A model generated the notes under the pieces. That model was not told the DNA's origin. It did no database searches and saw only the letters and a list, made by a program, of their open reading frames with translations. 64,000 bases of DNA from Glaciozyma antarctica PI12 (taxonomy: Eukaryota; Basidiomycota; Microbotryomycetes; Kriegeriales; Camptobasidiaceae): positions 1,659,562-1,723,561 of the forward strand of contig KZ627161.1 in assembly GCA_002917775.1 (NCBI GenBank), in the 5' to 3' direction. A program made the position numbers and the translations under genes. This document shows positions 1 to 64,000 of this stretch, piece after piece. How positions within the stretch are numbered: the stretch's first letter is position 1; every line of letters starts with the position of its first letter.

Positions 1-253
1 GGGGTCAAGCTTGAGTCTCGAGTACTTTCAAGTACGATCCAGTCCAGCTTCAATAGAATCCAGAAGAAACGGTTTGAGCAGTACAGCGTGTACAAGCCAG
101 AAGGAGAAGAGGCGAAGGAAACTCGAACGCGAGATAAACAAACAACTTCTCATCCCCTTCAAAGCTTCTCTCCCGCCTTCTCAAATCACCGCCTCTCCCC
201 TAACCACCATCGTACCATCCCCTCAGATCATTACCTCAACCTTCACAACCGCG

Positions 254-1093
254 TCAGCTCCCACCCTCGCCCCCTACTCCCGAAGTCGCTCCACCACCCT
301 CGCTGCCTGCTGCGAAATCGCCTCTCGCCTCTGATACGGGGGATGGTACGGCCGGCGACGAGAGTATGGGAGGTGTTTGGTGAGGTGGCGCGGCGAGGGG
401 CGGGTTCGGAGGGCCAGGGGGCGGAGGAATGGAGAGTGGGAGGGTTGAAGAGGTGAAAATTCGGGGGGAGGAGGGGACGTGGAGGGGTGGCGATGGTGGA
501 GTTGGGTGGTGGAGGAGAGAGGGACGGGGAGAGGAGGGGAGATGGGGAGCGGATGGGAGCGACGGTCGACGTGGTAGCTATAGAAACAGGTTTCAGTAAT
601 TTTAATATTGGCCGATACTCCGCGAGGTTGACTCACCAGCACGACAGTCTCGCTCCTCCGCCTTGGCCGCTCACAGCGCCACTGACCGATTCTGAATCCT
701 CATGAGATCCGCGAGGGTGCGAATCGCTGCCTCGATTTGCAGACGCGAGGCGACAGCGGTGGAGAGGCGGTTGTTCCGTGCTTGGAGAAGGTGCTGCTGG
801 GAGGGTGGAGAGAGGTATGGCGCGAAGGAAGCATGGGGATCCGAAAGGCGCAGATTTAACCCGAGCACGCATGATGGAGGAAGCAAGGAAGAGGGGAAGT
901 AGTCGGCGCGAGAACGTGGCGTACTGAGCGGAGTGAGGAGGTGCGAGTACGGCGCAGTGCAGCCAGAGGACAGCAGTTTCGTCGTCGAGTTTGAGGCCAA
1001 TATCAACAGGAGCAGACAGCGAGCAGTATGGATAGCAACCAGGGGCAGAAGAGGAGGGTGAAGAGGAGCTGCGAACGTCTCCTGGACGGACAA
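254..1093 (-). CDS. possible minus-strand gene, structure unresolved
   Basis: Not recognised. On the minus strand an open stretch at about 1093-671 ends in a helical, charged segment (around RLQIEAAIRTLADLM) and can be joined by an intron with donor GTCAGT and a good acceptor (ACTGAAAC branch, TATAG at 578-582) to a last exon that begins at 577. Two frames of that last exon are open: one stops at 274, the other, proline-rich then glycine-rich, stops at 254. No ATG in a convincing context was found, so the start may be in an exon I did not resolve. The 130-640 interval is strongly pyrimidine-skewed, on the plus strand first and then on the minus strand, which inflates open frames. Treat this as a candidate only. 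Confidence 0.25.
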
Positions 1094-1123
1094 GATGACG
1101 CCGGAGGGGACGGACTGAATTGC

Positions 1124-1800
1124 TCAAGGCTCTTCGCCGCGATACGCGCTGTTAAGCATACGCGTCAGCTCGTCCGTATCAAAGCCCGCCATCGCCTCCT
1201 TGAGCTCCTCCATCGTACGCGGCTTCAGCTTGGCCGGCTCCTCCCCTCCCCCGCGTCCTTCCCCGGCATCGTCTCCAACCACCTGATCTGCCGCCTCCAC
1301 CGGAATAAATCTATCTCCCCCTCCTGCTGCCTCGCCTCGTAGGTCCCACGCCTTCTCCAGCGCCTCTTGCGCTACGCGACCGGCTTCGGCTGCCATCTCC
1401 TCCCGCGCTCTTGCGACGAGGGAGGGTGATGCCGGCTTGCGGGTGACCGAGGGGGACGAGGAGGAGGTGGAAGGTGAAGGCATCCGGTCGACGAGGCTGG
1501 CTTGAGATGAGGCGATGCGGACTGCCGAGCTGGAGGAAGGAGAAGAGAGGGGTCAGCTGAGAACAACAAGGGAGAGAACGGCTCGACGTACGCGATGAGA
1601 GTTCCCAAGATGGTCAAGGCAAGGACTAGGAGTGGAACAAAGTACGGCGAGCGTCTAGCAGCCTTGATCCTGTCCCGGAGGGTGGGAGGAGGCGGAGGCG
1701 GAGGAGGGCGACGAGGTCGACCGCGCGACGACTTTGGACTGCGAGTACGGAGAGTGTTGGAGGCAGGGGTTACGATCTTGGGGACCTGGAGCGTTGCCAT
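1124..1800 (-). CDS. small single-span membrane protein, hypothetical
   Basis: Two exons, 1800-1592 and 1529-1124, joined across an intron at 1530-1591 (GTACGT donor, CTGAC branch, CCAG acceptor). The start is the ATG at 1800 (MATLQVPKIV), because upstream residues in the same frame look like non-coding 5' sequence. The product is about 204 residues: a basic, proline-rich N-terminus with a run of eight prolines, one hydrophobic segment at about residues 54-75 (FVPLLVLALTILGTLIA), then a soluble acidic C-terminal half rich in Ala, Glu and Gly. There is no cleavable signal peptide, so a tail or single-anchor protein of an internal membrane is possible. I do not recognise the family. It is divergent from the ER Hsp90 gene, with only 147 bp between the two starts. 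Confidence 0.7.
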
Positions 1801-1947
1801 CCTTGTGCATGTGTTCGGCGGTGGAATGGAGGAGGAAGAGCGGCGAGCTAGGACGCGGAGGGCGCCCAAGTCGACGTGTCCTCTCGTGTTCTCCTCTCCT
1901 CTGCCACGTGGCTCCAACAACTTTGATCCACCAACTCGGCAGCTCTA

Positions 1948-4900
1948 ATGCGAACACGAAGCATCGCTGCGCTACTCGCACTCTCCCTTGGCTTGGTGGC
2001 TGCTCAGGAAGCTCCTTCAGCTCCGGCAGCTGGTCTCCTTACGCCGGAGCAGGAGGCTCAGATCGGCGCTGGTGGGGAGAAATTCGAGTATCAGGTGAGC
2101 TTAGGTGTACTCTCGAGCGTTCAGAGCTCCAGCTGACGGTGTGCGGCTCTCCAGTCCGACATGTGAGCTCCACCTACCTCCTGCGTCTTGTGCACGCTGA
2201 CGAGCTCCCTTGCAGCGCACGCCTGATGCGGGTAGTCGTCCAGCACCTCTACACGGACAACGACGTTTTTATCCGCGAGCTACGCAAGTCGTCTCACTCC
2301 GTCCCACCCCCTGAGACAGCTCAGCTAACTCCACCTTACGCGGCAGTGTCCAACTCCAACGACGCGCTCGAGAAGACCAGGCTCCTCTCCCTCACCGACT
2401 CCTCTCTCCTAGCTACCGCACCAATCCTCAACGTTACCGTTCTGGCCGACATCCCCGGCGGAAGGATCGTGATCCGAGGTGCGTGATTCCATCAGCTGAT
2501 GAGCTGGGAGGAGGGAGCTGACTGGAGCGCAGACTCTGGTATTGGAATGACGAAGGAAGCGCTGGTTACCAACTTGGGAACGATCGCGCGGTCAGGAACG
2601 CAGGAATTTTTGGAGAAGCTGGAGAAGGGAGGAACGGGAGGCGAAGGCAACAACCTCATCGGTCAGGTATGCGCTCGCCGGTCACTTGCGAGAGGAGCGA
2701 TACTGATTGGTTTGCGCTCAGTTTGGTCTGGGATTCTACTCTTCCTTCCTGGTCGCGGATCGCGTCACCGTCGCGTCCAAGTCGAACGACGACCCCGTCC
2801 AGCACATCTTCGAGAGCAAGGCGGACGCTCAAGGATTCAGGTTAGTCCGCTTCAGCTTCCTAGCCTACTCACGCTGACGATATCCTTGCAGCATCGCCGA
2901 AGATCCTCGCGGCAACACGCTCGGTCGCGGAACTGAGATCACTCTGTGCGTCGCTAATTCAAACCTTTCATTCCGAGTTCCCTAACAAAGCTCTTTTCTC
3001 TCAGCTGGATCAAGGACGACGCCAAGGAGTACCTCGATAACGAGAAGCTTCGCGCACTTATCTCTCGCCACTCCGAATACGGCGCCTCTCCCATTTACCT
3101 CTGGGCCGAGAAGTCAGTCGAGGAGCCCATCGAAGCTGCCCCTGCGGCCGAAGTTGACGGCGAGGAGAAGGACGACGAGGAGGTCACGGTCGAGGACGAG
3201 ACTCCAGTTGAGACGAGGACGGTCATCAAGGGCGAGTGGGAGCGCGTGAACGATCGCGCACCTCTCTGGATGCGGGAGCCCAAGGACGTTTCCGAGGTCG
3301 AGTACGAGGACTTCTTCAAGGCTACGTTCAAGGACGACGTTGCTCCGCTTGCCTGGTCTCACTTCAAGGTGCGTGCTTCCTCTGCGCCTGCCACGAGATT
3401 CAAACTGACCCGCAGACTCGCCGACTAGGGAGACGCAGGCTCGACCTCGTTCCGCGCCCTCATCTACATTCCTTCGACCATGCCCAACGACTTCTACTCC
3501 AAAGATTACGTCTCGCTCGAATCTCTCAAGCTTTTCGTGCGCCGCGTCTTTATCACCTCCGACCTCGGCGAGAGCTACTTGCCCAAGTACCTGAATTGGA
3601 TCAAGGTCTTCGTCGACGCCGACGACCTTCCTCTCAACGTCGGACGCGATAACCTTCAGAAGAGCAAGGCTCTCGCGCAGATTAAGCGGAACCTCATCAA
3701 GCGCGTGCGTCTTTCCTTCCTTCGCTCTTCGTCAACTCACGACCTTCTCTGCAGACGCTCGACCTATTCGCCTCCCTGTCCAAGTCGGATCCCGTGAAGT
3801 ACAACACTCTTTACGAGAAGGCCGGCGTATCCCTCAAGCTCGGCGCAGTCGACGACACGAAGAACCGCGCACGAATCGTCAAGCTCCTTCGCTTCGAGAC
3901 GTCCGCCTCTGCGAACCTCACCTCGCTCGACGACGTCGTCTCGCGGAGGAAGAAGGGCCAGGAGCAGATCTTCTTTATGGCGGGTACGGGGCAGAAGAAG
4001 GACACCCTCGAGAAGAGCCCGTTCGTCGAGCGACTCATCGCGAGGGGGTACGAGGTGCTCTACTTTGGAGAGCCGATGGACGAGATGCTTGCTAGCTCGA
4101 TCGGGTCGTACGAAGGCCTCAAGTTCCAAGGCGAGTCTTCCGCACGCTCGCTTTCGTCGATCCTGGCTGACGGAGCTTTCTCGCAGACGTCGCGAAGAAG
4201 GGACTCAAGTTCGGCGACGAGGACGAGGATTTCGAGGCCAAAGAGGAGGAGGCAGCCCTCAAGACTACCTTCGAGCCGCTCTCCGCGTACCTCAAGCGCG
4301 AGCTTTCCGATTCGATCAACGAAGGTCCGTCTTCGCTCCCCCCGCGCCTTTCGAGCTCTCCCACCGTACTGACATGCCGATTACCGCAGTCGTAATCTCC
4401 ACCCGCCTCACTACTTCTCCCTGCCTCGTCGTCACCGACTCGTACGCCTGGACTGGAAACATGGAGCGTTTGATGGCGTCGCAGAACAGCGGAACCGGTC
4501 AAGGATTTATGGCGGATTTCATGAAGACTCAGAAGAGGGTGCGCTCGCTTCCTTCTCTCGGCCTGAATGCGCGCTGATATTCAGAGCAGACGTTTGAGAT
4601 CAACCCTAAGCATCCTCTGATCGAGGGACTGCTCGAGAAGATCGAGAAGATTTTGAGGGCGACGATGTCGGAGAAGCAGAGCTTCGCGAGACTGTCCAGG
4701 TCCTCTGGTGCGTCTTCCTTTGATGCGGCCGAACGTCGCATCTGCTGACCACCTCTCCACAGGCAAACGGCTCTTGTTCGCAGCGGTTTCACCGTTCCCG
4801 ACCCCAACATGTGCGTTCTCCCCTCCTCGATCCCCTCGCATCCACGCTGACCATTCTCCCTCTCAGCTACTTCTCCCAAGTCGAGGCACTCCTCCGCCGC

Positions 4901-5251
4901 TCCCTCGGCGTCTCCGCTGGCGCCAAGGCGCGCGACATCGACGCCATCAAGCCCGCTCCGGCAGTCGAGGCCGGCCCTCTTCGTCCCTCCGACCCGTCTT
5001 ACGACCCAAAGCGAACGAACCAAGCGAACGTTCCTTCGTTCGAGAGCCCCGACGAGTGGGCCAACTGGGCTGGTACGCTCGCTTCTTCTCGTTTGCTGCG
5101 AGTTCGAGAAGCTGACGAGGTTTCGCTCGCAGATATCAAGAAGGGCCTAAAGGACTCTGGAGTCGACGCCGCTGGGAAGCCTGCTGGCAAAGCGAGTGGA
5201 GCTTCCGAGCCTGTTGCTGCCGAGTCTGTCGTGCCCCATGATGAGCTATAG
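1948..5251 (+). CDS. GRP94: ER-resident Hsp90 chaperone (Grp94/endoplasmin type)
   Basis: ATP-dependent chaperone of the ER lumen. The start at 1948 opens a signal peptide ([20 protein letters not shown]) and the last codons are HDEL before the stop at 5249-5251, the fungal ER retrieval signal. Hsp90 landmarks appear in order: [13 protein letters not shown] with the ATP-binding Asn, [43 protein letters not shown]-type middle region, [10 protein letters not shown], and a C-terminal dimerisation region. Sixteen exons: 1948-2094, 2155-2162, 2216-2283, 2347-2478, 2533-2666, 2722-2840, 2893-2945, 3005-3368, 3429-3704, 3755-4130, 4187-4324, 4390-4538, 4590-4707, 4763-4810, 4867-5072, 5133-5251. Exon 2 is only 8 nt. 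The introns at 2284-2346 and 4131-4186 are GC-AG. One frame break occurs near a T4 run (4651-4654): a fifth T restores the conserved reading [17 protein letters not shown]. No functional gene loss is implied if this is a base-calling error. Confidence 0.93.
2155..2162 (+). other. 8-nt microexon of the ER Hsp90 gene
   Basis: TCCGACAT lies between introns 2095-2154 and 2163-2215. Including it gives [17 protein letters not shown], which matches the conserved start of the Hsp90 ATPase domain. Skipping it shifts frame. Both flanking introns have normal GT donors, CTGAC branch sites and AG acceptors. Confidence 0.85.
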
Positions 5252-5379
5252 AGAACGAACGGACACTGTTTAGGAGCGCAATCTAGGAAGACGTTCAGCA
5301 GCCACCTCAGCTCTCCTCGCGAGCTCTCGTTCACTGCGATAAACTGAATCTGAATGCAATTCCTTTCGTCCGACACCCT

Positions 5380-7863
5380 TTACTCCTCCGCCGTCAACTG
5401 CGACGAGTCCAATCCAATCGAGTGAAGTAGCAAATCGACGTTGCGCTGCGAAAAGTCACCACGTCAGCACACACCCCAAAAGCTCGTCGAAGAGAGAACG
5501 CACAATCTTCAAGCTCGCGACCTCGGGCGTCACGCGTCCCTTCTTCGCGCTCGTCACGTTCTCCAGCACCTTTTCCCGCACGGCCATCACCAGGCTCTGC
5601 TGCTGCTGCGGGTCCGCACACACGGCGACGGCAGCGAGGAAGCGCCAAACGGGCTCATCATCGAGGTCGATATCGGGTCGAACGGCGTTGATTGACGCGG
5701 CCGACTGGCCAGAGAGGTAGTACCCTGGTCCGAAGGGGAGGGCCGAGACGGCGCGGGTCGAGGGGAAGAGGGAGGGGAGGTCGGCGGAAAGGGCGTGGAA
5801 GAGCTGCGTGAAGGTTTGCTGCCATTGCGCGAGATCTTGGGCCTCGGGAGGAGGGGTCGCCTGCTTGAGTGACTCGGCGTGCGAGAGGAAGACCGTGAGG
5901 AACGCGACTCCGGGCTGAGGGAGCGAGCAACGTCAGCTTGCGAGCGAACGGGATAGGATCGAGACGAACCTTGGACTTGACGACCTTCATGATGTCGTTG
6001 CGCTCGATGAGGAGTCCCACCATGCCGGTGACCATGCGAAGAGGAGCTCGGCCAATGACAGCCATGACGGGAGAGATCATCGCGTTGAGGAAGACGTCCG
6101 TCTTGAGCTCGACCGCCGCGCGACGCTGCTTGCCTTCGAGGTTTCCGGTCGAAAGCTTGTTGACGTCGTCGGTCGCGTCGAGGAGGGGCGCGTCGCGGAC
6201 GGTGTCGAGCGTGTCGAAGGTCGCGACCATGAGGGTGAGAAGCGTGAGAGTCTGCTCGGGAGAAAGGTGGCGGAGGGCGCGGGGAAGGATGCGCTTGCCC
6301 TTGAGGACGGAAACGAGGGAGATGAAGGGGTGGGGAACGCTGAATCGGAGGATGTGAGTGAGGTGCTGGGAGAGTGAGTGCGAATCGACTGACCTGATGT
6401 CGAGAGGCTGCATCACGCGAAGAGTCGTCCAGAGCTTGTCTGCCAACTCAGCGTACTTCGAATCCCTGCGACGACATCGAATCAGCTCGTCGATCGTATC
6501 GGCAGGGCAAAAACTGCGAGCTCACCACTCCTCCAGCGCCTTCGCAGTCGCCTCAACGTGCTCATCAGCCGAGGGATCCTCGGGCATGGCCTCCTGCCTC
6601 GCCTTCGCCGCTCCAGCATTCGCCAGCAACGCTGGCTGGATCCTCCTCAGCTGCTCCAAGTCGAGGACAGCGTCGTAAATCTCCTCGACGATCGTCAAGA
6701 CGGCACGGTGCGACAATGGCGCACGGTGACCGTGCTCATCCACGTCTGCTCCTGCGCCAGTCAAAGCGGTATGGCGATGGTCGGTAGAGGAGGAAATGAG
6801 ACCGGCGAGGAGAGCGTGTCCTGCACTGGGACCGGAAGAGGAGGGAGGGGGAGGAGTGGAGGAGACTTGTAGGAGTTGACGAGGTGCTGAGCGAGTGCGG
6901 AGAGCGATCTTGCCGAGGGCGCCGTCGAGCGAGACTGCGAGCGAGGTAGGTCAGCGAGGCTCAGCAACTGCGAATGAGGGAGACCGGAACGCACGCTGTC
7001 CCGACTTGTTGCGCTGCTTCGCGACGTCGACAAGACGCTGCACGTTCTGTGCCATCTTGTTCATCGCGTTCTCCCGCCTGGTCGGCTTCCGCTCTCTGCG
7101 TCGACCTCCGCTACCACCACCTCCTCCTCCTCCTCCGCCGCCACCGCCCTGCATCATCGGCCCAGGTCCTCCGCCGTTCGCATTCGCGTTGCGCGACATC
7201 TTGATCGCCGCCATGATGTGGAAGTAGAAGTCGTCGGCGTAGGGATCGTCGGTAACGAGCTGCGAGACCTGGATGCGCGTGATGAAGTCCTTGTCCGAGT
7301 TCGACATGAGGTTGTTGTGCTTCGCCTATTCCCACATCACAGTCAGCTCTCCACTCTTTCCGTCTCAACAATGATAGCGAACGCACCATGGACGCGATCT
7401 TGGCCGCCTTGCTCTTACGCTTAGCCTCCATCATCTCGTGCTCCCTGATCCTCGTCTCGACGTTCCTGATCAACTCCTCCCCAGCAGCCGCCTGCTTCTG
7501 TCCCTCCGTCTGCTCCGCCGGTTCCGTCGCTCCCGCCTCCTTCTGCGCCTGAATCTGCGCCTGCTGCCTGCTCGCCTGGAGCTGCGCGCCGACGAGCGAA
7601 GGGTGCTGCGTGTGCTGGTTCATCGAGAGGTACTGAAGGCCTTGCTCGACCGAGGCGACGCTTCCCTGCGAGGGGAGAGGCGGGAAGAGTGTGCCCATCA
7701 TGTTGCCGGGCGCGGCTGTCGGGACGTTCGGTGGGAGGTTGGAAAGAGGTTGCTGGGCGGGGTGAAGGGAAGGGGAGGGGAGGTTGGGAGGAGGAAGCAT
7801 GCCGGGAGGGAAGAGGCCGGGACGACCCTGCTGGAAGGGAGGCTGCTGGAACGGCTGCTGTTG

Positions 7864-7899
<36 letters not shown>

Positions 7900-8756
7900 T
7901 TGGAGGTGCTGCTGCTGGAGGAAGTGCTGTTGCTGCTGTTGCTGGAACTGCTGCTGCGAGAACCCAGGGCCAGGCATCCCAGGCATCCCCGGAGGAAAGT
8001 CAAAGGGCGGCTGTCCAAAGGATCCATTCGGCTGCTGAGGGAAGGGGTGCTGCTGCTGCTGGTTCTGGTGCTGCTGGTGCTGAGGAGGGTACGCCGACTG
8101 GAGCTGAGGCGAAGGGGCGTATTGCTGCTGCTGCTGCTGCTGCTGGCTGGGGGACGGGCTGAGGCGAGCGTGCGTTACGGAGCATCTCCGCCTCGACCTC
8201 CTCGAGCGTCAGCGGCCGACCAGCCCTCTGCTGAGCAGGTTGCTGGTGAGCGTTCGCCTGCGCCCTCAACTCGGCCTCGATCTCCTCCAACGTCCTCGCG
8301 CCTCGGCGGGGTTGCAGCTGTTGCTGCTGCTGAGCGGCGGGCTGGTGCTGAGGGAAGGAGGATTGGAGCGGCGTGGCGGAGAGGAGGGGATCGGCATCGA
8401 GGGTGTGCCACGGCGACGGGCGGGCGGGCTGGTGCGTGGTGCTGGTCCAGCTCGACTCTGCGGGGACGAGAGGCTGGGCTCCTCCTAGGAAGCGGGAGGT
8501 GGATCCAGCGAAGTCGAAGTCACGACCTGCACACGAGGAGGACGAGCGCAAGAGTCAGCTCGCCGTCTCCTCCACGAACCCTCCAGCCTGGCCACTGCTG
8601 CTGCCACTCACCAACTGGAGCGCTGGTCTCGATCTCGACGTCACCAAAGGTCTCGTCGTTGTATTCGTTGAGGCCTTCCTCGAGCAATCCTCCGAGACCG
8701 TCTTCTTCGAGGGCGCCGTAGTCGTAGACTTGGAGGTCCTCCGGAAAGAACGACAT
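5380..8756 (-). CDS. PAT1: PAT1, activator of mRNA decapping
   Basis: Scaffold of cytoplasmic mRNA decay that links deadenylated mRNA, the Lsm1-7 ring and the Dcp2/Dhh1 decapping machinery in P-bodies. The start at 8756 (MSFFPEDLQVYDYG) gives the acidic N-terminal motif of the family. A Gln-rich middle follows (runs of 8 and 14 Gln), then the conserved DKDFITRIQVSQLVTDDPYADDFYF core and the helical C-terminal domain (VPHPFISLVSVLKGKRILPR; YYLSGQSAA). Eight exons: 8756-8612, 8526-7387, 7325-6995, 6934-6527, 6465-6394, 6339-5970, 5914-5504, 5445-5380. The intron at 6340-6393 is in frame but its removal gives the family-like DISVPHPFI. A frame break lies near the G5 run (8149-8153 on the plus strand): one base fewer joins EAEMLRNARSPQPVP to the poly-Gln frame. 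An N-terminal RTLEEIEAEL / LTLEEVEAEM pair of short helices is also visible. Confidence 0.92.
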
Positions 8757-8952
8757 GGTGGTCGGTGTACTTGTGTGGCTGTAGTCGGAGAGGGTGGGCG
8801 GAAGTGGTCGAAGAGAGAGGGAGTTGACCTCGACCTCACCAAGTCGTTCAACTCTCGGCGCCCTGGCTCTCCCTCCTCCCATCAACACCAGACTCGCTCA
8901 AACTCTAGGAGAACACAGTCTTCCAGCCAGGCCGACTTCACTTCTCCCCCAA

Positions 8953-11041
8953 ATGCCGCCCTGTTTTGACCGGAGTCGTGCTGCTCTCCTCGCCTTTGCC
9001 CTCCTCCTCGTCCTCCCCTCTCTCGCCAGCGCCGTTCCCCGCGACACCACTCCTGCCGACTTGCAACCTCTCAATCTCCGTTACCCGCACCCCGCAAGCC
9101 GCACCGACCAGACCTACGAGGAGCCCAGCCTTGAAGACCTCTCCTTCGTCGATCTCACCTTGCCCGAGGAGGGCGTCAACCCCGCTCCCGTGTGGGCTCG
9201 ACACCCTCTAGTGTCTCCTCCTGTACCGCACAAGCAGATTCCAGGAAAGCGGGACATCATCACTGTGTCTGAGGCTCCGTTTCCGCCTGCAGCATGTGAG
9301 CTCGGCATTCGTTACGAGGGGAGGAGGTCTCGGAGCTGACTAGGACTTGGCGGGCGCAGATGTGGATATAAACAACCTTACAACGATAGCGTTGATCTCT
9401 CAGGCGGCGGTGGCTCGAATGCAGACGTGGTACGAGGACGGATTGTATCAGTGCGTCCTATGCTGTTGTTGCGGTCTGGGGAGGCAGCTCACCTTTTCTT
9501 GCTCGCAGATGGACGGCTTGGTGGCAAGTACCGGTGCTCGGTATGGCGTACGCGAACCTCGATCGTGCTCTCGGGAATCAGGGTAGGTCTTTCGAGGTCT
9601 GGGACTGTTCGCTGCTGATGCATTTCTCACAGGGAACAAGCTGCTCATCGAGGACGTGCTCAACAAGAACTCCGACTTTGGCTGGATAATTGACGATTAC
9701 ATCGATGATCAGAGTGCGTGCTTCGCGTTGAGCCAGCTCATGCGCGCAGCTGACCCTTCGCAGGCTGGTGGGCGATGTTTGCTCTGCGAGGTTATGAGCT
9801 ATATGGCAACGAGACGTGGCTAGATTTAACTGTCAAGATTGCGGCCAACAACACGCTCTACTGGGACGAGAGCTGTGGTGGTGGTGTGCTCTGGCTCACC
9901 TGGCGGCCTCTGATCAAGAATACGATCACGAACGGGTGAGTTCGTTTCCGCAACCTTGGCTCCCGCTACCAGCCTACTGACTCCCCGCAACTTCAGCCTA
10001 CACTTTTCAACGCTCGCACGGCTATATCGGTACACAGGCGACCAGATGTACTACGACGAAGCTCTCAAGACTCTCAACTGGTGGCTCGGCTGGGCCTTCG
10101 AAGCCAGCACCGGTCGCATCTACGACACGATCAACTCCCCAGGCTGCGTTCCCGTCGCGCTTGAATCGTGGACGTACAATTCGGGGGCATTCCTCTTCGG
10201 CCTCGCAGACTTGTTCTATGCGACAGGGAACGAGACGCTCCTCGATCTCGGGAGGTCGATCGCCTATGCCGCCATTCGCGACTTTTCGATGGAGGGTACA
10301 GGGATTCTCGAGGAGGGGTGCGAGACGGACCCGCAGCCTTCGCCGGACCTCCCTCCGGGTTGCCAGCAGGACGAGCTCGTCGTGCGTTCTTCTTCCGTTC
10401 TTTGCGAAACGCTGAGCTGACGAGTTGTTCTCGGGCGCAGTTCAAGGGTATCCTCGTGATGGGAATGTCGGAGCTCTACGTTGCACGACCGGACGAGAAC
10501 ATCTACAACTATATCAATACGCAGCTTCTCTCGGTCGTTTGGAACAACATCGACGATACCTGGCTCTTTGGGCAATGGTGGGAGGGTCCTGTGAGTCCTT
10601 CTCTCACGCTCCGATGGGCCCATTTGCTGACGCCGTCGTGTCGCAGTGGAACGAAACTACCGCAGGTTCGTCCTTCGTCGGCTCGCTCGCTCGCGCAGGA
10701 CCTCACTAACCTCGCTCTCATCACTAGGACCGAAAACGCAGGTCAACACGCTCTGCCTCCTCTCCGCCGCAGCAACCATCAACGCCGATTTGTTCGTCCT
10801 TCGCTCGTCGCCGTCTCTCGCTCCTCGCTGACTTCTTTCTCTCAGCCTCGCACGAGCAAACGCCGATGACCGCGTCAACGTCACGAATCAAGTCGGCGTT
10901 CCTGGTGGCCTGACGACCCAGAAGACTGGGACGGCAGGTACGACAGCGCGCGATAACGCTGGGCTGAAGACTGGGCCGCCGAGTTGGATCGCTGGATTTG
11001 GAGTCGTTATTGTTGGAGGATTCGCGCTGTTGTTACTGTAG
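8953..11041 (+). CDS. glycoside hydrolase family 76 (mannanase-like, DFG5/DCW1 type)
   Basis: Secreted or surface enzyme of the GH76 family, whose fungal members act on alpha-1,6-mannan or link GPI-mannoproteins to the cell wall. A signal peptide opens the protein (ALLAFALLLVLPSLASA, about residues 10-26). The GH76 core is plain: YEDGLYQWTAWWQ, then the Asp-rich catalytic motif GWIIDDYIDDQSWWAMF, WDESCGGGVLWL and SWTYNSGAFLFGLADLF. The C-terminus is a Thr/Gly-rich spacer followed by a hydrophobic tail (WIAGFGVVIVGGFALLLL), consistent with a membrane or GPI anchor. Ten exons: 8953-9295, 9360-9450, 9509-9582, 9633-9713, 9764-9935, 9997-10381, 10441-10590, 10647-10665, 10728-10791, 10846-11041. 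Exon 8 is only 19 nt. It is divergent from PAT1 with about 196 bp between starts. Confidence 0.93.
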
Positions 11042-11193
11042 CTTCCTATACATTGTATCAATACAGCCCCCTTTATCGGTGCAATCGCAGGCACTTTCTA
11101 TAGAATTATCGAGGAGGGAACGACTCCGGCTGCTCGCACGGACCGCCCCGGCTTCTGGGGCCCCGCGCGGTCGGCTCTTTTCTCTCTCGAACG

Positions 11194-13497
11194 ATGCCGC
11201 CTTCGACGTCGACGAACACGCTTTACTCGGTGGAGGAAGTGGCAAAGGTGAGCGCGCCAGCTTCTGTCGAACTCTGCGCGCGCTGGAGCTCACCTCGTTC
11301 CTGGCTGACTAGCACTCGCGCGATGGAGACCTCTGGATGTGAGTACTCAAAGCTCGTCCACCTACGCACAGCTAATCCCGCCGGGCAGCATCATTGACAC
11401 CGTCGTCTACGACCTCTCCCGCTTCGCCGACATGCATCCAGGCGGAACTCACGTCCTTCTCACCGAAGGAATCGCCGGCAGCGACGCCTCAGAGGCTTTC
11501 TTCTCTCTCCATCGTTCCGAGGTCCTCCAGAAGTACGAGCGCCTTCTAATTGGTCGGATTCGAGACGCCGTACCGCAGTACATCCTGCCCATCCCAGGAG
11601 CGCTCTCCCCTGTCCCTCACGCCGAGCCTGGATGGCTGGCACCGTCCTTCCAAACGCCGTATTACGACGACAGCCATCGTGCGCTGCAGAAGGAGATGAG
11701 GATGTTCTTTGACGCCGAGGTTAAGAAGGAGGCGAGGGAGCATGAGGTCTCGCACGAGCGGCCGACGAAGGAGCTGGTGGAGTTGATGGGGACTCCGAGG
11801 TGGGAGATTCACGCCAGTGCGTTCTTTTCTCCTGTTCTCCACCGAGTTGGTGTGCTGAATTCGGTCGTGCAGTGCGGATGGGTCCTGGAAAGCACCTGTA
11901 CGGAAGGACTTTGCCTGGCGGCGTCGACCCCAAGGCGTTCAACTATTTCCACGAGCTCGTCGTGATCCAGGAGCTGGTCAGGATTGGCGCACCGGGGTAC
12001 ATGGCAGGTGCGTTGACTTGAGTGATCACCCTGCGAAGGCGCTGATGTTAATCTCGCACAACAGGTCTCCAAGCCGGCATGGTTATAGGTAGGCCTTTCC
12101 GACGACACTCGCTCCGCGAGGCATCGGCTGATGAACTCTCTTCGTCGCTCCGCAGGACTTCCCCCAATCCTCAACTACGGAACCGCCGAGATGCAGCAGA
12201 AGCTCTTGCCCGATATTCTCACAGGCAAGAAGTTCATCTCCCTTGCGATGTGAGTAAACTTGCGTCCGATCTTGTTTCGTTAACGCTAACGAGCTCCCAT
12301 AAATTCTCAGCAGCGAAGCAGCAGCTGGCAGCGACGTTCAGGGGATGACGACTTGGGCGCGCAAGACGCCTTGCGGACGTTTCTTCGAAGTGACGGGGAG
12401 CAAGAAATGGGTGCGTCGTCTCGCTGCGCTTCTTTAACTTCGCTAATACGAGCGTTCTAAAGATCACGAACGGCCACTTCTCGGATTTCTTCATGACGGG
12501 AGTTCGCACGAGCGAGACGTCGCTGTCGATGCTGCTCATCCCTCGCTCCGACGCCGTCGAAACCAAGCTCATCAAGACGAGCTACTCGCACGCGGCGGGG
12601 ACGGCGACGGTGCACTTTGACCATGCTCGGGTGCCGGTGGAGAACTTGCTGGGCGAGGAAGGGAACGGGTTGAAGGTCATTTTGAGCAACTTGTGAGTGC
12701 GATTCGATCCTAGGCTGACTTCGCTCGCGCTGACGATTTTTCGACAGCAACCACGAACGCTGGGTTATCTGCTGTCGCATTGCTCGCTACAGTCGTGTCA
12801 TCTACGAAGGTCCGCACGATCCATCCTCTCTCCGCGCCACTTCTCATCATTGCAAACTCCGCAGAGTCGTTCAAGTGGGCTCATCTGCGAAAGGTCTTCG
12901 GTCAGCACCTCTCGCTCCTCTCCTCGAATTCGCACTGACGGACGTCGCAGGCAAGCCTCTCATTGACCAGCCCGTCATTCGACAAAAGTTCGCTACGATG
13001 CTCGCCAAGGTCGAAGCAGGTCAGAGCTGGCTCGAACACCTCACGTTCCAGATGTACGTCGCTCCTCCTACTTGCGCTCTCCTTGCCTAACTCGCTTTCG
13101 GCACCAGGTGCCACATGGACTACGCCGAGCAGGCGAAGCGTCTCGGAGGACCTATGGCGCTCCTCAAGTTCTACCTCAGTCGTTCGGGGGGAGAGAGTAC
13201 GTCCTTCGCACTCGTTTATGATCCGCGAGAAGGTTGCTGACTCGAAGTTTTTCAAGTCGCCGACGACGCGGTCCAGATTTGGGGCGGGCGAGGCATCACG
13301 CAGGGTGGAATGGGCGTCTTTATCGAGACATTCCAACGTGCGTACAAATTTGATAGCCTGCTGGGAGGTTCTGAGGAAGGTACGTCGTGTCTTTTTGCGC
13401 GTCGAAGGCTCCTCGCTGATGTCGCTGCTGACCTACAGTCCTCGCGGACCTTGGAACGCGCCAGGCGATGAAGTTCATGCCCAAGGCTGTTCTGTAG
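11194..13497 (+). CDS. cytochrome b5 / acyl-CoA dehydrogenase fusion
   Basis: An N-terminal cytochrome b5 domain (about residues 8-85) carries the haem-ligand motif HPGG and the second ligand His in FFSLHRSEVL. After a linker comes a complete acyl-CoA dehydrogenase module: YMAGLQAGMVIGLPPI, the FAD-site motif ISLAISEAAAGSDVQGMTT, KKWITNGHFSDFFM, HERWVICCRIAR and WGGRGITQGG. Such fusions are known in fungi and probably act on lipid or fatty acyl-CoA substrates with b5 as electron partner. At the position of the usual C-terminal catalytic Glu (YEGT in medium-chain enzymes) this protein reads LGGSEE, so the base must differ or shift by a few residues. Fourteen exons from 11194 to 13497, including a 26-nt exon 2 (11313-11338) and a 24-nt exon 5 (12065-12088). 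No signal peptide is seen. Confidence 0.93.
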
Positions 13498-13915
13498 ATG
13501 GTTTTGCAACCTGTGCATAGGGAATGGAGTGCGCTTGCGAGATTTCAGAGAAAACGCGCGCTCAGAGATGTAAAGATGGCGTCAGCAAAAGCGCCCGAGC
13601 TGGCTTGCGAAGATGGTGACTTTGGTTCGACGTTCGGGTTCGCATCATTCCTACGCTCTCTACAGTCGATCGTAGGAGGGGAGAAAAGCGATGGACTATG
13701 TAGGTAACGCGTATGCGTCGCTTGGGGTTGAGGAATGGGAAAGAGGCTCGCTTCTCAGGAAAGAGCGAGCAGGAAGGAATCGCAGTGATGGAGACAGAGG
13801 CTGGTATTTTCAAAGGGGTGTGCAAGCATCTAATTCAGATCGAATCAAGTTGCACTGGAGAAGAAGAGAGTTAGAACCGGCGTGCGAAAGGAGCGAAGAC
13901 GCCTGCTCACCTTTT

Positions 13916-15200
13916 TTAGAGCCAGCGAACGACGGAGCGCTTGGTGACGACCTCGGGCTCGGGATCGAAGGGAGCAACAACGGTGGCCTTCTGGAGAGCG
14001 ACCTCAGTCTGGGCGAGGATGCGGCCGAACATGGAAGCCTCGGTCTGGAGGGTGACTCCGGTGGCGGCGAGGACGATACCCTCGAAGTGGGAGCGGTCGC
14101 CGAAGGTGACGGCGTCGGCGACGGCCCAGACGATGTTGGTAGCGTTGGCACCCCTGTGGAATTGTTGTTAGAACTCGGGGAGACGGAGCGACGAAAGAAG
14201 AAAAAACGCACGAGGTGAGGGTCTGTGGAGGGAAGGCGTCGTTAGCGTCTGTTGCAAGAATGGGGCAGCGAGGGACGTACGATCTTGGTGTCGGAAGCCA
14301 TCCTGACGGTACCGGCGACCTGGAGCACCCAGGTGTCCTCGGCGCTGGAGGGCAGGAGCAAAGTTAGAACCCGACTGGCGAGACGGCGAAGCAGAAAGAG
14401 CTCACGTTCCGCTAAAGAAGCAAATCATCAGTGCATGCTCGCAGTAAAGAAGGAGGAGAGGCAACGCACTTGAAGACGAGGTCGGTGGGGAGGATCACGT
14501 TCGAGCTCCACTTGTACAATCCGGGAGCGAGGGTGAGGCCACTGAGATCTCCGTCGTTGAGCTCAATCTCGTCGGGGTTGACGAAGCCGTTAGCCTGGAC
14601 GTCTGTGGAAGGCATAGCGTCAGCGAGTGGCCAAGAAAGCGTCTAGGAAAAGACGCACAGGCGGTCTCCATGTTGGAGACGGCGGCGGTGAGGTAAGCGG
14701 GAGTAGGGTTGCTGGAATGAAAACATTAGCTCGTGTTCTCCGCCTGAGAGCTCCGACTCACCTCATGTCAGCAGCGTAGATGGCGCCGTTGACGTAGGGA
14801 GACTGGGCGACGGCGGTGGAGGATCCTGGAAGAGCAGAGGCATTAGCAAATGGAGGCAGAGGCGCGAACAGAGAGAGTACGTACCGAAGCTGGTGCTAAA
14901 TCCGGTGATGTAGCTGAGGGCGGCAGGCGAAACTCCCTGCGTAGATGGTCAGCGTCGCATGGCGAGGAGGGCGAGGTGAAGGAACTCACAATGTCGCCGG
15001 TGACCGAGCAATCGGGCACGCTGGACACTCCGGCGGCAGCCAGAATGGCAAAGTTTCCGGCAACTCCAAGGTCGACGGTGAGATCACGCTGTGCGTTGGC
15101 CATGGCCTGGGGGAGGGAGTCAGCGAGGGCTTCGCAAGGTCAAGGAGAGAGAACTTACGGCGAGGCCGACGACGAGGAGAGAGACGAGCGAGGAGGACAT
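13916..15200 (-). CDS. DUF3494 ice-binding-type secreted protein, copy 1
   Basis: Secreted beta-helical protein of the DUF3494 (ice-binding protein) family. The start at 15200 (MSSSLVSLLVVGLA) opens a signal peptide that continues across intron 1 to a probable cleavage after ANA. Family motifs in order: LGVAGNFAILAAAGVSS, VTGDIGVSPAALSYITGF, YVQANGFVNPDE, GLTLAPGLYKWSSNV, DTWVLQVAGT, NIVWAVADAVTFG and FGRILAQTEVALQKATVV. The mature protein is about 240 residues, the usual size for fungal ice-binding proteins. The gene is heavily split and includes a 6-nt exon (14406-14411) and an 11-nt exon (14212-14222). The intron found in both paralogs just before GLYKW is absent here. The C-terminus has a KR pair followed by SVVRWL. 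Whether it binds ice cannot be read from sequence; adhesin-like or other roles are possible. Confidence 0.93.
14406..14411 (-). other. 6-nt microexon in DUF3494 copy 1
   Basis: CGGAAC (minus strand) sits between two complete introns, the upstream one ending TTTAG and the downstream one beginning GTGAGC. It completes Asn-Gly-Thr in VFNGTAEDTW. The same microexon with the same flanks is present in copy 3 at 62508-62513, while copy 2 has no separate exon here. Confidence 0.88.
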
Positions 15201-15490
15201 GACTAAGGAGTGGGTTGAAGGAAGTGCGGGTGAGGAGAAGTGGATGAAGAGAAGAGAGAAGCAGACGACCGACGCTGGATTTTATGGAATTGACGGACTG
15301 ATGACGGGTCGCCGCGTCTTCCCTCCTGGCAATCTGAGTTGAACAAGTGCCGATGCAGAGAGGAGAAGCATCAGGTAATACTACGCCCAGCTGGCAGCCA
15401 CGACAGAAAAGGGAGCGAAAGAGAGTTGAACGAAGGCAAAACCGCGGTCCGGTAGTGCGAAATTCGGCCGTCGATCATTCTTATTCGCCA

Positions 15491-16591
15491 CCAAAGGCCA
15501 CGAAGCAGGAGCAATGTGTACTAGCAGGGCCTGCGTCCGCCCAGACAAACAAACGGGCGGGCGTGGAAGGGTCTGGTTCCGCCGAGCAGTGACCCTGGAC
15601 CCGCGCGAGCTTGTAGGCTTTTGTCCAGCGGGAACAGCAGAGTTGGAGGGCGCTGAGTAGTTGCTGAGTCTCGCTGAGTACACCAGAACCGAGCTAAGCT
15701 GTTCTGAGCAGCACCGAGAGCTTCGAGGCGAGTACCTGCTTGCAAATCCTCCTCCGTGCCGTTCACCCAAGGTGGCGAGCGAGTGACGGAGGAAGGAAGA
15801 GGGGCAACGTCCTCGCTCGGGCGCTAGAATCGACAGGAACGACCCCGCTGATAAGTAAGTACTCCCAAGCAGATCCGACTAGGAGTGATGAGGAATCAGG
15901 AAAGAGGGCGGAAGGCGGGAAGTCACTTGGCGCATCTCGGCCAGCGCGCGTGGGTCCCTCTCGGAGGGTATGCGAAGGAGATTGCTCCACGACGCACGTC
16001 GACGGTCGCTGTGGTGGTAGATGAGGCTCACGCTGCCAGTAATTCAGCTGCCTTCCAGTTCGTTGGAGTTTATAAGCCCCCGTTCCTGCCGCCGTTGCTT
16101 TTCGACCGAGGTCCCATCTGGGTATCTCCGGAATGCAAATGACTGCGTGTCCTCCGCGAAATCTGCTGGCTAAAGCCAATGTGGTAGCCTCCAAGAAGGG
16201 TATAAGGATCGCTAGATTGCGAGAGAAAGGGCAGGTTCCAGGTCGGCAGAGACGGAGCGCAGAGAACGGGACGCGCGGGTTTGGGGGAAGAAGCGACGAC
16301 AGAGTACACAAAGCAACGCAGCGAGCTCAGGCACAAGCCAGCGATTAGTCGACTGAAGAACCTGCAGTTGATACCGATGCAGTTTAGTCCGAAGCGAGGT
16401 CAATGGTCGGCAAGGCTTGCGAAGCTCGAAACCAAAATGCCGAAGTCAAGCGCAATCTACCAGATCCTCTCCGGATGTGCAAGTCGACAATAAAAGAGCA
16501 AGCGCGAAGCAGAGAGGAATCGAGCAGACAGATGCGCACAGGGAAAAATCGAGAATGGGAGAGGGGGTTTATTGACAGGGGGAGGCGACGT
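15491..16591. other. intergenic, no gene supported
   Basis: Between the promoter of DUF3494 copy 1 and the stop of copy 2. Several short open frames occur on both strands, but none has an intron pattern, recognisable motif or biased codon use. No RNA gene or repeat was recognised. Confidence 0.5.
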
Positions 16592-17890
16592 TTAAGACCA
16601 CTGACGGGCGTTGGAGCGCTTCTGGACGACCTCGGGGGCGGGGACGAAGGGAGAGTTGACGGTGGCCTTCTGGAGAGCGACCTCAGTCTGAGAGAGGACG
16701 CGACCGTTAAGGGACGAGCCGGTCTGGAGGGTGACGAAGCGCTGGGCGAGGAGGACACCCTCGAAGTGGGCTCCCTTTCCGACACTGCGAAGGGGATAAA
16801 TACTCAAAGACGGCGAGGAACGAGGAAGAGAGACGTACCGGACGTCGTCAGCGACCTGGATCGCGATGTTGGTGGAGTTGGCTCCGCCAGCGAGAGACTG
16901 CGAAAAACGAGTTAGCTGCGAAACGTCAACAGCGGAGAAGTAAACGTACGAAAGCGACACCGTCGGCGAGGCTGAGACCTCCTCCAATCTGGAGAACCCA
17001 GGTGGCGTCGCCGCTGCGAGGAAGTCAAGTCAGCCCATGTCGCACCGCAGAAAGCACGAAGGCAACGCACTTTCCCTCGAAGACGAGGTCAGTAGGAACC
17101 GAGACCGAGGACGACCACTTGTAGAGTCCTGTTTATAACCTCGTTAGCTGCCGCGCAACCAGAACTCGAGCCGAAAGCGAGCAAGCGACGTACCAGGAAC
17201 GAGGGTCTGGTCCCTGAGCTCGCCAGCTCCAAGCTCGACGAAGTCGGGGTCGGTGAATCCGGCGGCCTGGTTGTCTATAGGAAAGGAAGCAAGGTGAGCT
17301 GTGTCGGCGAGGATTGGCTGGGAGACGTACAGGCAGTTCCGGCGTTGGCGACGGCGGCGGCGAGGTAGACCGGAGTACTGTGGTGGGTTCGGTGAGTGAG
17401 AGAACAGAGTTTCCGGAGAAAGATACGTACGGAGTGGAGTAGTCACCGGCGTAGATCAGGCCCGTAACTTGAGGAGAAGTCGCGTACGTGGTGCTAGAGT
17501 CTGTGAGAGACGTTAGCGACCGCTGCTCGGAGAAAACGCGACGTTGAAGCGAGCCTCGCCCGCACTCCCCCCTCCTCCGCCCCCACCCCGCCCAAAAAAG
17601 AGACTGCGTTGTACCTACCCTGGCTGAGACCGAAGCCAGTGATGTCTGCATGGGAGATAGATCAGTTCGTCGTCCTGCGTGCGGTGAACGAAGCTCGACG
17701 TACAGGTGGCGGCGGCAGGCGACACTCCAATATCGCCAAGGACAGCGGAGTCTGGTACACTGCTGATTCCAGCCTGGGCAAGGATCGCAAAGTTGCCCGC
17801 GACTCCGAGCTCGACGGAGAGGTCGCGCTGTCCGTTAACGAGGCCTCCGAGACCGGCGAGTCCGATGGTGATGATCGAGAGAAGGGACAT
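16592..17890 (-). CDS. DUF3494 ice-binding-type secreted protein, copy 2 (divergent)
   Basis: Same family and domain order as copy 1 but clearly divergent. The start at 17890 gives a signal peptide (MSLLSIITIGLAGLGGLVNG) encoded in one exon, then LGVAGNFAILAQAGISSV, LGDIGVSPAAATYITGFG, FTDPDFVELGAGEL, LVPGLYKWSSSV, DATWVLQIGGGLSL, NIAIQVADDVR, FEGVLLAQRFVTLQTGSS and GRVLSQTEVALQKATV, ending PEVVQKRSNARQWS before the stop at 16592. It keeps the introns before GLYKW and after GVAF, lacks the 6-nt microexon, and its signal-peptide exon is not interrupted. A Lys-Arg pair near the C-terminus is shared with copies 1 and 3. It is tandem with copy 1, same strand, 1.4 kb apart. Confidence 0.92.
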
Positions 17891-18179
17891 TTTTGAGGTA
17901 GGTGATAGAGGTTGAGAGGTTGAGAGGTGGGAGAGGTGGTGAAGGAGAGGGAGAGAGGGACGCAGGTCGGGATGGTTTTGCTGAGGGAATTATTCCGCGA
18001 AGGTGCAAGCAGTGACACACCAGCGAGCGAGCGCGCACTAGAACTGTACGATTGGGTTTAAGCTACGCAGGCAACGCGGGAACATGGACGTCGTCGTGGC
18101 CGCGGACACGGCAGCGAGGATGTTGCGAAGGCCCGAAAGTCCGAAAGCGAGCATAAATAAAAGCAGTTAGAGTTTAAAG

Positions 18180-19886
18180 TCATTCCGAGCTAGAGAGAAA
18201 AGCCTTGGTTGCGACTTCGAGCTTGGCCACCCACGAACCCACATGGGCACGTTTGGCGGGGTCGCCTGCTTGGTCATCCCCTGTTGCCACGGAGAGGAAG
18301 AAGCAGGAACGGGCAGAAACGGGTGTCCAGCTGGTCGCAGAGGCCGTGGTAATGTGTGGAGCAGGCAGGTGGTAGGGAACGAGACCCTGGCCGCGGAGGG
18401 AGAGAGCAGTGAAGCGAGCTACGCCGAGGGATGATCCACCTGCTCCGTTGAGCTCGACTGGCTGCAAGATACAGTACCGTGTCAGTCTTCCTGAGTGAGC
18501 TCCTGGGAGAGACGAGAGGACGCACGGAAGCGAGCGAATCTGAAGGAGCGGCGTCGAGAACGAGGCGCCGCCGCAGGTGCCACGTCGTCCTGCGTTTCCA
18601 CTCTGTGGCATCGTTACAACAGTGCTACCCCTTCCGAGATCCTTCAGTGTACTGCGCTCAAGCCGAATCCTAGCTTCGAAGCGATCCTCGTCGCCCACAC
18701 CTCGCCCTGATACGAAAGCAGCGGCGGGAGAACGTCGACGACGCCAATGTCGGGCCAATTTGGCGGGATAAAGTGAAGAACGGCATTCTCATTCGCCTGC
18801 GGTAGCTCGTCAGCGAAGAAATGTAGCGAAGCAGAGCGCGACGTACCTGCCACAGCAAAAAGTCGCTCAGACGACTAACGCCCGAAGTGCGGATGAGAAT
18901 GTCGAGAGGTGGCGATGCGGAAGTGTAGAGGTTCGAAGAGAGCGTGTCTTCGGTGATGTCTCTGTGGGAGAAGAAGACCTTGTGTCAGGAGGACTCTGAA
19001 GCGCAGAGGTGGGCACGCACTCGGGTCGCAAGGAGCCGGTCTCGCAAGATTCGACCGTTCGCTTGATCGCAGTAGCCATTTCCTCCTGCGATGTATAAGG
19101 ACAGCAGAAATTGAGGATTCCCCTGGTGCAGCAATACACATCAGCGTAGTCCGCAGATCCTCCCTCTCCCAGACGAACCTCGAATTGTTGGCGGTGAGAG
19201 CTTCGGCGCGCGCACACGCTTCTTGCACGTCAGGAGGTAGAAGATCCCGCCTTCCTAGTATTCGAATCTGGACTCCATGCCGGTCGAGCAGATCGCTACA
19301 CGGATTCGCAAGACGAGAGGGAATCAGCTTCGCTCGACCCGTTCCCTCCCTCCAAGAGCTCACCCTTTCTCGCAGATTTCCACGAGCCTGACCCTCGCCA
19401 TGTCCATCAATGCCTCCACCTCCTTTGGGTCGCGGTTGAAGTTCTCAATCGAGAAAGCGTAAACAGTGACGTGCGGGATGTCGAGCTTAAGGAAGAAGGA
19501 GAGCACGCGCTTGAGAGCTTCGAATCCCTCTTCGTGGCCTGCAGCAGCAAAGCGCACAGTTAGCTAGCTTCCTTGCAGCCTCCGTCCCCGCCTGGTCCTG
19601 CTTCTGAGCTGAAGCAGGAAAGACGCGAACACGCACCCACGCGAACTGGCTCTCCCTTCCTCCTGGCAAAGCGGCGATTCCCGTCCATGATGAAGGCGAC
19701 ATGTTGCGGTCGAGGGCCCAGTCGGAGAGCTTGTATCAAGAGAGAGCGAAGGGGAGGATGGAGAGCGCGTGGGAGCCAGGCGAGGACGGAGGAGAGGGGC
19801 AGGTGCGAGTCGGGAGGGTTGGCTGAGGCGACCTCTTGAGTTGGCTGTATCAATCCCAAGCTGAGCAGACTCCAGAGCGAGGGCAT
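18180..19886 (-). CDS. cis-prenyltransferase (dehydrodolichyl diphosphate synthase, RER2/SRT1 type)
   Basis: Elongates farnesyl diphosphate with isopentenyl units to make the dolichol precursor for N-glycosylation and O-mannosylation at the ER. The start at 19886 ([12 protein letters not shown]) precedes the diagnostic [17 protein letters not shown] (catalytic Asp), then [67 protein letters not shown] and [18 protein letters not shown]. Core exons: 19886-19637, 19538-19364, 19295-19179, 19123-19021, 18961-18847, 18796 onward. Reading straight through ends at a stop at 18644. However, coding-like sequence continues: an exon ending at 18526, a normal intron 18462-18525 and a last exon 18461-18180 with strong codon bias ([17 protein letters not shown]). 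A further intron starting just after LLSYQ would fuse these as a C-terminal extension of about 110 residues. The core is certain, the tail is not. Confidence 0.85.
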
Positions 19887-20060
19887 CACTTGCCTGCTCG
19901 GTGTTTGTCGAGCTGGGGAGGAGGAAGAGCTTCTGGTGCGTTCGAGCTGTTCCTGCTCTCCTTCCTTCCGCAACCAGCTCCCCTCCAGCTCCCACTTCAC
20001 CACAAGCCAGCACACTCACCAGCACATCCAGCGCCACCGCACTTACCCTCGACAGCAAGC

Positions 20061-20804
20061 ATGGATCTCCAGAACGACATCCTCTCCGACCTTGGTGGAA
20101 GCGCTCCTACGTCGATTCCCGCCAGCTTTGACGCCGCCACTGCGCCCAACGACGAGTCGGTACGTTCGCATCCATCGGAATAGGCACACACGCAGCTCGG
20201 TGCTGACCCTACTCCCGCACGCCCGCAGATTGAGCAGCAGTTCGCCGTCGTCTGCATGGAGCAAGCAGAGACGTACTGGAACCTCATCACCAAGATCAAG
20301 CCTTCGACTCTCCACCGCCTGACCAAGTACGCTATATTCTTTCCAAGCGTGCTTGACGAGCTCAGCTAACGCGAGGACCAGGTGGGACTCGGAGATCCTC
20401 GAGGCGTTCGAGGAGCACTTTCCTGAGATCACGGGCGACGAGCAGCGGCTAAAGGTCATTGACGAGGACGCGATGAAGTCTGCGGATGGCAAGGCGCGCT
20501 GGAGGGCCTTTATGACGCCGTTCGAGAAGCTCGGTAGGTCGATTTCGGTGTCTGATGGAGGCTTGCTCACCTCGACTCTTTCTCCCGGCGCAGTGGACGA
20601 CTACAACTTTGGAACGCTCTTGCGAAAGGACTGCGAGGGAGACTACTCGGAGGAGAACTCTATCTTTGGTGAGTCGAGCTATTGGGAGAGGGAGGAGCGT
20701 AGCTGACTTTGGCGCTCGCAGCCCTCCGCCTGCAGTTCTACGCGTTTGAGATTGCCCGCAACAGGCGCGGCCTGAACGACGCGGCTTGGGAGAAGGCGCA
20801 ATAA
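20061..20804 (+). CDS. PBDC1 / YPL225W-family protein
   Basis: Small cytosolic protein of the PBDC1 family (annotated historically as polysaccharide biosynthesis domain 1; the yeast relative YPL225W). Five exons, 20061-20159, 20229-20326, 20382-20533, 20594-20668 and 20722-20804, encode about 168 residues. Conserved parts are QQFAVVCMEQAETYWNLI, LTKWDSEILEAFEEHFPE, ARWRAFMTPFEKLVDDYNFGTLLR, and ALRLQFYAFEIARNRRGLND near the end. No membrane segment or signal peptide. It is divergent from the cis-prenyltransferase, with 174 bp between the starts, so the two probably share a promoter region. Confidence 0.85.
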
Positions 20805-20938
20805 GCGGGAGGGAAGGCTACGTTGTACATTGGAACGTTTGTGCGGAGCGAGGAGGAAATAGGACGAGATTTCTGAAGACTCCTGGGGTGCATTGTCCGA
20901 TTCTATGATGGAGACGCGCGCGTACGGAGGACGTAGGA

Positions 20939-22625
20939 CTATCGATCACGGCGTCCTCCGTTGCTGCTGCCCTTCAACTCCTCGTCCTCTTCGGCGAGCA
21001 GGCGTCGTTCGAGCTCAAGCTGTCCTGATGCTTCTGGCGAGAGACGTCAGCATTCCCAGCCGTCAAGCGCTCCCTTGAAGGAGAAGAGACGAACGAACCG
21101 GCTTGCTTCCTTTTCTGCTCGTTGATCTTGGCCTTGGCGTCCGTGTACAGAAGGCCAGCGAGGAATCCGAGAGTGATGGCTGAGACGCTCTTGAGAGTGA
21201 CCGGGTCGGCGAAGAAGAGCATGCCCGACACGGCGACGGGGAGCTTGTTGAGTGCTCCGACCATGCTGTGGATGAGAACGTCAGAGATTTGGGCCTGTAT
21301 GGAAGCGAAAGACGAACCTGTAGGTCGTAGACGACGTAACGCGAATGCACCAGGCAGTGGCGTACGAGATGAACACGGCGATTCCTCCCGAGAAGATCAT
21401 GGCGCTGATGAGGAACGTTCTTGACTCGGCAGGGCTGGGGAGAGAACGGGCGCGTTAGCCTCACCGCTGAAAGCTCTCGCCGGGACGTCAACTCACAAGT
21501 TCTTAGAGAAGTTGTCGGCGGTCCAGCCTTCAGTAACGATCGACATGAAGAGAAGGATAGGGATGGAGATGATGTTGTTGTACGCCATCGTGTCCCAGTC
21601 CTTGAATCCTGTCGCCTTGATTCGAACCCGCATGGTGAGAATCTGGAGTCCACGAGAGTCAGCTGAGAAAACTCCGTCGAACCTGGGTAGAACGTACATA
21701 TCCCGCACTCGCCAAGCAGTTGATCAGGACCCAGAGGTACCCGACGTTGGTGTCGTTGCTCACGCGACCGCCGGTGAGCTCAGGAAGCGTCGCCGCGTGC
21801 GAGAAGAAGGCGCTGATGTTGGAGCTGGCAGCGATAAGCGACGAGCAGACCTGTTGGCACGAAATTAGCTTCCTCGCCGTAGGAACTGAGCAAGCTGGTC
21901 GCACCATGAGGAAGAAGGCCGTCAATTCAGGGCGCGTCACGGCGCCTCCAAACCACAGGACCTCTCCGTAGGCGATGAGGATAACTACGAGGGGGTCTTC
22001 ATCAGCTTGAGAGACGTGTAGAGGTAAGGCTGCGCGTACTCGTCAGGTTCTTGAAGATGGTGTACCTGCACGCGCCAGATTAGCGCCAGTTGTACGGAGG
22101 AGACAGTAACGACGTACACAGGGATACTGAGGTACTGCAAGCTCTTGCTTCCGGTGTACATCACCGTCACTAGTCCCAACGAGATAGGGCTCCACCGGTA
22201 CGCCTCTCCCCAGTCGAAAGGTCGGAAATCAATGAGCTGGGTAGACAGGGATCAGCTTTCAGCGTCGCGTTCGTGCACGCGTAGGAGAGAACGTACACCC
22301 ATCCTCTTGGCCACGCTCACCACCGCAGAGCAGACGATGGCTTGGACGGAAAGGAGGAGGAAGTTCATGCTGAACTGGCTTCCCGACACGATGTACTGCG
22401 AACCAACGTGGTCAGTCCCTGCAGCTACTCGTTGCCCCCCAGTACCACTCGTACTGCAAGCCGTTCCACTGCTGTTTACTGGCTCCCAGCATCTCTGCTC
22501 ACCTTGTTCATCACCGTCATTGAAATTGAGCAAACGCAAACCGCAAGGATACTGGGCAACGCGGGATTGGCGAGGAGGCCAGCAACAAAGCCTTTCTTCG
22601 CCGGGCCATCTGGAAGTCCTGACAT
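20939..22625 (-). CDS. VRG4: GDP-mannose transporter of the Golgi (VRG4/GMT family)
   Basis: Multi-span nucleotide-sugar transporter that imports GDP-mannose into the Golgi for protein and lipid mannosylation. The start at 22625 ([13 protein letters not shown]) leads into about ten hydrophobic segments. The family's nucleotide-binding motif GALNK is present in [19 protein letters not shown], and the earlier conserved [35 protein letters not shown] and YGEVLWFGG segments are intact. About nine introns split the gene. The last one (GTTCGT donor) leads to a short cytosolic tail, [19 protein letters not shown], ending at 20939. Together with the nearby cis-prenyltransferase and GH76 genes it belongs to mannan and glycoprotein supply, though the genes are not an operon. 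Confidence 0.93.
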
Positions 22626-22901
22626 TGCGTGGGTGTTGGAGCGGGAGCGAGAGGGGGGAGGACGGAGGAGTTGCAGAGATTCGAGGACGTGACGAGGCGA
22701 CGTGATGAAAGAGGCAGGCGAGGAGGGGAGAGGAGGGCGCCGCGGGGAAGGAGCGTGTCGGCTAAGTCTGGCGGTGTAGACTGCCTGGTAGCGGGCAAGT
22801 CGAGGCTCGGGGAGCGAGGGAGGAGGGAGACCAGCAACACCCGCCGCCGGACGAGCTCGAAGCTCGAAGTCGACGACGATCCTCTCTTTGCCCCCTCGAC
22901 T

Positions 22902-24444
22902 ATGCTCAGCGACTGGTTTGCTTCGCAAGGAGTTAAACTAGACTCAAGACTCGAGATCTTAACCGACCAGGGCGCTCATAGCGTGCGCGCCAACCAGCCA
23001 ATTCCTCAAGGCTGCGTCGGTGCGTTCCATCTCCTCCTGCTCGAGCTCTGTAGGCTTACTCGCCAGACTCACAGTGGCAACGACACCCAAATTAGCTGTG
23101 CTATCACCACGCAACGCGGCCTGCTCTCTGCGCGTCGACCAGCTTCTCCCTCGCCACCTTCCTCCCTCCCTCCTCCTCTCCATCTGCCTGCTGCACGAAG
23201 TCCTCATTGGCACAGGATCAAGATGGGCTCCCTACCTCCGCAGCCTCCCTAGGAACGCTGTCGGTGTAGCCGCTTTGTGGGACAGGGAGAGCTCGGCGCG
23301 CCGCTGGGCACGAGGAACGGAACTCGCTACCGTCCTTCGCGAGCTTGGAATCGACAAGGTGAGGCAGAGTCTCTGCTGGTGTCTTCAGAACCTGCTAATA
23401 CACTTGCCCTGCAGGATTCTCTCTCTTTCCTCTACGCGACGACTGTCCTCCCCTTCCTCTTCCCGCCCTCTTCACATTCTGCCCCCTACTCCCTTCCTCC
23501 AACATTGGATCTCTTCCTCTGGTCCTACTCGATCGTCTCAAGTCGAGCCTTCCAAGTCGATAACTATCATTTCCTCTCCCTCGTCCCTCTCGCCGACCTC
23601 TTCAACCATTCCGACGAACACGACGTTCATTTCGAATCCGACACCTCCGTCTGCGCAACCTGCGGCTCGTTCGACGAGTGCACGCATGATGCTGGCGCTG
23701 GATCGGGTCGGGAAAGAAAGGCGGACGACTACATTTGCGACATTGTTACCAACTCGGACGTCGCAGCGGGGCAGGAGGTCTTCAACACGTACGGACCCCT
23801 TTCAAACGCCCGCCTTCTCGCCTGCTACGGGTTCGCGCTCGAAGCCAACGCTTACGAGACGTGCTCCTTCTCGTTCGAGGAGGTCGTCTCTCTGGCCTCG
23901 CTCGACGTCACGCTCGAAGACTGGAGCTCGACCCTTCAGCACTGGCATTCGAGGAACCTCGCTTCACCCGCCGAACCGACCCCCCTCCTCGTCGCAGACG
24001 CTACCGGCGGCCTCTTCTTCGACGCAGAAGCAAGGACCTCAGTCGGCCTTTGGCTCCTCCTCGCTCTCGGCCATCTTCCAGACCTCCCCAAGGACGTCGA
24101 AAGGAGGTGCGAAAGTCTCCTGCGAATCCAAGCGGAAGGCTCGCCAGCAGACGAGGAGGAGCCGCAGGAGGGAAGGCGATCCGTCGAAACCGACGCCTTC
24201 GGGGTCATTGCAACTGCGGTCGTCGCTCTCGCTAGGCATCGCCTCCAGGCGGGGCACGAGCCCCAGCGAAGCGGCGCCGAGGTCCTCGAGCTTGCTGAGG
24301 TGCGTACTCCTCCCCCAAGCTGTCTTGGTAGATGCTGATGGAACTCGAATGCAGGAGGAAGAAGATGGTCCTACTCGCGCCGCGATGGAGTTCGCTGCAG
24401 GCGAGAGGTTGTTGCTCGAATGCGTCGTCGACGGGTGGTCTTAA
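22902..24444 (+). CDS. SET-domain protein lysine methyltransferase (Rubisco-LSMT/SETD type)
   Basis: Four exons: 22902-23019, 23075-23358, 23415-24299 and 24355-24444. The start MLSDWFASQGVKLDSRLEI is typical of the class, whose members methylate lysines of ribosomal or other cytosolic proteins using S-adenosylmethionine. The SET core is visible as SRAFQVDNYHFLSLVPLADLFNHSDEHDVHF, the NH motif for cofactor binding, and VAAGQEVFNTYGPLSNARLLACYGF with the catalytic-site Tyr. Between these is an insert with a CATCGSFDEC Cys pair and a His. The C-terminal part resembles a substrate-binding helical domain. Divergent from the GDP-mannose transporter with 276 bp between. Confidence 0.88.
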
Positions 24445-24522
24445 TTTTGAACGATATCACGAGGGGTAATTGCACGCGTACTGAAGGGTTTTATTAAGAG
24501 GGTGTACACATCCTGTAAAATG

Positions 24523-27500
24523 CTATTGAGGAGAGGAAGAGGAAGCAAAAGTGGCGCCAGGCCGAGGAGAGGCAGGGAGTCCCGGGCTGCGAGGGCCCGG
24601 GAAGGGCTGGAGGGTTGGTGTCGGTGTACGCGGCGTGGCCGCGTTTGAATCGATGGGAGGCGCTCCGGGAGTGGAGGGGAAAGCGAGGTAGGAGGTTGGG
24701 ACGTCGTCGTCCTCGTCGTGGTCCTCGAGAGCGTCTTCTGCTGCCGAATCGCTCGCCGTACTCTCGTCCTCGTCCGCTTGCTCTACAGCCGAGCGAGTTA
24801 GCTCTGAGATCCCCCACACCGTCTCAAAGACACCCTACCATTCAGCTTTCGCATCCCCTCGTGCTCCATAAGATTCGCGCCCGAATCAGCATATACGGCC
24901 GAGTTCGGTCGAGGTCGATTCGCAGAAGGCTGGGTGCTGGCCGTAACCTCGGTCGAATCCAACCCCGTATCTTCCACCATGATCGGACGTGAAAGTCCGG
25001 TCGACTTTTCGACGGCAAAGACGAGCTGTGGAAGAGCTCGTGAGCAAAGCCGAAAGTAAACGCCGACGTGAGACTCACGTCGAATTCGGCGAGGAACAGA
25101 CTGAATAAAGGAGCCTGCAAGGGGGAGAAACGACGTTAGATGAGGTATTCCGTCAAAGAACGGGAGACTTACGGGAATGGCGAGAGTGGGGGAGAACACG
25201 ATGCCGAGGTTCCTCAGTCCCATCTTGGATACTTCGGCGTTCTGCGCGATAACACACAGGTCTATCACAGCGATGGGTTAGCGACCAGAGCTAGCTTCAA
25301 TTCTGGAGAAGTCAACTCACGGGCGAAGCTGCAGGCGAGTGGAAGAACGTCAGCAAGCTCACGCGAGAGTCAAGACTGAAGTCGCCTACAAAAACCGTAA
25401 GAGGGTGTAAATGGTCAATGGGAAGCATTGAGACGAGCCTCCCAAGGGCATTGACACGATCTTTGCGATCGCGAAGATCTGTATCGCATCGCGCGAGTAA
25501 GTCCCCTGCCTTCTCCGCAGACGAGCGAAGCACGTACCGATGACCTGGATGAACTCTGGATGCAGCTCGCGCGTGAGAAGGTGGACAGGAAGCTCCCGGA
25601 GGTAGGTTTTGAGGAGTCCAGCGATGGCGTGCGTGTCGTACGGCGCGGGGCTGGCGAGCAGGTTAACGTCGCCCTCTGGAAGAGCCGTCAGCGAGCCGTC
25701 GAGCGGAAGAACGTGCTTGGAGCGCACCTGTGTTGAAGCGATCTTTGAGAGCCTGAGTTGGAATGCACAATTAGCGAGCGTTGGGACGGCAGCGACGAGG
25801 ACTGACCCGAATAACGTTCGCACTTCCGCTGAGGCGAAAGATGCCTTCCTCGCTCTCCGCATTCTGCAGGGAGGACGATGAGCGCGATTCGACAGGAAGA
25901 GCAGCAGCGGAGCGTACCTTGGCCTCTAGCCACTCGATCGAGCGATAGACGATCGCTGGAAGCTCGAGCCCAGGTCGAATTCGCGAAATGGCGACAGCCT
26001 CCTTCAGAGGCACGCCGAAGACTGGTCGCGATGGTGGCTGAGCAGCGGGCTGCGCTTGCTTGTCTCCTGCTCCTGCAAAAGAGGTCGTCAGCGGGCGCAG
26101 AGAGGGGCTATGCCGACAACGAACCAGCTCCTCGTCCAGCAAAGTTCCAGAACGACTTGGTCTTGCGTCGGTCCGCCTTCTTGAACTCGTATCCCGTCGG
26201 GAGAGGTGCGGCGTTCATCGGTCCCGAGACGTTGCTAGCGAGGAGTTTCGAAGGGGGAGGAGCTTCGCCTCGACGATCCGGTGTCGAAGGTCGCTCTGCG
26301 TTGGAGGACGTCTTGTGGTTCCGTTCGTCGTCCCGCCGCGTCGGCTGCAGTCTCGAGCTCGACCGTTCCCGCATGTCGGCATGCTGGCCGAGCTCCGAAG
26401 CTGAGCGCTTTCCTTGATCGCTTGCTGATCTGGCCATGTTGTCGAGGCTGTTGGGGAGGGAAGTCGAAGGCGGGAGGTCGGTACTTGCTGACCGCTTCGG
26501 GAGAAATCTTGAGTCGACCTCGACGAGATTCGACGCGACGGAACCGAAAGAGTGCTCGCGTCGATGCTGGTTACGAACATCCTCTGATAGCGGACCGTCG
26601 GCAGCGGGACCGCCAGCTGGAATCCGCTCGTGGTCGAAGCTGGAGCTGCCAACCGATCGCTGAGGACCTCTGGCGCTCTGGACGCTGGTGAGAGCGACGA
26701 CCCAGCCGTCGCGCTCTTCGTCGTTCTCGGCGCAGAGGATGTGGTCGGCTTCTTGCTCCTTGTCGTCCTTCTTGCTCGTGCGGATGAGGAACGCGTGGAG
26801 GTAGGCGTCGTCCCCGGCGACAGCGGTTTGAGAGGACTGCCTCCCAATCGCAGCATGCTGGATGTTGATCTCCCCGAACTTGCTTCCACCCCGCTGGAGG
26901 ACATGCAGACGTCAGCGAGGAGGAGATTGAGAGAGCAGCTGTTCGTCGTACAGCGTCATAATACGACAAGACACCATGCGCGAGAACGTAGTACCGTTTC
27001 TAAAGCGTCGTTTCAGGCTCAGTTTATGGCTCGCGCAGGACGGAGGAGGATTGAACTAACCTGCCAGCCACCAAAGTTGCGACCTCGCTTCGTCAACCAG
27101 CCCTCCATACTCCCGGAAGACGCAGGCGGAGGCGGGGCTTCCTGAACGACGCCCGTGTTGAAGAAGCTGCAGACGGCTGATCGATCGCGGAGAGGGATGA
27201 TGATGACGGTTTGGAGGTATCGCTCGAGGACCGCCTGCATAGAGTCGTTAGCGATTGTCGAGGAGCGGCGGGACCAAAAACGCTGCTTGCCTTGCGCTGG
27301 TCAGACTTGTGCGGCGCATGGTCCTTGAAGAGGCTCTTGTCGGGAAGAGATCCAATCCCTTTGGTCTCCTGCTTCGAAGTTTTTGCCTTGACGGCCGCGT
27401 CGAGTCCGAGAACCTCGCTGTAACTCTTCTCGACGCGCCATCCCGCCGTTCCGCCTCGTCGCTCCGGATCCGATTCGGGTGGGACGTTGACGACGATATC

Positions 27501-28897
27501 GACGAGGAAGACAATAACTTCCTTGGATCGTTCGTTCATCTTGATGGTCGAGGAGGCGACTCGGACGCTGGTAAAGGGGAGGAAGACGGGGGAGAGAGTT
27601 GGCCGTGGTGATGAGGTGGGGGGTCCCGTTCGTGCGGGTTGCCGTTGGCTCTGAGAGGAAGAGGAAGGTTCGACTTCCTTGTGGTGGTGTTGGCGAGGAG
27701 AGTGAGAGTGGTGTTGCGGAGGGACTTCGGTGAGAGGGGAGGAAAGGGTGGGAGGAGGGGGTGGTCGTTGCTCGCGCGCCGAGGGCTGAGGATCTTGCGG
27801 AGATGGTGGAGGATACGTAGAGTGAATGGAGGGTACTGCACCGGTGGGTGCGGCTGGGAGAGCTGAGGCGAGAGGACCTGGGATTTGTGCGGGGGAGGAA
27901 GTTCCGGCGGAGGACGACGTCGAGGTATTCGACGGCGTGCGATTTCGACGAATAGCTTCCACCAATCGCGGCGGTTGGAGCTGCTGGTCCGAATAGGTGG
28001 GCGAGGGCATCGAAAAGGATGATGCTCGCTCCTGGGCGGAAGTGGGGGAGAGGCTGTCCTGGGGATGCTGGACGTAGAGGGGAGAGACGGGGGCAAGGGG
28101 AGAGAGTTGAGGTAAGAGTCGCCTGCTACACGCAAAACCGTAAGCGCGTGTCAAAGAAAACGAGGAGAGACTGCGACGCACCTGTCAGGAGTGTGCGGAG
28201 GACGGTCCGAGGACGCGATGCTGGGCATGCTAGCCGAGTAAGGCAGCCTAATAGTTCCATTCTGCTCGCCTTGCGACGACGGAGGGGGAGGGGTCCTGGG
28301 AACATCGCTGGACGTCGAAGCTCGCGGTTCCTCCGGTTGCACGCGACCCAAGTCCAACGAGCCAGCTTTGCGCAGCGACGCGTGACTCGCGGATCGAGAG
28401 GGTAATCGCGAGGAGGGGAGAATGGGTGAGGTTTCGGCGAGAGTTCGGCAGGGGTTGGAGAAAGGAGACGGAGCTGGGGGAGCGTCGAGCTGGTTGCGAG
28501 GCGCCGCACCCTCGGTCGAGAGGGTTGTCGGAGGATTGCTGCGGTTTGAGCTCTCCCCCGTAAGCCCTAGACTCTTCCCTCCTTCCCTGCTGCCAACATT
28601 CTCGCTGTTGTGCCGCGAAGTCGGCGGCCTTGAGCTGCCTCCCGCCGCCGTGCCCATCGCCTTGAGCGACCGCCAAAGCTGCTGGTTCTCTACTCCCATT
28701 CTCTCCGCCGTCTTGATCGCCGCGTTCTTCTCAAGCTGTAGTGCTGAAGCTCGGAGAAGGAGGGTCGAGTGGTGCTGGATGAGCTCGTTGTGCCGCGTGA
28801 CGAGGGAGGAGAGAGCTGCGTGCGCATCGTCGTGGTGGGCGGCGAGGAGGTCGTGCAAGGTCAAGACCTTTGGAGAGGTGGAGGGTGTGGTGCTCAT
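24523..28897 (-). CDS. Bem3-like RhoGAP with PX and PH domains
   Basis: GTPase-activating protein for Cdc42/Rho at sites of polarised growth. The start at 28897 (MSTTPSTSPKVLTLHDLL) begins a helical region (HAALSSLVTRHNELIQHH) and a long Ser/Pro-rich linker. Then comes a PX domain (FLPFTSVRVASST to WRVEKSYSEVLGLDAAV), a PH domain (GSMEGWLTKRGRNFGGWQKRYYVL to DGWVVALTS), another disordered linker, and the RhoGAP domain with the arginine finger in EEGIFRLSGSANVIR and GLLKTYLRELPVHLL, VSKMGLRNLGIVFSPTLAIP. The order PX-PH-GAP is that of yeast Bem3. An acidic tail ends at 24523. An 8-nt microexon lies at 25321-25328. Frame is kept there only if the preceding A5 run on the plus strand (25390-25394) is read one base shorter, giving TVFFAHLCVIAQNAEV. 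Confidence 0.9.
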
Positions 28898-29650
28898 AGC
28901 GGGGAGAAAGGGAGGGTCGTGTCGCTGGGAAGGGCGGAATGTCGCGAGGATATGTAAGGCGGCGAACGAGGAGTTGGCTCAGCCGATGATGGATGCTGCT
29001 ACACAGAGAGAGCGTGTCAGCTTGAGTAGCTTCCCTGCATCGTTCTCCCAAGCTAGGCCTCACCTACTCCTGCTCCTCTCTCCAGCCACGCGGGCGACCT
29101 GAGCTGAGACGAAGCCGTCAGCTAGGGGTCTCAGAAGAACCACCTCAACCTCTCCCGGCGTTGCGGAATCATTTACCTGTTCCGGTTCGAGCGCGTTGGG
29201 AGAAACGAATGTACCTGGGCGGCCAAACGATCTGACGAGGACAAGGAGGGCGGAGGACGGTTGCGAGGGAGAGGGAGGTCGCCGCGATTCCCAAGGTTGC
29301 TGAAGGAGTGACGGGTACGGACGAGAGGGCTTGGTGGCCGGCTGCTGAAGAGTTGGTATGACTGGAGTCCGGGAGGGGAAGGGAGGGCGACGTCGAAACG
29401 CCTCAAGTCCTCCCAGCAGTGCCAGCACGCTCCACGCCCAGCGTACCCGCATGCCTCGAAATAGGATTTCGTCTCGACCTGTCTCGACTGCAAGGGGATG
29501 GCTCTCTCCAGGCTCGACAGCAAAAGATGAACGGCGATAGGTGATCGTGTACTTGCAGCGGGGGGAAGTACTCTTGAAAAAGAGAAAACACCTCCTCCCC
29601 ACGCTCGACCATGACCTCCTGCCTTCCCAAAAACCCTTCGAGCGCACCCC
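28898..29650. other. intergenic between RhoGAP and ornithine decarboxylase, no gene assigned
   Basis: Both neighbours are on the minus strand, so this holds the decarboxylase 3' UTR and the RhoGAP promoter. A minus-strand ATG at about 29453 opens a frame of Pro/Arg-rich residues, and apparent introns (GTACAT...CTCAG and GTGAGG...TGTAG) lie near 29000-29215. They could belong to a spliced 5' leader of the RhoGAP mRNA or to a small gene. I cannot decide. Confidence 0.4.
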
Positions 29651-31469
29651 TCAAACCATAGAGATGAGGCGTCGAATGGCGTCCTCGTTTCCCCCATCAC
29701 CGTGCGTGTCGATGGTGTAGCGCACCTCGGAAACCCTGAACCCGTTGAACTGGAGCGCAAAGAGGACGAATCAGTCTCCGAACAAGGGAGGAGCGGGGAG
29801 CGAAAGAACGCACCTGACTCGCCGCACAGATCGTGTAGGCGCCCATCTTCTCCCACCGGAGCCAGTCTCCCACTCGCAAGGCGTCCGTCGGCAGCGAAGC
29901 GTTGGCCTGTACGCAGTCGATCGAGTCGCACGACGGTCCCCAGAGCGAACACTCGTTCATCGGGGCGTCCGGGAACGTCGGCGAGGGGAGATCGCCTCGA
30001 CCCTGGAAGACGTCCGAGAGCGTCAAGACGTGCGGCTGGACGACTTGGTGGTCGAAGAGGATGCAGTTGAACGCTCCGTACACGCCGTCGTTGACGTAGT
30101 CTGCATGAAGAGAGAAGCGAGTCAGATGGAGTTCGCTGTGCGCAAAGAAGAAAGGAGCGTACACATGACGGTAGGCTTCTCAGAAGTCTCGTCCTCGTCC
30201 ATGGCCGTGTCGAGCATGCCCTGGTCGTCGTTCGTTCCCTCGCGAGCAGCTCGTCGAGCGATGATGTTCGTAGCGAGCTCGAAAGCCCGACTAACGTAGT
30301 ACCTCCCTGGCTCAGCGATGATACGAACGCCCTTGCCCTCGCTGTCGAGCGGGAAGTGCGTGTCGATCGCCTCGCGCAGGACCGCCGTGATCGCCTCAAA
30401 GTTCTCGTCCTCGAAGCCGCCTCCGATGTCGAGCAGGCTGAAGTTGAAGCCTTCCTCCGCTCCAACGTCGAACGCCCAACGCGCGCGCCGCACCGCGTCT
30501 CCGAAGAGCGCAGGGTTCGTGCATCCGCTCCCGCAGTGGAAGCTGATCCCAGCAACCTCGACTCCGAGCTTCTTCGCCGTCTTGAGGAGCGCCCTGACCT
30601 CGCGGAGCGGCGCGCCAAACTTGAGGCCGAGACGGCAAAGGCTTCCCGAATCGTCCGTGAGGATGCGCAGGACCATCTTCGCGCGAGGGTGGTACTTCTT
30701 GACCTTGGCGAGTTCGTCTCTGTTGTCAAACGTCATAAAGTTGACTCCGTTCGCGGCGGCGTGGCGAATGAAGGAAGGGGCCTTGCACGGGTTGGCATAA
30801 ATGATGCGGGACGGGTCGACGGCGATAGGGAGGGAGAGGACGGAGGTGATCTCGGGCTGAGAGGCACAGTCGAACCCTAGGCCCAGGGCGGCGAGAAGGT
30901 GGAGGACGTGAGGGTCGGGGTTGCACTTGACGGCTGAGGAGAGGGGAGGGTTGGTCAGCTCAAAGTTGGTCCAGCGCAGGCGATGCAGCCAACGTACCGA
31001 AGAAGGCCTCCACACGGTAGCCAAGCTCCTTCGTCCACCTCATATGCTGCCTCCAAACCTCGGCAAGATCGCAGACGAAGAACGCGTTCTCGCCATGCGC
31101 CTCGCATTCGTCCATATCGATCTCCTCCAATGCGACCCGGAAGTTCTCGACGATGGAACCAGAGTGCACCGCGGGGAGCGGCGCTGCGGCGGGGACGATG
31201 GGAGTCGGCCGGTTCGCCTTGGTCGGTACGAACCTTTCGACGACCAGGTCGTGAGAAGGGGGCGTGGGAGGGAGGTAGGGCGCGGGGACGGGCTTCAGCT
31301 CAAAGTCGTACTGCTCGATGGAAGCGAAGGACGGGGTCGGCGGGGCGGTGATGGGGAACGCCTGGGAGGGCGAGAGGGGGAGCTGAATAAAAGGCGAACG
31401 GGAGAGCGGCGAACAGCTCAAAAAGGCCTCCTCGACTCGAGAGGCGAACGGGATCGCGATGGCGGCCAT
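29651..31469 (-). CDS. SPE1: ornithine decarboxylase
   Basis: PLP-dependent decarboxylation of ornithine to putrescine, the first step of polyamine synthesis. Four exons: 31469-30998, 30933-30163, 30100-29814, 29749-29651. The PLP lysine is in FFAVKCNPDP, the His and Gly-rich loop in ISFHCGSGC and LDIGGGFED, the phosphate-binding EPGRYYV, and the active-site Cys in WGPSCDSID. All are intact. The N-terminal extension of about 110 residues before SIVENFRVALEE is longer than in metazoan enzymes and is rich in Pro and Ala. The C-terminus is short (DAIRRLISMV), without an obvious metazoan-type PEST tail. Antizyme control is expected from family knowledge but cannot be seen here. Confidence 0.95.
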
Positions 31470-31981
31470 GCTGTTGCTTGGAGGTTGGCGATGGGGCTGA
31501 AAAAGGGCGGACGGGGAAAGGGGAGGGCTTCTCGAAGGCGGCAGGAGCGCTTGGATCGGCTGAGGAGACGGCCCTGGCAAGGGCGGTCTGCTTAGAGGGC
31601 GCTGATGCGGCTACGGTTGCTTCGCCCCTGTGCGAAGGAACTTGCGGGACTGTGACGAAGTCGAGGGCGGAGAGGAGAACAAACGAGAGTGGCGAAGGTG
31701 GGAGGGGGAGGGGGAGGAAGAAAGTGGTGCGGGCAAAACACCTCGTCTCCCTCGAAAATCGCCGATGCCCTCTCTTGGGGCAACGACTTGAAACTGCCTG
31801 TAATATAACGAATGGTGCAAAGACTACTTCCGGGCATCCAAAAGGAGAGTGGCGAACAAAAAAAACTGCTGCTGAAAAGGAGGGAGGCGAGGGGAGGGGA
31901 GAATAAAGAAAGGCGAGTTCGAGTCGCCCAGCGAGGTAGCCTTGCTTCCTCCCTGCAAGAGCTCTGGAAGCTCTACCCCGA
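31470..31981. other. intergenic: 5' flank of ornithine decarboxylase and 3' end of RhoGEF
   Basis: Contains the decarboxylase promoter and leader. The minus strand is pyrimidine-rich (many CCTCCC and CTTCTT tracts around 31650-31740), as is usual upstream of highly expressed genes in these yeasts. No separate gene, RNA or repeat recognised. Confidence 0.5.
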
Positions 31982-34900
31982 TTATCCCGCGTACAGAGGA
32001 ACTAGCTCGTAAAGAACGTGGAAGGCGCCCTCCCTCTTCGAAACGTGAATCCGCCGGTCGATATCCTCCTCCTGCCGACGCGACGAGTTCCTGATGTCGA
32101 CGACGCCAGAATCGACAATGGCAGCGCCATCAAAGGTGAGGGCAATGTGAGAGCCAGTGATGACCTGTGCGAGGTGACCGGTGAAGGCATGGCGTATCTC
32201 GATGATCGTCGGCGAGAAAGCGTCTGGGGGTACTCGTCAGCTTGTAGACGATGGCGGCGTGATGTCGCTCAAGCTTACAGATGTAAGGGAAGTGAAACGC
32301 GACCTGCTCGGGCTTGGTCTCCCACTCGAATCCGGTCGAAACGAAACTGCCGTACTTGTTGACGTGAAAGGCCATTTCTGATGGAGAGGAAGGGTCAGGA
32401 CGCTGCTCGTCAAGAGGCGGGGGGCAATGAGAGAAGGAATGAACGGAAAGCGACGAACCGTCGTAGACGAGTAGAAACAAGTTGTCCTGCAGCCTGAACA
32501 TCCCGAGCGTCTTGGACTCCTCGCACTGGCGCGCGAGATGCGACACAACGGGGTCGCGCTGATGAGACGAAAAGTCGGGCACGCTCATCGTCCTGCAAAA
32601 GCAAGAGTCGTTAGTCATCGACATGTGAATTTCGAGGCATGAAGACCCACCGAAGACTCTCGAGGTCCATCACTTCGACTCCTCGCGCGCAGATGATGGC
32701 CAGCTTGCTGCGAAGGAACTGAACCGAGAACACCTGCGAGAGAGCGACGTCAGCCCAAGTACGTAGAAGCGAGGCACGAGGAGCGCACCATTGACGGAAT
32801 GAAGAAGTCTGCTCGGCGGGTAGAGTCGTCAGTTCGGCATTCGCCTCGAAGACGAGCAACAGCGCACCTTTGTAAGTACGGAACCAGTCGGGCTTGTTCT
32901 GGCCGAAATTGAACAGCCGGTGACCTCCTCCTCCGCGGTTTCGATCTGCGCTGGCGACGGGTTCGAGCGCTTTGAAGACGGACTCCTTGACGCCGCTTTG
33001 CTTGACGTCTGCGGTAACGTTCAGCCAACAGACGAAAGCGCGAAAGCGTCTCATGACTCACAAATGACAAGCGTCCTCGGATCGACGTCGCCGACCTTGC
33101 CAACTCGGAAGAAGAGAACATCCTTCTGCCCGCTGAGGCGTTGGGGAACCTTCGACGTCGGTTCCGACTTCTTTCCCGAGGGGACGAGTGCTTCGAGCGA
33201 GTCTAGAAAGAAATCCTGATAAGCGATTGCAAGCTGCGGACGCTTGAGGCGAAAACACGCACAGGCGATGAGGACCTTGCTCGCAACGACGAGGATGAAG
33301 CCGAACTCCTGCAGGACGGCGCACTGCGTAATCCCTGCGAGATGCACGACCTGCTTCATCGAGCGAGGCTTCCCTCGGAAACCGATAAAGAGGCCTTCCG
33401 CACAGCCAGCGACGATCAGCGAGACCGTCGACTGCCCGTCCGTCGTCGTGAGCGGGACCGAGCAAGTTGGGCGTCCGAACTGCGTCGAAGCTGGCGCCTC
33501 GGGCGTCAAACTTCCGATCGCCGTCGTCGCGCCGAAAGTTTGGTCGCTCAAGACCTCGAGGCGGACCACCCGATTCTCCTCCTGCGTCCGCTGCCGCAGA
33601 GCGATCGCCTCCTTGAACTTTTTCTCCCATTCTTGACGCGCCGCCGGCGTGTCGACGTAGTAGGTGACGGGACCAGAATAGCGACCGATCTGGTTGAAGA
33701 AAATGGGGTAGACGAGAGGGGAGGCGTCCTGACTTGATGAGGGAGGGCCGATCGCAGCGTCGTTCGAGTGTCGTTCCGAGCCGAATCGAGCGCTTCGAAT
33801 GTGGAAGCCAGAGTTGCGAGGAACCGCCGGCCCAGAGAAGCTGGAAGGCTTGAGCTGGATGAGATCGAGAGGGACCGCCTGCGTGGTCGCTACGAGTCAG
33901 CAGCGCTTCTCAGGCGGAGGCGGCGCAAAGGAGAGCTTGCCCGTCGAGCGATGGGGAATCGGTTGTGACCACGATCTTGACGAGCCGGCTTCGTGACGAC
34001 GACTGGAGAGAAGCTCGTCAGTCGGAGGACAGCAAGAGATGCGCCGTGAGGACTGACGGTAATGGTCGAACAGAATCAAGTGGCCTTCTGCCCACTCCGT
34101 GAACCCACTCCCGTCCGTCTTGCGATACACCTTTCCCGACATAAAGTGTCGTCGCTGCTCGTTGAGGAGGTCGAGATCCTGAGCACGCCAAAGAGTTCAG
34201 CGAGAGCGTCGGGCGGATGAGGCCAGACCGACGAACCAGCGTATCGGTCGGCTTCTGCTGCAAATCGCGAGCGTAATCGCGGCAGGCGACCCTGCTCTTC
34301 GTCGCTGCGATCCCCTCGTTCGCATCAAACGATTGCTGCTTGATTACCGATATCGCCTGTTGGAGGCAGTCTCGATCCGGGTCTCCCTCGGGCGTGTTCT
34401 TTAGGATCTGCTCGAGAATGAGAGTGTAGCGCAGCCCTCGGAAGGTCGGTCGCGACTGGAACGTGTCGAATCCCCGCTTGGTCGCTTCGGGACGCTTTTG
34501 GAAGTCCTGCAAGAAAGTACGCGTGAGCGGCGAGGAGCGAAGCGACGCTCATGACGAACCATGAGGAACTCCTTGAAGCGGGGGTTGCGAGCCTTCTCCT
34601 CCTTGTAGATCGAATCTGCCAGCGGGAACTGGATCGTGAAGGCCGTGTAGGCGGGGCCCCAGTCCAACGCGGCAGAGAGGACGACATCTCCGATGTTCTT
34701 GACGACGTACGGCGTTTCGCGTTGTCGAGAGAGCAGCGCGGCGAGAAGTATCCCACTGTGCTCGCGAATGTCGGAGAAGTTGAGGAGGATTTGAAAGAGG
34801 AAGGCGTCGAGGTGTTCTGGAGCGACGATGGGAGGCTGAATCGTGCGGAGAGGTTGAGCGAATCCCTAAGCGAAGCGTGAGGGAACGCATCAGTTCGAGA

Positions 34901-37182
34901 CTTCGAAATCGACGAAGGACGCACCTTCTCGACGAGGTCCAAGTCGTTGAAGTAGCTCTGTTCGCCCTGGATGAGCTCGAAGATGAGGCTCTGGCGCTGA
35001 ATCTCGCTCTTCGAGAGCGACTCGACGATAGACTTGGGGACCGAGGTTGCCCAGTTCTCGGCTTCTTCCGCCTGTGAGGAGACTTCGTCAGATCGAACGG
35101 GACGCTGGTCCAACGAGAAAGGACTTGCGCTTTCAGTGGTGGAGTGCGTCGAGACCAAACTCGGTCGCCGTTGTAGCTGATTCTGCAGGCAAGTAAAATC
35201 AGCTGTAAACGACTTGAAAGCTCGACACAAACGTACCTCAGCCTTGTTGGGACACGAGTAGGAGTAGCACTGAGTCGAGTGCCCGAGCGCGTTGAGCTGC
35301 CCGCAGTACGGTGACAAGCACGGCGTCAAGCTCGTGAGAACTCCCGTAGGAATCTCGTCCATGTCCTCGACTTCGGCAGTCGAATCGACGCCTTCGTCCT
35401 GCGGGAAGACGTAGACCTTGCCCGGCGCGTCCTTGATCGCTCCTGGGTCCCAGTCGACCTCGTGGTACCACAGCGATTGCTGGAGAGATCGAGCAATGTG
35501 GAGGGCGTAGCGGCGATCGACGCCAGCATTTGAAGGGAGCGCCAATTGGATAGTCGTCTGCGAAGAGAAGCCAGGTAAGCCGACGTTCGCAACTCCGCAA
35601 CATGCCATGGAATCACCACTAGCTCGTCTCCGGTAAAGCTCTGCGGATGCTCGATCGCTCCTTTTTGGCGAGGGCCTCGCGGCACTCGGTCCTTGACGAA
35701 GACGGCGATGTTGGAGAGGAGAGCGGGATTGAGGAACTCGGGCAAGCCATCTCCGCCTCCCAGGTCCGACGTTGTTCCTGCGCTGTCGGCGCGGTGGAGG
35801 GCTGAATTGGGCGTGAGCGAGTTGTTTGAGGAGAGTGTGCCTCGACGATGGTAGCTCGTAGCTGGCGTTGACGGAGGAGGCTGGGAGGAGGTCGAATGAG
35901 TCGCGACGGAGGGCGACGAGGACATGGAGAGGGATGGGGGTCGGCAAGAGGAGGATTCGATGGGAGGAGTGGTGAAAATGGTGGGTTGGCGGGAGCAGAT
36001 GCTGCTCGCCGGAGACGACGCGCTCGAGTGCGACGCTGGCTCGCCTTCGTAAATTTGCGACGCCTCCGGCGTGTTCCACCAATCTCCAGCTGCCGCATCG
36101 CGTACAGCGTTCCGTGCGTTTTGTCGGAATTCGGTTCGTCGAGGCTCGGAAGGGTAGAAGGCATCCGAGGGGACGATGCCTGGGAGGAGCGAGTTTCGGC
36201 GGCCTTCCGTAAGTCGCTGGCGGCGGACGACTCTGGCCGTTCGTATTCGGGTAGGCATGAGTTGATGTGCCGTGCGACGAGGAGGAGTACGAGGATTGGG
36301 AGGAATGGGAGGTCGCGGGGAGGGGAGAGGCGGAGTGGGAAGACGGGTAGCGGGGCCGTGTAGCTTGAGGAACGACATGAGATTGAGGGCGCCCAAGGGA
36401 ATGCGAGACGTGTGGGTGGTAGGCGGGACTGGCGCCTGCGGGCAGCGTGGGAGGAGAAGGGGAGGACGGAGGACGGGCGGTCGCGTTGCTGTAGTCCGAA
36501 GACGAAGGAGAGATCCTGCCGCCATAAGGAGCGCCGTACATGGAAATGATGTCGCGATTTGAGGCGAATGAGTTGCGGTTGTACGCGCTCTCCTCCACAG
36601 CGCCAAACATCTCTCCTAAGGAAGCGTTGCCGGTCGCTCCGCAGGGGTATGCTAGACCGGTCGCCGCGGACCTACTCTGCCGAGCATCGACGCCGATAGA
36701 TCCATAGATCTCGCCCAGCGACGCGGTGTCGTCCGGTGGGTAGTGAGGTCGGCCGGAGAAGAGGGGCTGACCTGCTCCGGGTGGGGGAGGGGGCGGAGGC
36801 GAGGGGTGGTACGCGGAATCGGCCTGAGAGTGGGCTAGGCTTTGTCGGTAGGGATTGGGAGGGACGACTGGAGGCTGGTTGAACTGAGTAGGGAGTGGGC
36901 GTGCGGGGTTCGCTGGGAGGTCGTCGCGGTGATAGGTCGCGTCTGCAACACCAAGATAGTGTGGTAAGCTCTCTAACTCGAGCGAGCACTCCACTCCACC
37001 AGTGCTTTCATCAACCTGAGCTCACGCTGTGCACCCGAATAACTGCCACTCGAGAACGACTGCCCCGTATGCTGCGAATACGAATTGGGACGTGGTTGCG
37101 GAGTACGCTGGTCGGGAGGAAGGGGCGGCGAGAATGCAGGTGCGGTCCGCTGAGGGTAATAGTCCTGTGATCCCGACGCCAT
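31982..37182 (-). CDS. ROM2: Rho1 guanine-nucleotide exchange factor, Rom2 type (DEP-DH-PH-CNH)
   Basis: Activates Rho1 in the cell-wall integrity pathway at the plasma membrane. The start at 37182 (MASGSQDYYPQRTAPAF) leads through an intron into about 500 residues of disordered Ser/Pro/Tyr-rich sequence. A DEP-like region follows (RRYALHIARSLQQSLWYHEVDW), then a Cys-rich short motif (CLSPYCGQL), a DH domain (SLIFELIQGEQSYFNDLDLVEK to FRGLRYTLILEQILKNTPEGD), a PH region (FMSGKVYRKTDGSGFTEWAEGHLILFDHY) and a C-terminal citron-homology domain (LIVAGCAEGLFIGFRG to FLLVYDEMAFHVNKYGSF). The stop at 31982 ends YELVPLYAG. About 15 introns. Frame changes once in the disordered region between about 36165 and 36240: one base fewer, for example in the G4 run 36169-36172, joins the two halves. 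Confidence 0.92.
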
Positions 37183-37445
37183 TGCTGGGGTGAGTGCGAG
37201 TGGTTGGGTCGAAGCTCCTCCTCAGCTGAGTACGACCGTGTTGTCTCCTCGTTCCAAGAGTCGTCCAAAAGTCGAGGAGGTGAGGACAGTCACTCAGGAG
37301 AAAGGCAGTCCCCCTTGTGCTGAGGCGGCGCGGACGGGGAGGAGGGGGGGAGACTGTTCGCGCGTTCGCGAGCGAGGCAGCGTTGCTCCGCCCGTCTCCC
37401 CTTCTCCCTCTCGCCTTGTTCTCAACTCAGCACGTACACGAGCTC
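37183..37445. promoter_or_regulatory. divergent promoter region, RhoGEF / complex I subunit
   Basis: The 263 bp between two outward-facing start codons must hold both promoters and leaders. It turns sharply from mixed sequence to CT-rich on the plus strand just before the NDUFS6 start (37380-37445). No TATA-like box was recognised. Confidence 0.5.
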
Positions 37446-38300
37446 ATGTCCTTCGCACTTCTCAGGAGCAACCTCCCCCGCTCAGTCGCCCAGCCTCTCC
37501 TTCGTCCCTCTTCCTCCCGCCTCGCTTCCAACCTCGTTTCAAAGCCTGTAGCGTGAGTTGATCTCCTCAGGCCAGGCTCACCGCCTCTTCTTTCTACTCT
37601 AGGAAGGACCAAGCAAGGGTTGGGATGGACTGGGGGAACGGCGTCGGCGCAGGAGAGGAGGACCCAAGGTGGTCGGCAGCAGTCGGCGTTCTTGTTTCAT
37701 GGTGCGGGAGGAACGCACGGGGAGCTGCACAGGGAGAAACTACGTCTCGGGACTGCAGCTGATTGCCCTCCTTTGCTGCAGCGCACCTCACACCCCCGCC
37801 GCCGTCCCCACCACTCAAGCTCCCAACCGCGCTACGACCTGGACCAAGTCTCAAGCAACCCGGTTCGTCTCCCTCCCCCCCTGGCTCGTTCTGCTGGTTG
37901 CTGACGCGCTCAACACGCCGTGCAGAACAGAGGCGCTCGTCGGACCCCGTTTCGAGCAGACGGCTCAGCAGTTCCAGCCGCGCCCTCTCGCCGCCATCGA
38001 GCTCATCGCTGAGCAGCCCATTCGGCTCGTCAAGAGCAGAACCGCTGCGTGCGACGGTGGTGCGTTGCAGATGTACTCTCTTGGGCTGCAGAGCTGAGCT
38101 AACGACGCCTCGACTCTGGCAGGAGGAGGAGCTCTCGGACACCCCCTCATCTACATCAACCTCGACAAGGCGGGACCCAAGCCTTGCAACTACTGGTTCG
38201 TCCTCCCGTGCTTTCGTCTGGGACAAGAGGAAGCTAACGCGTGGATCTCGTCAGTGGCTTGCGCTTCGAGCAGGATCACGGTGATCACGGACACCACTGA
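37446..38300 (+). CDS. NDUFS6: mitochondrial complex I zinc-binding subunit NDUFS6
   Basis: Accessory subunit of NADH:ubiquinone oxidoreductase that holds a structural zinc. Five exons: 37446-37552, 37782-37862, 37926-38059, 38123-38195, 38255-38300. The N-terminus (MSFALLRSNLPRSVAQPLLR) is Arg/Ser-rich without acids, a mitochondrial presequence. The conserved region runs GPRFEQTAQQFQPRPLAAIELIAEQPIR and the zinc motif C-X8-H-X14-C-X2-C in ACDGGGGALGHPLIYINL and GPKPCNYCGLRFEQ. A His-rich tail (DHGDHGHH) follows. Its presence shows that the organism keeps a conventional complex I. Intron 1 (229 nt) is long for this genome. Confidence 0.95.
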
Positions 38301-38614
38301 GGAGTCCCTGGTATGTAGAGCTGTACGGAGGAGCGTGGGAGCAGGGTACAAGACGAGGGTGCAATCTTGAGGCGTGGAGCTGGTTTGAACAGATTCTCGT
38401 CGGGATGAGCCCCCTTACGCCTCAACCTTTTACGTCGTCGCCGAACCGTAAAGCGAGTCCCCAGCTGCCCTCAAAAGTCTCGCGCCGCAGAGAGAAGAGC
38501 CACGTCCAAGCAAGGCGAACAACGAACTGCATGGGCATGGAGAGGTTGGCATAGGTTGGTTTTCCGGTAGCTCCCTCTCGACCCCTTCTCCCTCGATTCG
38601 ATCTCCATCACCGA

Positions 38615-39259
38615 TCAGATCTCGGCCAACTCGCGAAGACGGCGCATGGTACTGTACAAGGAAGCGCAAAGTCAGTACCTCGGGTCAAAGAGGAAGGGGG
38701 GGCGCCAGGACGAACCTCCGAACAGTCGCGGCAGCGGTGGTCGAGACGGTCCAGGCTCCTCCAGCAGTCGTCTTGCGGCACGCCTTGCAGTGCCAGATTC
38801 CGACAGCGGTACGCTTAACGGAGTCCTGTAGGGATAGAAGGAACACGAGTCGTTAGCTCCCAAGTCCTCCCATCGAACGTTCCGTCCCCATCCGCCATCT
38901 CCTCCATCTCCACCCCAGTCCAGCACCCAAACGAAACAATGCCCACCTTGCCGCAGAAAGTGCACCTGGTGGAGGAAGCAGGGTCAGCACTCCGTCGCCT
39001 TCAATGTATAAAGAGGTCCGACGAACGTGTAGGTAGCGTGCTGGGTGATCTCCATCTCTGCAAACAGACAGCCGTCAGCTCCTGCGCTCCATCCCTTCTC
39101 CCCTCGTAAACGCAGGCGTACTCTTGATGCTCTTCCTGAGAGTGGCACCGTAACGCTGTGGATGGGGTCAGCACCTAGCTCCGACGGCACAGGACGATAG
39201 GCAAGACTCACGACTCCGTACTTTCCGGTAACTCCAACCTTTTTGGTGCGCTTCGTCAT
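38615..39259 (-). CDS. RPL43: 60S ribosomal protein eL43 (L37a/L43)
   Basis: Zinc-binding protein of the large ribosomal subunit. The start at 39259 gives [27 protein letters not shown], then [16 protein letters not shown] and the second half of the C4 zinc finger [35 protein letters not shown], ending AEI at 38615. About 90 residues, the usual length. Exon 1 is 39259-39212 and exon 2 starts at 39155. The last intron (GTTCGT donor, TACTGAC branch, GTACAG acceptor) separates VRS from TMRRL. Convergent with NDUFS6, with 314 bp between the stops. Confidence 0.95.
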
Positions 39260-39631
39260 CTGGAGAGTTGGGTAGGGCGCGAGAGGAGGGCGGGAGGGTA
39301 GGAGAGGAAAAAATGGGACGAGGGCGAAATTCGAGCAGAGGTTTCGGAGGGGTTGGAGAGGCGGGGGGAAAGGGGAAGAAGACGGAGCGGAGTGGTCAGC
39401 GGGTTCAGTGTCGGTACGCGGCTGGCAGAGCTCACCTTGGTTCTTACGAAGGGGTCGGGACGGGGGGAGGAGGGGAGAGGAGAGAGCGTCGTTCTGGGGG
39501 GCTCGAAGGTTGGGGCCAAAGTCTTTTCTCTTTTTTTCATCACCACTTTTCGGATGGACCCCGATTCTTCTCTTCGGAAAGAAGGGACTGTAGCAGCGTG
39601 ATTGCATGATAAAAGTAACCCTACCGAACTT
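39260..39631. promoter_or_regulatory. eL43 promoter and 5' flank
   Basis: The minus strand is strongly pyrimidine-rich from 39260 to about 39540 (CCTCCCGCCCTCC and TTTTCTC tracts), typical of ribosomal protein gene leaders in basidiomycete yeasts. The distal part is the 3' flank of the downstream-reading phosphatase gene. No other gene seen. Confidence 0.5.
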
Positions 39632-40862
39632 CTAGACGGCGCCAAACAGGTTGACTGCGACAAAGTCAGCGGGATCCGAAAAAAAACACGCCTTCGCAAG
39701 GGCCTTACCTCCGAGCAGCGACCGTTCCTGGAAGCTGTTGTGCTGGTATCCTCCGACGGACATGGCACCGGCATCGGCGACAAATATCCTGCCCTTGCTG
39801 AGCTCGAGCTGGCACCAGCGAGTGCTGCGAGGGAGTGAGGCGCCGGTCAGCTTGAGTCGCTTCATCACCCCCTTCCGGCAGGAGGACGTACAGGAAGCAG
39901 CGAGTAAAGTCTGCACTCAGAAAAGGGATCAGCGGGTTCCGGGAAGCAGGGGTATACGCTACTCACGTCCGTGCGAAACGATCAGGACTGCGAATGGATC
40001 AGCTTCGGCGAACTCGAACGGCGTTGAAGGGCGACTCACTGTCTCCGTTACCCTGCGCGACCACGTCGGGGAGCTTTCCTGTCTCGGCAAGGCTCTTCTG
40101 AGCTGTGAGGCGCGAGAGGAGGTGGAACTGGTGAAGCTCGAGGATCTGCGTGCAGGTGCTCAGCGTCAACGTTCGCGCCTGACCCCCAGTAACGCACCTT
40201 TTCAATCGTGCGATCCACCCTCGCAGTCATTTCAGCCGCCGACTCTCCTCCAGGACACCCTGGACACGCAGAGCACGCAGTCAGGACGTCGTTGAAGGTC
40301 AAACGATCTCAGCTCTGCACGCACCATCCTCCCAGATCATCCACTTTGGATCAGAGTTCTCGCGAATCTCGCCAGCTAGCCTTCCCTCGTAGTCTCCGTA
40401 CTGCAGTTCCCCAGATTAGCTTCTGATGCGGTCCCTAAACGCGTCCTACGCACGTCCCACTCCTGAACGTCCTCCTCCGTAACATGAGGAGGAAGCTCAG
40501 AGCCCGCAAACAGGAGCTCGAATGTTCTCTGCGCGCGCCGGCGAGGCGAGATGAAGCACTGCTGGATGTTGACCGGGTCCAGGAGCTCTGCTCGCATCCA
40601 GCTCAGTCCGCTGGCCCTGTTCTCCTTGCACTCGAGGACTCACTGCCGGGACCAGCTACACGCTCACCCAGAGCCTTCATAACCTCCTCTCCGTGCGGCG
40701 TCAGAGGAATATCGGTCTTGCCCGTCTGTTGGGGAAGCCGTCAGTCGAGCGTCGCCCCCAGTCTCGGAGGAATCCACGAACATGCCGGCCGTTCAAAGAC
40801 CACTCCGTCTCCCCGTGTCGGATAATGAACACGCGCGGAAGTTTGAAGTTAACCACAGACAT
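39632..40862 (-). CDS. histidine phosphatase, SHB17-like sedoheptulose-1,7-bisphosphatase
   Basis: Member of the phosphoglycerate mutase superfamily. The start at 40862 (MSVVNFKLPRVFIIRHGETEW) carries the RHGE catalytic histidine, and SLNGRHTGKTDIPLTPHGEE follows as in yeast Shb17, which feeds the riboneogenesis branch of the pentose phosphate pathway. Other landmarks: FISPRRRAQRTFELLF, EWDYGDYEGRL, CPGGESAAEM and the second catalytic His in DILIVSHGHFTRCFLLG. The end NLFGAV is at 39632. Several introns of 50-70 nt. Substrate assignment is by family resemblance; a plain phosphoglycerate mutase-like phosphatase remains possible. Confidence 0.87.
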
Positions 40863-40976
40863 CTTAGGCAGCTGAGACGGTAGTTGGGAGAAGAGGAAGA
40901 GGGGAAGCAGGTTGGCGTCGCGCGCCTGCTCTGTTTCTCCTCACTCCAACACCGCTCGAACACGGATCCAGCTCAG
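40863..40976. promoter_or_regulatory. compact bidirectional promoter
   Basis: Only 114 bp separates the start codons of the minus-strand phosphatase and the plus-strand RhoGEF, so both promoters must overlap here unless a leader intron is missed. No TATA-like box was seen. Confidence 0.55.
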
Positions 40977-43900
40977 ATGCGGAGGTTGCTGGGATTCAAG
41001 GACAAGAAGATCAAGGGCGAAAAGGACGAGAAGGAGAACGCAGTCAAGGCCAACAGGTCACCACCTCCACCTCCCCCTCCGACCAAGCAGATACACGGGC
41101 TTGGACTGTCTCTCTCAGACGAGGACGACTCTCCAGCAGCTCGAATCTCACGACACGTCGCTTTCGTCTCTTCCAGCTCTCAATCACCCGCCCTTCAACC
41201 TCAGCCCTCGTTCGAATCGCGACACGGAACAGGAGCTGGTGCCTCCTGCTTTCCTCGCGCCATATCGACTCCTCCCGAAACGACTGAGCGTCCAGGACAG
41301 CCCAAACCAGTTAGCTATGGAGGAGGGCATGGAGGATTGATGAGGGATGGGAAGGTCGTAGGCGTTGGGACGGAGCTATCGAGCCAGGGACATGGGGCGT
41401 GGTCGCCGACGCTAGGGATTCAGCTAACGACTTCGCCCCTCTCCCTTGCCCCGTCGGCCGGAGGATCGTGCGCGGACTCTCGGAGCAGTCCGTACCTTGG
41501 CGGCGCACATTCGTTCTTGGGAGGTTTGGCGGAGCGGGACCCGTCCCAAATCTATGGTGAGCTCTCGTTCCCTCCCTCCCGGCGAGTAAAAGGAAGCTGA
41601 CGGGTGAGTGCAGCGCCCTTAACGTGGAGCCAGATGGCGCATCAAGAGCTTGTCGAGAACGTCTCTCCTCGGGAGAGGACAAGGCGTGAGTTCAGCCGCA
41701 TCTTCGCACGGGAGGTGTTTGGTCGCTAATCTCGCTTGCTTTCGCAGAGGAAGTCCTATGGGAGGTCGTGGCGAGCGAAGAAAGGTGATTTCGCAGCTCG
41801 TGCTTCAGTTTTCGCTCAAGCTCACGTCAATCCCTTCAGACACGTTTTCGAATTGAGGTCTCTCGTTACGCTCTACGTCCTTCCGCTCCTACACCCTCTC
41901 GTCACCCCGTCTTCCTCTCCTCCGATCGCCGCCTCGCCTTCACCCCCAATACCTCAAGCGGTCTCTACCACCTCTCGCACGGAACTCCCCATCGCAGCCC
42001 GCTTTCTTCGAGCCGTCGCGGGAGGGTCAGAGGATGCCAGACCTCGCCATTGGGATCGCGAGATGCCCGAGATCGGTGGCAGCGAATCCTCCCACTCGAA
42101 CAGCAACGGCGGCATCGACCGATCTCGCAACTCTCTCCCCGCCCGTCCCCGCAGCACCCTCTCTCCTTCATTCCCTTCGTCCAATTCGACCATCTCCTTG
42201 GCAGTCTCGCCGCAAGAGCAACCCCTTTCGAGCACAGGACGACTCTCCTCCTCCCTTCCCTTCCGACACCGGCACCCTCTCCGCCCGGCTCCTTCCAGCA
42301 CCAAGCTCCACAAGTCGAACTCGCGAGCGCCGCCAGACGTCCTTGCGCCGCCCACGCTTCCAGATGGGCTGAGGCGAGCTCTTGAAGTCATGCCTGGCAT
42401 GCTCGCCGGCCACGAGGAGTTGAGCGCACGACTGTGAGTGTCCTTCCCTCCTCGATTCGCCTACCGCTGACTAACTCTTCATCTTTTCGCAAGACGAGAG
42501 CAGTGGGCTAAAGCATTCCCGCTTGTACGAGGACTCGCAGGCATCTGGAGCGACCAGCCCTGGTTTCTCGACGTCTATGCCAAGTACATCCTATCGCTCG
42601 AAGAAGCTCTCGCGACCATCGACCGTTGTCTCCCTTCGAACGTGAGTTCTTTAATCTCTCGTTAACCTCCTCGTCGAGCTGAATCCGGCCTCCTCCGCAA
42701 GCATTCCCCGAACCAGCCGTACTCCGCCAAGTTCAAGCCCAAGACCGCCGCTGACAAGGACGAGAAGCGGCTCGCGCGGGTCATTATGTCGCTCGAGGAG
42801 GCTGCGGCATGTGAGGGCGAATCGGGCCTCGCCATTTGGTTCGTTCCAATCCCTCGTGCTAGCCATGCGCCGAATCTAACACCAACCTCTGCAGTCTTTC
42901 GAAACCTCTTCAGCGTCTTTCAAAGCTGCCGCTGCTCATGCAGGCCCTGCTCTATCACACGGACGCGGCGGCCAGCTACGAGTATGAGCGGACTCGTGCC
43001 ATGGCGCTTGAGATCGACGCGCTCGTGCGGTCAATCGAGGACGAAAAGGTCGAGGAGGAGGAACGAGAGCACGTCCGCGACATCTTTGCTCGCGTGGATG
43101 GGATCAAGGACAAGGTGCGTCGCTTTCGATTCGCGCTGAACTCCTGCTCAACGGGTTCTCTCTGCAGACTCTCATGGCTCCTCGAAGCTCTCGCACTGTT
43201 ATCGAGGAGATCGCCATCTGGCACACCGCGACCTCCAAGTCTTCCGAACCTCCCTACGCCTCTTCGAACCCTCGCCGTACCGTCTCCGACGTCGCCTCTC
43301 GCCCTCTCAAGTCCCCTGTCGTCACCAAAAAGCCGGCCAAGCGACTGAGCGACATTCTCCCTCGCGACGACAAGCCGCCGAGCGTCGGGAGCAAGCGCGA
43401 CCTCTGGCTGATCGTCTTCTCCGACGTCACCATTCGTTGCCAGCGCATTGGCGAGACGGAAGTCCCTGGGTCGTTCTCGAGGGAGAAGGAGAAGAAGGGC
43501 AAGCAGGGCAAGGTCAAGAAGGGTCGGCGGCGCAACCTGTATCGCTTCCTCAAGATCGAGCGATGGGAGATGAGGGAAGTCGGCGGAGGCCGGAACGCCG
43601 GACTGGTCAGTATGGAGGACATCAGTCGCATTCGCCGTCGGGAGGAGACTTTGGTGGAGACGAGCGAGGACGACGACGACGGCAGAGGGGATGCAGAGTC
43701 GCGCATGAGGTTCGTTGCTGGCTTCCTTTCGTCTGCCGTCGACCCTTACTGATCGTCTGCGCAGCTTCTCCTACGACGACGACGATCCTCGCCCCACCGC
43801 CGGCGAACCCCGCAACTTTCGACTCGCTCAACTCGCAGCGTCGCCTCAAGGACGCTCAGTGTCCGCGTCCTCCGCAACGCGCTCGACCATCGCCAAGCAG

Positions 43901-44212
43901 ACGCCCGCGACGACCAAGTTTGGCACGAGGCTCCGCCTCGGCTCGAGCGACACGTTCGGCGGCGCGACAAGCCCAACGCCTTCAGGCAGCCGTCGTCGCT
44001 ACGACGCTCCCACGGCCGCGTCGTTGAGCAAGCGCGCCATGTCGCCGAACGGCCTTCGCCCCAACACCCCTATCCCTCCTCTTCCCCGAGTCGGCACCTC
44101 TTCCTCTCCTCCGACGCGAGACGACAGTACGGTGGGCATGTACCAGAAGTGGATCGAGCGCAACGAGGACGACAATCCCATCCCCTTTCCCTCCAGCAGC
44201 AAGCAGCATTAG
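40977..44212 (+). CDS. RhoGEF with DH and PH-like domains
   Basis: Predicted exchange factor for a Rho-type GTPase. The start at 40977 (MRRLLGFKDKKIKGEKDEK) opens a basic segment and a poly-Pro-containing disordered region. The DH domain begins with QEVLWEVVASEERHVFELRSLVTLYVLPLLHPL, is interrupted by a Ser/Pro-rich insertion of about 130 residues, and resumes with WSDQPWFLDVYAKYILSLEEALATIDR and the conserved LSKPLQRLSKLPLLMQALLYHT helix. A PH-like region follows (KRDLWLIVFSDVTIRCQRIG, NLYRFLKIERWEM), then an acidic stretch and a Ser/Thr/Pro-rich tail ending at 44212. The large insertion inside the DH domain is unusual. I cannot assign it to a named GEF. Confidence 0.82.
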
Positions 44213-44412
44213 TCTCTCACTCGTTCATGCATCTATATTCCCCCTTCGATTGTGGATACCCCGTCGCACTGCACTTGCCCTCCTTCCCACATTCGCCTCA
44301 CATCATTCTAGCGGCGCTCGTTTAATGCATTACTTTCACACTCTCGCTCGCATTGGATCGTATCGGGATGGTTTGCTCGAGATTGATGATTCAGCGTCCT
44401 CGCTCAGAGGAC

Positions 44413-47400
44413 TCAAGCCCTACTCCGCCAATCTCCTCCTGCTCCCCCTCCAAATCCGAAGCCTCCGCCTCCGCCTCCGCCTCCTCCAGACGACGATGAC
44501 GGGCGAGAGTTGTAGGGAGTGTCGCGAGGACTGCCGGTGCGCGTCGCTGGGAGGCTGGATGCGAAGGGGCGCAGTGGTCCGGCTTGCGACGAAGGAACAG
44601 GCAGGCGGTTGCCCCCTCCCTCCTCCTCCTCCTCCTCCTCCTCCTCCGCCTCCGCCGTACGCGACAGGAGTCTCTGGCCTCGAACCGACGCGAGACGACT
44701 CTCCTCGGCTCTCAGCGAACCTGCGACAGGGAGCAAAATCAGCGTCAAGTCGACGGACGAAGAAGCGCAGAAAGAGCGCACATGTTGAGAACCTGCGGCG
44801 AGTAGAGGCGTCAGTACGGCCTTGAGAAGAGCAAGAGAAGTGGGTAGCTCACCTTGACGACTCCAGCGGCAAGGTTATCGAGCTCAACGACCTCGCCTGG
44901 TGAGAGCGTGGGGTCGTCCAAGTCCATCGCCTCCTCCTCTCCTTCTCCCTCTCCCTCCTCGTCGTCGTGCTCATCCGGCTTGGGCTGCACAGCGTGCCTC
45001 TCGCGTCCGCGCGAGATGGCGACTCCGAGACCCTCGAAAACGCGCAAGAGCGAGAGATCGAGAACGTCTTTCAGCCTCTCGACGTCGTCCAGCGCCGAAA
45101 CGTTCCCGACGATCGGTAGCCAGTTGTCGCACTCGAGACCGTTCTCCGTGACGCGAAGGTTGAAGGCTCCAAAAAAGCATGTAGCCGAGCGGGTCGAGCC
45201 TGCGCCACGTTCGTCAGTCTCACGGGGGATGAACGATCCAGCTTATGAGCCTACCTCGTGGTTGATCGCAAGAACATCTGCGACTCTCCCTTGCCGATGA
45301 TGCCTCCGCTCTTGCTCTTCTCGCCGTACGCGTAGATCTGTTTCTGCGACGTGACGGGGAGGTCGGCGGCCTTCTCGTTCTTGCGCGAGTTGACGCTGGA
45401 AGGGTGGATCGCGCAGGTCTGCAACGGAGAGAACGAATCTTAGGCAAAGCACGCCGAATCATAGCGGAAGGACGAACCTTGTCCTGAGACGTGCGAAGCG
45501 ACTTCTCGCTTGTCCGAATGGCGAAGTTGGGTGCGACGGCGGCGGCGATGAGAGCTGAGAGGAGCGGAAGACTGTGCCCGTTGACGTTGAGGCTTTCGGG
45601 GATGACAGACGTCCCGCCGCGGCGGAAGGAGACTTGGGTGGAGGCGTTACCTCCCGCACTGATGCGAAGGACGCCGGCCTTGTCGAGGGACTGGAGGATG
45701 TGCTCCTTGATCTTTTGGATCATGAGGAGCGTCGGCTTGCTGAGGAAGTTCTCGCGCGCAAAGTTGTTGGCAGCCTGCGTCATTGGAATCAGAAAAGGGG
45801 GATAGAGAAGCCGAGGAGACTGTACGCACGACGAAATCGTTCCTGCTCTGCATGCCCCACCAGACGTTGAACGCGCTCAGAATGGCAAAGGGGTCGGATC
45901 GGAAGTCGGTAGGTGTCCAAGAGTTCTTGACGCGGTCGGCTTCTTGCTTGAGAAGAGGGGGCGAGAGGAAGGGGTCGCGGTTGGTGAGGATGGCGGCGAG
46001 AGTGAGGGTCTGCTCGAGGCAGCGGAAGAACGATCCGAGGAGGCAGAGCTTTCCGATCGCGGCCTCGACGGGGAGCTGGAGGAGAACGCGTCCGAGCGAA
46101 GTGAGCTTCTCCTCGCGGTCGATGGCTCCGACCATCGTGAGACTCGTCATCGCGGCGTGGACTCGAGCACGCTCGGGCGGCTGAATCGTGGCGGAGAGGA
46201 CGTCCTCGACGGAAAGCTGCGGTGGGTCAACGGTAAGCTAAGCTTTGACGCTGTCTTGAGCGCGAAGGACGTACGCCGGGCAGCTGCAGACCAGTGATAT
46301 GCATGCAGGTGTTGGCGAGGTCGGTCTGATGGACTGATATCAGTCTATGTTAACGAACGAGAAGAGCGGGTGGCGTACCCTGAGCATCTCGACGGTCTGG
46401 TGAATGTCCATCGCAGCGAAACGAGCCGTGGAGACCTGCGAAAGAAGTACGATCAGCGTCGCCCTCCGACTACCCCAGGCCTAGTCAAGCTCACGATTCC
46501 GTAGTACTCTCCAGGACGGTGACGACCAGCTCGGCCAGCGCGCTGGAGCACGTTCGAGGTACCGGTCCATGCCGAGACGAGCTGAGACAGGCGGCGCTCA
46601 GGATCGTAGCGCTTCTCCTTGCACTTGGCCGAATCGACGACGAAGACGACGTCGGGGATCGTAACCGAGGTTTCGGCGATGTTGGTCGAAAGGACGATGC
46701 GACGGATTCCTTCGGGTGGGGGCTCGAAGACGGCTTGCTGTTCGGCGATGGGGATGGTCGAGTGGAGAAGGTGGATTTCGTACTGGCGGTCGGTGAAGTT
46801 GACGTCGAGAAGAGGGTAGCGGTTCCGGTCGATGAGGATGTTGCGAACGGCTTGAATCTCGTCCCATCCGGGAAGGAAGACGAGGACGTGGCCCTCGTCC
46901 GACTTGCTGATGACCCAGGCGATGATGAGGGCGATGAGAGGGTAGGGCATGTCGAGGTCGTCGATTTCGCCGATAGGTCTGCCGGTGCGCTGGTCGATAT
47001 CGATGTTGGGGACGAGTTCGCGGCGGTTGTAGGCGTCGACCGACTTTTCGCTCCAGACCCAGCCTCCTTGCGCCGGAGGGAGTCGAAGAGCCTGCAGCTC
47101 ACGAACCGTGTCGTCCAAGAAGTGCTTGTCGACCGGGAAGCTGCGACCTGGAGGCAAGGAGTCAGATCTAGCGAAGAGGCAGGTCGAACGCACTCACCTG
47201 GCACTTCAACTACCGGCGCAAGACGACCAGTGTCGGGATCGGCAAAGTAGTTCGTGAAGAGGATAGGGTCGATAGTGGCGGACCTGAGCAGGGAATTGGG
47301 TCAGTCTCTTCGCCTAAAAGGACTGGCGAACAACGCACATGAGGACGACGCGAATCTCGGCCTTGCCAGCCTTCCTTCGCTCGTGAAGGAGTCGCCGAAG

Positions 47401-49686
47401 AACGAAAAGCAAGAGATCGGTGTCGACGTCCCGCTCGTGCACCTCGTCGACGGCGACGTGAGTCACGCCATCGAGGAAGCCTTCGTTTCCGTTGTTGGCG
47501 AGATCGCTCTGGAGACGACGAAGGAAGAGTCCCGTCGTGCAGAAAAGGATCGAGCCATCGGGCTTGGGAGGCTTGCTCTCGAAGCGAACCTGGTAACCGA
47601 CCGAGTCACCGATGCTCTCGCCACGCTCCTTGGCGACGCGCTCGGCGACGCTGATGGCGGCGATACGGCGGGGCTGAGTGCAGACGATGTTGCACTTGCC
47701 TCCGTCTCCTCGCATGATCCAGTCATCGAGGATGAGCTGGGGGACTTGGGTCGTCTTTCCGGATCCGGTGGCGGCGAGGACGACGACGACGGACGAGGTG
47801 GCGATTTTGGCGAGGACGGAAGAGGCGTGGGAGGCGACGGGAAGGGAAGCGCGTTGAGTGCGCATGCGCTCGACGCGAGGGTCGGTCTGGTAGTTTTGGA
47901 GTCGAGCGAGGAGTTCGGCGCTCTTGAGGGCGACGATGGGGGCGCGAAGCTCCTGGCGGCGCGAGGGTCCGGCGCCGGCTCTCGAGCCGTTGTAAAGTCC
48001 TTCGTCCTCCTTGACGCCGGCGTTCCTCCTGAGGAGCTCCCTCGCCTTCTCGGCCTTCTGCCGTTCGCGCTCGACCATCGCCTTCGCGCGCTTGTAGAGG
48101 TGGCTCTCGCGGCTCTCCCACACCGTCTCGCGCAGCTCCTCGTCCGTCCGAGGGTCGACATCGAAGACGACGTGCGCCGTCATCGTGCCCTTGACGATCA
48201 TGTTGGACTGCTTCTTGGCGGACCACTGACCCCAGAGCTCAGAGTCGCAGCTCTCGAGGTACTGGGCCGTGTCGAGGTAGGCGCGGTTGTGGGCGTCCTT
48301 CTTGTTCCTCGCTTCGCCCATACCGATCCGGCGACCGTTGACGAGAAGCGTGGCGCACCAGGAGCCGTTGCTCTTGCCGCGACCGTGGTGGGGGACGGCG
48401 GACGAGTACTGGAGGTCGGGCTTGCCGAAGTTGAAGCGAGTGCCTATAGAGTCACAACAGCATCAGCTCCCATTCACCCGCTGCGTACCAGAAGAAAGGC
48501 AGAACGTACAGTAGTAGTCCATGAAGGCTCGCGCCTCCTCCAGACCGATACGCTGTCCTCCCGAAAGTCCGACCGTCTTGCCGTCGTTCCCAGCGGGGTT
48601 TCCAGCACCGGTAGAAGCATAAACGGCGAACTGGTTGCCTCCTCCTCCGCCACCTCCTCCTCCTCCTCCTCCTCCTCCGCCAGACGACGCCGCGTGCAAA
48701 GGCGTGCGCATGCCCTTGGTACGCGTAGGCAGGTTCGATTCGGTGAAGAGTCCACGAGCGCCGAGTTGAAGACAGGCGTGAAGAGCGGCGAGCTTCTCGG
48801 CGTCCTTGAGAGAGCCAGCATCACCGGTACCGATGATGGGTTGGGAAAGAGGAGGGAGAGAGGGGGCGCCGGGGTTGGGAATAGGGGGAGGGGAAGGGTC
48901 TGCGACGATGGTGGCCCTGGAGGAAGATGAGAACACGGTCAGTAGCTGTATCAATCTGCCATGGGGTGGAAGACGAGTGGGAGCTGCATGAAGGGAGCTG
49001 CAAGACTCAAGTCGGCGACCCAGACCAAGCCACAGCTGGCGCCCAGCTCGAATCCCTGATGCTTCTTCCGCGCTGACGTTCCACCAAAAGCCCTCGCGTG
49101 CAGTAAGAAACTCGTACGCACCTGAAGCCGTCAAAGGTGCCTACGCGCGCTCGTCCGCCCTTGTACTTTGCTTGCTCGCCCAAGGCTCCGACGTAGTTGG
49201 CCAGGACACCTGCAGAAGACCAGCACGGTTAGCTTTCATCCATCAGAGTAGCTCCAGGCCAGCTGAAGAAGAAGGGACACGGTCGTGCCTTTTGGGTTTT
49301 CGATCCACTTCCTGATGCACGAGGAGGGGGTCAGCTCGAGAAAAGAGAGAGAGAGCTGGAGGGAGAACACACCTGTTGGGCTCGCCGCGACCTCCCAGGG
49401 CGCGATAGGACGAGTTGATGTAGGCTAGGTCATGGAGGGGAGGAGGAGCGAGGGGAGCGGGAGCTTGAGGTGCTGCTGTCCTGGGTCGCTTGCTTTGATT
49501 CGAGTTGGAGCCGCGCGCTGAGCCTCTTGTGCGGCCAAAGGAAGGCGGCATAGGGAGAGGGTGAGGTTGCTGATACGAGTTGTTGGGACGAGAGGCGTAG
49601 GCGTCGGCAGCTGCCGAGAGGGAAGAGGACGGTTGGGCAGAGGACGATTGTCTAAGGGGAGAAGGAGAGTGCGGCCGCTTCCTCAT
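44413..49686 (-). CDS. DEAH-box RNA helicase, RHA/DHX9-like with dsRNA-binding domain
   Basis: Start at 49686 (MRKRPHSPSPLRQ), a basic disordered N-terminus, a region WIENPKGVLANYVGALGEQAKY, then a double-stranded RNA-binding-type domain (EARAFMDYYCTRFNFG to KKDAHNRAYLDTAQYL) after a poly-Gly run of about 15. The helicase core is complete: motif I ATGSGKTTQ, motif II DEVHERD, SATIDP, STNIAETSVTIPD and motif VI QRAGRAGR, then the HA2 and OB-type C-terminal domains (SLGRVLLQLPVEAAIGKLCLLG; GYMLFGAFNLRV). The tail is Gly-rich and ends near 44413. A frame change in the tail is resolved if the C5 run at 44612-44616 is one base shorter; an alternative acceptor would give a Glu-rich reading instead. 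One intron (49210-49288) appears to be GC-AG. Probable role in RNA remodelling or translation; substrate unknown. Confidence 0.9.
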
Positions 49687-50055
49687 GCAGCTTGTTAAGC
49701 TAAAGAGTCTTCGAGAGTTGAACACAGCTGGGATTAACCTCAGGCTGAGAGATAGAGGGAGAGCAGCAAAGTGACCAGAAAACTCGCCATCTCCGTTGGC
49801 TCAGCGCTCAGCTCCTCGCGACTGCGAAGGTTGTTGTCCTTTTACCTCACACTTTTCTGCTTGTAAGTGTGAGATCGAACTGCTTGGAGGAACCTGTGAC
49901 TCGGCGACTCTCTCGACACCGACCGAACGAGCTCGAGATCTCACGGCGTTGCACTCCTTCCTCCTCGCGGAATCGCCACCCGGCAGCACTACATTCCGCC
50001 CAAAGAGCTTCGCTAATCGCACCGGTTCCTGAACAGCAACATATTCCCGATTGCC
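49687..50055. promoter_or_regulatory. divergent promoter region, helicase / CYSTM gene
   Basis: 369 bp between two outward-facing starts. Mixed composition, with a small direct duplication around the motif AAGTGTGAG near 49850-49870. No gene or RNA recognised. Confidence 0.4.
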
Positions 50056-50797
50056 ATGAACAAGGTGAGCTTACCACGTCGTGCGGGCAAGGATTCGGAG
50101 GTGATGAATGCGTTCTTCCGCAGGACTACTATCAGGGTGGACAGCAAGGAGAACAGCAGCAGCAGGGGTATGGAGGACAGTACCAGGGTGGAGAGCAACA
50201 GGGGTACGGTGGTCAGCAGCAGCAGGGGGTGAGTTCCAAAGCTGTGTCCCCCATCGAGGCGTTGTTCTGACGACGCAGCACGCGATAGTATTACCCTCCT
50301 CCACCTCAACAATCGTACCAGCAGCCAGGTCAATATCAGCAGCAGGTGCGACCGGATTTAGGACGTTGGAGAGCAGGCGAACTGATTTTGCGATGGATCT
50401 CGCAGCAGTATCAGCAGCAGCCCGGTCCCCAGCAAGGCGCGCGATGCTCTCGTTCCGTTATCACGCTGCGCTAACACGTACATACAGTTTACGTTCAACC
50501 TCAAGCCCAGAAGAAGGGAGGAATGGGAGCGGCAGGAACGGGGTGCTGCGCGTGGTGGGTTGCGAGAGCTCTCTTCGCTTCAAAAACTCGCTAACCTTTT
50601 CTTTCGCGCAGCTTGGCTGGTTTATGCCTGTGGTATGTTGTTGCAAGTTGGCTGTTCGGTGAACATTTGCTGACGTTCATCTTCTTCTTCGCAAGCTGCG
50701 CCGCGGACGAGGTGAGTAGACGTGAATTGACGTTTGAGGGACGCTGATTGGCTCTGTTTTCTTTTTATCTGTGCAGCTCTGCGACATGTGCATGTAA
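50056..50797 (+). CDS. small Gln/Gly-rich protein with cysteine-rich (CYSTM-type) tail
   Basis: About 105 residues spread over eight short exons from ATG 50056 (exon 1 is 9 nt, 50056-50064) to the TAA at 50795-50797. The first two thirds are Gln, Gly, Tyr and Pro repeats (DYYQGGQQGEQQQQGYGG, YYPPPPQQSYQQPGQYQQQ). The end is KKGGMGAAGTGCCACLAGL then CLCCAADELCDMCM, the Cys-rich hydrophobic tail of the CYSTM family, which is tail-anchored or lipid-modified at the plasma membrane and linked to stress tolerance in fungi and plants. One intron, 50437-50487, has a GC donor. The exon assembly rests on in-frame joins at seven introns and on the coherent repeat composition. Confidence 0.78.
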
Positions 50798-51263
50798 TCT
50801 GCGACGGAGTTCTTGTCGAGTCGGCTTGTACAAACGATGTTGGAACTGCAGCGATCAGATGAGAAGAGATTGCCGAGTGATCCCTGACGGTCAAGGTGCT
50901 CGATGCGCTTCATTCTTGAATGACCTGTAGCATATCCTTATCAGAGTTTGAAGGCCAGCAAGCTCGAAGTACTCTCCGCTCCGAGGAGGGAACGGGAGGG
51001 TTGACAAAGAATATAAATAGAGTATAAAACATTGAATTAATTTACCTCGCTGCGCCGCCCTGCTCCTCTCCCTCGCCCCCATCCTCCGACTCAGCGACAG
51101 TCGATACTCTTGAAAGCAGGCAATAACAACAACCTCTCGCGCCCTTGCAGCCGTCTCCCCCCTTCAAGCTCAACTCAAGCAAGGAGAGCTCACCCACTCC
51201 ACCTCCCCCCATCCTCCCCCCTCCTCCTTCCCGCCCTCTCCCAACCTCTCCCAACCTCGTATC
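50798..51263. promoter_or_regulatory. clathrin gene promoter and leader
   Basis: The proximal part (51050-51260) is strongly CT-rich on the plus strand. A short AT-rich patch (AATATAAATAGAGTATAAAACATTG, with a TATAAA-like core near 51010-51030) lies about 240 bp before the start. The distal part is the 3' flank of the CYSTM gene. No further gene seen. Confidence 0.5.
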
Positions 51264-54200
51264 ATGGCGGCAGCAGACCGACCAATCTCCTTTGCGGAGC
51301 TCGCCCAGGTACGTTGGAGTTCCGCCCCTCCGTTCTATCTCGCCCAGCCCCGTGTTCGAACCGTCTCGTCATGTACCCATCTCAGGCCTCCCCTCGATGG
51401 TTGTCCTTCTGCGCCTGCTCGCCTGGCTCTTAGGCAATCAGAGGAATTGTAATCAACAACTGACGACTCTTCTGGCAGCTCACCGCGCTCGGGGTTCAGC
51501 CAGCCTCTATCGGCTTCGCGACCCTCACTCTCGAGTCGGACCGCTTCATCTGTGTCCGCGAGGACGTCAACGGCACCAAGACGGTCGTCATCGTAGACCT
51601 CCACGACTCGAACAATGTCACGCGAAGGCCCATCTCCGCCGAGTCCGCCATCATGCACGTCGAGGAGAAGGTCATCGCTCTACGAGGTGAGTACTTGCTC
51701 CGCTCCTCTGAGACATCCAGTGCAGTCAGCGCACGCACGCGCCCGCATTCTGCGAGAGCTGAGCCGGTGACTGAACGCGTTCCACGCTTTTGCGAGCGTG
51801 CTGTCGCGCGACCAGCCAGCACCAAATTGTCATCCCTTCGAGCCTTGTGCTGACCCCGCCTTCGTCCACAGCCGAACGCCAACTCCAAATCTTCAACATC
51901 GAGCTCAAGCAGAAGGTCAAGTCCCACACGATGCACGAGGACGTCGTCTTCTGGAAGTGGATCACGCCCACGACCCTCGGTATCGTCACCAACACGGCCG
52001 TCTACCACTGGGTCGCCTACGCGCCTGCCTCCGCCCCTTCCACCCCTACCGCCGATGCTCCCGTCAAGGTCTTTGACCGTCACGCCTCGCTAGCCGGCAA
52101 CCAGATCATCAACTATCGCGTCACGCCCGACGACAAGTGGCTCGTCCTCATCGGCATCAGCAGCAACACGACCAACCCCGCCGGCTTCAAGGTCAAGGGA
52201 GCGATGCAGCTCTACTCGCGCGAGCGAGGCGTCAGTCAGCCGATCGAGGGACACGCCGCAAGCTTTGCTCAGCTCAGGCTCGACGGCGCGAGCGCCGACA
52301 CGAAGCTGTTCGCCTTTGCCGTCCGCACCGCGCAGGGCGCCAAGGTACGTCGCAGTTCGTCCCATGCTGAGGCCTCAAGCTTACGCTGGTTCCTTGCTCC
52401 CAGCTCCACATCGTCGAGATCGACCACCAGGCGGGTCTCCCCGTCTACGCCAAGAAGGCTGTCGACGTCTTCTTCCCTCCCGAGGCGACCAACGACTTCC
52501 CCGTCGCGATGCAGGTCTCCCAGCGCTACGGTATCGTCTACCTCGTCACCAAGTACGGCTTCATCCACCTCTACGACCTCGAGACCGGCACCTGCATCTA
52601 CATGAACCGGATCAGTGGCGAGACGATGTTCGTGACCTGCGAGCACGAGGCGACGAGCGGTATCATTGGAGTCAACCGCAAGGGCCAGGTCCTCTCCGTC
52701 ACCGTCGACGACGATACCATCATTCCCTACATCCTTCGTACTCTCAACAACACCGACCTCGCCATCCGTCTCGCCTCCCGTGCGAACCTCCCTGGAGCGG
52801 ATGACCTCTACACTCGCCAGTTCGCCCAGCTGTTTTCGACCGCTCAGTACTCCGAGGCCGCCAAAGTCGCCGCCAACTCGCCTCGCGGCATCCTTCGCAC
52901 CCCTCAGACAATCGACCAGTTCAAGGGTGTTCCCGTCCCGGCCGGCCAGCTCAGCCCGATCCTACAGTACTTTGGGATCTTGCTCGAACGCGGAAAGCTC
53001 AACAAGTATGAGAGTCTCGAGCTCGCTCGTCCCGTCCTCGTCCAAGGACGCAAGGAGCTGCTCGAGAAGTGGCTCAAGGAGGACAAGGTGCGCTGTAAAC
53101 CCCTGTGCGCAACTGTGGAGCTGACCCTTTCGCAACCTACTTTTGCAGATTGAATGCAGCGAGGAGCTCGGAGACATCGTTCGTTCGCACGACATGACGC
53201 TCGCTCTCTCCGTCTACCTGCGCGCCAACGTCCCCAACAAGGTCGTGTACGTTCTTGCTCCCATACCGCGTCTACGAGCAGCTAGCTTACAACTTCCTTC
53301 TTTCGGACTGCAGCGCTTGCTTCGCTGAGACCGGCCAGTTCGCCAAGATCATCGTCTACGCCAAGCGAGTCAACTACTCGCCCGACTACGCTTCGCTCCT
53401 CCAGCACATCACTCGCATCAACGCCGACCAAGGTGCCGAATTCGCTGGCCTCCTGATCAACGACGAGAGCGGACCTCTCGTCGACGTCGAGCGCGTGCGT
53501 TATTCGGCTCTCACAATCGCTTCTCCAGCTAACGCGGCTTCAATCGCAGGTCGTCGACGTCTTCATGTCGCAGAACATGATCCAGCAGGCCACGTCATTC
53601 CTTCTCGACGCGCTCAAGGAGAACCGTCCCGAGCAGGGCGCTCTCCAGACTCGTCTTCTCGAGATGAACCTCGTGAACGCGCCTCAAGTCGCCGACGCGA
53701 TCCTCGGCAACGAGATGTTCTCGCATTACGACCGTCCTCGCATCGCCAACCTGTGCGAGAAGGCCGGACTCCTCCAGCGCGTGCGTTTCCATCCAGCTGC
53801 GTCTGTTTGAGGTCGTGCTAACGTCCCTCCCTTTGCGATCAAGGCTCTCGAGCACTACGAGGATATTGCCGATATCAAGCGCGTCGTTGTCCACACCAAC
53901 TTGCTCGCAGCCGATGTAGGTAGCTTCGCACTCTACAAAACGAAGCGCGTCTGACCGACCATCCCTTCGCAGTGGCTCGTCAACTACTTTGGCACGCTCA
54001 CGGTCGAGCAGACCCTCGAGTGCTTCAACGAGATGCTCCGCGTCAACATCCGCCAGAACCTTCAAGTCGTCGTGCAGTCGGCGACCAAGTACTCGGATCT
54101 CATCGGCCCTGTCCGACTCATCGAGATGTTCGAGTCGTTCAAGACGTTCGAAGGTGAGCCGTCTCCCCGCTCTTCCGCTCGAATTTTCTGACCCAAATGC

Positions 54201-57200
54201 GCTAGGTCTCTACTACTACCTCGGCTCCGTCGTCAACCTCAGCGAGGACTCGGAAGTCCACTTCAAGTACATCCAGGCGGCGACGAGGACCGGTCAGATT
54301 CGCGAGGTCGAGCGCATCGTCCGCGAGAGCAACTTCTACAACCCCGAGAAGGTCAAGAACTTCCTCAAGGAAGCCAAGCTCGCCGACCAGCTCCCCCTCA
54401 TCATCGTCTGCGATCGCTTCGACTACGTCCACGACCTCGTCCTCTACCTGTACCAGAACGGGCTCACCAACTTCATCGAGGTCTACGTCCAGCGCGTCAA
54501 CTCGGCGAGGACGCCTCAGGTCATCGGAGGGCTTCTCGACGTCGACTGCGACGAGACGACGATCAAGGCGCTGCTCGCTTCCGTCACGGGGCCGGTCCCT
54601 GTCGACGAGCTCGTCGACGAGGTCGAGAAGCGGAACCGGCTCAAGCTCATCTTGCCGTGGCTCGAGGCCAAGATCCAGCTCGGACAGCAAGAGCCCGCCA
54701 TTTACAATGCTCTCGCCAAGATCTATATCGACAGCAACAACAACCCCGAGGCATTCCTCAAGGAGAACAACGTGCGTCCCTGGCCCACTCTCATGGCTTT
54801 CTTTGCTGACGACGTTCTCGATCGGGCAGCTCTACGACCCTCTCGTCGTCGGAAAGTACTGCGAGAAGCGCGACCCCTACCTCGCCTACATCGCCTACGC
54901 CAAAGGATTCTGCGACGACGAGCTCGTCACCATTACGAACGACAACTCGATGTTCAAGCACCAGGCGAGGTACCTCGTCAAGAGGCGTCGTCTCGAACTG
55001 TGGGCTCAGGTCCTCAGCTCCGAAAACGTTCACAAGCGTCAGCTCGTCGATCAGGTTCGTCCCTGCTCTTTGGCAGCTTTCGATCCGCTCTGACTGATCT
55101 GCACTGCATAGGTCGTCGCCACCGCTGTGCCCGAGTCGACCGACCCTGAGGACGTCTCCGTCACCGTCAAGGCTTTCCTCTCCGCCGACCTCCCCACCGA
55201 GCTTATCGAGCTGCTCGAGAAGATCGTCCTCGAGCCGTCCGCGTTCAGCGACAACAGCAACCTCAAGAAGCTCCTCCTCCTCACCGCCATCCGAGCCGAC
55301 AAGGGCAAGGTGATGGGCTACATCGAAAAGGTCGAAGGATTCGACGTCAACGAGATCGCGAGCATTGCGACCGAGCACGGGCTGTACGAGGAGGCCTTCA
55401 CTCTCTTCCGCAAGCACAACCAGCACCTCGACGCGATGAACGTTCTCGTCGAGTATATCGTCAGCATCGACCGCGCGTCTCAATACGCGACCAAGGTGGA
55501 CGAGCCCGCCGTCTGGAGCCGCCTCGCCAAGGCGCAGCTCGACGGCCTGCGGATCAAGGACGCGATCGACTCGTACATCAAGGCGGACGACCCGACCAAC
55601 TTCCTCGAGGTCATCGAGACGTCGTCGCGCGCGGCCAAGCACGAGGACCTCGTCCGCTACCTTCAGATGGCTCGCAAGACGCTGCGCGAACCCGCTATCG
55701 ACACGGAGCTCGCTTTCGCCTACGCCCGCACCGATCGCCTGCACGACATGGAGGAGTTCCTCGCCATGACGAACGTCGCCGATCAGCTTTCCGCCGGAGA
55801 GAAGGCTTTCGACGCCGGCCTCTACGACGCAGCTCGTCTCCTCTTCTCGAGCATCTCCAACTGGGCTCGCTTGGCCACGACGCTCATCTACCTCGGGGAG
55901 AACCAGGCCGCGGTGGACGCCGCTCGCAAAGCCGGCAACACTCAGTGCGTCCCAAGTCTCTTTCGCTGTCGCGCCGCGCAACGATCACTGACCTCGCGCG
56001 ACTGCCAGGGTCTGGAGGCAGGTCAACGCCGCCTGTATCGACAAGAAGGAGTTCCGCCTCGCTCAGATCTGCGGTCTGAACCTCATCGTGCATGCCGAGG
56101 AGCTCACGGTACGTCAAAGCTGTTTCGCGAAGTAGCGACCCCGCTAACGTTTGCGTTACGTCCGCGCAGGCTCTCGTACGACTCTACGAGACGCAGGGCT
56201 ACACCGACGAGATGATCTCTCTGCTCGAAGCTGGCCTGGGGTTGGAGCGCGCGCACATGGGCATGTTTACCGAGCTATCGGTTCTCTACGCCAAGGTACG
56301 CCACCTCCGTGACGCCGTTTCGACGTCTTCTAATCAAGCGACGTTGCTTCTCAGTACCGACCCGAGCGTCTCATGGAGCACCTCAAGCTCTTCTGGTCTC
56401 GGATCAGTAGGCCGTTTTCAATCTTGAGTCGCGACTCCCCACTCACCTCACCTACCTGCGCAGACATTCCCAAGGTCATCCGCGCGACCGAGCAGGCTCA
56501 CCTTTGGTCCGAGCTCGTCTTCCTGTACGTTCACTACGACGAATTCGACAACGCCGCGCTTGCAATGATGGAGCGCTCGGCGGACGCATGGGAGCACAAC
56601 CAGTTCAAGGAGATTGTCGTCAAGGTGGCGAACATCGAGATCTATTACAAGGTATCGTTTGCTTCCTTTCAAAAGGAACCGCCGCGCTGACGTTACGTTC
56701 TCCAGGCCCTCACGTACTACCTTCAGGAGCAACCCATGCTTCTCAACGATCTTCTCGTCGTCCTCGCTCCTCGAGTCGATCACACGCGCGTCGTCAAGAT
56801 GTTCCAAAAGGTCGACGAGCTTCCCAGTAAGTCGCAGTGGGCTCGGACGCGAGTGCTCGCCAACTGACGCCTTCCTTCTCCAGTGATCAAGTCCTACCTC
56901 ATCGCCGTTCAGCACGTAAGTCGGGCTGTCGTCCTCAGACTTTTTGCCGTTCTGACTCCAGACGGCGCTGCAGAACAACATCCCGGCCGTCAACGAGAGC
57001 TACAACGAGTTGCTCATCGAGGACGAGGACTACAAGACGCTGCGAGATTCGACCGACTCTCAGGATGCGTTTGACGCGCTGGGGCTTGCGGCGCGGCTGG
57101 AGAAGCACGACCTCTTGGAGTTCCGTCGACGTGAGTCTCGCTCCGCTGCCAATTTTGCGAGGCGCTGATTCTATCCTTCTCAGTCGCCGCTCATCTTTAC

Positions 57201-57885
57201 AAGAAGAACGCCAAGTGGGAGCGTGCGTTCTTTCCTCTTTTCCCCTTCACGAATTTCGCTGACGTTCTCCGCAGAGTCGATTTCGCTTTCGAAGCAGGAC
57301 AAGCTGTTCAAGGACGCGATCGAGACGGCCGCAACCTCGGGCAGCAACCTCGGGCAGCACGGAGGTCGCCACCTACTTTGTGTACGTCTCTCCCCAGTTA
57401 TCTCGAGCTCGTGCTCGTAGCTCGTGCTCGCAGCCTAACGTTCCCACCTACAGCGACATCGGCTCCCGCGAATGCTACACCGCCACGCTCTTCGTCTGTT
57501 ACGACCTCATTCGCCCCGATCAGGCTCAGTTCCTGTCGTGGCGCAGCGGTCTCAACGACTTCACCATGCCTTGTTCGTCGACGAGAGGGCTGCGAAAGTC
57601 GGGGATATGCGCTAACTCTTCCGTCGCAGACCTCCTTTGCGTTCAGCGACACCAAGCCGACCTGCTCAGCGCGCTCCAGAAGCAAATGAAGGAGATCTCG
57701 ACCAAGGAGGCGGCGAAGGTGCAGGCCGAACAGGAGCAGCCGGTGCTGCTCACGGGCATGAAAATGATCGGGGGCCCTGCGTGCGTTCTGCTTTCTCCTC
57801 CTGTCGCGCGTCAAGCTTACCGTCCTTTCCGAACAGCTACCCTCTTCAGCAACAGGCGACCGGGTTCCCAGGAGGATTATATTAG
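51264..57885 (+). CDS. CHC1: clathrin heavy chain
   Basis: Triskelion-forming coat protein of Golgi, endosomal and endocytic vesicles. The start at 51264 ([15 protein letters not shown]) leads to the beta-propeller ([42 protein letters not shown]), the linker and the alpha-solenoid repeats ([55 protein letters not shown]), a proximal segment ([30 protein letters not shown]) and the end GFPGGLY at 57885. Roughly twenty introns. The length of about 1680 residues is normal. An exact 13-bp tandem duplication, 57333-57345 and 57346-57358, breaks the frame in the C-terminal trimerisation region. With one copy removed the reading is [18 protein letters not shown], which still lacks about five residues of the usual EELL segment. 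Clathrin is rarely dispensable, so an assembly artefact is likely. Confidence 0.95.
57333..57358 (+). repeat. 13-bp perfect tandem duplication in the clathrin gene
   Basis: AACCTCGGGCAGC occurs twice back to back. Because 13 is not a multiple of three, it shifts the frame of the clathrin exon in which it lies. Conserved clathrin sequence resumes in the other frame immediately downstream. Confidence 0.95.
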
Positions 57886-58041
57886 ACTGCAACTTCGGAC
57901 TGTTTTTCGTAAGCTTTGGGAGGTTGTCAAGGACCAGGCCGACAGCGCGAGAGCGCACGCGCACGGCACCGCCAGCGCGAGCGAGAGAAGTGGCTCAGTC
58001 TCTCGTTTAAGGAGCGTACAACTCAGGCGCTGGTGATTCCA

Positions 58042-60716
58042 TCACTTCTTCTTCACGTCCTTGACCGCCACCACGATACGCTCCCCGCCCTCGAAATTCA
58101 GACCTCCCAACGTTCCCGAGTTGGCGAGAATCCTCCCGTTGAAGCTCAACTTCTGCTTGCTGATAGGAATTCCGACCTTGGCCTGCCAAAAGGAGGTCAG
58201 CTTGACGCGAAAGTGAAGAGAATGGCGGGCGACGCACAGCAATCCGATCTCGCAGCGTTCCGACGAGAAGCGTGAGAGGAATGTCGTCGAGTTGAACCTC
58301 GCTGCCATCGCATCCCCAAGCGGGCTTGGCAGGGTAGTCGGGCAGCTGGACAAAGACCGAAATAGGATCCTGGTGCGGAAGCAGGAGTCAGCGTTGGTGC
58401 TCGGTGCAGAAAACGGCGCGAATCGACGTACCGGATGCGATACGAGCCACTCTTCCTCCGGCCGGAACGAACCGTCTGTTCGCTTCGGGACTCGGTGCCG
58501 CTTCGCATTCGGCTCTCCCTCCGGTCCCCCGTCTGCAGACCTGCCGGCTCCAGCGGGAGCGGTTGGCTGAGCGATGCTCGCATACTGCCCTGGTGCGAGG
58601 GGTAGAGCTTCGCCGGGGTTCGTAACCAGGGGGCGAGCGGGCAGTCCTGCGATCGGTAGCCCGTACGGCTGCTGAGGAGGTTGGCTCGAGGAGGCGTAGG
58701 ACTGGTACTGAGGCTGAGAGTAGGCGCTGCTCGACTGATGAGGTTGTGGGGCGCCGGAGATGGTGGCGCCGGAGATGAAGCCAGAGGGTTCGGAGGGGGC
58801 CGACGACGCGTTGGGAACGGAGGGGCCAATCTTGGGGGTCTCGTCAGCGCTGCAAGGGTATCAAATAAGTCATGGGCGGCGCATAGAACGTAGGAGAGAG
58901 GGACGAACCCGAGCAAGCCCTTGGCGCGGTGAAGTGCCTCGATCTGCTCGTCGAGACTTGCGCCTGCAAAGCGACTCGTAATGGCGTCCTTGGTCGCGGT
59001 GTGACCGTCCCAGACGACCTTCTCGCGAGCTTTCGACTGAGCCGTGGCGGTCGCCTCCGCCTGGCGCCTTGCGTCGTCGTCTGTGCCGGTCCCGAAGATG
59101 TCTGGCCGATGAGCAGCAAGACCGCGGATAGATGCGGATACGTCGGTTCCTGCAAAAGAGTTGGATTCAGTGAGAAGTCCAGCGAGGAAAGACGAGCGAG
59201 CCACGCACCTCCAGGAAGTAGGTTGGACGCCGAACGGTTGGCCTCGCTGATGCGCTTCTCCTCCTTCCAGCGAGGATCCAGAAGCTCGATACGGACGTGG
59301 TTGGCAAAGTCCTCGACGGGAACTTGCTGGTCGCCAAACGTGGTCATCGCAGGTCCTGCCGCCGCCACCGGTCGTCTCGCTGTAAGGTAGATGTTAGCGA
59401 AACACACGCAACGTAGAGCCTTGCGATCCCACCTTTCGGAACGTAGTCTTTGCGAATCTTCATCGGAGCGTTTGCGTCGGCGGTCCTGATCTCGACGACT
59501 CGTCGTCGCTCCTTTTCCAGCTTGGCCTCCTCGGCTCCCTCGGTCTCAAGCTCTTCGTCGTCCTCGACCTCCATCTCCATCTCCGCCTCCTCGCTGCGCT
59601 CCCGCTCCCGCTCGTTCTCGGCGACTTCTTCCTCTCGTCCCTCCATAATCATCGCCGCCATCTTCTTCTGAGCAATCGTCATGTTCTCCACCTCGCTGAT
59701 GCTCATGGGCGGCGGGAGCTCGACCAGGCCCGCCTCGTCGCCTTCGGTAAACTCGACGGTCGAGACGACGACAAAGTCTTGCCAGTCGATTTCGGCAAAG
59801 GCGATACGGTCGGCCTCCTCCGCGTCCTCGAGCTCCTTGCGGCGGGTCGATTCCCATTTCTCCCACTCGACTCGCGACTTGACATCCTTGAGAACTTCGC
59901 GTCGTCCCATCGTCCTACGGTCCTCCCGGTCGCGATCTGCTCATCTGGCTGCGGCGCTTGAGTCGTGCCTGAGCTTCCTTTGAGGGAATGAGGATCTTGG
60001 TGTACTGCTCAGTGAGGCTGCGAGATAGGAGCCTGGTCAGCTGTACGTCACCAACTCCTGAGGCAAAAGAACGCACCGGTTGAAGTATCCAAAGAGAGAG
60101 TGGGAGGGGCGCAGGAAGTCGAACTGGTAGTTACGGTTCTCGCGAGAGGCTAGCTCGGAGGTGAAGCGTCGCCCAGAGCGCGCTGTGAAGAGGGCGGTCA
60201 GGCGAAGGATGTCGCTGGAAGTGTGTCAAGTCTGTCAGCATCATGTGGTAGGTTTAGCGCAGGAGACGGCACGCACAGGTCGACGGCGTTCATCGCGGGA
60301 GGTTGCTCGACGAGGTACTCGAGGGCGGCAGGCTCTGGAGGACGTCCATCGTTGTCGTCCACATCATCTCCTCCTTCTGCAACTGCCGCCTTGCTCGCAT
60401 CCGCCTTGACCTCGGCCACCTCCCCTCCTCTGAACGCCTCGAGACGGTGGAGGTAGTAGGCGTGGTAGGCGTCCTCCTTGTTCAAGAAGGCGAAGCGCGA
60501 GTCGCTCTTCTCGCGCGCTCTGATCTTCTCCTCGAACAGCTCTGGCTTAGGCGACTTGGCGACGAAGGAGGCAGTCTTGTCGACGATCGTTCGGATCTCT
60601 GGAGGGGGAAGGATGAGGCCATCGGGTTTGGCGGCGGTGGAGGCGGCGGGGGCTGGAGAGAGGGCGCTGCTGTCGACTCCTCCGTTCGCTGGTGGAGGAA
60701 GGCTGAGGGACGCCAT
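58042..60716 (-). CDS. PRP21: splicing factor 3A subunit 1 (SF3A1/PRP21)
   Basis: Core component of the U2 snRNP needed for prespliceosome assembly. The start at 60716 (MASLSLPPPANGG) is followed by SURP module 1 (IRTIVDKTASFVAKSPKPELFEEKI) and SURP 2 (LDILRLTALFTARSGRRFTSELASRE then NYQFDFLRPSHSLFGYFNRLTEQYTKIL), a coiled acidic region (VKSRVEWEKWESTRRKELE, many Glu), GDQQVPVEDFANHVRIELLDPRWKEEK, a Pro/Ser/Gln-rich linker, and a C-terminal ubiquitin-like domain (LVGTLRDRIGLAVGIPISKQKLSFNG) ending VKDVKKK. One frame break lies between 59915 and 59945; reading the C3 run at 59925-59927 one base shorter joins KEAQARLKRR to EDRRTMGRREVLKDV. About eight introns. Confidence 0.93.
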
Positions 60717-61374
60717 CAAGTAGTCGGGCGGGCGAGACTGACGTGCGGAGTCAACTCGCCTCGCCTGTGAGTGTGGTGGCTCCTCAGAAATCGATTAAAT
60801 TCAAAATAAAGATAACCTCCCTAGCACGATGCTCCTCCTTCCTTGGATTTCCTCCTCCTCCACCGCATAGGTGAGTTGGTCAAGCCTTCGCGACGACTGA
60901 GCAGGACGGACGCGGTTTGAGAAGTTCGCGACTGCAGCGCCAAGGCCGACCTCCGCCTTCGCCCTTGTCAGCGCGCGATGTCAGCTCTCTCTCTCAATCC
61001 GCAGGAGCAGTTCCCGTCCATTCTAGCGCAAAGAGAAGAGGTCGCTCCTCTTCCTCTCGACTCTGACTGTCATCCAACGATCTGCGCTCGCTCGCCATCT
61101 TCCTCGCCACGGGCGCTGCTGACCCTGTTTGCAAGCACGTCCTCGCGAAGCTGCATAGCCCTGCTCGGAGGGGAAGTGGGTTCATCTTGGCGGATCGAAC
61201 CGAACGCTGCTCCCATGTTACCTCGTTTCCCGCCTGCGGCGCTGGACGTTCAGTGGGAATAGCATCTTGCAGCTCGCTACTCATCTTCTCTCTGCCTCCC
61301 GCTCATCTCCGGACTGATCCTACATACTGATCCGACTCGGAGAGCGTGAGCCAGTGAGCAGGTGGCGGTAGCGA
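60717..61374. other. intergenic, two overlapping unsupported open frames
   Basis: Between the SF3A1 start and the promoter of DUF3494 copy 3. A plus-strand ATG at 60978 opens 94 codons and a minus-strand ATG at 61284 opens 96 codons over the same DNA. Neither shows a known motif or clear splice signals, so neither is called. A short AT-rich patch lies at 60790-60815. Confidence 0.4.
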
Positions 61375-61571
61375 GCAAGAAGGATCGACGACCGCGTTTC
61401 GCACCACCGGACCGCCCTGTAACTCTGTTTTCTCCTGCCTCTTCCTGTCGTGGCTGCCAGCTGGGCGCAGGATTACCTGATACTTCTCCTCCACTCTCGG
61501 TTCCGGCACTTGTTCAACTCAGATTGTAAGGAGGAAGACGCGGCGTGCGTCACCCATGAGTCCGTCAGTTC

Positions 61572-61579
61572 TATAAAAA
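61572..61579 (+). promoter_or_regulatory. TATA-like box of DUF3494 copy 3
   Basis: TATAAAAA lies 81 bp before the start codon, in a block conserved with copy 1, where the equivalent sequence is CATAAAAT at about the same distance. It is followed by the conserved CTGCGTCGGTCGTCTGCTTC and a CT-rich leader. Confidence 0.6.
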
Positions 61580-61659
61580 CCTGCGTCGGTCGTCTGCTTC
61601 TCTCTCCTCTTCATCCACTTCACTCCTCACCCGCACTTCCTTCAACTTACTCCTTAGCC

Positions 61660-62940
61660 ATGTCCTCCTCGCTCGTCTCTCTCCTCGTCGTTGGCCTCGC
61701 CGTCAGTTCTATCTCCTTGATCTTGTGAAGCCCTCGCTGATCGTCTTATCCCTCCTCCCAGGCCTTCGCCAACGCTGCGCCGCGTGACCTCACTGTCGAC
61801 CTTGGCGTTGCCGAGAACTTTGCTGTCCTGGCTTCCGCTGGCATCTCGAGTGTGCGCGATTGCAAGATTTCGGGTGACATTGTGAGTTGCTTTGCCTCGC
61901 CCTCCTTGCTGCGCGTTGCTGACCATTTGCACAGGGAGTTTCCCCTGCCGCCCTCAGCTACATCACCGGATTCAGCACCAGCTTCGGTACGCACTCTCCA
62001 TATCCGTGTCCTAGCTCAATTCGCTGACGGCTCTGCTCTTTCAGGATCCTCCACCGCCGCCGCCCAGTCGCCCTACGTCAAGGGTGCCGTCTACGCCGCT
62101 GACATGAGGTGAGTCGCGAATCTTTGGCCATCGAACGCGAACTAACGTTGCGATTTCAGCAACCCCACTCCCGCCTACCTCACCGCCGCCGTCTCCAACA
62201 TGGAGACCGCCTGTGCGTCCTCTCCTCTGCGCGGCTTGTGTTCGTCTCTGACGCTTTGCTATCTACAGACGTCCAGGCTGCTCGCTTTGTCAACCCCGAC
62301 GAGACTGAGCTCAACGACGGAGACCTCAGCGGACTCACCCTCGCTCCTGGTAAGTGTCTGTCCTATGTCACTGTCTCGCAAGCTAACGATCTTTCCAGGA
62401 CTCTACAAGTGGGGAACGTCGGTCTACATGCCTACTGATCTCGTCTTCAAGTGCGTTCTCTCTCCTCGCGTTCCATGAGCAAAACTGACTCCCTGCTTCT
62501 TTTTTAGCGGAACGTGAGCGCCTGCTCCAACTCGTCTTTCACATCCAGCTGCTGACGTTCCCCGCTGCTCTTCAGCGCCGAGGACACCTGGGTGCTCCAG
62601 GTCGCCGGTACTCTCAGGATGGCTGCTGATGTTCGCATCGTGCTCACCTCGTGCGTGTCTCCTTCACTTCCTCCCGTAGCGTCGCTCACAAGTACCTCAC
62701 AGCGGAGCCAAGGCCACCAACATCGTCTGGCAGGTTGCCGATGCCGTCACCTTCGGCGCTCGCTCCCACTTCGAGGGTATCGTTCTCGCCGCCACCGGAG
62801 TCACCCTTCAGACTGAGGCTTCCATGTTCGGCCGCATCCTCGCCCAGACCGAGGTCGCTCTCCAGAAGGCCACCGTTGTTGCTCCCTTCGTTCCCGAGCC
62901 CGAGGTTGTCACCAAGCGCTCCGTCGTTCGCTGGCTTTGA
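61660..62940 (+). CDS. DUF3494 ice-binding-type secreted protein, copy 3
   Basis: Closest relative of copy 1. Start at 61660 (MSSSLVSLLVVGLA) with the signal peptide split by intron 1, then AFANAAPRDLTVDLGVAENFAVLASAG, SGDIGVSPAALSYITGF, NPDETELNDGDLSGLTLAPG, LYKWGTSVYMPTDLVFNGT, DTWVLQVAGTLRMAADV, NIVWQVADAVTFG, EASMFGRILAQTEVALQ and the tail EVVTKRSVVRWL. It has the intron before LYKW that copy 1 lacks, but lacks the intron after the RMA..V/I position that copy 1 keeps. The 6-nt microexon is at 62508-62513. A complete intron (62945-63000) follows directly after the stop in the 3' UTR, as in copy 1. Confidence 0.93.
62508..62513 (+). other. 6-nt microexon in DUF3494 copy 3
   Basis: CGGAAC between an acceptor TTTTTTAG and a donor GTGAGC. 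It is needed to keep frame and to encode the Asn-Gly-Thr of VFNGTAEDTW. Identical to the microexon at 14406-14411 in copy 1. Confidence 0.88.
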
Positions 62941-63239
62941 AAGGGTGAGCAGGCGTCTTTGCTCCTTTCGCACGCCGGTTCTAACTTTCTCCTTCTGCAG
63001 TGCAACTTGATTCGATCTTAATTAGATGCTCACACACCCCTTTGAAAATACCAGCCTCCGTCTCCACGACTGCGCTTCCCTCCCGCTCCCTGATTCTGCG
63101 GAGCGAAGCCTCCTCCCGTTCCTGAATCCCGAGACCTGAGAGAAGCGCGGCCTCGTTCTTGTTTCTCCCGATGCTCTCCCTGCGCTCCTACAGAAGCGTG
63201 AGGGCAGGATTGCTGCGAGAACGAGTGTCTCGCGGGAGT

Positions 63240-64000
63240 CGCGTTGGGGGCAAGCAAGCGGGGTGCTTTGACGGGGGCACAAGCAAGCGCGAGCAGGGCC
63301 GGAATCCGAGCTGCCGGCTTTCCGCTTGCTGGGGCGATCCTGACCCTAGCTCGAGGCTTTCAACCGCACAAAGCTGGTCAACCAAAGAAGCATATGAACC
63401 TACTGCTGAGCCAGAGAGAGGAAGCAATCCGAACAGAAGTACGCGCGCAGGAGCACGAGCAAGCGCAAGCAGGGCCGGAATCCGAGGTCGCGGCTTTGTG
63501 CTCGCTGGGGTGATCCTGGACCTAGCTCAAGGCTTTTGGTCGCACAAAGCTGGTCCCTCGTCACGAAAGGTGCAAGTATTGCGTATCCAGAGAGAGGAAT
63601 CGATCCGAACGGGAGTACGCGCGCAGGAGCAGGAGCAAGCGCAAGCAGAGCTGGAATCCGAGGTCGCGGCTTTGTGCTCGCTGGGGTGATCCTGGACCTA
63701 GCTCGAGGCTTTCAACCGCACAAAGCTGGTCAACCAAAGAAGCATATGCACCTACTGCTGAGCCAGAGAGAGGAAGCGATCCGAACAGAAGTACGCGCGC
63801 AGGAGCACGAGCAAGCGCAAGCAGAGCCGGAATCCGAGGTCGCGGCTTTGTGCTCGCTGGGGTGATCCTGGACCTAGCTCAAGGCTTTTGGTCGCACAAA
63901 GCTGGTCCCTCGTCACGAAAGGTGCAAGTATTGCGTATCCAGAGAGAGGAATCGATCCGAACGGGAGTACGCGCGCAGGAGCAGGAGCAAGCGCAAGCAG
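63240..64000 (+). repeat. tandem repeat array, about 176-bp monomer in 352-bp dimers
   Basis: Two related monomers alternate. One contains GAGGCTTTCAACCGCACAAAG (at about 63353 and 63706), the other AAGGCTTTTGGTCGCACAAAG (at about 63529 and 63881). Both contain ACGCGCGCAGGAGCA and CAAGCGCAAGCAG followed by TCCGAGGTCGCGGCTTTGTG. Dimers repeat every 352 bp almost exactly. The first monomer (63240-63350) is diverged, as expected at an array edge, and the array continues past the window end. Each unit has an open frame ending SLG-stop, but 176 and 352 are not multiples of three. Confidence 0.9.

Follow-up and report, generated by a model that had tools for sequence, protein, structure and literature searches.

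Three ice-binding protein genes in a 64-kb stretch of the Glaciozyma antarctica PI12 genome and their match to published antifreeze genes

The whole stretch of DNA analysed, 64 kb and here called the window, carries three genes, A, B and C, for probably secreted DUF3494 antifreeze proteins of Glaciozyma antarctica PI12. The best explanation of the findings as a whole is that these are the genes already published as GaAFP3, GaAFP4 and GaAFP5, and we regard this as nearly certain. The trio is already known, and the result is mostly a rediscovery. The additions to the field are small: the duplication order of the trio on scaffold 16, a correction of the genome paper's descriptions 'non-paralogous' and 'adjacently located', and a testable idea about splicing. 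The three genes are as follows.

16592–17890, minus strand: gene A, Ice_binding/DUF3494 protein of 261 aa, 9 exons (spliced model, PF11999, LeIBP identity)
13916–15200, minus strand: gene B, Ice_binding/DUF3494 protein of 259 aa, 10 exons (spliced model, PF11999)
61660–62940, plus strand: gene C, Ice_binding/DUF3494 protein of 260 aa, 10 exons (spliced model, PF11999)

The genes were spliced by hand, and in each model the reading frame stays open between the ATG and the stop codon, the introns being GT-AG. The introns of B and C are 49–62 nt long, and three introns are common to A, B and C. A separate spliced aligner, with the A protein as query, reproduced the exon joints of C in a local alignment trimmed at both ends. 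For all three genes, the start and stop codons lie exactly where the earlier note had placed them, and its claim of three genes, each with a full DUF3494 domain, is confirmed by the spliced models and a full-length PF11999 match in each. The reading of raw sequence had located true antifreeze genes, with exact boundaries across up to nine short introns. Judged by eye, the N-termini of A, B and C are hydrophobic leaders ending VNG/Q, ANA/Q, and ANAA/P, respectively. In the alignments with the LeIBP chain, its residue 1 falls opposite Gln21 in A and Gln20 in B, and signal peptides are reported as predicted for all GaAFPs (PMC5791967). Within the 64-kb window, Rfam gave no match at gathering score, and ARAGORN (bacterial code) found no tRNAs.

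The PF11999 profile (Ice_binding, formerly DUF3494; 208 positions, curated cut-off 28.7 bits) matched each protein once, far over the cut-off and along essentially the whole model: A with 201.6 bits (E = 1.5e-59, positions 1–208), B with 210.6 bits (2.7e-62, 1–207), and C with 214.8 bits (1.4e-63, 1–207). B also has a DUF7305 match below the cut-off (21 bits, cut-off 27). The best PDB match for A, B and C is LeIBP, 3UYU/3UYV, with E values of 1.4e-141, 2.1e-87, and 1.9e-85. By sequence homology to these structures along their entire length, all three are predicted to fold as an irregular triangular beta-helix with a flat b-face. The published ice-binding face was positioned through the alignment of B with TisAFP8, which has no gaps across residues 5–221. 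Among its 50 positions, Ser or Thr occurs at 11 in A, 11 in B, and 12 in C, and at 12 in LeIBP and 13 in TisAFP8. A structure model of exon 10 of B only (mean pLDDT 74.2, pTM 0.52) showed strands in repeated coils. Its top Foldseek matches were LeIBP (E = 0.054, TM to query 0.64, rmsd 12.3) and TisAFP7 (TM to query 0.62, rmsd 1.6), and none of the 48 matches reached E ≤ 0.001.

How do these genes correspond to the published ones? According to the 2018 genome paper, three AFP genes lie on scaffold 5 and three on scaffold 16, the latter being GaAFP3, GaAFP4 and GaAFP5 (GAN_16_650, 651, 667) (PMC5791967). Judged by its sequence, A would be GaAFP4/Afp4 (GAN_16_651; UniProt I1E4B7), the LeIBP orthologue. 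A is 93% identical to LeIBP over 240 residues with no gaps, and 93% is also the figure given for Afp4 and LeIBP in PMC11884722. B is then probably GaAFP3 (GAN_16_650), by elimination and gene order, and C is probably GaAFP5 (GAN_16_667), by position and gene order. The published and window genes are alike in scaffold, gene order, and Afp4–LeIBP identity, and the sole difference found is the order by molecular weight. The GaAFP numbering is said to follow molecular weight. A has a lower predicted mass than B (26,566 and 26,746), and numbering by mass would swap GaAFP3 and GaAFP4, contrary to the LeIBP identity and gene order.

The membership in DUF3494 and the ice binding proposed in the earlier note are supported by the profile scores, by the 93% identity of A with the crystallised LeIBP, and by published activity: all nine recombinant GaAFPs, including GaAFP3–5, shape ice and inhibit recrystallisation (PMC5791967). 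Its link to Microbotryomycete yeasts also holds, since Glaciozyma belongs to that class (PMC11884722). We suggest that A, B and C would adsorb to ice via the flat b-face and, outside the cell, would prevent small ice grains from coalescing and would shape the ice, an ecological role that we infer.

The tree comprised 46 sequences, nine fungal and 37 prokaryote (36 bacteria and one archaeon, Ferroplasma). The latter were 37 of 70 stop-free sequences from 80 loci, chosen for likeness to gene A; C5_3, a G. antarctica sequence from contig C5, was left out for its in-frame stop. Identity over the domain reaches 88% between B and C, and gene A is 60–62% identical to each. LeIBP has A alone as its direct sister (support 100/99), B groups with C (100/100), and support for the four together is 100/95. 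The closest pair is thus the inverted B and C, 46 kb apart, and not the tandem A and B. The earlier description of two tandem copies and one distant inverted copy is right for position and wrong for kinship, the sister of B being the distant C. The lineage of A would have parted from that of B and C before the split between G. antarctica and the LeIBP yeast. A later duplication, inverted and about 1.8 kb long, would then have produced B and C together with their 5′ and 3′ flanks. This putative order rests on a well-supported tree. The label 'non-paralogous' in the genome paper (PMC5791967) does not fit A, B and C. The flanks common to B and C are the following.

13721–13915, minus strand: 3′ flank of B, with an intron-like GTGAGC...CTAAC...CAG at 13910–13855, a few bases past the stop codon
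62941–63133, plus strand: 3′ flank of C, with the same intron-like stretch at 62945–63000
15201–15492, minus strand: 5′ flank of B, in which an ATAAAA box lies some 80 bp upstream of the ATG
61367–61659, plus strand: 5′ flank of C, sequence shared with B

Next to the coding sequence, these flanks are closer (71/76 and 123/134) than six internal introns (214/334), with Fisher p values of 1.5e-10 on the 3′ side and 6.7e-8 on the 5′ side. One reading of this likeness, and of the lower dS in exon 10 (0.235, compared with 0.418 for mature codons 1–159), is recent gene conversion at both ends of B and C, but fourfold sites are changed at 10/52 in exon 10 and 12/67 in the middle (p = 1.0). Conversion of exon 10 is therefore unsupported at fourfold sites, and we consider recent conversion quite improbable. 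Because these sites are no less changed in exon 10, constraint on regulatory ends explains the likeness equally well.

Why have the copies been kept? The earlier note saw in the family expansion a sign of selection for dosage or diversification. As stated, this finds no support in the substitutions between B and C (dN 0.084, dS 0.372, dN/dS about 0.23 by NG86), which fall on the ice-binding face at 8/50 positions and elsewhere at 19/167 (Fisher p = 0.46). The A/B ratio is about 0.49 (NG86), higher than that of B/C, yet below 1. None of the four pairs compared showed the face to be enriched in changes (Fisher p 0.33 to 0.74). The B/C pattern is what ordinary purifying selection would give in paralogues that have been retained, as a gene-wide average in which selection at single sites may be hidden.

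Expression of the GaAFP genes in the cold is reported in the genome paper, GaAFP3 being the highest at −12 °C (PMC5791967). Thermal hysteresis is highest for GaAFP4 and lowest for GaAFP5, and ice grains were smaller with GaAFP1 and GaAFP5 (PMC5791967). These differences, with the 18/50 face positions at which A and B differ, would suit a subfunctionalised set, in which A is a general antifreeze, B and C are specialised by ice plane or cold timing, and the copies are kept for diversification. This is a possible reading because published GaAFP expression differs, but a tentative one, given the lack of face enrichment, the dN/dS ratios below 1, and published activity differences that are small and, according to PMC11884722, come from refolded protein. 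Recombinant Afp3, 4, 5, 7 and 9 were recovered from inclusion bodies and then refolded, according to PMC11884722, and the measured GaAFP activities may be understated for this reason. Redundant copies might instead be kept for more protein, as the 88% identity of B and C and their common, closely similar flanks would allow; the reported differences among GaAFP expression profiles in time and temperature (PMC5791967) speak against such a dosage role, which we think unlikely.

B and C each contain a 6-nt exon, adjoining one of the three introns common to A, B and C.

14406–14411, minus strand: 6-nt exon of B (CGGAAC), completing an Asn-Gly-Thr sequon at mature residue 135
62508–62513, plus strand: 6-nt exon of C (CGGAAC), at the same place as in B

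The sequence predicts Asn-Gly-Thr when the exon is included and Asn-Ala-Glu, with the frame intact, when it is skipped. It is a highly speculative idea, and in our judgement very improbable, that this exon is a splicing switch, perhaps temperature-dependent; if so, B or C as a single gene could yield both glycosylated and unglycosylated antifreeze protein.

The profile search of the genome's contigs found PF11999 stretches at at least eight loci on four contigs (three on C5, three on C16, and one each on C12 and C17), such counts being lower bounds; on C16 it found none beyond A, B and C. Protein queries returned the same eight loci, or in one search seven of the eight, without gene A. One protein query gave a weak extra stretch on C14 (E = 0.25). 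Nine AFP genes are published (PMC5791967), and neither the family model nor any of three protein queries located the ninth. A C5 protein query of viral contigs found no relative. Among the nine best blastp matches listed for A, B and C are prokaryote proteins at 51–54% and no C5, C12 or C17 gene. In the free tree, the C12 and C5/C17 genes stand apart from the window genes, C12 and C17 as long branches. Four AU tests, each of a single clade, all stayed above the 0.05 level for rejection: p = 0.053 for the window genes with TisAFP8 and C12, 0.29 with C5/C17 in place of C12, 0.11 for all fungal sequences, and 0.45 for C12 with C5/C17. Given these results, the long branches, and the choice of prokaryote sequences by likeness to gene A, we make no claim that the Glaciozyma family had several horizontal origins.

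Among known systems, LeIBP of Glaciozyma sp. AY30 (PDB 3UYU, 3UYV) has the same residue as A at 44/50 face positions, and B and C, a separate paralogue pair, are about 61% identical to it. TisAFP6, TisAFP7 and TisAFP8 of Typhula ishikariensis (3VN3, 7DC5, 5B5H) have the same register along the domain as the window genes. TisAFP8, a long branch, joins the window genes at 99/94, and is described as hyperactive, whereas LeIBP is described as moderate (PMC7966756).

The earlier note had read three DUF3494 ice-binding genes in the window, each encoding a full domain. That observation is true and precise, and the genes are already published. Their exact ends were borne out when GT-AG exons were spliced by hand, with an open frame in each case:

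17890-16592, minus strand: gene A, 261 residues
15200-13916, minus strand: gene B, 259 residues
61660-62940, plus strand: gene C, 260 residues

Each protein gave one match to the whole PF11999 model (Ice_binding, formerly DUF3494), at 201.6, 210.6, and 214.8 bits for A, B, and C, respectively, against a cut-off of 28.7 bits. The window spans 1659562-1723561 of contig C16; introns in this genome are short, and the GC content of the window is about 60%. With protein A as the query, our own spliced protein-to-DNA aligner reproduced the joints of C and its 6-nt exon, which A lacks.

Among solved structures, LeIBP (3UYU/3UYV), the crystallised antifreeze protein of an Arctic Glaciozyma, is the best match to each of the three proteins, and A is 93% identical to it without gaps. 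Two papers put Afp4 at 93% to LeIBP, as identity or as similarity (PMC11884722, PMC5334608). The antifreeze genes of G. antarctica PI12 include GaAFP1, 7, and 8 on scaffold 5, and GAN_16_650 (GaAFP3), GAN_16_651 (GaAFP4), and GAN_16_667 (GaAFP5) on scaffold 16 (PMC5791967). We identify A as GaAFP4 and C as GaAFP5, which by elimination leaves GaAFP3 for B. Under the weight-based numbering of PMC5791967, A and B would trade names (computed weights 26,566 and 26,746), which makes the assignment of these two less certain than the rest. A literature search for GaAFP3, GaAFP5, and the three GAN_16 identifiers turned up PMC5791967 only.

Identity is 62% between the tandem neighbours A and B and 88% between B and the distant, inverted C, which lies about 44 kb from A and is not adjacent to it. 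The stretch common to B and C extends over about 1.8 kb, including about 290 bp upstream and about 190 bp downstream. A tree of 46 rows joins A with LeIBP (100/99), B with C (100/100), and these four as one group (100/95). From this grouping of sequences, the divergence of A from B and C appears to predate the separation of the two Glaciozyma lineages. A, B, and C all have introns of identical place and phase at mature residues 52, 91, and 137; another, at 118, is found in A and C, and a further one, at 159, in A and B. The common introns, the B/C stretch, and the tree together show plain paralogy, contrary to the wording "nine non-paralogous AFP genes" found in PMC5791967. B also has an 11-nt exon (14212-14222), which lies within a longer exon in C, where the intron at residue 159 is missing.

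B and C have a further intron at residue 135, six bases ahead of the common intron at 137, and its simplest reading is a gain in the B/C lineage. The resulting exon, CGGAAC, is identical in B and C, and its two flanking introns are 56-59% alike. The AG-N6-GT pattern turns up 587 times over the two strands of the window, about one per 218 bases of each strand, so a single site within 125 nt is unremarkable on its own. Evidence for the predicted exon comes from a protein length free of gaps and from the identical exon sequence in B and C. Inclusion completes Asn-Gly-Thr, and skipping leaves the frame intact with loss of the sequon. Splicing of this exon as a putative glycosylation switch in B and C is, in our judgment, highly improbable. 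A literature search on micro-exon, basidiomycete, and antifreeze gave nothing on a 6-nt exon among the matches listed.

Selection for dosage or diversification, which the earlier note had proposed for the expansion, was not upheld. The NG86 values are dN 0.084 and dS 0.372 for B/C (dN 0.352 and dS 0.715 for A/B), and B/C changes are not enriched at the b-face positions of the ice-binding fold (8/50, compared with 19/167 at other positions, p 0.46). Retention under purifying selection fits these data. The flanks adjoining the B and C coding sequences agree at 71/76 and 123/134 positions, the six internal introns at 214/334, and the first two introns are intermediate (43/52 and 41/53). Either regulatory constraint or gene conversion would account for the likeness of the flanks. 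An intron-like sequence begins 4-5 bases past the stop codon and is kept in both genes (13855-13910 in B, 62945-63000 in C).

Beside C is a 176-bp tandem array (63277-64000) with a higher-order unit of 352. Similar units occur about 4.2 kb beyond the end of the window on the same contig, C16, and on contigs C17, C4, and C5. Those on C16, C4, and C5 form direct pairs 3.9-4.8 kb apart, an arrangement like the ends of a mobile element; the sequence between the paired C16 arrays is N. Of 20 window ORFs scanned for Pfam domains, 7 had matches:

51790-56212, plus strand: clathrin repeats in three ORFs, likely heavy chain
30125-31024, minus strand: ornithine/arginine-decarboxylase-type enzyme
5661-6446, minus strand: PAT1
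60201-60719, minus strand: Surp module protein
47317-48321, minus strand: DEAD-box, barely above its cut-off

By these matches, the neighbours look like housekeeping genes.

Over 18 contigs (19,983,266 bases), PF11999 loci number at least three each on C5 and C16 and at least one each on C12 and C17. The C5, C12, and C17 genes are distant from A, B, and C; among the matches listed, prokaryote proteins come closer to A, B, and C than those genes do. Horizontal transfer of microbial ice-binding genes has been proposed in the literature; separate origins within G. antarctica for these and the window genes are not established. Two of the three automatically spliced C5 models (567000-576900) contain an in-frame TGA, which may stem from mis-splicing, from an error in the assembly, or from real truncation.

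Hexagonal ice shaping and inhibition of recrystallisation, an effect abolished by proteinase K, are reported for all nine recombinant GaAFPs; of these, GaAFP4 shows the greatest thermal hysteresis (0.079 C) and GaAFP5 the smallest (0.034 C), and expression is mostly raised in the cold (PMC5791967). Several of the proteins were refolded from inclusion bodies (PMC11884722). For Afp4, PMC5334608 gives 0.8 C and PMC11884722 gives 0.08 C; we take the former as a slip. In the DUF3494 family, ice is bound through a flat b-face (PMC7277481, PMC7966756, PMC5334608). A model of B exon 10 alone (17 other rows) has its strands in coil order, with mean pLDDT 74.2 and pTM 0.52. Foldseek placed LeIBP and other DUF3494 proteins on top, with none of 48 matches reaching E 0.001, so the model backs the fold weakly, and the predicted fold is carried by homology. 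The alignment of B with TisAFP8, a Typhula ishikariensis antifreeze protein, is gapless, and thus the published TisAFP face positions are directly transferable to the window proteins. Ser or Thr occupies 11 of the 50 face positions in A, 11 in B, and 12 in C, compared with 12 in LeIBP and 13 in TisAFP8.
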